In this document: positions 1-64,000 of the stretch, piece by piece | Layout of the letters: the number at the start of each line of letters is the position of its first letter | Numbering within the stretch: position 1 is the stretch's first letter | NCBI GenBank assembly: GCA_007449985.2 | Contig: VIIQ02000155.1 | Span: forward strand, 124,001-188,000 | Reading direction: 5' to 3' | DNA from: Desmodesmus armatus | Lineage: Eukaryota > Chlorophyta > Chlorophyceae > Sphaeropleales > Scenedesmaceae | DNA: 64,000 nucleotides | Notes under the pieces: generated by a model | The model's input: the letters and a program-made list of their open reading frames with translations, nothing else | Databases searched by the model: none | Told to the model about the DNA's origin: nothing | Made by a program: the position numbers and the translations under genes

Positions 1-171
1 CTGCAATTGATCTTTTTCTCTGTGCTGCGTGGCTGCTGCTGCTCTGGGCACCAGATGCAACACAAATATGGCACCCAGCCGGGACCAAATTGGATGCCAC
101 GCCACCACTGCCTTGGATAGGTATATGCCCATTCAGGTACGGATTGAGTTAAACCAATATGACTGCCTGAC

Positions 172-408
172 CTTGTTCAATAGGAAGTTGGGGTGTATCT
201 GGTCCTGCACTAGGTGTGCGCCACATGATGGACAGGTGGACTTGTTCTTGAGGTGTGTGCTGATGCATTTGAAGCAGAATGTGTGACCACATGGGGTGGC
301 AAATGCGTCTTCAATTGTCTCCACGCATATAGGGCACGCCAGGTCCTCTGGGCTGAACAGAGCACGAGGCTCCACAGCAGGTGCACCACCACCCGCTGAC
401 AAGTTCAT
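172..408 (-). CDS. COP1: COP1-like RING E3 ubiquitin ligase, first exon (partial)
   Basis: The exon encodes 79 residues starting at the ATG complementary to 408-406. It has a C3HC4 RING finger at about residues 25-62: CPIC, then CGHTFCFKC, then CPSC. The flanking text, including THLKNKSTCPSC and IHPNFLLNK, is characteristic of plant and animal COP1, which ubiquitinates light-signalling transcription factors in the nucleus. In COP1 the RING is followed by a coiled coil and WD40 repeats; these would lie beyond the left edge. The exon ends at AACAAG before a GTCAGG donor at 171, in phase 0. The N-terminal stretch before the RING is short and Ala/Gly-rich. Family assignment rests on the RING plus the NFLL motif only; another COP1/SPA-like RING protein is possible. 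Confidence 0.72.
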
Positions 409-1434
409 GCTGCTGCTGTTCCTATCGCTCGTGCCCTGATGCTGTAATAACGTACATCATGTCATCAGGGTGTTCAACCACAATGGCTCTTGCAGCACGG
501 GATGCATCGGGACTCGATGAGCAGGTGTGAGGCTGAGCTGTGATGAGTGTGTGGAGCAAAAGAAAACAGCAGACCGTGCATGCAGCTGCTTGAATAAACT
601 TTCCAACTAGCGTTCTAGCATTGAGCAGTCAATGATGGAGCCCAAAAAGCGAGGCGAATGCTGCTACCCCAATGACTAATGACGGTTGCAGGCAGGGAGT
701 CTGTTCATTGCGCAGGGTGTTCCAGTACCTTATTCAGCATTCAAGGGCGCAAGTGATTAAAGCAGCACAAATTGTAGTCTGCCCTCGCTGACGGCGGTTT
801 TCATCTCAACTTCTTTTTGAATCTGGCCTCTCAGCACTTCCTTTGTGTCGTTCATTGCTAGCAGACAGGAACCAGCTGAGCACAAATAGTGATCTGTGAC
901 TTCTGCACCAATGAAGGCCCTAACCTACGTGGGGCTTGGCCTGGCAGCTTTGGTGATCCTGCCATGGTGAGGACCAAACCAACTGCAGGGGGGTGGCAGT
1001 GGTGTGCACAGCTCATTGAAGGGACATGCAGTACTGGACGTGAGCAACTGTGCCTGCCAGTTCAAAAGCCATCCCACCCCCACACACCAAAATCAAACAA
1101 TCAGGACACAGCAGTTGGGGTGTGCCACCGAGGTTTGCCAAGCTGGTGCACCTGTGGTGCCTTGTGGCAGACCCTATGAGAGTGGCTTGCCGTTGATGAA
1201 TCTCACCAAACACCCCACATTTCAACCCTGTTACATGCATGTCTCTTATGGTAGCTCCCAGAGCAGAGCCTGCTACCCAAGTCAGCAGCTTCAGCATGTG
1301 ATTCTAGCAGCTGTATCAAGACCCAAACGCCACACCACCCCTCACAGATGCACATTGCTATGCTGTGGTGTCCTCTGTGCTTATTGTGCACCGTCACTCA
1401 CTCCTGCAGGGACTTTGGCCTCATCCCAGGCCCC
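409..1434. other. intergenic region between divergent COP1-like and hydrolase genes
   Basis: About 1 kb between the ATG of the minus-strand COP1-like gene and the ATG of the plus-strand hydrolase, so it should hold both promoters. I see no convincing TATA box, repeat or further coding exon. Upstream untranslated exons of the hydrolase could lie here; a pyrimidine-AG acceptor context occurs at about 1400-1410. Confidence 0.5.
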
Positions 1435-4327
1435 ATGCATCACAATGTCAACAGCACAGCAGCAGACCAGCCGCAGGACACAGCCACGTACAGCAGGAGA
1501 GTGCTGCAGTTCCCCTGCTCCGGTATCAAATGCCAGGCGTGGCTGTACCTGCCAAAGCACACACAGGGCAAGCCGCCAGTCGTCGTGGCTGCGCACGGGA
1601 TCGGTAAGCAGATAGCAGGGTTGAGCCACAACACCTTGGTTGCAAAGCTCAGGCTGCGATGGGGGTTGATTATGGGCAGGGTCAGGATGCCCCCACCCAA
1701 GATGCAGCGACCGCCTGGCAGTGTTTGGGCTGTCACAGCACTATTGTGTGGTGGCTGGTCAGCACACCTGCAGGTTGCTGTGCACGCACGGGATGTGAGG
1801 AGCTTTGCTGCTGTCACAGATGAGCCACCAAGCACGCACTTGATTCAGCGCATACAGCGCGCAGGTGCTTTATGCATCTCACTCACCAGCCACCGCGTCT
1901 CAGGACCCTATCCCAACCTGCCAACCCTCCACCTGTCTGTCTCCTTCTCAGGTTGTCAGAAGGACTTCGCGCTGGCTCAGTATGGAGAGAAGTTTGCACA
2001 GGCTGGCTTCGGATCCTTCATCTTTGACTATCGAACCTTTGGTGGTTCAGAGGGCCTGCCTCGCCACTGGGCCTCCCCAGCACGGCACCTAGAGGACTAC
2101 ATGTCTGCGGTGCAGTATGTGAGGGAGCAGCTTGGGGGTGAGGTGGACGTCAGCAAGCTCAACCTTTGGGGCAGCAGCTTCTCTGGAGGACACGTGCTGG
2201 CGCTGGCAGGAAGCAAGCTGCGTGATGAGGTCACGGCTGTGGTGGCACAGGTGAGAGAAAGTGTTATAGGGGGTGGGGGCGTCACAAGTGGATACAGGTT
2301 GTTACAAGTGGACAGCAGTAAAGAGACAGTTGGGACGTCTCATGGTGGTGGGCTGGGGGGTTCTCTTGTGGATGCTTAGCAAGCTCAGACAGGCACCGAA
2401 TTCTGTGCATGGAGCTGGCAGGCAGGAAGCTGCGTGATGAAGTCACAGCTGTGGTGGCACAGGTGAGAGAAAGTAGTAAGACGGTTTGGACTTCTCATGA
2501 CATGGTGGTGATGGGGAGGAGGGGGTGTGCTTGTGGATGCTTGGCACTCTCACCGATAGGCAATGTCCCCAGCATGTGGTGCTGGCAGGTGGCAAGCTGT
2601 GTGATGAGGTCACAGCTGTGGTGGCACAGGTGAGGTGTGGTCTGCTGTGACAACACAAACAAAAAAGAAAAAAGAAAAAATAAAGTAATAAAGACAGTTT
2701 GGACTTCTCAGAGGTGAGTCACGACATGGTGGTTGTGGGAAGGAGGGGGTGCGCTTGTGGATGCTTAGCACTCTCAGACAGGCAGTGTCCCCAGTACATG
2801 GTGCTGGCAGGCGGCGAGCTGCATGATGATGTCACAGCTGTGGTGGCACAGGTGAGGGGGAGCGGCAAGGACAGGGGTTTGTGCCTTCATGGCGAGGAAT
2901 ATGATGAGCAAGTTGAGGTTTGACAGTGTGCTTGCACTCATCATGCAGGTGCCCTGACTGATAGCCCTGCCTGCCCTTGGGGTGGTGCTGATGGCACTTC
3001 GTTTCAAGCACCGTCCGATGTTCATGTTCCCTATGTGTTGTCCTGCAGGTGCCGCTCACTGATGGCCCTGCTTTCCTGCTGGACAACTTCAAGAGGAGGC
3101 CCCTTGTGGTGGTGAGGGCCATCCTGGCTGGCATCCATGATGCCATGAGAAGGTCAGTAGCAGCTGCTCCGCTGGGTTGGGTTGTGTTAGGTCAGCTACG
3201 GGTTGACATGGTACGATGCATTACATCCCCTTCCCTTCACTTCACTTCACACCACATCACTTGACGACAAATGGTCAAGCTCTGCGGGAGCCAGGGGCTC
3301 ATGACTACCCCAGCCGTTACATCACACCAACAGCTGAATCAACAATGTGTGTGCCGCCATGTTGCTGCAGCTTGTTCGCCTATCCCCCAGCTTACATCCC
3401 ACTGACTGGCGAGCGTGGCGGGTTCAGCATGTTGGACATCACTCCTGCAGAGGCGGATGCATTCTATGGAACACACCCACAGGAGAGGCAGGTGTGTCTG
3501 CTGAGTTACGGAAGTGGCTCCTGGTAGCGGGTCATCTTGCAGCTTGTAGCACAGGCAGCCTGCACAGCAAGCCGCTGTGGCGCGCTGTGCTGGCTTGCCT
3601 GGACGGTCCACCAGCAGCATTGGGGTGTGCCCCGGGATGTAGTTCCCAATAGCTCCATGTTTCTAATAGTCTCCACACCTGGTACTCCACCTATCGCATT
3701 GTGGTGGCTGAGAACAGCACATGCCAAAGCCAGATGCAGTATGGGCTGCACAAATGCCTGCTGGCTGCCTTTACACACCCGTCAGGCACTGCTTGTGCAT
3801 GCAGTGCAGCCAATCGTCAATTCAGGCCGTGCCTTGTAACCCTGGCTGCAGTCACAAACAGCATCCTTGAGCTGAAGCCAGATGACCGACGGCCTGGCAG
3901 TCAGCGCTCTCTATTCGCTACGTGTTGCTCACATGCTGTATCCTGTATGCTTTGCTTGCAGGGAGGCTGGCGCAACATAGTAAGGGCCAAGGTGGCACTG
4001 GATGCCCTGTACAAGCCCGTGAGTTACGTCCACAACATCAAGGCGCCAGTGTTGTACCTTGCAGCCACTGAGGACTCGATCCTCCCCCTTGACACAGTCA
4101 TGTCAGCCCTGCGGCAGACCCCAGATGCCCAGTTGTTTACGATCGATTGCGGCCACTTTGATGTGTACAGCGGGGCACCATTCCAGCAGCTGGTGCAGCA
4201 CATGGTGGAGTTCCTGCAGGATAGGAATGACATGCAGCATGTGGCTACGCCTCCTGCATCGGCAGGTGGTGCTGACGGTGATGACGAGGAGCAGCAGACA
4301 GAGATGGAGAGTGATGCAGAGCTGTAG
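1435..4327 (+). CDS. alpha/beta-hydrolase fold protein
   Basis: Proposed exons are 1435-1603, 1952-2250, 3049-3152, 3371-3491 and 3962-4327. The phases agree and give 352 residues ending in TAG. The protein shows the alpha/beta-hydrolase order: VVVAAHGIG (oxyanion strand) near residue 50, a GGSEG turn near 87-91, the nucleophile elbow WGSSFSGG with Ser at about 132, an acid loop AATEDSI, and the catalytic His in IDCGHFDVY. The tail is acidic and low complexity. It resembles dienelactone-hydrolase or acyl-peptidase-like esterases; the substrate is unknown. No clear signal peptide is seen with the chosen ATG, though an upstream in-frame extension to 1348 is open. Intron 2 (2251-3048) is unusual because it holds repeated copies of the end of exon 2 and one copy of the start of exon 3. 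Confidence 0.75.
2196..2860 (+). repeat. tandem copies of exon 2 end plus donor site in hydrolase intron 2
   Basis: The last ~50 bases of exon 2 with its GTGAG donor (2200-2256) recur at about 2411-2467, 2580-2637 and 2801-2858. Each copy reads like LAGxKLRDEVTAVVAQ followed by GTGAG. The flanks also repeat: a GGACTTCTCA / TGGTG GGGAGG block and a TGCTTAGCACTCTCA block recur between copies. So the repeated unit spans exon edge plus intron start, about 170-220 bases. All three extra copies keep the GT donor dinucleotide. They have small substitutions, so the duplications are not brand new. Confidence 0.8.
2943..2985 (+). repeat. decayed copy of hydrolase exon 3 start with acceptor
   Basis: ATGCAG followed by GTGCCCTGACTGATAGCCCTGC matches the true exon 3 start at 3044-3075 (CTGCAG, GTGCCGCTCACTGATGGCCC). 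The copy retains the AG acceptor, but its frame meets an early stop. It is an acceptor-side duplicate in the same intron that holds the donor-side copies. Confidence 0.6.
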
Positions 4328-5224
4328 GGGTTGCTGTATTGTGTGGGTTGTTGAGAGTGTTCTACACTGAGGTAACAAATGTACCTCAAGAGGATGTTCT
4401 GTATGGTCGCCGTTACCTGGCTGCTTGCCTGAGGCAGGACTCGTGCTGGGCATGTTGGTGAGAGGGTCCAGCAATAGCATCTATTCAGCTGTGGCTGGCG
4501 CTGAGGGGTGTGCTGTGCACTGCTGCCGCCACTTTTAGGGCAGCCTCTGTCGCATCTGTCAGGCAGCCTCAGGGCTGCTGAAGAGGGCATGCTCTCGGAG
4601 TAAAGCATCATTCTGCACGCATGAACTGGCAGTGTCTGTGTATGGGTGGTTTGGGGTGACGATGGTTGGGGTGACCAGTGGTTGGGGGTGACGCACAGAG
4701 GAAAACGGGCTCTGCACGGCTGAGCACAACATGCCGGTATTTTTCCTTTGCACAATGCAATTGATGCTTGCGAGGGTACGGCTGGGTGTGGGACCCATAG
4801 CGTACATTGCATGAGTGAGTGCCACCACCTGCTTCAGAACGGAATGCAGGCTATGAGTGATGAGCTCTTGATGATCTCAAGACACTGTGGCATCAGATGG
4901 CAAACACGACATGTCCTCCAGTCAGCAAGGTGCACCTGTCATGCCATTTGAACTTCGTGGTAACAACCCCTTTGTTTTGCCTCTGATGGTGCGATGCTGC
5001 ATCCATGAACGTCTTTCAGGTTGTGTACGATTTGTATCGGCGCTGCATTCCCACTCGGACCATCCCCGTGCTGGGGCGTGCACAGACAAACAGCTGCACA
5101 GGCATTCGCCATGCAGCGAAAATGCAGCATGATCACACAGTGTAGACTGGTGTACATCACCGCTCTAGCCGTGTAGAAGCCCTCCTAACGGTCACACAAG
5201 GAATCCTAGGCAGTGCTGACAGCA
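4328..5224. other. intergenic region
   Basis: About 0.9 kb between the hydrolase stop and the coiled-coil gene start. A short GGTTGGGGTGAC motif is repeated three times around 4650-4692. I see no coding exon or RNA gene. Confidence 0.45.
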
Positions 5225-8141
5225 ATGAAGGGCAAGTCTGGAGCTCCAGCTGCAGATGCAGAGCAAGGTGGCGTGCGCACGCGCAGTGGGAAGACAGTTT
5301 CGAGGGCTGAAGTTTCAGCTGATGCCCCTGCTGGTGAACAGCAAACAGAGCCGCAGCAGGCAACAGTTGCAGCTGAGCAGCAGGCAGTTGAACCAGCACC
5401 AAGCCGTAAAAAGCTGCTGTTGCGAGAGTCCAAGGCCACGAAAAAGACCAAAATACAGCCTCCAGCAGCTGATGAGGCCGGTGCTGAAGCATCTGCAGTT
5501 GCAGATGCAGCAGGGCCCTCCAGTGCAGCGGTGCCAGCTGCAGAAGCCCTAACTGGTCATGTGGATGCAGCAAATGCAGCAGCAGCACCAGCAGCTGATG
5601 AACCTCTGGTTGGAGCCGATACCAAATCAGCAGCTGCTGATGTAGCCAAGGCAGCAGCAGCTCCCCAGTCATGTACAGGTGCCGCCGGTGTTGATGATGG
5701 TGCTGCTGCTGGGACAGGAGCAGGTGCAGCAGCAGATGTAGCTGCAGGCCAGAGTCCAACAGCAGCAGAAGCTGCAGCAGCAGGCAGCGGTCCGCCCCAC
5801 CCAGACACTAATGCAGGTAACACATCACTGGGTGTGGTGCAGTGACAGGGTCCAAGCGGTGCTTGCCTTGCGTGATTGAGTGCTTGCAACAGCACCTATA
5901 CATCAAGCTCCTGAGGTGCTTGATGTCCTGCAACAACCAGTCAACTGCGTGTTGCTACTTACTCTCAACCAAATCATTATCTGCGGGTGCGGAAAGGGGC
6001 CGGATTGGCATGCTCTCAATGTTGCGCTTGTGCACCTGCTTGTGTCACTGCTTTGTGCACCCACCTTCACGTTACCTGACCACAGCCAACCCCTGTCTTG
6101 TGCCCCATCCCCTGCCCATAGCACACGAGGCACCAGCACCTGCTGCATCCAGTCCAGCACAGCAGCAGCAGCAGCGCAGGAGGCCCCAGCACACCTCCAG
6201 CCCCGTGCTGGGCCCTATCGTGCTGGTACCCATGGTCCCGCAGCCCCCAGCAACAGTGCGCATGGGCGGTGCAGAGTTTCCTGCAGGACACCAGAGCCCA
6301 GCACGCGCGGCAGCAGGAGCCTCTCGCCGGCAAGCAGCTGCAAGCCCTGGCAGCGCCGTCAAAAGGACGCCGCCTAGGCCATCCGTTACATGGTGCCATC
6401 CTGCAGCTGCAGCCCTCCCTGAAAGGGACCACACGGCACCTTTCCCTACGTCTCCTACAGCTGCTGGTGCTGCTGGTGCTGGCAGGTCGCCGGCAAGGCC
6501 ACGTGGGACGGTCAGCTGGTGTCAGCCTGCCAAAGCAAGTCCCATGGCACACAGGTGGGCCTGTTGGTGAACAGTGCTCATGAAGATGACTAGAAAGAGT
6601 TCAGGAAGTGCGTCAGGTAGATCCTGCATGCTTTGAATGAGGTTACGCTGGTTGCGCAACAGTGACAGACATACATGCACAGCTGCAGCCGTTAGCACGT
6701 ACGGCAAATATCTACTGACCTAGGCGACCGTTGCAAATTTCAATCCACATCAGCATGATTAAGCCGTCGCCCTTTGCCGGTCCGTACATGACGTCTGCAC
6801 CCTGATCACACAGTGCCTTTGGTGTTTGCCACTGCTGCCGACTGCTTCTCAGGCCCGGCCCCAGTCCAGCAGCAGCAGCGGCGGCGGCGGCAGCAGCGCA
6901 AGGGGTGAGGGCACTGCTGGCATCGTCCCCAGCACGGGCAGCACCCCAGCACAAACAGCAGCAGCAGGACAAGCAGCAGCAGCAGGAGGGCCCAAGGGTG
7001 GATGCTGACATAGCTGCAATGACAGCCATGCTGGATGAGGCCCTGGCAGAAGCAGCTGGCTTAGCACCTGCAGCGGCAGGGGCTGCACGCGAGGCACCAG
7101 CTGCAGCCGCGGGTGCGACAGAACCACGCCCGGCGGCAGCAGCAGCAGCAGCAGCAGGTGGTGGTGCACAAGATGCTGAGAGGGCACAGCATGGTGTCGA
7201 TAGGCCAGCAGCTGCTGGCTTGGAGAGCGGTGCGCCTGCTGCTTCGGGCGCCAGCGGCGGGCGGTCGGGGCGCGCAGCCAGCACTGACTTTGTGAGGCAG
7301 CAGATGCAGCTGATGAGACGCAAGGCCAGCCAGCAGCAGCAGCAGCAGGGTTCTCAAGGGGCTGGCAGGAGTCCGCACAGGCCGGCGCTGCTGGCCCTGC
7401 CTGCGCCGCCACCTGCAGGTGCCGCTGCAGCCACGGGTGGCGGTGAGGCTGGTAATGACAGTGCAGCAGCCCTGGCAGCTGCTGCTGGCATGAGGGTGAG
7501 GAGCGCCCGCCCAGCTGCTCAGGCAGCGGCTGCCAACATTGCGCAGCTGCAGGGGCTGCCGCTGCCGGTGCCGGTACCGCCCGACAACCTGCGGCTGCAG
7601 CTGCTCGCTGCAGCGGCGTCGACAGCGGCTGCTGCCACGCGGGCACCAGCAGCAGCAGCAGGCCGAGGTGGTGCTGGTGCTGGTAGTGGTGGCCCTGGGG
7701 TGGCGAGTTTGGAGGAGAGGGTGAGCGCTGCGAGGCGGGATGCGATTGAGGCCAAGCGGGCGGCGCAGCGCCACAAGGAGGAGGCGGCTGCAGCGAAGGC
7801 GCAGCTGAAGGCAGAGCAGCACAAGCTCAAGGAGGCGCAGGACAGGCATTTGGCAGAGCAGGTGAGCTGGCTCACGTGATACGCACCTTGACCACTCACA
7901 GTAGGCTGATGCCCGCAACAATCCCTTCACAATCGTCGCTCAACTGAAGTCGTGCAACTTGTCATGTCACCAGCAGGTCGAATTCCACTCATCTCTGTGT
8001 TGCATGGCCCTGCATTGCATTGGCTACTGTACTGACCAAAGTGGGCTTGCACAGCACAGCACAGCATTCTCTGAGCATGCCTGTGCGACCTGTTGGATCG
8101 GCAACCTTCACTTTTAGACCTCTTCTCATTTCTCTCTTCTC

Positions 8142-8179
<38 letters not shown>

Positions 8180-8745
8180 CTTCCCGGCCTCTTCTTTTAC
8201 CTTTGCAGCTGCGTGTGATCCAGGGCAATCAGGCCCGCCTTGAGTCCCTCAGGGCCAAGCTGCAGTCAGAGATGGCCGCAGCCCTGCAGCAGCAGCGCGA
8301 GAAGCACGAGAGAGACATGGCTCGCCTGCAGCGCACCCTGGACAAGCAGGAGCAGCAGCTGGGCCGCCAAACTATCCAGCTGGCCCGACAGGAGGCTGCT
8401 GCTGCAAAGCAGAATGAGGTGGCCGAGAAGCTCCGCGGGAAGCTGGTACGCACACGGGAGGCGCTTGAGCAGCAACAACAAAAGGTGATTCAGCTGCAGC
8501 AGGAACAGCAGGAGGGGCAGAAGGGGCGGAAGAGGAAGAAGCAGGGGGGCAAGAAGGCAGGGGCTGCAGCTGCGGCGGATGGAGGGGAGGAAGAGGAGGC
8601 AGGGGGTTCAGAGACAGAGGAGCCAGAGGGCTCATGGGTGACTGGCCAAGACAGCGATGATGAGGAGGAGGGGATAGAAGGCAGCCAGGGGAAGAGGCCC
8701 GTCGGCGGCAACAAGGGCAGGGGCAAGGGGGCAGCGCGAGGCAAG

Positions 8746-8809
<64 letters not shown>

Positions 8810-11800
8810 GAGCAGCAGCAGCCGGCAGGAAGCGGCAGCGCCGGCAGCAGCACGAGGGGTACCTGTCAGATGAGGAGGGGGAGGGGGATGTCCAGCAGGA
8901 GGTGCAGCAGCTGCGGGCGGAGCTTCGTGCCTCAGCCCGTCAGCAGCGGCGGCTGGGTGAGCAGAACCAGGAGCTGCAAGAGCAGCTGGCCGACCTGCAG
9001 GAGCAGCGGGCTCAACTGCAGGACAACCTGCAGGAGGTGATGCACCAGCAGCATCAGCAGCAGGGTGCCGAGGGTGTGGCTGGGGAGGGTGCTGCTGCTG
9101 GAGAGGCTGGTGGTGCGCAGCACCAGAAGTCCCCGAAGGACTCCTCACGGCGCTCGAGCAAGCGCCACCAGCAGCAGCAGGGTGGGGAGGAGGGGCGTGG
9201 AGTGAGCCCGGATCGGCACAAGCGGCTGCAGGATCGGCTCAAGAAGAAGAAAGGGAAGCTGGCAGATGCACGACACCAGCTTGAGGATCTGCAGAAGCAG
9301 CTGCTCGGCCTGCAGCAGCAGTTGGCTGCAGCTGGTCCTGCTGCTGTTGCTGCCGCTGCTGCTGCTGGTGGTGGTGGTGGTGAGGTCACCGCCGGCAGCA
9401 GGAAGCGTGGTCGCAAGGCTGCTGATGCCGACGTGGCAACAGCAGCAGCACCAGCTGAGGGAGCTGCTTTGGTTGTCAATGCAGCAGAGCATAAGGCCCT
9501 GCAGCAGCAGGTGGAGCTGTTACAGCAGCTGTGAATGGCGCAAACACACTGGCAGAGGCTAACAAGGTTGACCACCAGCAGGAGGTGCAGCAGGAGGTGG
9601 CGGCACACCAGGCGACAAAGGCGCAACTTAGTCAGGTGGGTGGGCCCTCACAGGCTCCAGGCTTGTACATGTTGTCATTCTTGGGGGGGGGGACCTGCCT
9701 CAGATATTGCACCTCCTTGTACTGCACTGTACTGCTGTACTGCACTGTACTGTACTGTACTGCACCAGCTCATGTTGTGTCAAAAGGTGTGACATTCCGG
9801 CAGGAAGCTGAGGGCTGGCAGCCTGGCGGGCGGCCATCTTGCTAATATGGGCTGCATCAGCTATGGTGGAAAGTACGTACACATGCACTGTTGGTTTGCA
9901 GCCTGCTGGTCAATGCAGGGGTCAAAGCTGACCCCTGTACCTCACACCAGACATACTTGAGTCCTGGTGCAGACCTTGGGCAACCATTGGGCTGTATGGC
10001 TGCTGTGTGCCAAGAAACGTGGTTACTTACAAGTGTCAAGCTGACTGACCAATAACCCTATGTTCATCCTCTCCCACATGCAGGCGCAGGCTGCTGTGCA
10101 GCGTCTCCAGGCAGAAGCACAGACGCTGCGTGGCGAACTGGGTGCCGCCCGGGAGCTCCTGCAGGAGCTGCGTGAGCAGCTGCAGCAGGAGGAGGCGCAG
10201 CACCGTCAGCAGCAGCAGCAGCTGGAGGAGCGGCACCGGCAGGAGCTGAAGGAGGGGGCCGCACACCACCGCCCTGCCACACGCGCAGCAACGGGCGCTG
10301 CTGCTGCTGCGGGTGGGGCTGCGAGGGCCGGGGAGCCTGGGGAGGTTCAGGCGAGGGTGGCCTACCTGGAGAAGCTGGTGTTGAAACAAGGTGGGGCCGG
10401 GCGGGTGGACATTTGTGGTTTTAGTGTGTGGACGTAAGGGCCTTGTGGGTGTATATGGATGCGGTTATACAAACGGGCGAGGCGGTGGGGGGGGGGGGGG
10501 GGCCTGAAACCTTCAAACAAAACGGGCGAGGCTGGAGAAGCTGGTGCTGAAGCAAGGTGGGCCTGGGAATATGGAAGCAAGCGGATTTTGGGTTTGAACA
10601 TACGCGGTGCTAAAAGACGGCCGCCATGAATGGCATGTATGGCTGCTGACCTGGTTGCGCACGAGGGAGTGGGCAGGGAGCCGACTAGATGTGTATGAGG
10701 AGGCCAACTACACACAATTGTGCGGAGATTGGACGTGACGTCTTGGTACGTCGGGGTAGACAAGGGTGTGAAGCCACACCCCGTTCTTGCGTTTTGAACT
10801 CCCACCGCTGCCTCTTCCATGCTGACGCTCAACTGAAGAACCGACGAGTACAGCCTGTTTCTTGGGTTGGTTGGGGCATCTTACGCACCGCTTGCGTGCG
10901 CCATGAACCGCAATTGCTGCCTCTTCCCCGCAGGTGCCCAGCTGAGGGCCCACGAGTACAGCCTATGTATTGGGCTGGTTGGGGGCAACTTACCCCACCC
11001 CTTCTTGCGCCATGAACCCTCATTGCTGCCTCGCCCCCCGCAGGTGCCCAGCTGAAGGCCCACGAGTACAGCCTATTTGTTGGATTGGTTAGGGGCAACT
11101 TACCCCCACCCCTTCTTGCGACATGAACCCTCATTGCTGCCTCGCCCCCGTAGACGCCCATCGGAAGGCTCACAAGTACAGCCTGCTTGCTCGGCTGGTT
11201 GAGTGTAATGTACGCGCCCTGCTTGTGCCATAAACCCCCATTGCTGCCTCTTCCCCGCTGACTCCCAGCTGAAGGATGACGCACAGCCTGTTTGTTGCAT
11301 TGGTTGACGGCGACTTTGCCTCACCTTCTTGCGCCATCACCACCATCACCACCACCACCACTCCATCATTGCTGCCCCTCCCCGCGCAGACGCCCAGCTG
11401 AAGGCTCACGAGTACAGCCTGTTTCTTGCCTTGGATGGGAACAAGCCTGTTTGTTGGGTTGGATGGGGCCACTTTGCGTGCCCTTCTTGCGTCCACACCC
11501 CACCCATCCACCCTCCCCCCATTGCTGCCCCCCCCCCCCCCCCCCCGCAGACGCCCAGCTGAAGGCTCACGAGTACAGCCTCAGGGCGCGCGTCACCCGC
11601 ATCAGCCGCCTCAAGGAGGCCCTGGCAGAGGCTGAGGGCCGTGTGGCAGCAGCGCGCGGCGCCACCTTCCAGGCCCAGCTGGCGCAGCTGAGGAAGATGG
11701 AGTTTGACGATGCACGCAAAGCACTCACGAGGTGAGACGGCTTGGAACGTTATTGGTAGCAGGCAAAGGAGGGTGGGTGCTGCTGCACAGCCGCCGAGGG

Positions 11801-12569
11801 TTTTCAAACACACTCTCTCGCTCTTTTTCATAAAAACTTGGTAAGACAAAACATGCTGCTGTTGCTCCACGTGTCCATGCTGTCGTCCAGGCACGACCCT
11901 CGAGATGCAGACCTTGACGAGCGGGGCAGGCAGTTCAAACAGGAGCTGAGGGAGGATAGGCTGATGAATGCACAATTCAATGGACGCATTGCCCACGCAC
12001 TCGCAATGCACGACTTCAATGAACTGGCAGCACGCCCGGAGGGCTTGAAGCCCGAGGCAGCACAACCTGCTGCCGCCGCCGCTTCCGCAGCAGCTGCTGC
12101 TGCTGGCAGCAGTGGCGGAGCACGGACTAGGAGGGGTGCTGCGGCTGCAGCTGCTGCAGGGGCTGCTGACCCAGCACCAGCAGCAGCACCAGCAGCAGCA
12201 GCGGGAGCGGCAGCAGAAGAGGCAGCTGGTGTCGGTGCTGCTGCTGCGCAGCCACCGAGGGTCAGCAGGCGGCGAGCCGCTGCTGCCGCAGCGGCTGCTG
12301 CTGCAGCGCCGGCGGCTGCGATGGCTCCACCAGCTGCAGTAGGAGCAGGCCGTCAGCACCAGCAGCAGCTGCTAGTACCAGCAGCGGCGGCGGCGGCACA
12401 GCAGCTGCCAGGCCTGGCAGCAGCCGCAGCAGTTGGGCAGCCGCCTGCGGCAGCAGCAGCACTGCAGCCTCCTGCTCCTCCCCCTGCCCCTGCTGCTCAG
12501 GCAGTGGCGCCAGGGGCTGCCTTCAGGAGGGGTGGCAGCTCAGACAGTGATGAAGGAACAGAGGCGTGA
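5225..12569 (+). CDS. large Ala/Gln-rich coiled-coil protein (apparent frameshift near 9531)
   Basis: Proposed exons are 5225-5816, 6122-6554, 6853-7861, 8209-9635, 10084-10390, 11551-11731 and 11891-12569. All junction phases agree, giving about 1,540 residues. The N-terminus has a basic RTRSGKTV motif and Ala-rich disordered sequence. Heptad-rich coiled coil runs from the end of exon 3 through exon 6 (for example residues coded at 7710-7860, 8209-8500 and 8900-9060), broken by acidic and poly-Ala blocks. The C-terminal exon begins with a compact charged stretch (DADLDERGRQFKQEL) and ends in a low-complexity Ala/Pro tail. I do not recognise a family; a structural, centrosomal or chromatin scaffold role is only a guess. 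In exon 4 the frame closes with TGA at 9532-9534, but the coil continues at once in the next frame (VNGANTLAEANK, then QQEVQQEVAAHQ). One extra G near 9531 would join them, so this is a real lesion or a base-call error. Confidence 0.62.
8143..8178 (+). repeat. 36-base poly-C run in intron 3 before the acceptor
   Basis: An uninterrupted C homopolymer ending 30 bases before exon 4 of the coiled-coil gene (8209). It is the longest of several C runs found just upstream of acceptors in this window. Its exact length is doubtful in any assembly. Confidence 0.85.
8746..8808 (+). repeat. GCT trinucleotide repeat coding poly-Ala
   Basis: About 20 near-uninterrupted GCT codons inside exon 4 of the coiled-coil gene, translated as Ala between a basic GKGAARGKA segment and GGAAAAGRKRQRRQQ. 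It is probably length-variable. Confidence 0.9.
9719..9768 (+). repeat. ACTGT-type simple repeat in intron 4
   Basis: Repeated TACTGCACTG / TACTGTACTG motifs within the intron following exon 4 of the coiled-coil gene. No function is apparent. Confidence 0.7.
10521..10572 (+). repeat. copy of coiled-coil exon 6 end plus donor
   Basis: GGAGAAGCTGGTGCTGAAGC followed by AAGGTGGGCC repeats the true exon 6 end and donor at 10368-10398 (LEKLVLKQ, then G|GTGGGG). It lies 130-180 bases inside the same intron, just after a 16-base G run (10487-10502). Confidence 0.75.
10815..11590 (+). repeat. seven-copy array of exon 7 start with acceptor
   Basis: The true exon 7 start (11551, coding DAQLKAHEYSL) is preceded by six diverged copies of the same exon edge. 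Their cores begin near 10825, 10934, 11044, 11154, 11261 and 11390, with spacing of 107-161 bases. Each unit contains exon-like text, a G-rich TTGGNTGGTTGGGG segment, a CTTGCGCCATGAACC segment, ATTGCTGCC and a C-rich tract. The acceptor AG is kept in the copies at 10934, 11044, 11154 and 11390, and lost (GCTG) at 10825 and 11261. The array fills most of intron 6. Confidence 0.85.
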
Positions 12570-14328
12570 GCCGGCCTGACTTGCGCTGCCATGTTTTGCC
12601 TGTGGCAGCCCTTCGCTGGCCCCACGTGCACGAGGCTATGTGTTATGAATGTGTTGAAAAGTCCGCCATGCATGGTGCACCGACGCTGTGCTGTCATGGC
12701 GGCTGTTGGGTGTGAATGCAGGTGTTGACTTCACCCAGTATGAAACGGCAAGTGTGTGCTTCCATCAAGTTGCGCTGGGAGTCTGTTGCTGTGGCAGGCA
12801 TCTGTACGTGTGGCCAAGCATGATGAAGGTGTTGTGCTGTGTCCATATCTAGCAGCGGCCGGCCGGACAATCCTGTCGCGGCCTTGGTGCTGCCCTGTTG
12901 AGAGCCCTTGCTGCACTCTTAGTTGCGTTATATAGAGTGGATAATGCCTTGACTTGCATTCATGACACATCCCTGCCTGGCAGGCGGCTGACAGCAAAGT
13001 ACAATAGTGGGGGCTACATGAATTACTGCGTTCACAGTGGCATCATGATGCATCAGCGTGGCTGTGTAGTTCACCACTGCATGTTTGGCGCGGTGGTGGT
13101 TGCACACCATGGGGGAGAGGTGGCAGTTGCTGCACCGCAGCAGTGTGGCTTCAAGCTGAGTGTAGCTGAGTCGGGTTGTGCCATCAACTCGCGACTGACG
13201 GACATGTACTTGCCCTTGCTGCGTGTCACGCCAGCGGTGCAGCCGACCGGGTGGCACATCATCACATCACCTTTGACCGGCAAGGACACCTTGATATGTT
13301 GTTGTTCGTGTCAAGTATCTGGGCTATGTTGTTGCATCCTCTGCGCAAGTGTACCTGGGTGCTGACAGCGTGCACGCTGGGTGACGTGGTTGTGCCTGCT
13401 TTGCTTGAGTGTGCATCAGGCCGGCCTGCGCTGGCGTAGGGCCTCACTGTGCATCTGTTGTGTGGGGCTGACCTTGACTTGATGGGATGCACTCACTGGG
13501 TCAAGTGACTTGGCAAGTCTGCTTGTGGATGTGCACAACCTACCATCAGTAGTGCACCCTTGACCTCACAGAGTTGGCCTGCCATCGTTGTTGAGGCTGC
13601 TATCTTGCATGGCATGTGTTGTCACAAAGTTGCAACTGTCATTATCCCTGATGTGTAACCTTTTGTGTTGTACATTGACAGCATGCAAGCCAGAGCCCCT
13701 GCAACAATGATTCCTATCCACATCCAGGCATCAGTTTTGGTGCCGACGGTCGGTGGGAGCAGTATACAGGAGTGCACACAGGCTCCTTCAAGCGGTATCA
13801 GCAGCAGCTGCTGCTCCTGCAGGAACAGGCACACAAGGTGGAGCCAGCTGTATCTGCCCAGGTGCCACTTGAACGCAGGGTTTCTTGCCAGTTGCAGCTT
13901 GAGCAAAAAAAATTGCAGCTTGAGCAAGTGTCTTTGGGTGAAAACCCGGCATGCTAGGTTGTCGTTGTTAGCGCGGGAATACAGCTGCTGAGCGATGGGC
14001 GCTCGACAGGACGTGTATGCATGAGATATGTCAATTCGCTTGAAAATCAAACCTTTGCAACAGTCAAGTGTCGCTGTCAAGGGCCGGTATCTGCGTCTGA
14101 GGACGGTGCTTTTTGCAGTGAACGTCGGCACTGCTCGCACGACACAGGTCACCATCTTCTGCAGTATTATGCAGTGCAGTTTTTCAAATCTGCGCGATCC
14201 GGCCTGGCTTTTCTACAGTTTGTCCTGTAACCTTGGACAGTAGTCAGCTGGTGATGCCTGCCACAGCTGCAGCTGCATTGTACTCACTTCAATCAACAGC
14301 ATAACTCACTTCAAACAGTTAAATAACC
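12570..14328. other. intergenic region, 1.76 kb
   Basis: Between the coiled-coil stop and the first MYND gene. Several open frames exist, but none has recognisable domains or consistent splice signals. A (T/C)GCAGCTTGAGCAA pair at 13894-13927 is a short duplication. I see nothing else supportable. Confidence 0.45.
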
Positions 14329-17300
14329 ATGGCCAATGCTGCAGTGGTATCCTGGACAGTATGCGTCAGGCTGCTGCAGCAATTAGTTGATGACCCTCTC
14401 ACAGCCCCTGACAGCGCAAAGCAGGCAGTGGACAAGCTGAATGAGGGCTGCGACAATCCACTGCCAAATGCGGCCTGGAAGAGGCTGGTGCAAGATGTAC
14501 AGGTGCTGCCCTGAAATCTGCAAAAGCATGTGCTTGCTGTCTGCCATGGCATGCTGAGCGCGTGTACATGCTGAAAAGTTTGGATGAAACTGCATATGAC
14601 TCCTTGCACAATGCTGCCCTTGGCTACAGATTTTCAACACCCACACGTGCAACTCCTTCAAAGCACTGTCTGCAGGCTGCAGACAAATCCGTCTGTGATC
14701 TCCACCAGTAAGGGTGTGCCCTTATTTTGTCGCACTGCTGTGCATGTGCAGGTCACGCGGCAGCTGGCAGCACTGTGCATCCAGGCCTACCAGCAAAAGG
14801 CAACAGCGCAAACAAAGCACATGATTGTCTCTGTTCTGGGGTTGTGGCTGGTCAAAAACCAAGTGGCCGGTGCAGTGTCCCCAACATCCCGCCTTGTGGC
14901 CAATGCGCGACAGCAGCTGCAGGGATCAGGGCTGCTGTAGCACATGGCAGCAATTTTTGCAGATGCAGCAGATCTTTTAACAGAGGCGGCAGCAGCTGCT
15001 GCTGAGGAACCAGCATTGAGCAGCAGTGGCAGCAGCGGCAGAACAGGTGCCCAGAACTCAGGAAAACAGTTGTGGAGGGTCATTGCCTTGATTTACAAGC
15101 TGCTGAATGTTTACATGAAGGCCTGCTATGTGGTGTCAGCAGCAACGAACGGAAGCTTCAGCTTGGAAGCAGCTCTGCCTGCAGCACCCGCAGCTGTGCG
15201 CCTGATCCTCACCACCTTCCAAACCTGCAGCAGGCTGCAGCAGCTGGCAGGCAAGGAGGGCAGTTCTGCAGGGATCGCGTTGCTGGCTGGAGCTGCTGGT
15301 TTTTGGGAGCACTGCGCCAAAACCCTGGAATTGAGCCAATTGGTGCTGCTTGATCTGTCAGAGCATGTCACAGCGCAACCTGTGCCTGAGGCTAGAGAGC
15401 TGCTGCTGTGCCCTGAGCTGGTGCCATGCCTTGCCATCATCGTGCTAGCGACAGTGCTGGGGGTCGATACAAGGGCAGAAGCAGGTGCAGGCAGCGGCAG
15501 TGGGGCTGGGAGTGCAGCAGCTCCAGCAGGCAGCAGCAGCAGCAGCAACAGCGAAAGGCAGGCCTCAACCAACCAGGGATCCTTGCAGCAGCTGACAGCA
15601 CCTGCTGATGGCAGCAGTACTAGCAGCGGCAGCAGCATTAGGAGGCTGACCAATGGCATCAGCCTGGACAGCCTGACGCCCCTGTCCCGCGGCTTGTTTG
15701 GCCTGCTGGGGGTGGAAGAGGGCGTGCTGCTGCAGGTGGCAAGGGAAGTCAGCAAGGACGCCGATCTCAATCCACCAGCCATGTATGACCGCCGAGTCGA
15801 TGCCTCCTGCGCTGTGCTAGATCGGCAGGTGAGCAGCAGTCAGGTGCTCTGTATTTCACATTCTGCAGGGAGCGGCTGAACAATTTGCAGCAAACTTAGA
15901 GTGTTAGTTAGGCCGCACTGCCCTACAGCATACACCATTGTGGCTGCACTAGACTGATTGCTCAGCAGTAAATCTAGCATGTACATGCAAGAGCCCAAGA
16001 TGCCGCTTGTTGTCCAGCACAGCGATTGACCATTGCATCGGACAGACATCGATGCACATGTCATGTGCTGTATGTCAATTGTCATGTCGAGTGGCAGAAG
16101 CTGGCACGTGGGCACACTTCATCGCACCTTACTACATTGGACTTCAAGGTACACTGCTAACTCATTCGCTGTGCAGGTTGCACTCTTGTTCACGCCTTGT
16201 GGAGCCTTCAATGCTCAGCTGCTGCTCCAGCTGGAGACAAACATGCTGCTGGGCTTGGCAGTGCATCAGCTGACAGCCAGCATACCTGCCAGCTACCCAG
16301 CCTCACATGAGCTACGGGACATTGCTTGCAAGCTTGGATGCTCTTCCTTGGTGAAACTGTCTGCAAGACTGGCAGTGCACAAGCTGCCCCTGCCAGCACC
16401 CTACACAGGGCCCCAGCTGGCACTGCAGGTCACACCCTCCCCACTTGAACTGCCTGCAGCTCCCCAGTCTGAGCAGCAGCAGCAGCTTCAGTACTGCACC
16501 GTGACACGAACCGCCCAGCTGCTGACAGAGCAGTTGCCGCTGCTGACCAGCTACTGCCTGGCCAAGGTGCAGCAGCAGCAAGAGCGCAGGCATCACTCAA
16601 GCAGCAGCTGCAAGAGATTCTAGCTGAGCACCCTGAATACAGCTTTAAAGATGAGGAGGAGGCGGGAGAGCATGGGCCGGAAGTCGTGCACCTTTCCGGC
16701 AAATCCCTCGCCACCGTGCATGCAGCGACGCACTGTGTTCCCCCAGTGACCGTGAAAGAGTCAATGGCGCACATGTGCATGCTGCTGAGCCTCGCAGTGG
16801 TGCCGGACCCCAATTTCGCAGCAGCAGAGTCGCGGGCAGTCGCAAGCAAATGCAGCACAGCGAAGAGCGAAGATGGGCATGTCCGTTGCGGATGCGCCCT
16901 GCATGCTCCGAGCGCTGTCGTGCAGGTAGCAAGAGGGGTTATTCGCCTGTGCGAGGTGCTGCTGCGTGATGCCGCAGATGCGTGTGAGATTGCGGTTGGG
17001 CTGTGTGATTATGAGGATTTGGTGGCAGCAGCTGCCGCAGACAGTCAGCTTCCAGTATCTTCAGGTGTCGGCGCTGCAGAGGCCAACTTGATATGGATAG
17101 TTGGGATCATCGCTACTCTGGTGAGCCACAAGGCAGCTGCTGACTTGGACCACAACCTCTGCCCACTGGTGCTAGCAGCCCTGTCAGCAGGCCCAGGGTC
17201 TGACCTGCAGCGGCAGCTGTTCAGCCTGCTGTGCAGCATGGTCACGCTCGGCAGTGCACCTGCGAGGTTCCTGCAAGACACTGCAGATGACTCAGTTGCA

Positions 17301-17972
17301 GCAAGGGAAATGCTGATCCAGGCTGGCGCATTCAGCATAGCAGCTGTAGTTGCTGGCGGTAACAGTCACCACCATGCAGCTGCTATTTCCTTGCTGCCTG
17401 GGCTGTTCATCATAGGCCGCTGCTGCATGTGGTGGGTCAAAGCGCTGCAGCCGGGTACATCCTTGGTTGCTGTAATGCAGCCTGGCTCAGATCTGACTGC
17501 AGAGATTGTGTTGACAGCACTGCAGCAGTGGCTGCAAGCCAGCAGCACTCAGGAGCAGCTGGTGGCTGCAGGCTATGCACCCCAGGCACTGCCACAGCAG
17601 CTGCAGCAGGCGGTGGCTGCATTGCAGGCTGCAAAGGACAGCGCAGGCAGCAGCCAGCCTGATACAGCCTGCGAGCAAGAGGCAGCACAGCAGCTGCAGG
17701 CAGCAGGCAGTGCCCTGTGTGACTTTGCTGTGCCCTGCCTGTGCAACAATCCGTCCTGCGCAAACCTGGCTGGGCTCACAGAGCGGGGCCTGGTGTCAGG
17801 GCGCAGCTGCGTGTGCGGGGGCTGCCGTGTGGCCCGCTACTGTGGGCGCGCCTGTCAGCGGGCGGTGTGGAAGCAGCACAAGCCGGTGTGCGCTGCACTG
17901 GCAGCAGCAGCGGCAGCAGGGATTGTGACCCCGGCAGCAGCAGGTGCGGCAGTGTCACCCACAGGTTCTTGA
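14329..17972 (+). pseudogene. MYND zinc-finger family protein, copy 1 (nonsense plus frameshift)
   Basis: Three exons in phase 0: 14329-14502, 14752-15828 and 16177-17972. Exon 1 opens with MANAAV, shared by all three copies. Exon 2 carries the family block ending NGISLDSLTPLSRGLFGLLG. Exon 3 carries QLTASIP, YTGPQLALQV and, near the C-terminus, a MYND-type finger (CLCNNPSC, CVCGGC, ARYCGRACQ, HKPVC). MYND fingers usually bind proline-rich partners through two zinc ions. Two lesions are seen. One is an in-frame TAG at 14938-14940, where the paralogue codes Gln (CAG). The other is a frame change between about 16561 and 16620 in a CAG-rich stretch; exon 3 is one base short of a whole number of codons. 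Both frames read well on either side of the change. It is probably a decaying paralogue, though a sequencing error could explain the frameshift. Confidence 0.7.
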
Positions 17973-18996
17973 GTCTCAGCCTTGGGTTTGCCTGGCACAT
18001 CATAGCTGCATGCATCATTGTGTGTGTTCTGTGGTGCACGCGCCCGGCAGTGTGCTCATCCGTGCACCCACGCCTGATGTTGAAATGTCTGTAGAATGTT
18101 GTTCGCGATGGGGTGCTGGCAGGGCCAGTCAGAGGTTCTGTGTTGTTCTGCAGTGATAACTTGCACGGTCCAGCTGTGCCCTGGATCCTTGTGCTGCCAG
18201 TGGTTGTTGGAAGGATTGTAACGGTCCCATACACTGCATGCATGCCCCATGTATATGGGGCCGCATGCATGTAAACGCAGGGCGTGGTGTCCACTTTGCA
18301 CAGGGCGTGTGTTCACTCAGAGTGTTCTGTTTGCCTTGTGATGTGAAGATTAATGATGTGAACCGGCTTGCCACCTCCACTAGCTGTGGTAGACGCCAGC
18401 TATTACAGTAAACGCCAGCTGGGCGGTCAAGATAGGCACATAACACAATGAAACCTCTCAACAGTATGTTTGAAATGGATCTTGCCTGAAGATCTGCTCG
18501 TATCGGGGGTGCAGGCACGCTCCTGAAGCCTACCAATACCCGTGCTGTGCTCCAGCATTTGTGAAGTGCTCTTCCACCTCGACAAATGTATAGCATCATT
18601 ACAGGCAGAAAGACCAGTCAGTAGCACATTCGAACTTTGTTTATGCGCTGCAGTACCGTCTTCCGTCCAGCTTTCATGTTCCCCCCCAACCAAACTCGCA
18701 CTGCTTCCATCGACGTCAAGCCGCGATTAGTTTGTTGATGCTCGATACGATGAAGAACGACTGACAACAGAGTCACCGTGTACTTGATAACTTCAACGTA
18801 AGGTAAGTCTGGACAGCAGTCATGCTGTGACTGCCCAGCTTGCTGCTTGGAGTGTATTTTTGTGCTTCATGAAACAGCCTACCAGCAGCCCTACCAGAAA
18901 AGTATCATCACAAGAAAGGCAGCAGCATCTACATGCCTTGTGCACACTCTCTGCTGCTGCCCCCCCCCCCCCCCCTCCGTGTGCTGTGCAGACACA
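17973..18996. other. intergenic region between MYND copies 1 and 2
   Basis: About 1 kb with no coding signal. It ends in a C homopolymer (18961-18975) about 20 bases before the copy 2 ATG. A CATGCATG-rich stretch lies near 18235-18272. It should hold the copy 2 promoter. Confidence 0.45.
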
Positions 18997-20411
18997 ATGG
19001 CCAACGCTGCAGTGGCAACCTGGACAAAATGCATCAAGGAGATTCAAAACATGCTGGATGCACCACATACGGCCCCTGATAACAAGAAAAAGCATACAGA
19101 GCTGCGGTGGAAGCTTGGGATTGTGGATCCTGATATTGCACTACTGCCAAATGCGGCTTGGAAGAAGCTTGTGCAAGACGTCCAGGTGATGCCATGCATC
19201 GTCAAAAAAGAACTGGTTTCAGCAGTTCTTCTTTTCAAGAAATGACACTGTAGACATGCACACTGCTAAGTGCTTGCATGTGAGCATATTGAGTTGAATG
19301 TCCCTAGTACACGTATCCCAGTCAACACCTGCCATGCATCGATGCAGGATATCCTGCACACGGGCCTACTAGTAGGCTGCTAGTACTGGCAGCCTCATAC
19401 CTCTATGCGTGTGTACGCATGTGTGTGTTCAGGTCACAAGGCAATTGGCCGAACTATGCATCAGAGTCCACCAGGAGCAGAAACCACTGCCAGTCAAAGC
19501 TGCAGCTGCCACAATCTTGAAACAGTGGCTCGGAAGGGCTATGAGTCAGGCGGCTGCCTCCCCACAGTCCCGCCTAGCCAACAGCATGAGGCAGCAGCTG
19601 CAGGAGTCAGAGCTGCTGCAGCACATGGCTGCAATGTTCACGGACGCAGCCGATGGCCTGAAAGCGACAGCAGCAGCAGCTGCCGTCGGAGCATCGGCAC
19701 GCAGCAGCAGCAGCAGCAGCAGCAGTACAGCAGCCCAGCAGGCTGCAGACCAGGTGCACATAGCCCTACTCCACGTTGATGACCTCGTAGATGTGTACCA
19801 CATATGCTGTGTGATCTCATCTCCAGGATCAAACAGCTTCAGCTTTGAAGCAGCTCTGCCTGCAGCACCTGCAGCTATGCGCCTCTTCCTCACCACCTAC
19901 CGAACCTGCATTCGGTTGCAGCAGCTGATAGGAAGGGAGGACAGCCCAGCACCCCTGCTGCTGCTGGCTGCTGATGAAGCGTTCCCGCGTGACTGCAGAC
20001 ACACATTGCATACGCTGTATGAGGCATCGCGCAACATAGCATTGACGATGCACCACCACCAAGATGCGTAGGGCTCGTTGCAGTCACTGCCTGGTGTGCA
20101 GGAGCTGCTGCTGTGCCCTGAGCTGGTGCCCTGCCTTGCCATCACAGTGGTGGTGTTCCTTCTGGGGCTTGACACTGGGGCTGCAAGCAGCAGCAGTGGG
20201 AACAAGAGTGCAGCAGGAACAGGCAACAACAGCAGCAGCAGCAAGAGCAGCAGCGGCAGGAGCATCGGGCTTGACAGCAGTGCTGGCAGTGGGGCACACA
20301 GCAGCAGCAGCAGCAGCAGGGGCAGGCAAACGACGCACACACACGAGTCTTCGCAGCAGCCAGCTACTCCTGCTGCAACCAGCAGTACAGCTGCAGCGCC
20401 CCACCAGGCTG

Positions 20412-20477
<66 letters not shown>

Positions 20478-22945
20478 CTAGTACTGGGCGGCTGCCAAAC
20501 GGCATCAGCCTGGACAGCCTGACTCCCCTGTCCCGCGGCTTGTTTGGCCTGCTGGGGGCGGAGCAGGATGTGCTGCTGGAGGTTGCGAGAGCTGCTACTC
20601 TTGACTGGAGTGCGGGACGAATGATCCGCTTCAAGTCTGAGAACCTCGACTGCATCCTGAGGGCATGGTGTATCGTGCTGGACTATCAGGTAAAGGGTGA
20701 ACCAAGCAGCCCCGCTTTGCGTGCATGGGCATGCCTATCTGTTGCACTTGAAGTTGAGAGTGTAGAGATTTCGTTACGATCACAACACTAGAAACCGACA
20801 TCTAGAAACTCATCCACAGCGCAATTGCCTTTTGCAGAATGCAGCAAGATGCATCTCACTGCAACGAAGGCGCTGCAGTGAGGGTGTGTGCCTTGCTTGG
20901 TTGCAAGGCACACACACTTGAGTCGGCAGAGTGCTCTTGTGCAGCTATAAGACAAGCACCATTGGTGTGCTTGGCATGTTGGCGGTCCTGAGTGGTGTGT
21001 TGTGAACCGCAATCAGTCTAAATAGCCTAATGATTGACTAGTGCGCATCACCCTTTGTCTTGCGCTACAGGTGCAGCATTGGTCCACGCCATGTGGGGCT
21101 TCCACCACAGAGCTGTTGAAGCACATCGAGACAGACATGCTGCTAAGCCTGGCGGTGCACCAGCTGACAGCCAGCATTCCTGGCAGCTACCCAGAGGTCA
21201 ATGACATCCGTGTCATGGCTCACAGACAGGGATGCACGGCGCTGCGTGGGCTTTGGCACAAGACCAGCCTGCACCAGCTGCACCTGCCTGCACCCTACAC
21301 AGGCCCCCAGCTGGCACTGCAGGTCGTACCCTCCCCACTGGGGCCGCCACCACCTACGGTGAATGGACAGCAGCCTCAGCAGCAGCAGCAGCAGCAGCAG
21401 CAGCACTGTTACACAGTGACACCAACTCCCCAGCTGCTGACAGAGCTGCTGCCGCTGCTGACCAGCTACTGCCTGAAAACAGCACAGCGGCAGCGTCAGG
21501 ACCGGCAGCAGCACCTGGAAAACCTTCTGGAGAAGCTGCAGCAGGCTGATGGGGCAAGGGAGGCAGCTGGGGTACTGGGGTCATCAAGTGTGCATGCTCC
21601 TGCTGGTCTGCTCACCGCCCTTGAGGCAGTAACGGGCGGTCAGTATGTGGCATGCACAGAGAGTGTTGTGAAGTACATGCGGCACATCTTCACTCTGCTG
21701 AGCACTGCAATCGTGCCAGACCCCACCCTCACGGCAGCAGAGGTGCAGGCAGCAGCGGACAGTACCATGCAGTGCGGGGTTGTGGGGGTTGCCTACAGGT
21801 GTGCCTTGCACGCACCGGATGCCGTTGTAAAGGTTGCAGGGGATGTGGTGCGTCTGTGTGAGTTGCTCCTGCGGGACGCAGCATCAAACTGCCACACGAC
21901 ATTCCAGCTTTTGAGCAACGGGCGGGTGGTGGCAGCTTTGGACCCAGCAGGGGCAGTAGAGGCTGCGAAGCAGCGTACAGCATCCCATGTTGCCAACGCC
22001 GAGATTCTGCTGATCTGGCTTGCAGAATACATCGACGCAGGCACCTGCCATAGTGTACGCGGTGACCTCCCTCACACACCGTCTGCGCTGGTGCTAGCAG
22101 CCCTCGCCGCAGGCCCAGGGTCTCGCCTGCAGTGGCGGCTCTTCGGCTTGCTGTGCAGCATGGTCAAGGTTGGCGGTGCAACTTTTAGCCGCATGGTCGG
22201 ACCAGACGTTGATGTCAAGTCTGTTGCAGCAAGGAGCGGCTTGATCAAGGCTGCTGTCACTGCTGCAGCGGCCTTGATTGAGGGCGCAGCAGACACGCAT
22301 CAGCCCCGTCCTGATGGTGGCTGTAACAGCCGTGCAGCTGCCGCCTCCATGCTGCCTGGTTTGTTCATCATGGGCCGCTGCTACATGTGGTGGGCTAGGG
22401 TCTTGGAGCCAGGGTCCAACTCTGTTAAGGAACAGCTGGTGACTCTGCAGGCTATACTTCCAGAAGCAGGGCTCATTGTATCATCTGTGCAGCAGTGGCT
22501 GCAGGCCAGCAGCACTCAGCAGCAGCTGGTGGCTGCAGGCTACGCACCACAGGCGCTGCCGCAGCAGCTACAGCAGATGGTGGCAGCACTGCAGGCTGCC
22601 ATGGACAGCTCAGGCAGCAGCCAGCCTGATGCAGCATGCTTGCTAGAGGAGGCAGCACAGCAGCTGCAGGCAGCAGGCAGTGCCCTGTGTGACTTTGCTG
22701 TGCCCTGCCTGTGCAACAACCCGTCATGTGAAAACATGTCTGGGCTCACAGAGGTGGGCCTGGTGTCAGGGCGCAGCTGCGTGTGTGGGGGCTGCCGCGT
22801 AGCCCGCTACTGTGGGCGTGCCTGTCAGAGGGCAGAGTGGAGGCACCACAAGCCGCTGTGTGCAGCACTGGCGGCAGCAGCGGCGGCAGCTGCCACAGCA
22901 CCAGCAGCAGGTGCGGCAGTAACTTCGCAGCGGGCAGATGCCTGA
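18997..22945 (+). pseudogene. MYND zinc-finger family protein, copy 2 (one in-frame TAG)
   Basis: Exons 18997-19185, 19433-20689 and 21071-22945 are all phase 0 and would give 1,106 residues. Exon 1 begins MANAAVATWTKCIK. Exon 2 has a long Ser/Gly stretch coded by AGC repeats (20425-20476), then NGISLDSLTPLSRGLFGLLG. Exon 3 is fully open for 625 codons and ends with the MYND finger (LCNNPSC, CVCGGC, ARYCGRACQ, W..HKPLC) and a short Ala-rich tail. The only lesion is TAG at 20069-20071. The frame continues after it with LQSLPG and LLLCPELVPCLA, which match copies 1 and 3. TAG also serves as the terminal stop of other genes here, so recoding is unlikely. It could be a recent pseudogene or a read-through allele. 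Confidence 0.68.
20425..20476 (+). repeat. AGC repeat coding poly-Ser
   Basis: A pure AGC/CAG trinucleotide tract inside exon 2 of MYND copy 2, read as Ser. The equivalent place in copies 1 and 3 has shorter Ser/Gly runs, so the tract expanded after duplication. Confidence 0.9.
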
Positions 22946-24134
22946 AGTTTAGCTGACGGTGCTGGAGCCTCTCAAGGAGGGTTGAAGAAAGGTGCATATC
23001 ACACATGGGCACGGCGGCTGACTGCCACAGGCCATGATTGGAAGACGAGTGAAACCTGCATCATACTGCCTCTGTGCTGAGTTTGATAGGTGGTTTGGCT
23101 GCACCATGACCATATATTGTTAACCATGGTCCTTGTGTCACACCAGCGCTATTGCAGCGTTGCTTGTCCAATTAGTGGTTGGAGCCATACAGTGGCGTGT
23201 TCCATTGTAACAGTGGTGTATGCAGCACCCTTGTGGTGTTGGGTTGTCTTGCTGTCAATCTACTAGAGGCTCTAGTAGTACTGCTGATTGTTGCTATTGT
23301 GTTGGTGAGTCATCGCCTGCCGCTGTCAAAGGTGACAGCCACTGGTATATTCAGCTGCAGTTGCTGATGGTTGTGCTGTTGTGTGCAGTGAGCAAGGCTG
23401 GCAACTTGGAGATACAGGTTGAAGTCAACATGCTTACCCCTTGTAACCATACCGGTACCGGGGTACCCGGTTCAACCGGGCCAGTTGCCTCACAATTTGA
23501 TGTCATGATACATACATCGGCCAGGCTGTGTTGGCCACGGCCAGTGCCAGTGCAAGTGCAGTGTCATTGCCCAACAACAATCACTGTCGCGGCGGCTGCA
23601 GCCGGCAACATGTTCACTGCGCTCTTTGGCTGTGTGGTGTAACAGGTATTGGCAGTCCACCTCTTGCTGCTGTGGCACGCCTGATGTGCAATTTTATAAT
23701 GCAAACCAGCACTTTTTCATGCACTTGTCTTCCCTTCCAGAGGCGCCGGGACGTATGTGCTTTTGTGATGAGTGCATGCCTGATTGCACATCGCCCGCAG
23801 CTGCAGACAGCTTTCTGGGGATTTGAGAACAGCTGTTGGTGTGTGAGCGACGCGCCTCAGAGAGTGACACGCATAGAGTTGAAATAAATAAATGTTGTGT
23901 GGACGAATCGCGGACGTCTCTTACATTGCCTCTGACGATGTGGCGATATCGTCAGATCGATCTGACGATGAGTCAACCTTGGACCAGCTCAGGCCGCTGT
24001 GATAGCCCTCATCTAGAGCCCTCATCTAGAGGTGCTTGATATATCTTCTGCGTTGTCAGACATGTCACGTCAGTAATTCCCATCTCCACAGATCCAACTG
24101 CATCCTTGCTGCTACTGCTGCACCATCAGCCACC
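22946..24134. other. intergenic region between MYND copies 2 and 3
   Basis: About 1.2 kb. It contains a GC-rich palindrome-like ACCGGTACCGGGGTACCCGGT stretch near 23452-23472 and a near-palindromic GATCGATCTGACGATG block near 23950-23970. CATCTAGAGCC is duplicated at about 24010-24034. No coding exon is supported. Confidence 0.45.
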
Positions 24135-26729
24135 ATGGCCAACGCTGCAGTGGCACCCTGGACAGCTTGCATCAAGGACCTTCAGAAGTTGGTTGGCGGC
24201 TCACGCCCAGTGCCCAGCACTGCACAGGTCGTGGACCGCGTGACAGAGCTTGCTGGCGATCCCAACACACCACTGCCCGATGCTGCTTGGAGGAAGCTTG
24301 TACACGAGATCCAGGTGCTGCCATGCAAACCACATGGACAGCTCAGGCTGATCGTTGCATGACTCAACATTGAATGCTTGGTTGCTGTCCTGCATGCATT
24401 CAATGCCCCGCTCTGCAGCCGCGCTGTGACTTGTGCTGCGAAGCGAGAACAACATGCGCTGTGCCCTGCCTCTGTGCAGACAACCTAGCTTCATGCGTGA
24501 GCACCTGCCAGAGGGATTCTAAAGGACTCGCAAACGACCAATGTACAGTATCAGATAGTATTTGATTCACCTGGTACAACCGTATAGTGAAAGTATACTG
24601 ATGGTAGCAGCATCCAAGCGTGCTGAGGCAGGTGCCAGTCCCAGCTGGATGGACAGGCACTCATAAATGCAAATGTTGCACCGCACTGCTGTTTATGCGC
24701 ATTTGCAGGTCACACGCCAGCTATCAGCACTGTGCATCAAGGCCCACCAGCAGAAGGCAGGCATGGCGATCTGCCAATTTGCCACATCCTCCCTAGGGCT
24801 GTGGCTGTATAAGACCACCTGTGCATTTCATGCCTCCCCAACATCTCGCCTTGCGGCCAGTGTGCGGCACATGGGGCTGCTGCAGCACATGGTCGCAATG
24901 TTCACAGACGCTGCAGATGGCCTCACAGCGGCAGCAGCAGCGGCTTTCGGGGAGTCAGCGCACAGCAGCAGCAGTAGCAGCAGCACCACAAGCAGCAGCA
25001 GAACAGCTGCTGAGGAGGCTGACAGTCTTTGGGATGCACTGAACTCTGCCAACAAGCTGCTTGATGTATTCAGCAGGGCCTGCGAGGTGTTGTCTGCAAC
25101 AGGACCAGTCACGTTCAGCTTGGATGCAGCTCTGCCTGCAGCACCCGCAGCTGTGCGTCTGGTCCTCACAACCTTCCAAACTTGCAGCAGGCTGCAGCAG
25201 CTGGCAGGCAAGGAGGGCAGCCCGGTTCCAGTTCAGCTCTTGGCTGCTGATGCTGCATTTCAGGGCAGCTACGAAGCTACCCTGGGCGTAGCTTACTTCA
25301 CACTATGTGTCCTAGGAAATGTCACCAGCAAACACAGCGAAGATGGCACACTGCAGTCGCTGCCTGGTGCACGTGAGCTGCCGCTGTGCCCTGCGCTAGT
25401 GCCCTGCCTTGCCATCACAGTGCTGGTGGCATTACTGGGGTTGGATACAGGGGTACTCGCGGGTGCAGGCAGTGGTGATGTGGCCAACGGGTCAGAAAAC
25501 AGCAGCAGCAGCAGCCGCAGCGCGAGCAGCAGTGGGGCAGGTAGCCGCAGTGGCGCGCAGGCCTCAACCATCCATGGTGTCTTGCAGCAGCTGCTGCAGC
25601 AAGCTGCCTCTGCTGCTGGCTGCAGTTCAGGGCTCCCGCACCACGTGGTGCATCATGGCAGTAGCAGCGCAGATGCCGCCTCTGGCACTGGCAGCGCCAG
25701 CAGCAGTGTTAGGCTGGCCAACGGCATCAGCTTGGACAGCCTGACGCCCCTGTCTCGCGGTCTGTTTGGCCTGCTGGGGGTGGAGCAGGGCCTGCTGCTC
25801 ACGGCTGTGAGGGGCGCCAAGGCAACTCAATATGCAACCTGGGGCATAGACAACAGCATTGCCACCTTCAACACTTTGGTGGCGCATCAAGTAAGTCACA
25901 GTCCGAGTCAGGGTTTGGACTCAACCTGAATCACTTTGAACCTCTAGTTCCACCTTGCCGTTTATCATGCATGGAGCTGTCCGGCACCTTCGGCATGAAC
26001 GCGGTCGGCGCCGAAGTCGTGCGGTGTCAATCTCGTACCGGTGTCCGATACTGCTATAAGTATCTGCTGTGCAGATCCAGTCAAGTGCGCCGATGTCCGA
26101 TCGTCCGCCGATGCGCCGATGTCCGATCGTCTAGCCCCTTTCCTACTCGAAGCCCGATGTACCAAACAGAACGGGCACTAAGGCCAGAACCAGACAGTTG
26201 CTTGTTGCACGGCATACCGTTGGGGTCATCAACCAACATTTGTGTCTTTAGCCACGGGGAATGCTGCCTGAGCCTGAGCGATTGTTACTGAGGAGGCTAC
26301 ATCTTGCAACATGATGCCCTTGTGTGTTTTTACAAGACATGCCGGGCAATCTATCAAAAGGGGCCTCGAGGACATGTGCAAAAATGATGTGACATCATGT
26401 ACCCACCTGAGATCCTGGTTCTTTCCTGTCGTACAGGTGGACGAAGCCCTGCACACTTGCGGGGCTCTTGATGCACAGCTGCTGCTGCAGTTGGAGACAG
26501 ACATGCTACTTAGCCTGATGGTGCACCAGCTGACAGCCAGCATACCCGCCAGCTATCCAGGGGCCCTGGATGTGCGCCAGTGGGCCTGTCAGCTCAAGTG
26601 CAGCTCGCTGTCGACACTCTTTCTCAGAATCACAGGCAGCCTACACATGCTGCCGCTATCAGCAGCATATGCAGGGCCTCAACTGGCGCTGACAGTGACA
26701 CCCTCTCCCATGAAGCTGCCGTCTGCACT

Positions 26730-26793
<64 letters not shown>

Positions 26794-28393
26794 CAGCAGC
26801 AGCCTCAGTGGTACACTGTGGCACCAGCCGCCCAGCTGCTGACAGAGCTGCTGCCGCTGCTAACCAGCTACTGCATGGCAAGGGTGCAGCAGCAGCATCG
26901 TCCTGCCGGGCAGCCTGAAGCTCCTACAGTACAGCTGCAGCAAGCTCAAAGCATTGAGCAGCCGGCTGCGATGCAGGGGGTGAGCGCCCATACTCCTGTT
27001 CCCTTCCTCTGGACTCTGGAAGGCGTGACTGGCTGCGTGTATTTGGGGGAGTGTGCACGAGTGTGTGACGCACATGGGCACTCTTCTTGCCACTAGCATT
27101 GTGCCTGACCCCAGCCTCACAGCGGCAGAGGTGCAGGCAGCAGCAGCAGCCATCGCTGCCAGCGCTGGGCAGTATCGGTCTGGGCGTGTCGCGTACAGGT
27201 GCGTCCTGCACGCCCCAGAGGCTGTCATGCAGAATGCAGAAGGGGTCGTGTGCCTTTTCAAGGCGCTGCTGCGGAATGCAGCAGCCCTGTGCGCAAAGGC
27301 AGCACAGCCTAAAGATGGCACGGGAGCAACAGCGGCAGCCGCCGCCGCAGCAGCAGCAGCAGGCACAGCACAGCAGGCCAACATGTTGGGTGTTGACGCT
27401 GCCGAACAGCACCTTGAATGGTTGATGATGCTTTTTGGCGCATTGGTCGGTCACAATGTGACTGGCTCCTTCCCACACCACCCCTCTGCGCTGGCACTCG
27501 CAGCCCTCTCAGCCGGCGCAGGTTCTGACCTGCAGCGGCAGCTGTTCAGCCTGCTGGGCACCATGGTCAAGCTGGGCAGTGCACCTGTTGGTAGCATGGT
27601 CTCACCAACCACTGCTGGCAAATCTACCACAGCAAGGGGGTACTTGCTCATTAATGCTGCCTACACAGCAGCATCACTGCTAGTCGGTGCCCACAGCGGG
27701 CCCCAGCCTAGCCTCGAAGATGGCAGCCATGCAGCAGCTGTTCCCATGCTGGCTGGGCTGTTTGTCGTTGGTCGCTGCTGCGTGTGGTGGGCTCAGGTCA
27801 TGCAGGCACAGGGTGCCTTGCAGTCTTTTGCCCAAATGCTGGTGAAGCAGCCCCACCCTGCAGAGCATGTCTTGCCACCTGTGCAGCAGTGGGTGCAGGC
27901 CAGCAGCTCTCAGGAACAGCTGGTCGCTGCAGGCTATGCTCCCCATGCACTGCCCCAGCAGCTGCAGCAAGTGATGGCAGCACTGCAGGTCGCCAGGGAC
28001 AGCGCTGTCAGCGGGCATCTTGACTCTTCCTGCTTTCTGGAGGCAGCTCAGCAGCTGCATGCAGCCGGCGGCGCCCTGTGCTCCTTTGCTGTGCCCTGCT
28101 TGTGCAACAATGTATTTTGCTCCGACCTGTCTGGGCCCACAGAGGTGGGCCTGGTGACGGGGCGCAGCCGCTGGTGCGGGGGCTGCCGTGTGGCGCGCTA
28201 CTGTGGGCGTGCCTGTCAGCGGTCCGCCTGGAAGCAGCACAAGCCGGTTTGCACAGCACTGGCGGCAGCAGCAGCAGCAGCAGCAGCGGCAGCGGCACCA
28301 GCAGCAGCAGCGCCATCACCAGCAGCAGCAGCAGCAGCAGCAGCGCCACCAGCAGCAGCAGTTGCCCCACTTCAGCCAGCATGCACACCCTGA
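24135..28393 (+). CDS. MYND zinc-finger family protein, copy 3 (one-base frameshift in a G run)
   Basis: Exons are 24135-24314, 24709-25890 and 26437-28393. Exons 1 and 2 are intact and phase 0. Exon 3 carries a 20-unit CAG run (26731-26790) read as poly-Gln, the YAGPQLAL and LTELLPLLTSYC blocks, and a C-terminal MYND finger (CLCNNVFC, CGGC, ARYCGRACQ, HKPVC) with a long Ala/Pro tail. The frame shifts by one base near 27046 in TTGGGGGAGTG. With four G instead of five, the product would read LGSVHECV and continue into IVPDPSLTAAE as in copy 2. This is the least damaged copy, and the lesion lies in a homopolymer, so an assembly error is a fair alternative. Function is unknown beyond a protein-binding zinc finger. 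Confidence 0.68.
26731..26790 (+). repeat. (CAG)20 coding poly-Gln in MYND copy 3
   Basis: Twenty perfect CAG units in exon 3. The paralogous position has about eight CAG in copy 2 and four in copy 1, so the tract length is copy-specific. Confidence 0.95.
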
Positions 28394-29624
28394 GAGTCTC
28401 TGGACCTCGTGACCATGATGGTGTCAGTGCCCGTCACGGTAATGCCGCCCTTGGTGCATTGTGTTAGTGTGGCTCACAGCAGCACAACTGCAGCTGCCAC
28501 CAAAGCACACCCGCAACTGCGGGTGGTGCCACCAGGTTCGGAGTCTGCAGCTCAATGTTGCACCATGTCAAGCCACAAGTCTGCAAGATGCTGGGATGGT
28601 GTGTGTGGTTGAGAGTGTTGTACTGCTCTAGTAGATCATGTTGACTCATGTTGGTGTGTTTTGCTTTCTCACGTTGGCCCTCTCCGCATGGGGTGATCAA
28701 GAAGTCTTGTGGGGCTCTTGGGTACATTGTTTCCACAGTCACCCGGTGACTGATCGCTGCAGCTGCAGCCTTGTTTCAGCCTTGCTGTGCACAGTATTGC
28801 TGTGTAGCATGGCTGCAATCGTCCATTGATGCCAGGCCGTGTTCAAGATGCACAAACTGCCTGTGCTAAGGGAGATTTTCCCAGACGTGCAATACACAGT
28901 TTTACATGGCTGTACAATGTCACCATTCCATCCCTGTTGTGCTAAACGTACATACAAGTACTGCTTGTACTGCGGTCAGGCAAAAGACGTGCATGGTGTG
29001 TCAGGCCAACCACACCAGGTGCCCAAAGAGACAAGCTCAGCCACACAATGCTGCCCTTAGGACCCCAACAAGCAGTTGAGCCCCCCAAGCAATTGCACAG
29101 CTAAGGCAGGAGGCTTGTGCTGACACTGCTGTGTCTTCCCCTACTGTAAGATGACGGAGTGCCATACAGGAAGCCTGATGCATCCTGTTATGCAAGTTGG
29201 CAGCGCTTCACAGGGTGACAGGGCCCTCTGCCAATTTGCAGCACCGCCAGCAGGTCATGCATGAGACTGGAACAGCATGTCAACAACTTTCTTGCAAGTG
29301 AGCAAAGCAAATGGGGTTTGTTGAGAAGGGTGCATACTACTCAAGGCTGTCGGTCTGGTTGGCAAAGCAGCGTGGCACTGAAAAGAACTTGAGGGCTGTT
29401 GCAGAATTTGAAACGTGCCAATGACACCCTGTCATCGGCATCGCCACCTTGGGGGGAGGAGCAGCAACCAAGCGACCTCTGCAAAGAAGCCTTCTTTGTT
29501 TTGTGTTTTGGTTCGTTCACAAACGCGTTGCTTCGAGCTCGGCTAGGACGCATTTGTCTTGTGACGCACACCGACACAGAGAGTCAAGCCAATCAACTGA
29601 TACAAGCAGTGACTTTCACAGATC
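28394..29624. other. intergenic region, 1.2 kb
   Basis: Downstream of MYND copy 3. I find no coding exon or repeat of note. Confidence 0.4.
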
Positions 29625-30989
29625 ATGCAGCTAACGCCTCGGGTGCATCAGCAGTGCCTGACAGGAGGCACCCGGCATGTCCAACAAATCAGCCCCAGCT
29701 TATGTAGTATGAGGCCACCGATCCGCAGCGTGGTCCTGAATCAACCCCATCAGGTATGTTGTTGTTCTTGCTGCCGTTGGGAAAGAATACATATGCGTGC
29801 AGCCTTGATAGGCGCCCCTAGGTGTTGCTGCTGCTCAACTGCGCTGCTGCCACCTGTGCAATCTCTGAACTGTGTTCCTTGGTGCTTCCGTCCACGCAGT
29901 CTACTAGCAGGGGAAAGCTGCAGATAGTAGCGGGAGAGTGGCAAAGCGGCAAGTCAGCCACAAAACGCAAGCTTGGGGGTCCCGGGCTACCGCCCATTGA
30001 TGGTGGGGTGAGTACCACCGCATGGAGCTGCCCACAGCAGCATGGCACCGTCTGACGGTTGACTGTAGCTAAAATGGCACAGTTTGACGGTTGACTGTAG
30101 CTAAAATAAATCAAGCAGTGGTCAGTTCCAGTCACATGCCGCAGCTTTTTGCCAGACTGTTCCCTTGTTTGGGTTTTGGCGGGTCCCCTCCGTGTCGCAG
30201 TTGATACTTCTTATGCTGGATACTGGTTATGCTGGATACTTGAAATTGCCAGCAGACATTCAGCTGAGCCACACAGTAATCATGGCATGCATGTCCATAC
30301 GCTACGCATGCATGCATGCATCAAGGGTTGCTGCCACCAGCGGTTACAATGGCTGTTGTCCTGTTGTTGTGTGCAGGACGATGGTAGTGGTGGCGGCGGT
30401 GGCTGGAACTGGGAGCGCACAGCTCGCAATCTACTGCCCAATGTGGTGTTCCTAGGGATGTACTTCCTGGTGACATCCTACGGCGGCGATGGCTGGAATG
30501 GCGGCTTCTTTGGTGGTGAGCATGCGTATCTTACCTGGCAGCGGGCAGGGATGCACTTTTTTTTATTGCGCGCAGGGATGCACTTGGTTGCTGGTTCAGC
30601 ACCCTGCATGTGCAGCAGCCTGCGCTGCCAACAACAGCTGCGTCGCTGCTGTGCGCGTTGCCCCACTACAGCAACATATGTGGTACTGCAAACGTGTTTT
30701 CCTTGCTTTGTGGGTTTGCAAACACTCTGAATGCTTCCCAACGCTGACTAGTGTTGTTGTTGGCCTGGTGTGTGCTTGTCGTGCTGCAGGTGGCGGTGGC
30801 GGTGGCGGCGGTGGCGGCGGTGGTGATGGGCACCATGGGGGGCAGCAGCCGCAGGGTGGCGCCAGCAGCTTGAAAGAGGATGCAGCAGATGCGGAGCATG
30901 GGGCGGATGACAGCAGCAGCGAGGATGACACCAGTGAAGAGGGCGCAGCGCCCGTGTACAACTACAGAAACAGGCAGCAGTACCGGTAG
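29625..30989 (+). CDS. small Gly-rich protein with one membrane segment
   Basis: Proposed exons 29625-29753, 29900-30007, 30377-30515 and 30790-30989 join in phase to 191 residues. The first ~43 residues are basic and Ser/Thr-containing and could be an organelle transit peptide. A basic linker (GKSATKRKLGGPGLPP) follows, then a GSGGGGGWNWERTARN motif. Next is one hydrophobic span at about residues 98-114 (LLPNVVFLGMYFLVTSY), then GGDGWNGGFF, a run of about twelve Gly, and an acidic Ser/Asp/Glu tail ending YNYRNRQQYR. I do not recognise the family. Symmetry of the Trp-Gly motifs around the membrane span suggests a small organelle membrane protein. The start codon is the least certain part; a Met 28 codons downstream is also possible. 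Confidence 0.55.
30038..30109 (+). repeat. two-copy 36-base repeat in an intron
   Basis: TTTGACGGTTGACTGTAGCT-type units occur twice head to tail (about 30048-30083 and 30084-30109) in intron 2 of the Gly-rich gene. They are near identical. Confidence 0.7.
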
Positions 30990-32795
30990 AGGGGGCGCCA
31001 GCCTGGGCCGCTGAGCATTCATGGCCGGCGGCTGAGCAGGTGTTGCAGCAGAAGGCCCTGAGAGGCCAGGACACACGCTGCAGTAGGGCGTTGGAAGCGC
31101 AGTGCCAAGGCATTGTTGTGAGTGGCTGGCGTGACGAGGGTCCCGGCATGGTGCAGTGTGGTGTGGTGATCTGTGCCCTAAGCAGCCAAGCGTTAACCGT
31201 GTGCATCCCGTGTTGCACAGGCCACTGCGCCTGCTTTGGGCAGCTGGTCGCTTCGCAGCGTTACAGCTGCTGCTGAACTGGCTTGATGCAGCTGGCTCGT
31301 TGGTCGTCGCGGATGCTTGTCAGCACCGATGCAGCATGTGACCTGTCACCATTGGAAGCTGCGACTCTGGCTGCTGAGGGACCTATTTGGGTATCAGTCG
31401 GGCAGGCGGCACCTGCTTGAGTTGGGTAGGGAAGGGGTTGCAGTGGGCGCATTGCCGCTGCATTGAAGGAGGAATCTCCTGCAGGGCTGCGTACTGTTGA
31501 AGCAGTCTGCAATAGTGACTGTGGTACTAGCCAGACGCATTGTCTGTGCGTCTGTTGAGGGCGGGGTTGCATGAGGGGTGGCTTGCAGCTGTGCCAGCTG
31601 AGGTCGGTGGGGATTTGAGTGACGCGTGTGACAGCCGCTCGAATGAGCTGTGCTGGGACGCACTTTCATTTTCATGTTGACGCTTGTTTCTGTCTGTGTT
31701 TCGGGGTCTTCAGGCAGGGCATATTGTTGAGTTGTTCGTGACCTGCTACAGGTTTAGTCAAGTGTGTCCAGCAATGGGCACAATTTATGCAGCTTGTGAC
31801 AATCGTGCGGCAGGCCACAGCTTGTGGTGACATGTGGTGACATGCAGGGGAATGAGCACGAGCCGTAGATCTAAGGACGCCAGGGGCACATGCAGCATCA
31901 CAGCCCCAATTGTGCCACGACAGCCTCCGCAATGGCAGGTGCAAGAAGCCTGGCTGTTGAGGTGGCCGTGGGAGTAGATTGGGAGGCAGTGTGCTGTTCT
32001 GCCTTGAGAGGCATTGTGCCGGTGCACCCTGACTGAGGGCTGGGTCTGCTGGACTTGTGCATTATGTGAGTATTCATGTTCAGCAGAGGGGTGTGACTTT
32101 TGCCTGCTGGACAAGCTAGGCGTGCATCTCGGGTAACGCATATTCTGACCATATGTTGGACGGGGTCACATGTCCATGTACTTTCACCACACAAAGGGCG
32201 GGCGGTGATGCAAGTATCTGATATATCTACTGTGTGGGACCAGATTGACGTTGCGCACTGAAGAGGCAGCGGTGTTGAGCAGCATGGTGCTGGTGAAACT
32301 TGCTGTTGCAGCATGTGAAGCAGTATTAGTCACTACAATAGTGTCAACATCAGGTTGGTACTGCTGCCTGTCAGCCTGCAGCCCCCACCAGTGCCAGTGG
32401 CCATTGAATTGCTGCACCGCCCCTTTTTCTCGTGTTGAAAATGGATCCTTTCCAAACAGCTTCCCCCATTCGGATTGTTCCACAAAGAGATCGTTGCACA
32501 AAGTGAAAACCACTTGCACAAACGATGTTCAGGTGCCCAGCATTCACAAGTCACCTGGAAAGTTCCCTGCAACTGCACTGCAGTTACTGCAGTCTCACAC
32601 TCTGTCACAGAGTGTACTTGGAGTGAGCCATATTGAGTTTGAAAACATTGGACACTCCAAGTACTCCCAAAGTAAGTCGATAAGACTCAAAGTAAGTCGA
32701 TAAGACTGAAATTGTGCACACTGCGCAACCTCAACGGCATGAATGTAGCTGAATGTAGCTGACTGCTTTCAGATCCAAAGTTCAACATTGATTAA
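30990..32795. other. intergenic region, 1.8 kb
   Basis: No convincing gene. Near the right end, AAAGTAAGTCGATAAGACT is directly duplicated (32670-32708) and GAATGTAGCT is duplicated (32742-32761), both just upstream of the pseudouridine synthase ATG. Confidence 0.45.
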
Positions 32796-35700
32796 ATGTT
32801 GCTCCGGACTCTGCCCCAGTCTTGTCGTGGCACCTGGATCGTCTGTCCGATTCTGAAACGTAAATTCCAGCTCTCCACACTGCAACGGTCGCCACAGCAG
32901 CAGCAGGTGGCAGTGCAGGCCAGCAGGGCAATGAAAGAGGTGCTGGCAGCAGCTGATGCCACAGCAGCTGAGCTCGAGGGTCTACGGCTGGATGCTGCCC
33001 TGATGTTGCTGTTTCCTGGGCGCTGGAATAGCTCAACAGGCAAGCAGCGCTGCCGACTTGACATGAATCATGGCAATTGTCCTGTGGTGTGTCTGACGAT
33101 CGGCTGTGCTGCTGTGTGTAGTTGCCACTCAACGACAGCCAGAGTAGCAGAGCATCCTATCACAATAGTTAATACATCAGTACAGTATGTATTTGAGCAA
33201 GAGTTTCCCCTGACTGCAGCCTGCTGCCACACTGCTGCGCCGCTGCTACAGCTCTCAAGAGGGTAGTGAGGCGAGGAGAGGTGTTGGTCAACGGCGAGGC
33301 AGTCAAAACGGACCACACCCTGCAGCTGGGGGATCGTGTTGAGGTCACCACCCGTGTGGGCTGTGCTGGTACTTTGTTGAAGTCAAAGAGGGAGCAGCTG
33401 AAGCAGCGGTTACCTGGGCTGGATGTGGCCTGGCAGGACGATCACATGGCAGTAGTGATCAAGCCACAGGTGGGCACAGGCTATCGTGCCAACAGGCTTT
33501 GGTGGACGATCACATGCCAGTTGTGATCAAGCCACAGGCGGGTACAGGCTATGTTGGTGTAGCATTGCTACCGGGCGGGCCAGTAGGCAGCAAGCGCACA
33601 CACCTCTTGGCTGACTCAGGTGTGGCTGTGCTGTGAAGAGGGTTCGGAACGTTTAACGAAGTGGATTGGAATGGATTGACAGCTCATGCCTTATGACATA
33701 TAACTGGCATGCATGTCGGTCAAGGCTATCGCTGCTGAGTCCTGCACCCATTCAGCACTTGGCCAGCACAGGTGTGGCGACTGCCTGTGTTGTGGAGGGA
33801 GGGCATTCGTGTGCTCAGCACGGCTTGGGTGGTGCAGGCGTGTTGAAGCGTGGCTGAGTGAGACAAGTCTGTGGTGATTGGAAAGAGCTTGCACTGTGCA
33901 TGATGCGGTGTGCACACTGCCACCACCGATGCTGTGCCCGCAACCCATTCAATGAGTGAATCTTCAGCCATCATGACATGTATGCTTTTGACACGCCTTT
34001 GAATTCATCTTTACGGGTACATGTGTTGCCATATGTGATCACAGGGTCTGATGTCTCAGGGCCCAAAAGGCGAGGCCAGTGTTGCAGGACGCATTAAGTA
34101 CTGCCTGCAGCCAACCCCTTTGCCAGGAGCCTTGGGGTCGCCCATCATCGTGAGTGTTTGCTTTTGCTGGCCTCACAGACTCTTTGTGTTTCAGATACCC
34201 ACCAGATACTGACCGGGGAGACTGAGCAGCTGTGTGCCCTTGGAATGTGACAGTGTTGCTGCAAAAGGGCTTGGACACATGTACTGTGGCGTTCATTCTC
34301 ATGTACTGTGGCGTTGAGCTCTTGTGCATGAGCACGCGCCGCGTCGCCGCTGCAGGCTTTATCACTGCATGTCTTTGGCACCCCTCTTTGGCAGCATCAG
34401 TGGCGCATGCAGGGCCACCTGCTTGTGTCACCTCTGGCTCATCATTATTGCTTAGCTTGCATGCAGCATGGAGCGCTCCTAGGTTGTTGGGCCACCAGCA
34501 GCTTGGGGGATTGCATCCAAGCCACCAACAGTGCTCTGTCTGCTGCTGCAGTCCCACAGGTTGGATGTGGGCACTGGGGGTTTGATGATGGTAGCCAAGA
34601 CGCGAGCAGCTGCAGCGCAACTGTCTCAAGACTTGAAGGCGCACAGAATCCATAAACGGTGTGTGCTGCAAGGTTGGACTGTGGTCTGCCCTGGAGTATG
34701 GGGGGCAGTAGCTGCTGTGGGCTTGTGGTGGACATACACAGCATGCCAGTGGGCCCTGCGTCTTGCTTTTACCCTTCACCTGGGTAACTCTGCGTGACCT
34801 TCCTTCCCTTTTTCCTGCAATGGGTGAATATCAATCAGTCCTCAGGATGTGCTTGACACTCTAATTTTGTCTAGCACAAGCCTTATGGGGTAGGCTGCCC
34901 CTTTGATTCACAATGTCATTTTGGTTGGAACCTGTGCCACCCCTGTTGTATCAAATCAACACACCTGTGGTTGTTGTCACTGCTGTGGCAGGTATCTGGC
35001 AGTTGTGCTTGGTCGTTTGACTGGCACTGGCGTGATCGATCACCCTGTAGGAGGCTGTCCTGCAGTGTCGCTGTTCAGGGTGGAGGGGCATCGGCAGGAC
35101 TCAGGTGGGCACAGCTGAGCTGCCGGGTAGGCACAAGAGCAGTTGGCGCATGCTGGCCCAGCAGTGCAGTGTGTGATACAGTCAAACAACACAGTGTGCT
35201 GCTAGTCGCAGGCCGAGGCTGGGGCTGTGCCATGGTCTATGGCCTGTGTGTGTGCGTACCCTTTTGCAGTGCATGGCATGCTTGTCGACCACCGTCAACA
35301 GCCTGTCTGCTTGCCTGCCACTCCCTGCATTTAATTTGGACACCCATGCTGTGATAATGGTCACCAGTGCCATCTGACCAAGTTGTTTACTTGTTTCCAA
35401 TTCGCATGCAGCCAGCTTTGGCTGCCTGACGCTTGTGAGCTTGTGGCCCAAAACTGGCAGGACACACCAGCTGCGCAAGCACATGGCATACATAGGTGAG
35501 CCTGCAGCAGGGCCTAGTCTTTGGGGAGAAAGGTGTGGAGAATCAATATGGCATACTGTTGCAGCCACAGTTCTGCAGCCATGCAGCAGATGGAATGCTA
35601 GTGCATGGGATTGTGGCTAGTGAGCTTGCTCTGCAGAGTACATGCTGTTAGTTCTTGCATGGTTGAAGCCGCTGTTCACGTGCCGCTGTTCAAGCTTCCA

Positions 35701-36375
35701 GCAGTGTCTCGTCCCTGCAGAGCAACTGACGCGTATCTCATTTGCCTCTACTTGATGTGTATAGGCCATCCCATCCTAGGCGACCTCAAGTACAAGAACC
35801 ACCGCAAGCCGGAGTGCCAGGTGGCACTTGCTGACATCAGCACACTTCTACCGCAGCTCAGCACAGACCTGCAGGACACACAGCAGCAGCCCCAGCACCA
35901 TGGACCTGTACACATGCAAGCAGCGGAGCGCCCAAAGGCCTTTGGCTGCATGCAGGAAACTCCTGCAGCGTGTGCTGAGCCTCCGGAACAGCGTCAGCAC
36001 AGCATGCAGGAGCAGCAGGTGCAGGCGTTGCCGCTGCTAGTGGTAGTAGCGCCCAGCATGCAGCTGCCAATTTACGATGGCGGGAATCCGTACCACAGCT
36101 TGAAGCTCAGCACAGCTGGCTCACAGGGAGGAAGTGAGGATCCTGAAGAGGTCGGCAGCAGTAGTGGGAGCAGCAACGACAGCGAAGCGGGGCAGAGTGA
36201 CAGTTGCAAGCTGCGGGGAGAGGTGCTGCAGGATGGTACTGTTGTTGGGACGTGCTTGTGGGCCGTGCAACTGCAGCTGTGCCACCCTGTAACTGGTCAA
36301 GTCATTGATATCTGTTTGGGGGAGTCACCTTTGCAGCTGTTCGAACGGATCTGTGGTATGGATGGCGCAGCTTGA
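32796..36375 (+). CDS. RluA-family pseudouridine synthase with S4 domain
   Basis: Seven exons: 32796-33039, 33252-33469, 34045-34149, 34552-34658, 34992-35104, 35412-35495 and 35765-36375. Phases agree throughout, giving 493 residues. The enzyme isomerises uridine to pseudouridine in RNA. The N-terminus is Arg/Ser-rich and may be an organelle transit peptide. An S4 RNA-binding domain follows (RLDAALMLLFPG, then ALKRVVRRGEVLVNG, then LQLGDRVEV). The catalytic motif is HRLDVGTGGLMMVAKT with Asp at about 194. Later motifs are RYLAVVLG, the RTHQLRKHMA signature and GHPILGDLKY. The last exon has a ~180-residue Gln/Ser-rich extension before a VCHP-like LQLCHPVTGQVIDI tail. Intron 1 uses a GC donor (ACAG|GCAAG) with an AG acceptor; only this choice restores the S4 frame. 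RNA target and compartment are not shown. Confidence 0.85.
33428..33556 (+). repeat. duplicated exon 2 end plus donor region in the pseudouridine synthase gene
   Basis: The exon 2 end with the following intron start (33437-33485, coding DDHMAVVIKPQ then GTGGGCACAGGCTATCG) is repeated at 33508-33552 with a few changes. In the copy the donor has mutated from GTGGG to GCGGG. Confidence 0.8.
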
Positions 36376-37270
36376 CCAGTGACAGGCGTTGTTGGAGAGA
36401 GTACTGGATGCTGCAATGCACCCGTAGTGCTAGTGACGTTTGGCTAGACAGTGATTTGGATGGCAGGTGCAGTCCAATGCAGCTGGCAAGTTGTCGTCGG
36501 GGTATGGCGCTGACGGGTAATGCACTGTGGGATATTGCTGTGGCTGACACATGCACTGAGCAAGTGACATGGTTGGCTGCATGATGTGCTTGAGTAAGTC
36601 CAGCTATGGTGGTGTTGTGGCAACAGCATGCCCAGTTTGCTGCCAAGATTGGGGGGCTCTGTAATTTCACCCTGCTCTAGGAGCCTCCCAGCACATTGTT
36701 GTCGCCAAGTTCATGACATGCTGTTGCAAAGCTACATATGCTTGCTTCAACTACACGAAGACAGGGTGATGCCCTGCCCTGTTGACGCAGCACGGCAATT
36801 GCCACAATGCACGGCGAATGCGTCGCTGGCCACAAACCCAGGTCTCACTGGATGCTGACATCATCAGGGTTGTGCATTCAGCGCCGGTCATTCACAGCTT
36901 CAAAGAAAAGCTGCTGTTCCCACTATCTGCATCAGCAACACACAGCACCAGTCTTCCATCCACGCAGACGTTGCAACGGCGCAGCTGCTTCACTGATCAC
37001 GTCGCCGCTTCGTCTCGACACTCGCGCGGGCCTTGATAGCTTGCCTGGGCGTTTGAAGTACTTTATAGTTAACTTTTGCAACAAAAGGTGAGGCACGTTG
37101 GATCGGGGGGACCTGAGTCAAGCCTGTGCTGACTTCACTACAGTGGCTACTGCATGCAGCGCGCACTGCACACCAAGGTGCAGCCCATGAACACCACTGC
37201 AGCTCTGCTGTCCGTGCCTGTGCATGAATATGCAGCTGTACCTCATGTTCACTCTGTGCTTTGCTGCAGG
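36376..37270. other. intergenic region upstream of the first LRR gene
   Basis: About 0.9 kb without a supported coding exon. A CTGCAG acceptor lies immediately before the LRR gene ATG (37271), so a 5' untranslated exon probably lies in this stretch. Confidence 0.4.
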
Positions 37271-39446
37271 ATGGCACACGAGGAGCCAGGAGCTCCCCTA
37301 CTGCTGCAGATTCCAGACCCCTGCCTGCTGCTAGTGCTGCAGTCCTTGGCAGACGACCCAGCCAGCTTATGCAGCGCTGCTAGGGCCCACAGCAGGGTGC
37401 ACCAGGCAGCTGTGCTGACACTCAGCAGCATCAGCGCAAACATCACCTCCCAAGAACAGATCGATGATAGCCTGGTGCCCTACCTGTCGAAGCATGGTCA
37501 GTCCATCTGCAGCATGAGGCTTGACAGCGGTTGGGGGGTATTTCTGCGGCAACTGCCGGTGGCTGTCATGGTGCAACTCAACAGCCTGAACCTCCGCAGC
37601 TGTGACCTGCAGCTGCAGGCAGGCGGTGGCTTCCAGGGCTTGCTGGGGGCTGCTTGCTTGCCTCTCAAGCAGCTGCGTCTTGAAGACTGTTTTTTGCTTG
37701 GGCATGATTTGAAACTTGATGGGTGGGAGCGGCTGGGAGCAGCACTGTCACTGCTGCCGGACTTGGAGCACCTGGGTGTGTACAAACTTCGCGCCAAGGC
37801 TGGTTCTTGCTTTGGAACAGAGGTGTTGCAGCGCTTGCAGCAGCTGACTTATGTCGAGGTTGTGCAGTGTCCACCTTTCCAGGCAAGGAGTGTGCTGCAG
37901 TCCCTGCAGCCCTTGACCCGCTTGGCTCACTTGCGGATCTCTGTCCCCGACGGTTATGATTCCGGCAACCATGCCTCTTGGGTTAATGCCACTACTCTGC
38001 CTAGTTCACAGCTAACGCATATGGAGTTGCCACTTGCTTCTTTGTTTGAGCCGGATGTCCTGGCTGGCAACACCGGACTGCAGCACATTGATCTGCAACA
38101 CTGTTATATTTTACGTGCTAGTGAGGTGCCCCAGCTGCTGCTGTTTGAGCTGCAGCGCCTGCAGCAGCTGACGCACCTGAACCTCAGAAGCAAGATCCAG
38201 TGGGATGTGGACAACGAGGGCAACCCTCCTGCAGCAGCAGCAGTGTTTTCAGCCCTAACAGCCAGCTGCAAACTGCGGCACCTTGACATCAGCAGGTGCA
38301 AGCTTCCCACTGGCGCCTGGCAGCACATGTTCCCTGCTAACAGGCAGCTGCAACACTTGCAGTCGCTCGACATTTCAGGGGTCACTCTAGTACCGTGGTT
38401 GGGTGAATTGCCTGCAGCCCCTGAAAGCAGTAGCCTTGTGCGCTGCTGTCCTGGCCTGCAGTGTCTGCGCATGTCGGGGTTGAATTGTGGAACTAAGCAG
38501 CTGGTTACACTGTCAGGGCTGACTGGCTTGCTCACACTCCACGTGGCTTTGGATTTCACTGGTTTTGAATTTGATGACAGTAGTGCTACACCGGCGTGGG
38601 ATTGCAGCCAGCTGACAGGGCTCAGGGAGCTGGACCTAGACTCATTCATTGACAGCTATGCAGATTCAGTCGGGCTGCTGCTGCCGCTGACGCAGCTGCG
38701 CCAAGTGACACGATTGGATTTTATAGCCGTTGAGTGGGACTTGTCGCAATTTGAGTGTCAGAATCCCTCTCCTAACCGGTTTGATCGCTACAGTCATGGC
38801 ATCAAGGAGTGCAAGGTGAGCCTGGCCATGTCTGATGCTGTGGTCTCTACCCAAACCGTGGATTGTATGATCATGCATGTGTTGTGATTGTTGGCAAGTG
38901 TAACAACTTGTGTCACACAGGCACTTGACGGCCTGTGTGGGGGTTGCTGATGCTTGTTTGGTGGCGGGTGGATGGTTGTCCTTAGCACTGCGTCACAGGG
39001 CAGTGTGCACCTTGCAACTGCTAAGTCTACGTGCACTTGCCAGCATAAGGTCACCTTCATCAGTCAGCAGACGGTCTAGTGTTTATATCTTGCACCGTCG
39101 CAGCAACAGCTAGGATGAAGCTTGCCAAGCATTGAATGCTGTACAAGCAACATGGTATGTATCCCCCAACTCCCATGTGTGACACATGGGCTTGAACTGC
39201 ATCCCCGGGATGTCTAGTAGACCATTTCTCGAACAACAGACCCTTGACCCGTGTTTCACCTTTACGCTGACACCTTCGTGTCTGCTGCGTCTGCTGCTTT
39301 TTGCTGTTTGTGCCTCTCTGCAGCTGCAGCAGTTTGGGCCTGATGACGAGCCTGTGTGGCGCCAGCTGCTGCACCACTACCTGAAGCACCCCAAGCCTGA
39401 GGTGGCACGGGAGGCAGCCAAAGGGTTCGACAACTCAGGCTTCTGA
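37271..39446 (+). CDS. F-box-like leucine-rich-repeat protein, paralogue 1
   Basis: Exons 37271-38815 and 39324-39446, both phase 0, give 555 residues. Residues ~10-50 (IPDPCLLLVLQSLADDPASL, then CSAARAHSRVHQAAV) look like an F-box-type helix set. After this come irregular leucine-rich repeats (LNSLNLRSCDL, LKQLRLEDC, LTHLNLRS, LRHLDISRC, LQSLDISGV) typical of algal F-box/LRR proteins. Such proteins usually select substrates for SCF ubiquitin ligases. The second exon codes a short conserved tail (GPDDEPVWRQLLHHYL) also found in paralogue 2. The paralogue lies 11.5 kb downstream on the same strand, beyond purH. The F-box call is weak and the substrate is unknown. Confidence 0.7.
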
Positions 39447-40634
39447 TCCCGATGCGAGTGGCAGCGTGTGATACCAACATGTAATTTGGGGAGAAACTGG
39501 TGTACTGTTGCATACAGACACAGACACAGTCGCCACACACATGCATTATCCCTGAGACAAGGTGTTGACAGTCTTGTTGACTGGTCACCAGTGTGGCACA
39601 CCCTGCAGCACCTGCAAGCAGGTGTGTCGCCATGGTGCAACCATCGGGTGCTGTGCAGCAGTGCGTTGCCCTGTGAGTCGCCGCAGTAGTGCTATGATGT
39701 CACATGGGGGTGTGTATGTTACGTGCATGGCAGTTGCAAGTCACAACAGTGTGTTGGTAACTCTGCACATGTTGGTTGTGCTGGAGGCTTGAGGAGGCTT
39801 GAGGATTTGTTGAAGTTGTTGTCCTACAGGAAGGTTCAGTGCAACCTGACTGATGGCTTGAGTTGTGTGTGCATGCCCAAAGGCTCAGCTGCTTGCACAC
39901 TACTCATGTCCTTTGTGATTGACGCAGCATGCCAGTGCATGTTTCAAGTATTCATGCGGCAAGGCCTGTGGCTGCTCACACTGTCTTGCAGCTGTCGTGT
40001 GGTTGCCACAAACAAGCTGTTTTGTGCACAACTCAAGGACGCAACCACTGTGTGACACATGCAAGCACCTTGCTTGCTGGGTTTGCCCTGCCTTTTTTCA
40101 AATGTGTAACAACACTACTGGAATGATTTCTGTCATTGTGTCTGACATGAAAATGGTGGGGTACTGCTTTCCCCCTGCCGAAAGAAGTGCGCCAGGTGGA
40201 GAGATTGAAAGCTGTTTGGTGGCTTCTGAAGGCATGGCAGGGCATCATTGCTGTTTGAGCGTATCCGGGAGACAAGCTTCAGCTTGAATTGTCAAGCACA
40301 TGGATACACTCTGCGACAGCGGCCTAGTTTGTTGCACTTTGAAGCTGACCAGCACAAGATTGTTCTCACAGCTATCCTCCCACACATCTGGCGCCCACTG
40401 CTGGAACTGCCGCCCGTGCGCAAGTCAGTACCTGATTGGAACGTTTCCCACCACACTGTCAAATTGTCAAACACACCAAAACGTCAGAAGCCAGCTGCAG
40501 GTCAGTGACTAGGGACGCCACCGCAGGCTCACGGCAACGCGAAAAAAGTTGCGGCACACTTAACAGTGTGCTCCAAACTGCAACAACCATCAGAAAAATG
40601 CAACATCAACTTCCAACACACTCAGCACGCTGCT
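39447..40634. other. intergenic region between convergent LRR1 and purH
   Basis: About 1.2 kb between two convergent genes, so it should hold both 3' ends. A TTGAGGAGGC duplication lies at 39788-39803. I see no other gene. Confidence 0.45.
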
Positions 40635-43600
40635 TCAGTGCTTGAAGTGGCGGACGCCAGTTGTGACGATGGCCACGCCGTACTTGTTGCAGCAGTCGAC
40701 CGCGTCCTGGTCGCGGATGCTGCCGCCGGGGTGGGCGATAGCAGCAACACCAGCCTGCAAGGAGGCAGAACAAACACAACACAGAACATTATGTTAGTCG
40801 TCCTTGAACAACCTGCCCATCAGGAGGCCACGATATTGTGCAGTGCTGCGCAGCTACACAAAGACTGCTGTCATGTCAAAATCTGAGGTGTGCGTTCCAG
40901 GAAAGGAGGCTGCGTTCTCCTACCTTGCATGCCATCTCGACGCTGTCTCCCCAGCTGAAGGGGAAGAATGCGTCAGACGCCAGCACTGAGCCCTTCACCT
41001 CAGCAGATGCCTTCTCAAGCGCTATCTCAGTGCTCTTCACCCTGCAGCACCATGACAGCAACATACCCGATGCGCTCACAGTCAGGCAGCACGAGCCTCC
41101 TGCCCAACGACCCTGTACAGTGCTGCATCGAAAAGCTTATCCACAGGCATGCATCCCGACTTGTTGTCCGTGTGCGCACGCACACATTTATTCCAGACAC
41201 GATCTGGGCCCAGCTTGCCTCTGCAGCGCCTTTTGACCCCCTTGCATGCATCCCCCCCCGGGGCCGCACACTCCACCACCGAATAGCTGTGTAAACTCCT
41301 CGCAGCTGCACCCTGCACTTCCCAAAACACATTTCTACGATAACATCCCCTCCCCACCACTGCACACTCCCCGATCACACAGCTCCATGCAAACCCTCGC
41401 AGCTGCCCCGGGCCTCACCTGTTAGGCTGTCCGCTGCCCATGCCCAGCAGCTTGCCGTCCTTTGCCACTGTGATGGCATTGCTCTTGACGTGCTTCACAC
41501 AGCGCCAGGCAAACTTGAGGTCCTCCAGCTGCTGCGCTGTCGGCTGAACCTCGCCAGCAACAGTGAAGGTGATGTCCTCGGGGGACAGGTCGTCAGCACC
41601 CTGGGGACGCAGAAAGAAGTGGAGAGATGAGATAAGTGTCAGCCAGTTATGACGTGAGAACAGAGTCAGGCTCATTGACCTTCCTGGTCAACAGTTATGA
41701 CGTGAGAACAGAGTCAGGCTCATTGACCTTCCTGGTCAACAGTTATGACGTGAGAACAGAGTCAGGCTCATTGACCTTCCTGGTCAACAGTTATGACGTG
41801 AGAACAGAGTCAGGCTCATTGACCTTCCTGGTCAACAGTTATGACGTGAGAACAGAGTCAGGCTCATTGACCTTCCTGGTCAACAGTTATGACGTGAGAA
41901 CAGAGTCAGGCTCATTGACCTTCCTGGTCAACAGTTATGACGTGAGAACAGAGTCAGGCTCATTGACCTTCCTGGTCAACAGTTATGACGTGAGAACAGA
42001 GTCAGGCTCATTGACCTTCCTGGTCAACAGTGAAGGTGATGTCCTTGGGGTATAGATTGTCAGCACCCTGGGGGCAATGGACAGACATGGGGTCAAGACA
42101 GGATATGAGCGAGTCTTGAACTATAGATGCAGGCTTGTGACAAGGGCCATCCACAGCAACTTGGTCACCATTGTAAAGCCAGGCGACGTGCATCAGACCC
42201 TACGCAATCCCCAAAAAGTGCCAACTGGCAAGGCGCATGGGCGTGTCCTCGCATACCTGCAGCAGCCAGCCGCCTGCCACCTGGCGCAGTGAGCGCCCAC
42301 TTGGTGCCCGTGGCTTTGCTTCCAGGATGCGCAGCGCCTTGGACTTGCCCTTCAGCACCTCTAAGCCCTCTGGGTGTAGCCGGGGCGACAACGATCTCGT
42401 AGAACATACGGGTCTCGTTGTCGGTGGGAGACCTGATGACAAGACAGGCAGCAAAGATTTGACACAGCTACAGTAAATGTAGATTGGCTCTAGTCTCTTG
42501 ATGCATAGACTGCATCAGACAGGTGTGAGCAAGTGACTGACCAATTACAGGGGTGCAGCCGGGGCGACAACAATCTCGTAGAACGAGACCCGTATACACA
42601 CACGGGTCTTGTTGTTGGTGGGAGACCTGACAGCAAGGACAGGCAGCAGAAGCAGGGTGGGTGACCAAGGGTGGGGTGCTAGTTTCACACAAGCGACCAA
42701 AAACAAAAAAAGGTCCCTCCTGTGGCGCGTTGTGGATGGTGCAGGTAACAAAACAAACCCCTGACAAACATCAATGATTGCATTCTGAACCTCAGAAGAA
42801 TAGGGAATCCAGTCAGCTGCAGCAGCTGCTGCTGTGGAGTGATTGTAGGTACACCTGCCAATGGAGCAGGCTGCAGTGAAGGGGTTGATGCAGCCTGCAC
42901 ATCTTGACAACTGCACCAGCATTGATGTGGGCACCCAACGGAGACAGCAGCCAGAGATATGGGCTGCAGCCTCTTAAAGATGCCGTCGTGAAGTCAATAC
43001 ACACAAACACACCCTACAACACACTGTGGACCCCGACACGCACACTAGTGCACTTCCTATGTGAGTGCCCGGCAGAGGCTCTCCCCGCCACCCCCCCCCC
43101 TGAAGTGAACACCCACATCTCTTTCAGAAATATGGCAGCCACCATCATGACTCACTCCCCACCACACTTCCCTCAACAAATCCCCTTGCCCTCATCTGCC
43201 CAACACTCCCATCTCACCCATACCGCCCCCCTGCCCCTGCAGGGCTGTATACTCATCGGTGGTAAATCAACACCACCACTCATCTATCGACCAAGTAGTA
43301 ATATTCTTATTGACGTATTACTAACATTACGACACACACCTGAACTCCCTGATCTCCTTGGCCAGCTTCTCATCCACCACTGTGTTGAAGGCCACAATGC
43401 CTCCAAAGGCTGACACAGGGTCGGCCCTCACTGCCAGCCTGTAGGCCTCCAGGAGGTCGTCACCCTTGCTGGCAACACCACAGGGGTTGGTGTGCTTCAC
43501 AATCACACACGTGGGCTCCTGTGGGGGGTGAAGCCAGTGGGACAGAGAGGTGTGTGTTGGGTACTGACTGCTTTGGGGGAGAAGAGGGTGGCAAGCATTA

Positions 43601-43888
43601 CTGGCCATGGCTGGCAGAGCTGGCAGCCTTGAGGGGATGCTAAGTGTGGACAGCTCAAGCAGAAACAAACCTCTGCAATGGATTGCTGCTACAGAGTACA
43701 CCATATGCATGTGACTCGGCAGTGTGCGACCTGTCCTACGCTGCATGGCAGTGTGTGTGGCTGCGGGTTGTGTTCACCTTGAAGTCGCAGCAGCAGCTGT
43801 AGGCAGCATCTGCATCAAGGTAGTTGTTGTATGACATCTCCTTGCCATGGTGCTGCACTGCTGTGGCAATGCCACCCTGTCAGTGGAC

Positions 43889-43923
<35 letters not shown>

Positions 43924-45114
43924 GCAAGATAAGTCACAACACGGCACAGCACAGCACAGCACAGCACAGCACGATTGACATCCATGCAACTGTTGTTCAT
44001 TAAGGGGGAAGGATACAATTAGCATTGCTGAGGCTTTTCGGCACCAGATTTTGGAAACATAATCGTTTGGGTGTCCTTAGACCCCCTGCCAACTGATTTG
44101 GCCAAACTCAAAACTTGTTTCTTAAGGGTGGCACCACTGGGTGCGACCACAGAGTGACCGATGTGTACCGTGCTCAGGGCCATATGCAGGGTGTCTGAGT
44201 GGTGAAAGTCCGTCACTAGAAGCTTTTTATCGATGTTGCGTGCTCTGACTGCTTGGTTTGCTGTGTGAAGCTCTGTGGTGGCTTGCAACAGCACCCCAGC
44301 CCGCCCGAAAGCTGCAGCACCCATCATGGACGCTACACAAACTTTTAGGTGACGCCATCGCTAAGGTGTGGTCTAAGACATACAAAGAAACGATTTCTAT
44401 GCATGCGGTGTCAAAGTCGACTGCAGCAACTGCTGTAGATATCTGTGATCAGCAGATCGAGTGCAAAGTTGCTGCAGTTCCGAATCGAACCGGATAGCGA
44501 AAAAAGATCGACCATTTGAATACGCACATGTTCATCCTTGGCGACATGGCCTAGTTTTGCCCTGATCGTCCTCCCCAGGACCATCCTTGCTACACCCCTG
44601 GGGTACAGCAGGCCCTACAGTTGACCGGGCCAGGGCAGCATTGGCCCTAGTTGGGGCAGTGCATCCCTGGGAACCTGGAGGTTGTCGAAAAAGAGCAGAG
44701 CCTGGCCAGCAGACCCCTGTGCAGCTCACTCCCGCCACCCCAATCAATTGTATCCTTCCCCCTTAAGCTGCCCACTGTTAATTTATGACGTCAGTATGAA
44801 TGTGGCCCCTACATTTACGAGCGGCTGCTTGGTTGCGTATGCCGCTCGCCTTATTCCCGGGGCCTCTGCTGTAGCCTGGCTAAGCATAGCAGTACATGGC
44901 ACGAGGCAACTTGCGGCCATGCAGCTGCCAAAGCAGGCGGGTTTGATCCGACATGCGAGATCCCCATTGCCCCCCCCCCCCCCCCCATGTGCCTCTACCC
45001 CCACTTCAACACCAACATTGCCTCCTCCATTTCCTTCAAATCGCACCAGCAGCAGCAGTTGCACTCCCCACCCCACACCACACCACGCCACCCAACCCTT
45101 AGACACACGCTTCC

Positions 45115-45175
<61 letters not shown>

Positions 45176-48100
45176 ATACTGCCCAGCCCACACCCCTCCG
45201 CCCACCTTTCCAGCCTCTGCCAGAGACTCGTCCACATAGAACGCTGCTGCTTGGTGGGGGTTCTCACCATACCTGCGCAACAGCAGACACAACAGATGCT
45301 GATCAACACATGATATTGTTTTGTCTTACAGTACTCTACACCACTTCTTGTGCAACTGGTTTGGTAGAACCTTATAATAAACCCTAAACCCTAGCTAGCT
45401 GTACAATGGTGTTGGCAGGTTTGCAGTTCTCCTACACATCCAGTGGACACAGCAGAGGACCATATCCCTGTGGCTACACACTCCTCAAACCTCACTGCTG
45501 GAGCTGTGCGATAAACATTTGTTTGCAGTGACACAGCTGCTGCAGCTCTATCGTGCTGGCACAGTGCTCCAGGCAACACGAGGCAAGCATGGACTGCAGC
45601 ATACCCCTGCTGCCTGCCGCCTGTCAGAAGCCACTGTTTTTCCCCCAAACCACTGTGCTTCCAAACAACCCGCTGTGCCCATCCCCCCCCCCCCCCACAC
45701 ACAACCTTTTCCCTCACCTGAGTCCCTGTGAGAGCTGCATGGGCACTGACATGGCGGGTGCTGGCTCACCACCACCAACTTGACCCCACAGCCACTCAGC
45801 TACCTGCAAAAACACACCAGCAGGAACACAAGCATGGGACACACACACAAATGCTGAGGAGGGGATGTGCCACACATGTTTTCCCCACAGCCCCAATGCT
45901 CAAAATGTCCATCTAGCACACTACTTGGAACAGTCAACCGCCCGTCCTTCAACAAATCCACAAGCATGCCTCTGTCAGCTCTGTTCTGACCCCCCCCCCC
46001 CCCCTGCCCCGTCCTTGCTTTCCATTCACCTGTGCATCGTAGCTGGCTGTGTGTTGGTTACCCCCCACGCCATCTTCTTCTTGAAGTCCCCCCCCCCCCC
46101 CGCTACTGCAATGCGCAACACACGCACATGCCTCTTTCACTCCCCCCCCCATTCTCAACCCCCCCCCCCCCCACCCCCAGAATGAAGATGACAACAATAC
46201 AACCCAATGCATATCCATCTCTATATATGCGGCACAAACCGCAGCCCACCTGCGCATCGTAGCTGGCTGTGTGTTGGTATGCCTTCCACGCCATCTTCTT
46301 CCTGAAATCCTGCGACACCCCTCCCTCACTGTTCAGCTGGGCCAGCAGCTCAGAATAGTCAGCAGGGTCAACAATGACAGTCACGTCCCCGTGGTTCTTG
46401 GCTGCTGCACGGATCATGGCTGGGCCACCGATGTCGATGTTTTCGACACCGTCCTCAAAGGGGGGAGGGGGGCTGCGGGTGACAGTGGCGCGGAAGGGGT
46501 ACAGGTTGACAATGACCTACAGACACAGCAGAAAGGCATGATGGGGGGGGGGGCGTCATGGAATGAGCCGTGGTGTGGGAGAAGGGAGGGGGGCTTGCGG
46601 GGGGCGGTGGCACGGAAGGGGTACAGGTTGACAATGACCTGCGGAAAACAAGCAGGGAGGGCATGATAGGGGGGGGGCCGCGTCAGGGAATGAGCGTAGT
46701 GTGAGAGAAGGGAGAGAGGGAGGGGGCTGCGGGTGGCGGTGGCGCGGAAGGGTGCAGGTCAACCAAAACCTGATGAAACAGCAGGCATGCAGACAAGGCA
46801 TGAGAGGAGGAAGAGTCAAGGCGTAGGTATGAATGTGGAGGGAGGGGATGCCGGGGCTGATCAACACTACTCAGTTGTGATGTGTTGCAAACCAAGACCC
46901 CCCCCCCTCTATGACAGGACTACTGCCCAAAAATGTGCCTCTGCGCCCATCAACACTACTGTGTTGTGCTGTTGCTCATGCCTACCCCAATACGACAACA
47001 CCACTGCTGCCCCTCACCAAGTCGATGGGCTCTGTCCCCATCAACGCTGCTGTGCTGTGGTACTGTGCTGCAATTGTGCCCTTTGCGCTGTCAAGCCTGT
47101 CCCAATACGCCCCCGCCACTGCTGTCCTGCACCAGGTCGATGGGCTCTGACCACATCAATGCTGCTGTGCTGCAGTACTGTGCTGCAATTGTGCCCGTGC
47201 GCCATCCCCATGCCTACCCCAACAAGCCCCGGCCACTGCTGCTGCTCACCAGGTCAATGGGCTGGATGTTGTGCTGCTTGATGGCGTCCATGTGTGCGGG
47301 GTTGCCGCGGATTGCCAGGATACCGCCGTGCACGCCAGGGTGCAGCGTCTTCACACGACCTGCACACACATGACAGCAGACAAGCATTGTGAGCAACATC
47401 ATTTTTACTTGCAGCGGTTGGACAGCACCCAAGTGTTCCAGCCATGCGGGTCAGGATCAACTTACACAGCATCAGTGGGGTTGCCACATGGCCTGGTGTC
47501 AATCCATTTAGCCCCAGCATTGTCGGTGTCCAGCCACACCGGCACTGCTGCCCCTCCCCCTCACCTCCCCACCCCCAACCACCCAAAAAACTACACAAGC
47601 AGTGACCCCCCCCTCCATGTGCCGTTCCTCTACCGTACAGCATGTGAGGTCCACCACATTCTTCAAAACCATAGCTGCCCCCTGCTGCTGCTCCCTCCTG
47701 TGCGGCCACGCCTTTTCCCCTCCTCCGTCCCGCTGCCTTGTTGCGCCTTTTGTCTACCCTTACTGCCACAACAACACGCACCCCCCCCCCCCGTCATACA
47801 CTCATATGCAATCACACCCCATTGTCGCCCCTTTCCTCCTCCTCAGCCCGCCCAACCCGCCCAGCAAGTCACTTACCGTCCAGCATTTCAGGGAACCCTG
47901 TTAGGTCCTCCACCTTCCTGACAGCCACCCCTGACCCCTCAATGGCCTTGGCACTGCCTCCAGTGGACACCAACTCATAGCCAGCAGCTGCTAGACCCTG
48001 CAGGAACACACAGACACACAACAAGCTGTGGTTGGGGGCCAAATGTGCAAAAACTTTACAGCACCAGCATGAGAATTGCAGTGACAGTGCCACCAGTGGA

Positions 48101-49703
48101 CACCAACTCATAGCCAGCTGCTGCTAGACCCTGCACACAGCACAGACACATGCAGATGTCGGTGCAACAGTTCAGAGTGGGTCATAGAGCTTGCCGTGAT
48201 CACGCTGTCATGACAGTGTCAGTAGACATCAACTCATAGCCAGCTGCTGCAAGGCCTGCATACACAAAGCAGACAGGGTTGGGGTCATGGAATAGTCCAT
48301 ATTGGCTTGACGCTGGCTGTACTCGCAACAGAGATGAAGCATACACAGCAAGCCGTGCTGGTTTGAATTAGGCCGCATAAATGCACTGTGAATCTTACAG
48401 AGTCTAGGTACTGGTGCATATGCCCACCTAACCCACCAACTACTGGGGCTTCGTCCCCTCTCCTTTCCCTTTCGTCCCCCCCCCCCCCCCCCGCCCCGGG
48501 GCGTGGAGCCGCCTGGGATACGAGCAACGCTCCACTGAAGGGAGTCTGAGCGCTTTACACTCAAACTCCCTTCAGTGAAGCGTTGCTCGTATCCCCACGA
48601 GGTTCCATGTCCCCCCCCCCCCCCACACACACACAGTTAGTGTCTTACACACCCCTGGACCCAAAGACCCCCCCCCCCCACACACACTGCTTGCATGTGT
48701 CCAAGTACTCCCTCTGGAGTCTTAGCCAGGTCCTCAAGGCCAGGTGGCTCCACGCCCCCCCCCCCCCCACACACACACCCACCCACACCCCGGGACCCCA
48801 AAGACCCCCCCCTCCCTCACCTTAGCCAGGTCCTCAAGACCAGCCTTGTCTGACACAGACACCAGCGCACGCCCCTTGGACCCAGCAGCTGCAGCAGCAA
48901 CAACAACACGAGACACACACAATATTCCACTCGCCTTTCAGTGCAGGACATGCATCATGTTGCCTGGTCATGTGAACCCTGGCACAAGCAGCTGCAGCAG
49001 CAGCAACACAGTACACACAGCCAACCATACTCCACATTCATTCAATTCTTAGGCTAAGAAAGCATGGTGCTGCCCAGTCATCCAAACCCTGTCAAGGTGC
49101 ACGGTTGTGAAAGTTGGAAGGGCCGACGGAGCTGCAGCTGCATTATGATGCCTCTGTGCTGCTGCTCTGACTATTCTGGGCATTACCAGCTTTTTTGGAG
49201 GTACAGACTATCAGCCAGGTTGTCTTGGTGAAACAAGCAGGTGGCGGCACTGTCTGCATGCGTCACTGCAGATGCTGCGCATCCCAACTAAACACTGGGG
49301 TATTAGGCGGACGCAGACGTCCTGTCCGTCTTCCCTTTGCCACCGATGCTCATTACAGCCTCACATATGTGTCCCCACTTGCTGAAGAGACTGCCAGCTG
49401 ACCCCCCCCCCCCCCACACACACACACACACCAACACCAACATCATACACACACGTGCGCACACCCCCAAAGCCCCACAGTTCCAGGACAATCCCAGGCC
49501 CCGCAACTGCGCTGTGGGCCTTTGTTCGCACCTGCTGACGCCATGACAGACATACGGCGTGAGGGCTGGCGCCTAGCTGCTGCTGTCACTCCCTCGGACT
49601 GCAGGCCCCTGCACAAGTGTGGCAGCAACTGACTGGTCACGTCTACTGCTGCATGGGGGCATGCCCTGAGGCCCAAGACTCTTACTTTATGCTGATAGCA
49701 CAC
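40635..49703 (-). CDS. purH: bifunctional AICAR formyltransferase / IMP cyclohydrolase (two small lesions in exon 10)
   Basis: Thirteen exons, in coding order: 49703-49532, 48888-48821, 47997-47877, 47359-47250, 46516-46250, 45803-45718, 45272-45206, 43876-43778, 43518-43340, 42432-42257, 41600-41419, 41041-40924 and 40754-40635. The product catalyses the last two steps of IMP synthesis. The first exon codes an Arg/Ser-rich leader, likely a plastid transit peptide. The cyclohydrolase half shows [43 protein letters not shown] and [16 protein letters not shown]. The transformylase half shows [24 protein letters not shown], the catalytic [32 protein letters not shown] and AHPGGSIRD. Length is about 588 residues, normal for the family. 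Exon 10 is two bases short: in GCCCCGGCTACACCCAGAG a C seems missing from each of two C runs, breaking the usual APGYTPEG motif. Introns are full of splice-edge repeats. Confidence 0.88.
41644..42027. repeat. eight perfect 48-base tandem repeats in purH intron 10
   Basis: The unit begins CAGTTATGACGTGAGAACAG and ends CTTCCTGGTCAA. It is repeated eight times with no visible difference. It starts 43 bases upstream (coding sense) of exon 11 and is followed by a partial copy of the exon 11 start (42026-42072). The unit is a multiple of three and open on the plus strand, giving a 16-residue periodic frame, but nothing suggests it is translated. Confidence 0.97.
42024..42075 (-). repeat. copy of purH exon 11 start
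   Basis: AACAGTGAAGGTGATGTCCT and GTCAGCACCCTGGGG match the true exon 11 acceptor end (41561-41604). The copy lies on the far side of the 48-base array, so the array sits between the real exon edge and its duplicate. Confidence 0.8.
42553..42657 (-). repeat. copy of purH exon 10 start with acceptor
   Basis: This repeats the exon 10 acceptor and first ~55 coding bases (42384-42455), including CAGCCGGGGCGACAACAATC and GTGGGAGACCTGACAGCAAG. It carries an internal insertion (GTATACACACACGGGTCT). The acceptor AG is intact, but the frame soon meets a stop. Confidence 0.8.
43888..43972. repeat. CAG and CACAG simple repeats in purH intron 7
   Basis: (CAG)n of about eleven units followed by GGCAAGATAAGTCACAACACGG and five CACAG units, just inside the acceptor side of intron 7. 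Confidence 0.85.
44004..44762. mobile_element. TTAA-flanked non-autonomous DNA transposon in purH intron 7
   Basis: The ends are inverted: GGGGGAAGGATACAATT at 44004-44020 and AATTGTATCCTTCCCCC at 44746-44762. TTAA lies directly outside each end (44000-44003 and 44763-44766). A 17-base terminal inverted repeat with a TTAA target duplication is the signature of piggyBac-like elements. The 759-base interior has no recognisable transposase; the longest frame (44019-44327, minus) codes 102 residues of unknown type. It therefore looks like a non-autonomous derivative that inserted into the intron without touching exons 7 and 8. Confidence 0.8.
45117..45173. repeat. (CAG)19 in purH intron 7
   Basis: Nineteen perfect CAG units, 33 bases inside the intron from the exon 7 donor. 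On the coding strand it reads (CTG)19. A length-variable site is expected. Confidence 0.95.
45378..45396. repeat. short interstitial telomere-like motif
   Basis: AAACCCTAAACCCTAG is two units of the plant/algal telomere repeat (CCCTAAA), in purH intron 6. A second pair (TAGGGTTTAGGGTT) lies at 57273-57287. Two units can occur by chance or at repaired breaks. Confidence 0.6.
46027..46090 (-). repeat. copy of purH exon 5 end plus donor
   Basis: CACCTGTGCATCGTAGCTGG, GTGTGTTGGT and CACGCCATCTTCTTC repeat the true exon 5 end (46248-46311). The GT donor and the reading QHTASYDAQ are preserved. C runs (coding G runs) surround both. Confidence 0.85.
46600..46772 (-). repeat. two copies of purH exon 5 start
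   Basis: The exon 5 acceptor edge (46480-46519, coding [14 protein letters not shown]) is repeated at about 46600-46639 and 46733-46772. The first copy keeps the acceptor AG and is nearly exact; the second has lost similarity at its end. G runs (coding-strand C runs) separate the copies. Confidence 0.82.
46925..47250 (-). repeat. ~110-base units carrying the purH exon 4 end
   Basis: CACCAGGTCGATGGGCTCTG and relatives at 47126-47150 and 47017-47036 copy the real exon 4 donor edge at 47246-47266. Between them CATCAACGCTGCTGTGCTGT, GTACTGTGCTGCAATTGTGC and CCTACCCCAA also repeat. So the unit is exon edge plus about 90 bases of intron. Confidence 0.82.
48093..48263 (-). repeat. two copies of purH exon 3 start with acceptor
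   Basis: GTGGACACCAACTCATAGCC plus AGCTGCTGCTAGACCCTG at 48096-48134, and a more diverged copy at 48219-48259, repeat the true exon 3 edge at 47962-48000. Acceptor AG dinucleotides are preserved in both. Confidence 0.85.
48501..48613. repeat. ~110-base inverted repeat (hairpin) in purH intron 2
   Basis: The inner arms at 48515-48546 and 48565-48595 match over about 31 bases with one mismatch (GGGATACGAGCAACGCT against AGCGTTGCTCGTATCCC). The outer arms (48501-48514 and 48596-48613) match imperfectly. The loop is about 18 bases. C runs lie on both sides. No target duplication was recognised, so it may be a small fold-back element or a palindromic duplication. Confidence 0.8.
48719..48742 (-). 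repeat. copy of purH exon 2 end
   Basis: CTTAGCCAGGTCCTCAAGG repeats the exon 2 donor edge at 48821-48839 (LEDLAK). The donor dinucleotide is lost in the copy. The surrounding CCCC-CACACACAC and CTGGACCCAAAGACC blocks also repeat (48654-48680 and 48760-48812). Confidence 0.75.
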
Positions 49704-50966
49704 TTGCAGCGCTGTATAATTGAGGTATCAAACCCTTGTCAGAAACGATGATAGTGCTGCTGCCAGCCTGCTGCTGCTACTGCCAACATTGTGTGCTGAT
49801 CGCTGTGTAGTAGTCGAGCTAGCTGGTTGCAGCGCCTCACCTGGTGTCCAGGAAGACGATCCTGGAGGGTTGCTGCCTGGCGACGACGCTGTTGTGCTGT
49901 GCACGGCGTGCAACAGGTGCGATCAGGCACTGTGTGCTGCACAAGCACTGCTGTGCTGCTGCCTGCAGGCGGCTTGAAGCATGAAGGGCCATGATTGATG
50001 TTTGTGGTAGACCGATGGCAGCACAAGCATGCCACTTATTCCGTGGTGGCGCTGTAGCACGGTTCTGTTACAAACGTGTTCACGCTGAGGAAAAGGCACA
50101 CCAACAACGGTTGTGCAGTCGGCCATGCTACTGGTGCTTGCAGCCTCAGCGAGGTGCCCGGTGCTTCCGGGAAGTTTGCCTGAAATGCTGATGCTGGATC
50201 ACCTTGTCCTTCGAAGGAACTCCTGGTTGATTCCAAACCCGGCACAGCACCTTGAAATGCTGCAAATCAACACATTAATCTAATCATGGAAAGCTGTCCT
50301 CCTCTAACTGTGAGACAAGTCATGTTCATGTGTGCACGCATGCATGCATATATATGCACGGGTCACAATCGGCACAGGAGCAGAGATGTTGTAAGTTCAA
50401 AGGAGGCCGAGCTGAGTGATAGGCCACTCCTTTTCGGGCATGTCCCGGTTCACCTTCACCTTCTGTGGGTGCTCAACAGTTATCCCTGTAAGCTGTATGT
50501 TGTTTCAGCAAGCTCAGCCTGCGCCAGGCTGGCTTGTGGCATGCACACTGTGCTACCAGTGTTATCGGGACAGAAGGATGCAGCACACCTTATCAAGTAA
50601 TTGTCTGGCCCACCTGGCCCACTAGTCAATAATGGCCCAGGGTTCTGCATGCAGTGCAGAGCAGACAAGCACAGAAGGTTAGCTACTTTGGATGGAAGAT
50701 CTCTCCCTATCAAGCCTTCGGTGTATGAACGGGCTGCTAGCGTGCTTCCTTCCATCAGGCTTGTACAGATCACAGCTTTTCGACCAAGCTCACAGAGGGC
50801 CGAACGTGTCCTCTGGACATTCTGTGTATCCTTGTGAAAGGCACTACATCCGGTAAAAGGTGGGCAATCCAGTCATCGCAGAGTGTGCTGGCACAACTCG
50901 AGTTGCTGCTTTGCTGCATCAACGTTCATGCTTTGCTATGCCTCCATGTATGCAGTCAATCCACAT
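49704..50966. other. intergenic region between divergent purH and LRR2
   Basis: About 1.26 kb, expected to hold both promoters. A GCATGCATGCATATATATGC stretch lies near 50338-50357. I see no further coding exon. Confidence 0.45.
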
Positions 50967-52857
50967 ATGGAGGATATAGAAGTACTAGCAGCGTCCCTGC
51001 TGCTGACAGACCTTCTAGAACCCTGTCTGTTAGCAGTGATGCGCTGTTTGGCAGATGACCCCGTCAGCCTTTGCACTGCTGCAAGGGCTCACAGCAGGCT
51101 GCACCAAGCAGCCGTTGTAGCGCTCAGCACAGTCAAAGCCAGCATAATGACGCAGCAGCGGACGGCTGACAGCCTGCTGCCATACCTGCGCAAGCACGCT
51201 CAGCACGTTGACAGCATGCGCCTGCGGGGCGACGGGAGCATTACAGTCAGACCGTCAATCCTGCAGCAGCTGCCCCCCAACCTGCATCTTACCAGCCTGC
51301 AGCTCAATGGCTTCAGCCTTCGGCTAGGGCCAATTGATGGCTTCCAAGGTGTGCTGGGGGCTGCTGGGCGCCCTCTCAAGCAGCTGCGGCTCCGCGGCTG
51401 CACGCTGCTTGGTGGGGTGCAGGGGTTGGCAGCAGCACTGCGCCTCCTGCCTGGGCTGGAGTGCCTCAAAATTTTTTGCGACAGCTTCGTCTCCCAGTTC
51501 CCAGCGGGCCTTTGGTCAGAGCTGCAGCAGCTCACCAACCTTCAGCTTGTAAGCATGCGTGGGCAGCCACACGACCCACTCCAACGCCCTTACTTGCTGC
51601 CAGCAATGATCGGTGGGGTTGCATCTTTGGAGTCTTTGCAGGCTTTGAAACACCTGGCTGACCCGGTGGTCATGGCGGCTCCGCATCGGAACTTGCCATA
51701 CCGGGTCACTGCAAACGCGCTGTCTGGCTTATGCAGCCTCACACGTTTGGTTGTGAGAGGGGGACGTGGCACGTTTGACCCAGGTGCCCTAGCCGGCAAG
51801 ACCCAGCTGCGGCACCTGGACATGCGCAAACGCGACTTCACCCCCAATGGAGCAGCAGGGGTCGCGCAGATGCTGTCCCAGCTGCAGCAGCTGACACAAC
51901 TCACATACCTGAGTCTGGGGGGTGCCTTGTTTGCTGTCGAGGACGGCAACCCTCCTGCAGCAGCCTACTCAGCCCTGACAGCAAGCAGCCAGCTGCAGCA
52001 CCTCGGCATCAGCGACTGCACACTGCCAGGGGGTGTGTGGCAGCATGTGTTCCCTGCTGGCAGGCAGCTGCCACACCTGCAGTCACTCAACATCTCCGCG
52101 GTCAAGCAGGTGGCAGATGACAGCTATGCAGCAGCCCCTGAAGGCAGCCGTCTCATCAGCTGCTGCCCTGGGCTGCAGTGTCTCGACATGCAGATGTTGC
52201 AGTGCAATGCGGAGGTGTTGCTGCAGCTGACACAGCTGCAGCACATGACCAAGCTGACGTATCACACGCAGGGCATGAACAAGGTCTTGACAACTCAAGT
52301 GAGTGATGAGCTGATGCTGTGCTCTGCCTTAGATGTTGCTGGCCTGCATGTGTGGTACTCCCAGAGTGGGCGGCCCACTCTGCATGCCCTTTTTAGGAGG
52401 CTTTAATCAGCACTTGGCAGCCGTGATGAATGCATGAACAGGCTGTACAGCATCTGCACGTTCATGCTGCAGTTGGTCGCCGGGGCAGGGGTGGGGCAGG
52501 GGTGGGGTTGCGGTTGCAACAGCTCAGGAGCCTTCTGACTGGCCAGTGCTGCGTGTATGGCAGCGTGTGGTCCCTGCAACGCACAATTTTGATCGTTGCA
52601 TTACTGCAACTGCAAGCCATGCGGTGCATGCCATGCCCTGCCTGTCTGAGTACCGCCTGTCACTTGACTCCCTGATCTGTTGCTCTCATTTCTGGTCTTG
52701 TGCCATTGTGCAGGCTCCTGGTGATGAGCCTGTGTGGCGCCGACTGTTGCAGCTCCACCTTGACGACAGCAACCCTGTGATTGCACAGCAGGCAGCTGCG
52801 GCCTTGGCAGATCAATGCCACACAACCCACACCCGGCACCCTGCAAGGGCAGGATGA
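50967..52857 (+). CDS. F-box-like leucine-rich-repeat protein, paralogue 2
   Basis: Exons 50967-52298 and 52714-52857, both phase 0, give 491 residues. The ATG was chosen because MEDIEVLAASLLLTDLLEP leads directly into the F-box-like helices (LLAVMRCLADDPVSLCTAAR). An in-frame extension to 50883 is open but Cys-rich and unlike paralogue 1. Leucine-rich repeats follow (LTSLQLNGFSL, LKQLRLRGCTLL, LTYLSLGG, LQHLGISDC, LQSLNISAV). The last exon codes GDEPVWRRLLQLHLDDSNP, clearly paralogous to the last exon of LRR1. It is likely an SCF-type substrate receptor by analogy; the substrate is unknown. Confidence 0.7.
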
Positions 52858-54180
52858 ATGTACTGGGCCTGTGTGTCACAGGGTTGGAGCACCGGCGCTG
52901 GAGCAGTGGCCGGCAGGGTAACCAGCAGGAGTGTGATAGGCTGGAAGCTTTGCACAGTGGCAACACAGTAGCTAGGTGGAGGGTGAGGGGAAGGGCAGCT
53001 TGCGCATGTGGCATGTTGTTGGTGTCGATTGAGTAGCAGGAGGCATGTTCTTGCTCTACTGTCTGTTGCTGTGTGGGGGACGGGCCCCGGGGCATGCTGA
53101 GCTGCTGTGGCAGCTGGCCATCGACCAAGTGGCCTCTGGCCGCATCCTTCTTTTGTTTTGTGTTACTCAGGCAGGAGCTTGACCAGCATAACAGGAGGCC
53201 AGCAACTTGCCACAATGGGGATGAGGCATTGCGCAAGTTTTTTTACATGTGGCAGGTGAGTGTGCACCACACGTGGCTGTGTGTTGTATGTTGGGATTTG
53301 TCTTTGGTAGTGCCATTCCGAAACGGTGCAGTCTGCAAAGCAGGTGTGTACCGGGTAGACGTGTGGGGAGGACAAGGGGGTGCTGGCCAGGCTGGCACTG
53401 ATATTCATTCCGACCTCACCCTGATTTGGGTGTGTCAGGGCGTGGGACGTAGTAACCAGGTGCTGATAACTGTCGTTGGGTGTTTTCTGCTTGTGTTTCA
53501 CCACAATGTGTGCTGGACCTTGCTTGCTTTGCTGCTGACTGTGTTTGTGCGGCAAAAGGTGCAAGTTGTCGTTTGTGTGGCCAGGCACCATCAACGACTT
53601 GTTTGGTTTTGAGTGACCGCAGTGAGCTGTAAGGATCAGACGGAGCCACTGCTCTCTGGGTCTCCTGGGTTCTGGGGTTGATCTAGCCAGGCTGGCTGGC
53701 TGGCTAGCTGGCTAGTGCAGGGTCCAGACAGACACAAGGGCGCAAAGGGATGCTGCACTGAACATAAGCACCTCTTGCATACGACAACAGGCATGCTGCA
53801 CAAGATATAATAAGCACCTCTTGCATACGACAACAGGTTTAAGCACCTCTTGCATACGACAACAGGCATGCTGCACAAGAGTTCCGACAACTTCCTCATC
53901 TAGTGCCCCTTGCATAATGGTTTAGTCATACGGTGGTTGGGACGAGTTCCCCGAGGTACGGAGCTGGATGACCGTCACGACACGACGCCCCAGGATGCTT
54001 TGAACACAAAACAAAACAGAGGTGACTGCGAGGGTCTCTGCCTCGGGAACACGAAGCGATGCCATCCGGGTCCTCCCGCTGATCAGTCTGCTGTTGAGCA
54101 GCCACAAAAACATTCGAAGACATTCATTCGTGTTCATGAGGGCTTGATGGGCGCAGTCACCCTCGAGCTGGGTTGGGCAA
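52858..54180. other. intergenic region with a possible orphan exon
   Basis: At 53170-53254 an open stretch (QELDQHNRRPATCHNGDEAL, then RKFFYMWQ) lies between a good acceptor (TTACTCAG) and donor (CAG|GTGAGTG). I could not attach it to any other exon, so it may be a gene relic or a missed small gene. The rest is non-coding apart from the tandem repeat at 53766-53885. Confidence 0.35.
53766..53885. repeat. three-copy tandem repeat, about 45 bases
   Basis: TAAGCACCTCTTGCATACGA followed by CAACAGG occurs at 53766, 53811 and 53838. The first and third copies also share CATGCTGCACAAGA. The middle copy is truncated. Confidence 0.85.
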
Positions 54181-54840
54181 CGCTTTGGCAGCAAGTAGTC
54201 AGACCGTCACTGGGACCACAGGCTTGAAATGCAGGGACAGATGGGAGGGGTCTACACACAGCTGGCTAGGGCTAACAAGTACCTACCAGATCGTACAGGC
54301 AGCTGCAGTGCTTGCCTTGAGTGTCTGCACAGCAGCTGCATGTGAAAAATGGGGTCTGTCAGCTGAAAATGGCCAGGAGGGGACCAGCAGCTGCTGCCTC
54401 AACAACATGCTGTAACAGCAGCTGCATGGCTTGTGCACCCACCCACGCACCAGCAGGGAGCTGACTCTCAAGCAGCTTTTTGAACGCCAACAGCAGCAGC
54501 GAGGCCAGGCTGTCTCAGTCTCCAACAAACTGTCTCACAACAAGGCAACAGCAGCAGCTCACAACCCAGCGCTGATCAGGCAACACACAGGCACATATGC
54601 CCCTGGGATTCAAATCTTGATTGCTCTATCCAGCTGTAAGCTGCTCTGGAGCTTTGAACGCAAACCTCACTTTCTCATTCAACGGCCATAATGTCGTCCG
54701 AACTGCCATGGGGCAAAAGGGCCCAGTTGCGCCCTAGCAGGGCCCCATAGGGATTCTTTGTTACGGAAAAGCATTTCTCTGCACTTGTCGACCCAAGACA
54801 GCAGCGGTGACCTTCCACCTGGCTTACTTCTGCCGAACTG
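54181..54840 (+). repeat. left copy of 660-base direct repeat
   Basis: From CGCTTTGGCAGCAAGTAG to ACTTCTGCCGAACTG. I saw no differences from the copy at 58362-59021 by eye. It does not begin TG or end CA, and no primer-binding site or polypurine tract adjoins it, so it is not an ordinary LTR. Confidence 0.92.
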
Positions 54841-54963
54841 AAGGTCTCACATGTGTGACCACCCCCCTGATTAAACCCCATTTGAACCCTAGCCCCAGCC
54901 CATTGGGCACTGCTGCTTCAGTGCTTTCAAATGCACCCTGTTGCTGTTTTCAACCACGCGCAG

Positions 54964-57166
54964 GGCACCAGCTAAGGAGGAGCCTGTGCACAGCGGTCAC
55001 AACCGCCACACCCCGGCCACCAGGAAGTCATGCGTCGTGGCTTGCGCCCAGGCTCTCGTCGACGGCAAGGTCGATTATGGCCTTGCCGGCAGACTATATA
55101 AGAAGGTGCGCAAGCAGCTTGGTGGTGACAAGCTGGCAGAGGATCCCAAGCCTGTATTGAAGGGCAGATGGGACCACTTTGTGGAGTACGGTGACGTCGA
55201 GGACAACCTCCGCACAGGCCGCCCTGTCCTTAGCAGCAGAGAAGATGCCCGAACAGCTAGTACAGCCATCAAGGCAGGAAGGCTGCACACAAAGACCCGC
55301 AAAGGACACACCATCACCCTGATATCCTACTTCACCACAGTGCGGCAGGCGACGGTGGAGTCTGATGCTGTCAAGGGTGTCATGCAGAAATACAACTGCA
55401 CCCCCCACCAGCTGTACAACGCCATGATGAGGGAGGATCCCAACCTCGGGCGGCGCAGTTTTGCGTTGAAGTACCGGCTGACAGAAAAGGAGAAAGCTGC
55501 CCGGAAAAGCTTCTGCAAGCAGCTGCTGGCAGAGTGGAACGTCGCACAGGCGTTGCTGAATGCAATCCTAGCTAGGATTGTGCAGTGCGACGAGGGCCGC
55601 TGGACATACAACACCTACACCCATGCGCATGTCAGGGCATATGTGGACCTGCAGCACCTCCCCCTGCACGACTACGTGTCGCTGCCAACGATCAAGGGGG
55701 ACAAGCAGCAGACAGTTCACTTCTTCATATGCGTGTCAGCACACCCCAGCTTCAGCGACAAGAACGGCTTGGTGTACTATGAACTCACCACAGGCACCAC
55801 CCACATCCTCCGCTGGTTCAACAAGCTTGGGCAAGAAGGCAAAGAGCCCTTTGTCTACCAGGTGAGCACAGTTACAAATTGACCAGCTGGTTTCCAAAGG
55901 CATCAGCAGCAGTTGCTGCTGCTGCTCCCACCCCAGCACACAGCTTCTCAATGTGAGGCTTGCCAGAAAGCTCGTAGCTGGCAGTAAAAACAACACCCTT
56001 ATGCTGCGATGCATATTCAACAGCTGCCATAACAATATCTGGTGCCGCGAGGTCTGCATGATGCGCGCGTACGAGCGCCAGGCGGCGCTCGCAGCATACC
56101 TTGCTGCACTTGAAATCACGCTCAAATGCCTTATTCTTGCAACCATCCCTGAAGTGATAAGAATCGTCAACTTGTAGATACACGTCGCGCTTCCAGTTGT
56201 AGAAATCAATGCGACCATGGCAATCGGTCAAGTGCACCTGCCAACACCACTCCTGTGACTGCTGCTGCTGCGCAACTAGCTGCATGAACTTCCACTCTGC
56301 AGGGGGGATAACAGGACGGCCAGCAGCCTCCCATGCCCCACTTTCATAAGTGCAGAAGCAGCACATGAGTGCGACAGGCTTGCGCACAGCGTCAGGGGTG
56401 CACAACTTGAAGTGTTGCACCTTGTCCCGACACTCCGTAGTGCACCACATGAACTGCTGCTTCTTCTCTGACTTGAGCAACTTATACTCATTGCCAGCAC
56501 GGTCCACCCACGTCACTGCTCTGTTGTGTGGCTTCTTCACCCTGATCCCCCCCAGTTGATGTGCTGCCAAGGCCTTCCTCATCAATGCCTCCCTCCCTTT
56601 GCTGTTGCCGTGCTGTTGCTCCGCCATGCCGTGACCTGCAGAGGAAGGATGGAGCAGACGCAGCAAGCACTGTTACTGATGAGGTAGCTGACAACCTGTA
56701 CAAGATGGTGGAGAAGTTTAGGAATGTGACTGGTGAGGACCCCATCATCATGATGGACAACGTCCGCATACAGGCCAACATCCCGGATAAGATCATCGAG
56801 TCCCGCTACGGCACCATCACCCTGCCTGAAGGCTGCCGCCTTCGCTTCCCCCCCCACAGCTCAGACATTGATCAGCTGGTGGAGCACTCCATTGGTGCAG
56901 TCAAGGGAGCAGCAACAGACAAGGTGTTTGATGAATGCTGCCATGGGGTTGTGTTCTCGGGTGAGTCCCTGCGGCGCATCTTCAAGGGTGTGTTTAAGAG
57001 GTTTGAGAAGGGGGAGCTGTACCACCGGGGGGTGGAGCGCAACATGCGCAAGCTGCCCACTGTGTTGAGGATTATCGCATCCGGAGAGGATGAGTGGTTC
57101 ACAGATCCAGATGGCAAGCAGCACCATGGCAGCAACGGCGACTGGCCGAATGCAGGCGACCGCTAA
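54964..57166 (+). pseudogene. Tc1/mariner-like DDE transposase lacking its first exon in place
   Basis: Two exons here, 54964-55861 and 56642-57166, join in phase 0. An N-terminal exon of 35 bases (58236-58270, MGKNKRSRASD) fits the open phase exactly but now lies downstream; together they would make 485 residues. Seen motifs are a helix-turn-helix tail with NLRTGRP typical of Tc1/mariner, then the three catalytic acids: CDEGRW, MMDNVRI and the FPPHSSDIDQLVEH equivalent of the family PPYSPDLNPIE box. Counting gives 41 residues between the second Asp and the Glu. The protein would cut and paste the element through its terminal repeats. In this arrangement it has no upstream start, so it is probably not expressed, although the coding exons carry no stop. 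The intron contains an antisense ORF. Confidence 0.78.
55872..56627 (-). CDS. putative PD-(D/E)XK (Vsr/DUF559-like) nuclease nested in the transposase intron
   Basis: A 251-residue uninterrupted ORF from ATG at 56627 to TAA at 55874-55872. It lies wholly inside the transposase intron (55862-56641) on the opposite strand. The N-terminal half has clustered Cys (WCTTEC at 61-66, LC at 75-76, CCFC at 89-92), a possible zinc site. The C-terminal half reads GRIDF (Asp141), YLQVDDSYHF (Asp154, His158), ERDFKCSKVC (Asp171) and LALVRAHHADL (Arg187, His189-190, Asp192). This order resembles the D...ExDG..H...R.D..L...VLR core of Vsr and DUF559 nucleases, with Gln in place of the usual Glu. Such folds act as repair or homing endonucleases. 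It fills 97% of the intron and has no visible intron of its own. The nuclease call is inference from motifs only. Confidence 0.5.
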   Translation of the reverse strand: MAEQQHGNSKGREALMRKALAAHQLGGIRVKKPHNRAVTWVDRAGNEYKLLKSEKKQQFMWCTTECRDKVQHFKLCTPDAVRKPVALMCCFCTYESGAWEAAGRPVIPPAEWKFMQLVAQQQQSQEWCWQVHLTDCHGRIDFYNWKRDVYLQVDDSYHFRDGCKNKAFERDFKCSKVCCERRLALVRAHHADLAAPDIVMAAVEYASQHKGVVFTASYELSGKPHIEKLCAGVGAAAATAADAFGNQLVNL

Positions 57167-57639
57167 GGCGTCAGCGCATGCAGCAGATGCAGCAGCAGCA
57201 TGGCAGCAGTTTGCTGTCCAAGCCTGCACATGGCTGCGCATGGGGTGTGTGTTCCTAGGGTATGCCACCTATAGGGTTTAGGGTTCAGCTGCAGCCACTG
57301 CTGTGGTGAGCATCAGTGTCTTCATGATCTGTGGCCAGTGCATCCGCTGAGCTAACAAGATGTAGTGCAGCCTGTGTTTATTCAAAGCACAGCCCTCAAT
57401 GTAGTTGTTGCAAGTTTGATCAATGTAGTTATCAGGGTTGTGTGTGAGAGAGGGTGTTGGAAGTGCCACTGGCCCCCACCCAGGTGTACTGTTGGGCAGG
57501 CAGCACACATAGCAGCTGTCCAATCATTGATTCTGTCACATAAACTGGTATGTGTGGAGAGAGTTTGCAGCTTAGATGCCCCATCTTTACCTCATTGTGC
57601 TTGAGACAGGCACTACTGGGAGTTATGTCATGTCAACTG

Positions 57640-57692
57640 TGCCTGGTATTGCACTGTTAGCAGCTGTGCTTTCACAGCTGTGCAACCAGGCA
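57640..57692. repeat. candidate joined terminal inverted repeats (hairpin)
   Basis: CAGCTGTG (57661-57668) and CACAGCTG (57673-57680) flank a CTTT spacer. Farther out, TGCCTGGT-AT-TGCAC (57640-57654) pairs with TGCAACCAGGCA (57681-57692), with a small bulge on the left. It lies between the transposase stop and the displaced first exon, where the two element ends should meet in a head-to-tail dimer or circle. Confidence 0.55.
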
Positions 57693-58235
57693 TGCTCGAG
57701 GCCGAATGCTATAATATTGAGTACGAAACGAGTTCATTTGCTGCGCAAGGAAAGCAACCTGGAAGCATCCAAGCCAACTTCACCCCTGTTCAAAGGCCAA
57801 TGGTCCGCGCTTACATCAACATCACCCTCTGTAGCAACGTCAGTTTGTAGTAAATCAAGCATTCAACGAACAGCAGGCGTCTAGAGAGCAGCCGGTGCCC
57901 ACAGCAGGAACAGCAAGCAATCTGCAGAGACTGCCAGCTTTCCAGGTGTGGCGGGCTTGTCGCGATAAGGCCAGTGCCAGTGTGACGTGCTTGACAGGTC
58001 CTCTTAAAGCATTCATAAGTCATTCATTTTGCTTTCGAGAGCTGCACGCAAGCCCTTTGGAAGTTTCGCGCCAGACATCACTAGCATCTGCTCAAGTCTG
58101 AAGTCAGCTGAGGCGTCTATGGCCCCGCTGCACCAGATAGACTCTCACAATGCACAAAAACACACATTTTGGTACACGCACCGCTGCGGATTATGCAGGT
58201 CCGCGACACCAGCCTGCCTGGAACGCTGCAGCAAG

Positions 58236-58270
58236 ATGGGCAAAAACAAGCGCAGCAGAGCGAGTGACAA
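58236..58270 (+). CDS. displaced first exon of the transposase
   Basis: ATG followed by GGCAAAAACAAGCGC codes MGKNKRSRASD and ends AA before a GTGAGTG donor in phase 2. The exon at 54964 begins with one base that completes a Lys codon, so the two fit. In the right half of the locus no matching acceptor exon remains after the 660-base repeat. Confidence 0.6.
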
Positions 58271-58361
58271 GTGAGTGCGATCAGATCTGCCCAGGTAGCA
58301 CTGCAGCCTGGCACAGCTTGCGGGCGAGCAGCTGCACCAACGGCGAAAGTCAACCAACCTT

Positions 58362-59021
58362 CGCTTTGGCAGCAAGTAGTCAGACCGTCACTGGGACCAC
58401 AGGCTTGAAATGCAGGGACAGATGGGAGGGGTCTACACACAGCTGGCTAGGGCTAACAAGTACCTACCAGATCGTACAGGCAGCTGCAGTGCTTGCCTTG
58501 AGTGTCTGCACAGCAGCTGCATGTGAAAAATGGGGTCTGTCAGCTGAAAATGGCCAGGAGGGGACCAGCAGCTGCTGCCTCAACAACATGCTGTAACAGC
58601 AGCTGCATGGCTTGTGCACCCACCCACGCACCAGCAGGGAGCTGACTCTCAAGCAGCTTTTTGAACGCCAACAGCAGCAGCGAGGCCAGGCTGTCTCAGT
58701 CTCCAACAAACTGTCTCACAACAAGGCAACAGCAGCAGCTCACAACCCAGCGCTGATCAGGCAACACACAGGCACATATGCCCCTGGGATTCAAATCTTG
58801 ATTGCTCTATCCAGCTGTAAGCTGCTCTGGAGCTTTGAACGCAAACCTCACTTTCTCATTCAACGGCCATAATGTCGTCCGAACTGCCATGGGGCAAAAG
58901 GGCCCAGTTGCGCCCTAGCAGGGCCCCATAGGGATTCTTTGTTACGGAAAAGCATTTCTCTGCACTTGTCGACCCAAGACAGCAGCGGTGACCTTCCACC
59001 TGGCTTACTTCTGCCGAACTG
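58362..59021 (+). repeat. right copy of 660-base direct repeat
   Basis: Same sequence as 54181-54840 at an offset of exactly 4,181 bases. It is preceded by transposase exon 1 and followed at once by host sequence leading to the EGF-like gene. Confidence 0.92.
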
Positions 59022-59076
59022 CAAGGAGCACGGTCACCTAGTCCAGTCTGATTCAGCCTTTGTAGGGATCTGGAGA

Positions 59077-59929
59077 ATGTTTGGATCAGGGTTGCGCTCC
59101 GTGCGTGTTGGCGTGTCTCTGCTGCTGGCGCTGGGGGCAATCACAGCCATCGCAGGTCCTGGTGAGTGGACTGACGAACGCACTGAACTGGTGACAGGCG
59201 TCTTCACATGAGAAGTAGCTGAAAAAGGCAGTATTGATTGTGCTACTGGTGAAACAAGGGCCAGGCAACACGCGCCCAAGGTTCTGCTGCTCCTTGTTCA
59301 TCAGTTGTGGCTGGTGGTGCTGGCTTCCGTGTCCCGCATCAGCCAAGCTCAACCTCAGTCAAGATAACACAGCATTAGCAAACTCATGTGCATCTGCGAT
59401 CATATCCAGCTAAAGGCAGTGGAGGGGAGTCTGTTGGGTGCATACATGCAGCACCAAGGCCCAGTCGATTGGCCCGTCCAGCACGTGGGTGTCTCTTCTG
59501 AAACGAAGCAGTTGTGCAGCAGCATGATCAGAATATGTAGCAGCGGCAGCAGCAGCGGTGAAAGCAGTGATCAGACATGTGCAAGGGTTTGATCGGGCGG
59601 GTGGGCCGATGCTGGCAGTCAGTGCATGTGCTGTGTGTTAACTGCGCAGCAGCATGTAGCAGCTGATGCAAGTGGGCGAGCACGTGCTCTCATGCAAGGG
59701 GTTTGGCGCCAAGTTTTATTTCATGCATGTGTGGGGCCAGCAACTGCCACCCACACTGGTCCAGTCGATTGAAAAACAAGGGCTGTACTCGTGCCCCCCC
59801 CCCCCCCCCCCCCGGGAGGGGCAATTGGAAGTGGAGAACCAACTGTGCTGACTTTCTAAACAGTAGATAGTGCAATAGGTGTGGTGATTGCGTCAGCCTG
59901 CCTGTCTGACCAACACATTTGATGGGCCG

Positions 59930-59966
<37 letters not shown>

Positions 59967-62829
59967 CAGTAGCCCTGCAGCTGACAGGGATATGCAACGC
60001 AGATCCAGGAGCAAAGGCTTGTGACAAACGACAGCGGAACCAGCGAAGCAGCAGAAGCTGAACAGCCATTCACCGCAAGATCAGCAGCAGCAGCAGCAGG
60101 ATGAGAGGGGAGGGGGACCTGTAGGCTTGTCACAGCGTGTCATGTTAGGCAGGTTTGCTGTATGCACAAAGCCACAATGCTTTTGTCATGGCGAAAGAGG
60201 GTACCTGTCGTTCTTAAGTGTGTGCTCTGGGTTGCTTTCACACATGGTGTGAGGCCGGACTCCCTCCCCCCTCCCGGGGACTTTTTTATGCTTGCTGTAG
60301 TGCAATCTGTGCACTGCTGTTACCCCCTCCCTCGTTACCATCCCTTACCTTCTGCAACCCCCCCTGCACCCCTCCCTTTGCATTCCTTGCTTTTCTTGCA
60401 ACGTGTGTCTGCCCGCTCTTGCAACCTTCTTCCCTGCAGACTCTGTCAACTCTGTGACAAGCTTTGACAACCGCCCCCCAGGCAGCAGCAGCAGCAGCAG
60501 CGGGCCCCCAAGCAGCACCACCAGCGGCAGCAGCAGCAGCAGCGGCGGCCAAGCCCCCACCGGCAGCAGCACACTTCCGGGGCCCCTCCCAAGCAGCAGC
60601 AGCAGCAGCCGCAGCAGCAGCCGCAGCAGCAGCACCAGCAGCAGCGGCAGCAGCGGTCTCTCGTGTAACAGCAGGAGCATTGTATCACGAGGGAATTTGT
60701 CAGTAGCTGACAGCTGGTCTGAGGCTGCTCCCCTTACGTTGGACTTCATTCCACTGCCGCGGGGGCAGTGTGTGGGGTGGACGATAGGGGCGGATGCGCT
60801 GGCGGAGACGGACTGTGGGCTCAGATCGGCAGAGAAGTGAGTCAGGGAGGGATACCGTTGTGAGGGGTTGGTGTGCTGTGGTGTGGAAACATGCATCTGG
60901 GCCAATTGTGAGCTGTGTCAATGTGTCACTGTGTGTGTGGCCCTCGCACACGGGGAGGGGGGAGGGGGGCAGTGCGTGGGGTAGACAATTGGGGCGGATG
61001 CTCTAGCAGAGATGGACTGTGGGCTCAAGTCAGCTGAAAAGTGCGTCAGGGGTTGTGGAGGGGGGTCGGGGAGGGGGGGCAGTGTGTGGGGTGGACGACA
61101 GGGGTGGATGCACTGGCAGAGACTGACTGTGGGCTCAAGTCAGCTGAAAAGTGCGTCAGGGGGTTGGGGAGGGGGGTTGGGGAGGGGGGTCGGGGAGGGG
61201 GGGCAGTGTGTGGGGTGGACGACAGGGGTGGATGCACTGGCAGAGACTGACTGTGGGCTCAAGTCGCCAGAGAAGTGAGTAGGGGGTGGGTGGTCGGGGG
61301 GTTTCCGTTGTGGTGGTGAGCCTGAGACGCATGCAGCTGTTGTACTATGAGACGTGGATGCAGCTGTTATAACTAGTACCGTGACAAATATCAGAGGGGG
61401 GGGGGCTATCGGGGCGGATGCTCTGGCAGAGGCGGACTGTGGGTTCATAGTCGGCGGAGAAGTGCTTGCCACTGAGGGATCATGCTGTGCTGACCATCAT
61501 GACATGTAGTTGTCGAGCGCCCGGGGGGGGGGGGGGGGGGGTGAGGAGCGTAGGGCTGCAGCAGAGACTGACTGTGGGACCTGCACTTCCTGTATATGCT
61601 GCCTTCGCTCCTTCGGTTTGACTCATGTTTGACTTTCTGCTTGCTGTTCTCCCCCTACCGCCCCTGTTGCCCCTGCAATTACATCCTAGTCGAGTTCTGG
61701 CAGCTGGGCGACAATATCATCACTATGCAACCTCAGGCTTATTATTGGTACATAACGCTGAACGCCCTGCACCAACTATACACACTGCTCCATGCTGTTC
61801 CATTTGGCTCTACTCCTGACTCCGCTGCTCTCCCCCCCCCCCCCCCACCCGCCCCCACCGCTGTCGCCGCTGCAGTTACATCCTTGTTGAATTCTGGCAG
61901 CTGGGCGACAACAGCACTATCAGCGGTGGCAGCATCGGCGGCCCGGGTTCAGGCCGGACCGGCCTTCCAAAAGTCCCTTACAACGGCCCCGTGATCGACA
62001 TCAAGGTTTTAGCGGCCCGTGGCACTAAACCCTCCCTGACCTTCGCCTCCGATGGCCAGGATTTGAACAAGGTTATACCCCCGATCAGGGACCCGACAAC
62101 GGGGCTTACCCCCGTGGGATCTTTTCAGGATGATGCGGGGGTGGTTTACAACCGCCCGGTGTTGAGGATTATGTTTCCGACGGATTCGCCGGTGACGGAT
62201 GTGGGGGACCCAGCTGACCCCAAATCATGGTGAGTGGTGTGTGTCTGAATTGTGGGGGGTTGGAAGAAGGGAGGCACAAGGATTGAGGTTGTATCGTGGC
62301 AGGATGATGCGCGGGTGGTGTACAACAAACTGGTTTCTGGACGGTCGATTTCGAAATCATCAGCAGTGCCTGTTCCGCCCCGCTTCCCCCTTCTCACATG
62401 CCCCCTTACCCCCCCCCCCCCTCTTTCACAGGTACATCACCATTGCCAACATGCCAGATCAGCAGGCCCTGCCCGCCTATGCCCTGCGCGCCTCCTGCAT
62501 CAGCATCAACCCCCATCACTCACCCCCCCCCTCCCCCCGTTGCCCCCCCCCCTTTCAACAGGTACATCACCATTGCCAACATGCCAGATCAGCAGGCCCT
62601 GCCTGTCTATGCCCTGCGTGCCTCATGCATCAGCATCAACCCCCATCACTCACCCCCCCCTCCCCCCGTTGCCCCCCCCCCCTTTCAACAGTACATCACC
62701 ATCGCCAACATGCCAGATCAGCAGGCCCTCCCTGCCTATGCCCTGCGCGCCTCCTGCATCAGCATCAACCCACCAGCCAAGGGCCCACTAGCAGCACCAG
62801 CAGCCAACAGGACCAGTAAGACAGCAGGC

Positions 62830-62864
<35 letters not shown>

Positions 62865-64000
62865 GCGGGAGCCTGGCATGCCGTGCCCTGTGCCTAGCCC
62901 TGGGGGCAAGCAGTGCAACGGACACGGCACATGCAGGACAGACTCTACGGTGAGGGTGTGTGTGTTTGGGGGGGGGGGGCGTGCGTGCGTGCGTGTGTTG
63001 ACACTTGTTCTCTCCCTACTACGCCGTACAAGACGTACTGCTGTTTCTATGCCTGCGATTTGTGTTCTCATGTGGCCAGTTGCAGCTGCTGCCACGGCCC
63101 CAGACTCATCTCTGCCAACCAGCCCTCTCACAGGCTTGCCTTCCTCACACCTCCACTGTTACACTTCTCTCTGTTGCAGGACCTTTCCCCCGAGTACTCC
63201 CGCTACTGCGCCTGCGATGCTGGTTGGGGCTCTTGGGGTTGCCAGCTGCAGCTGCTGTCCCTGCCCCCACCTTCCCGCCTCAAACTTCCCCTGTCACACC
63301 ACAGGACCTATCCCCCTGAGTACTCCCGCTACTGTGCCTGCGGCGCCGGGTGGGGATCCTGGGGCTGTCAGCTGCAGCTGCTGTCCCTCCTCCTCAACAC
63401 CCCCCATCTTTCACACTCCTGAACCCGTCTCACACTTTCTTCCGTCATTTTCTTGCACCACAGGACCTATCACCCGAGCACTCCCGCTATTGTGCCTGTG
63501 ACGCCGGTTGGGGCTCCTGGGGTTGCCAGCTTCAGCTGCTCTCCCTCCCCCTCAATGCCCCCGAGCCAGTCACAGCCACCATCCCCCCCGGCAAATGGGG
63601 CTACTGGGAGGTCAACCTGCCAGCCTGGCAGGGGGCCCCGGGCCAGGGTGGGCCGGGTGACGTGGCGGCGGCTGCGCGTGGCAGCAGCGGCGGTGGCGGT
63701 GGCAGCAATGAGCAGCTGCTGCTGATGGCGGAGAGGGTGCCGGGGCCGGGCATGGGGGGAAACCCACTGCTGTTCCTCAAGCCCTTTGACAATAAGGTGC
63801 GTGGATTTGGGGGGGGGGGGTGTCGCTTGGCTGTGTGTGCGACTGGAAGTGGGCTAGCCTGAGAGGTTGGGGGCCAGGGTGGGCCGGGTGACGTGGCGGC
63901 GGCTGCTCGTGGCAGCAGTGGCGGCGGTGGTGGCAGCAATGAGCAGCTGCTGCTGATGGCGGAGAGGGTGCCGGGGCCGGGCATGGGGGGTAACCCACTG
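59077..64000 (+). CDS. secreted or membrane EGF-like protein (partial at right edge)
   Basis: Exons 59077-59161, 60440-60836, 61876-62229, 62562-62949 and 63464-63796 join in phase; the gene continues past the window. Exon 1 codes a signal peptide (MFGSGLRSVRVGVSLLLALG). Exon 2 is Ser/Gly-rich, then PLPRGQCVGWTIGADAL. Exon 3 begins NYILVEFWQLGDN and is beta-rich. Exon 4 carries two in-frame copies of YITIANMPDQQALPxYALRA and a poly-Ala tract, then an EGF-like start (CPVPSPGGKQCNGHGTC). Exon 5 completes it (YCACDAGWGSWGCQLQLL). The CxCxxGWxxWGC pattern resembles the EGF module of TMEM8/PGAP6-type proteins, but the membrane part is not in view. The gene starts 56 bases after a transposon end, so its promoter may lie in or be cut by that element. 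Almost every exon edge is duplicated in the adjoining intron. Confidence 0.65.
59794..59813 (+). repeat. poly-C run in intron 1 of the EGF-like gene
   Basis: About 20 C in a row, far from both splice sites (intron 59162-60439). A CAG repeat follows at 59935-59963. The rest of this 1.28 kb intron holds nothing I can identify. Confidence 0.85.
60764..61470 (+). repeat. five copies of EGF-like gene exon 2 end plus donor
   Basis: The exon 2 end (60768-60845, coding GQCVGWTIGADALAETDCGL, then donor GTGAGT) recurs at about 60966-61041, 61077-61161, 61200-61285 and 61408-61465. The donor is intact in the true copy and in the 61277 copy (AGAAGTGAGT). It is altered to AAGTGCGT in two copies and GAAGTGCTT in the last. 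G-rich spacers (GGAGGGGGG) separate copies. Confidence 0.85.
61668..61722 (+). repeat. copy of EGF-like gene exon 3 start
   Basis: TTACATCCTAGTCGAGTTCT, then GGCAGCTGGGCGACAA, repeats the true exon 3 start at 61876-61912. In the copy the acceptor CTGCAG has become CTGCAA, so it cannot be used. The CCCCTACCGCCCCTGTTG upstream also resembles the true pyrimidine tract. Confidence 0.8.
62405..62775 (+). repeat. three copies of EGF-like gene exon 4 start
   Basis: Units of about 128 bases start at 62432, 62562 and 62692, each coding YITIANMPDQQAL, then ALRASCISINP, and followed by CATCACTC plus long C runs. The acceptor is CACAG|G in copy 1, AACAG|G in copy 2 and AACAG|T in copy 3 (one G lost). 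Only the copy 2 acceptor gives an open frame into the rest of the exon. Confidence 0.88.
62830..62863 (+). repeat. GCT repeat coding poly-Ala
   Basis: About ten GCT codons between TSKTAGT and VREPGMPC in exon 4 of the EGF-like gene. Confidence 0.9.
63170..63560 (+). repeat. three copies of EGF-like gene exon 5 start
   Basis: CAG followed by GACCTTTCCCCCGAGTACTC (63180), GACCTATCCCCCTGAGTACT (63305) and GACCTATCACCCGAGCACTC (63464). Each continues into CCGCTACTG(C/T)GCCTG and the GWGSWGCQLQLL coding text. Acceptor AG is intact in all three. Copy 1 runs to a stop at about 63420 and copy 2 stops within five codons, so only copy 3 keeps the gene open. Confidence 0.88.
63640..64000 (+). repeat. 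duplication of EGF-like gene exon 5 end
   Basis: GGCCAGGGTGGGCCGGGTGA and about 130 further bases at 63640-63775 recur almost exactly at 63872-64000, which is cut by the window edge. The donor at 63797 is followed by a 12-base G run (63809-63820). This is one more donor-side duplication, with a period of about 232 bases. Confidence 0.88.

Follow-up and report, generated by a model that had tools for sequence, protein, structure and literature searches.

Recurrent duplication of exon edges into adjoining introns in genes of the green alga Desmodesmus armatus

Local duplication has reportedly been implicated in intron gain by Hellsten 2011 and by Gao and Lynch 2009, as cited in a review of the subject. 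Intron gain is reviewed in PMC3443670, and in the model of gain by tandem duplication (the AGGT model), a local duplication doubles splice signals and an exonic segment turns into a new intron. The duplications described here for Desmodesmus armatus likewise double splice signals, but it is an existing junction that is doubled and an existing intron that grows; the copies sit in introns between modelled exons rather than forming new introns at intron-less sites. Introners (PMC9860276) resemble them in being a recurring genomic source of intron sequence, but there one element is copied to many genes, whereas in the alga every copy derives from the exon next to it (a match partly built into our search), no single element was found spread among genes, and a piece of the gene purH matched its own locus only. 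Ordinary growth of minisatellites and tandem arrays is similar in its units of 70-300 nt, in the presence of several copies and in their outward decay; the algal unit differs in that it straddles an exon edge. In potato RdRp, a tandem duplication across an intron-exon boundary took in the 3' portion of an intron, the splice site and the beginning of the following exon (PMC4974935). As presented there, it is one case, which gave rise to an additional intron and to an insertion of coding sequence, whereas in the alga many genes are affected, the copy stays in an existing intron and the protein is seemingly unchanged. Junction-crossing duplications have already been published as single cases; neither a general description, of which the original prediction knew none, nor recurrent junction-spanning duplication in an alga, nor recurrence on the present scale was found in the literature searched, which leaves most subscription papers outside.

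The window considered here is the whole 64-kb stretch of DNA analysed, part of one contig of the D. armatus genome (assembly of 115.8 Mb in 831 contigs). Repeat families, TRF and self-comparison were used to survey it, along with a masked local search compared with gene models and a relaxed search covering positions 28000-37500. The original prediction had named five genes (hydrolase, coiled-coil, RluA, purH and EGF-like) in which exon edges are copied, together with the splice site, inside the adjoining intron, and such copies were found in all five. Markov controls for chance repeats were nearly empty: order-3 Markov versions gave 1 repeat pair for the window against 76 real pairs, and those of 18 random 10-kb loci held 2 pairs in total. 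Outside purH, the window contains the following features.

2198-2250, forward strand: hydrolase exon end (placed by the gene finder), source of a donor-edge ladder; repeat family D16
2410-2863, forward strand: three hydrolase exon-end copies with GT, at 2410-2474, 2577-2641 and 2799-2863 (92, 85 and 83% identity)
10367-10567, forward strand: coiled-coil exon end (10367-10401) and its copy (10533-10567), 89% over 35 nt, d=166
10777-11581, forward strand: coiled-coil gene, array of a 110-nt unit that joins the intron end and its AG to the exon start, preceding the exon at about 11559; repeat family D14
33436-33552, forward strand: RluA exon end (33436-33484) and its copy (33504-33552), 92% over 49 nt, d=68
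60735-61489, forward strand: EGF-like gene, repeats of about 124 nt from the exon end near 60814; repeat families D11 and D17
61651-61920, forward strand: EGF-like exon start (exon 61876) and a copy upstream, d=197
62413-62771, forward strand: EGF-like gene, 130-nt x 2.8 array whose unit joins the intron end and its AG to the exon start; repeat family D12
63177-64000, forward strand: further EGF-like exon-edge repeats, at 63177-63562 and at 63619-63769 / 63853-64000, the last cut by the window end; repeat family D19

Several exon edges are thus copied in the EGF-like gene, as seen in the window repeat searches, and in the coiled-coil gene the exon start lies within the 110-nt array; the RluA copy came from the relaxed search and was unlisted in the earlier window self-comparison. 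The MYND and LRR genes, which had been described as free of such copies, had none listed in the masked local search against gene models. Pfam agrees with the names hydrolase (Abhydrolase_1, E 2.3e-11) and MYND (2.9e-8), while the EGF-like match scored below the cut-off (19.3 bits against 24.3 needed). Coiled-coil, RluA and LRR are names given in the original prediction; a motif scan of the candidate RluA gene found nothing, and the 224-aa LRR piece had no Pfam match. Three related MYND-type genes lie in tandem at 14326-28467, without edge copies. Elsewhere in the window, 665-nt direct repeats at 54181-54844 and 58362-59026, 99.85% identical and 4181 nt apart, flank a predicted protein, of which the 300 aa searched gave no Pfam match; the repeat pair with the enclosed gene has the look of a mobile element of recent origin that ends in direct repeats.

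The purH gene has as its closest homologue the database protein P0001 (88% identity over 75% of the query), a plain PurH protein without inserted edge copies; among green algae, relatives were found in Chromochloris (72%), Monoraphidium (69%) and Raphidocelis (67%). Its features are as follows.

40638-49553, reverse strand: purH, 13 exons modelled against P0001 (spliced aligner, GT-AG introns only)
48874-49094, reverse strand: exon 2 start, weak low-complexity repeat (66.7%)
48074-48256, reverse strand: two exon 3 start copies, 48130-48074 and 48256-48220 (exon starts at 47997)
46977-47146, reverse strand: two exon 4 end copies, unit 115-117 nt (exon ends at 47250)
46584-46784, reverse strand: two exon 5 start copies (exon starts at 46516)
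46030-46101, reverse strand: one exon 5 end copy, 83% over 72 nt (exon ends at 46250)
42551-42648, reverse strand: exon 10 start copy (exon starts at 42432)
42025-42067, reverse strand: exon 11 start copy, 88% over 43 nt (exon starts at 41600)
41644-42031, reverse strand: perfect 48-bp x 8.1 array adjoining the exon 11 copy, the sole intron-only event in purH

Copies had been proposed at exons 2, 3, 4, 5 (both edges), 10 and 11; all are clear except that of exon 2, which is weak. Exon 10 (42257-42432) carries two frameshifts in the model, which look like homopolymer errors of the assembly, and similar homopolymer-like frameshifts were seen in IleRS (L027).

Recurrence was measured in ten homology-modelled genes with 110 introns and 220 edges: purH and nine from outside the window, namely ValRS1, ValRS2, IleRS, a cytosolic IleRS, CCT1, CCT4, CCT5 and the HSP70 paralogues L031 and L032, which we take to be BiP-like. 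Models were built with a purpose-written spliced aligner with introns restricted to GT-AG, using human segments for the cytosolic IleRS and protein homologues for the other genes; the first exons of ValRS1 and the choice of exons in IleRS, ValRS2 and the cytosolic IleRS were curated by hand. Adjoining introns were searched on the plus strand (E <=1e-4, low-complexity matches dropped), and a match beginning at most 12 nt from the exon edge was defined as an edge copy; the purH exon 2 start (low complexity) and exon 4 end (14 nt of exon only) are left out of the count. The tRNA synthetases and CCTs were picked on Pfam matches alone, blind to repeats, and the HSP70 pair because the match list already showed overlapping exon matches. 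Counts that include purH, the discovery gene, or L031 and L032 are therefore biased, and a blind set of seven genes omits them.

Across the ten genes, 38 of the 220 edges (17%) bear at least one copy, with 60 edge copies in all, 33 of an exon start, every one in the upstream intron, and 27 of an exon end, every one in the downstream intron. All 60 are thus in direct orientation and on the side expected from tandem order beside the source, in a search that covered the plus strand of adjoining introns. It had been claimed that the intron-facing edge is always the one copied; this is so for 60 of 65 copies, the remaining five matching exon interiors and none lying on the wrong side. No exon-exon duplication event was found in the ten genes. 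In the seven blind genes, 25 copies occur at 18 of 152 edges. Genes vary widely: edges with copies number 6/24 in purH, 0/24 in ValRS1, 5/20 in IleRS, 2/28 in ValRS2, 7/28 in the cytosolic IleRS, 10/22 in L031, 4/22 in L032, 1/14 in CCT5, 3/22 in CCT4 and 0/16 in CCT1, and one HSP70 gene alone holds 23 copies. Introns with copies have a median length of 656 nt (n=31) and those without 340 nt (n=79), a difference that exists in part by definition. Local repeats are common genome-wide, 46 events being found in 18 random loci. One such locus holds LeuC, outside the ten genes, where exons called by the gene finder suggest roughly four events at edges and two arrays confined to introns; a 60-nt and a ~110-nt array at L005:8462-8941 and 6568-7338 apparently lie in LeuC introns, one of them being an open coding-like repeat. 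Dispersed short repeats also occur, in that several short stretches of the introns within L031:2800-5400 recur on many other contigs, with 67 matches listed.

Each copy contains about 20-110 nt of exon plus the splice site. The whole unit is clearly repeated without spacer in CCT5 (d=124; 98% in the exon part and 99% in the intron part), ValRS2 (d=142, 97%) and purH exon 4 (d=117), and in an HSP70 array of four copies the intron parts still align at ~68%. A recognisable intron flank, taken as at least 0.70 identity over the 40 intron bases beside the site (for unrelated flanks the mean is 0.58-0.59 and the 95% point 0.68-0.70), is kept in 21 of the 60 copies. Among the 22 copies with at least 92% exon identity it is kept in 8 and lost in 14, a loss that plain tandem decay does not predict. 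Copies form ladders of up to five, where in 16 of 22 pairs of neighbours the outer copy resembles the exon less, and they diverge by up to ~25%, the 60 together holding 5 stops and 10 indels. In line with the original prediction, splice dinucleotides are retained in some copies and lost in others: of those reaching the edge, AG is kept in 19/24 and GT in 22/24, about what overall divergence would lead one to expect.

We consider it likely that these copies arise by recurrent local tandem duplication across splice junctions, with the copy silent and the intron growing. Duplications, mostly of 70-300 nt, would have one end in an exon and the other in the adjoining intron, thereby doubling the exon edge, the splice site and some intron; a junction-spanning event of this kind would place an exon-start copy upstream and an exon-end copy downstream, as observed. 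A tandem origin may be extended to those copies whose intron flank is lost. Under exon definition, the splice sites that are paired are those bounding the shortest exon. A copy would then fall silent inside the longer intron while the gene went on using the original site, which would explain both why such duplications are tolerated and why the copies may be left unspliced; sometimes amplified into a ladder, they would subsequently decay. Duplications internal to exons would be purged. Wholly intronic ones probably occur too and would before long escape recognition, since divergence and indels build up in both of their halves, and edge events would still be visible because their exon-derived half can be read against a conserved source.

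Counted as events, edge and intron-only duplications stand at 41:5 in the ten genes, where uniform placement over tolerated positions expects 18.4 of 46 at edges; this ratio was never reached in 400,000 draws. Of 15 events in an initial set of four genes, 14 were at edges, against 7.8 expected (P=5e-4); the seven-gene stage gave 36:4 (expected 15.5 of 40), and the seven blind genes gave 21:4 (expected 10.8, P=2.6e-5). A simulation of neutral uniform duplication with equal decay placed 46.5% of detected events at edges but was set aside as a null, since it lets intron halves decay at the pace of the copy and the observed loss of flanks is faster. Because intron halves fade faster than simulated, a flank-corrected null was used, a rough device of our own in which the detection of intron-only events is multiplied by the fraction of flanks seen to be retained (0.35). 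With this correction the expectation in the blind genes becomes 17.0 (P=0.06, or 0.03 if two neighbouring pairs are taken as one event, as may be the case for two of three intron-only pairs in the cytosolic IleRS), and that in all ten genes 29.9 of 46 (P=1.6e-4, in a set that includes purH and two copy-selected genes). The claim that edges are copied more often than exon interiors or intron middles therefore stands against uniform placement and is borderline in the blind genes after flank correction. The excess over the uniform null, and in all ten genes over the corrected one, runs counter to the explanation favoured here. The impression that it is always the edge appears to be largely a matter of geometry, purging and detectability, with a possible residual preference for exon edges.

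Such a preference would be expected if exon edges were a true duplication hot spot, owing to transcription, G/C runs or repair, or if copies were refreshed by exon-to-copy gene conversion while the flank decays, an explanation that we find rather unlikely. In its favour, besides the 41:5 ratio, are near-identical copies with lost flanks (CCT4 exon 9, 98.5%; L031 exon 6, 98%; L032 exons 5 and 6, 97 and 96%), for which conversion would fit. The exon 5 end is moreover copied in both L031 and L032 with breakpoints 1-2 nt apart, each copy being like its own exon, and copies of at least 92% identity differ from their exons at 47 synonymous (S) and only 12 nonsynonymous (N) sites. Against it, the flank-corrected excess in the blind genes reaches only P=0.06, ValRS1 and CCT1 hold no copies, and in the 18 random loci a splice-edge score showed no enrichment (24/46 events at >=12 against 45% of random placements), although this score also failed to separate known positives. 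That edges are hot spots whose copies evolve in concert through gene conversion, as a renewable reserve able to rewrite the exon or give backup splice sites, seems less probable still.

The synonymous bias of the most similar copies had also raised the question of selection, which was mostly dropped once the HSP70 pair was polarised. Pooled copy-exon differences are 167 S and 151 N, and copies below 88% identity show 83 S and 110 N. With the other paralogue as outgroup (27 copies), changes on the exon lineage are 36 S and 0 N, a count that homoplasy at two-fold sites may inflate, and those on the copy lineage 35 S and 66 N (unresolved 8 S, 1 N); a separate set of 14 alignments, with 31, 17 and 51 differences by codon position, points in the same direction. 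Copies therefore decay close to neutrally, though the copy-lineage N fraction of 0.65 falls somewhat short of the 0.77 expected for single changes (p=0.005; the expectation ignores transition bias), which runs counter to purely neutral decay. That intronic edges are under selection because they act as alternative splice sites or as parts of exons is improbable: the retention of GT and AG and the synonymous bias of the most similar copies would suit it, but that retention is about what divergence predicts, copy-lineage changes are mostly nonsynonymous and accompanied by stops and indels, and P0001 lacks inserted copies. Least probable of all is an assembly artefact, in which two haplotypes or noisy reads were joined so that an exon end appears twice. 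Homopolymer frameshifts are indeed present (purH exon 10, IleRS), but the extent of divergence, the ladders to five, the nonsynonymous changes and stops, and the same pattern on many contigs argue otherwise, the copies do not read as intact alleles, and a 1.9-kb purH piece has no second locus in the genome, its matches being confined to its own locus. A haplotype mosaic or inter-allelic origin was dropped on that absence and the HSP70 polarisation. Taken at the sequence level, the copies appear to be duplicates in near-neutral decay, and not used exons or haplotype mixtures.

At sites that differ between the HSP70 exons, copies agree with their own exon 107 times and with the paralogue 36 times; most copies therefore postdate the split of L031 and L032, whose divergence is dS 0.58. 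L031 also has an intron absent from L032 (L031:8004-8455 against L032:5192-5386; exons of 88+107 nt in the former and of 195 nt in the latter), so that an intron was recently gained or lost.

The suggestion that splice-junction duplication lengthens introns or creates alternative sites is supported in its first part by recurrence in unrelated genes on many contigs, by the ladders and by the longer introns; near-neutral decay in the HSP70 pair speaks against the use of alternative sites. A recognisable copy lies at about one in six modelled edges (38/220), or about one in eight in the blind genes (18/152). Gene predictors can be misled, our gene finder having called many copies as exons, and ladders of differently aged copies would allow rates of duplication, decay and possible conversion to be measured beside splice sites. 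Exon-edge duplication looks like a common way in which introns grow in this alga; duplication across junctions may be a major route of intron lengthening there, and may keep cryptic splice sites and parts of exons constantly available.
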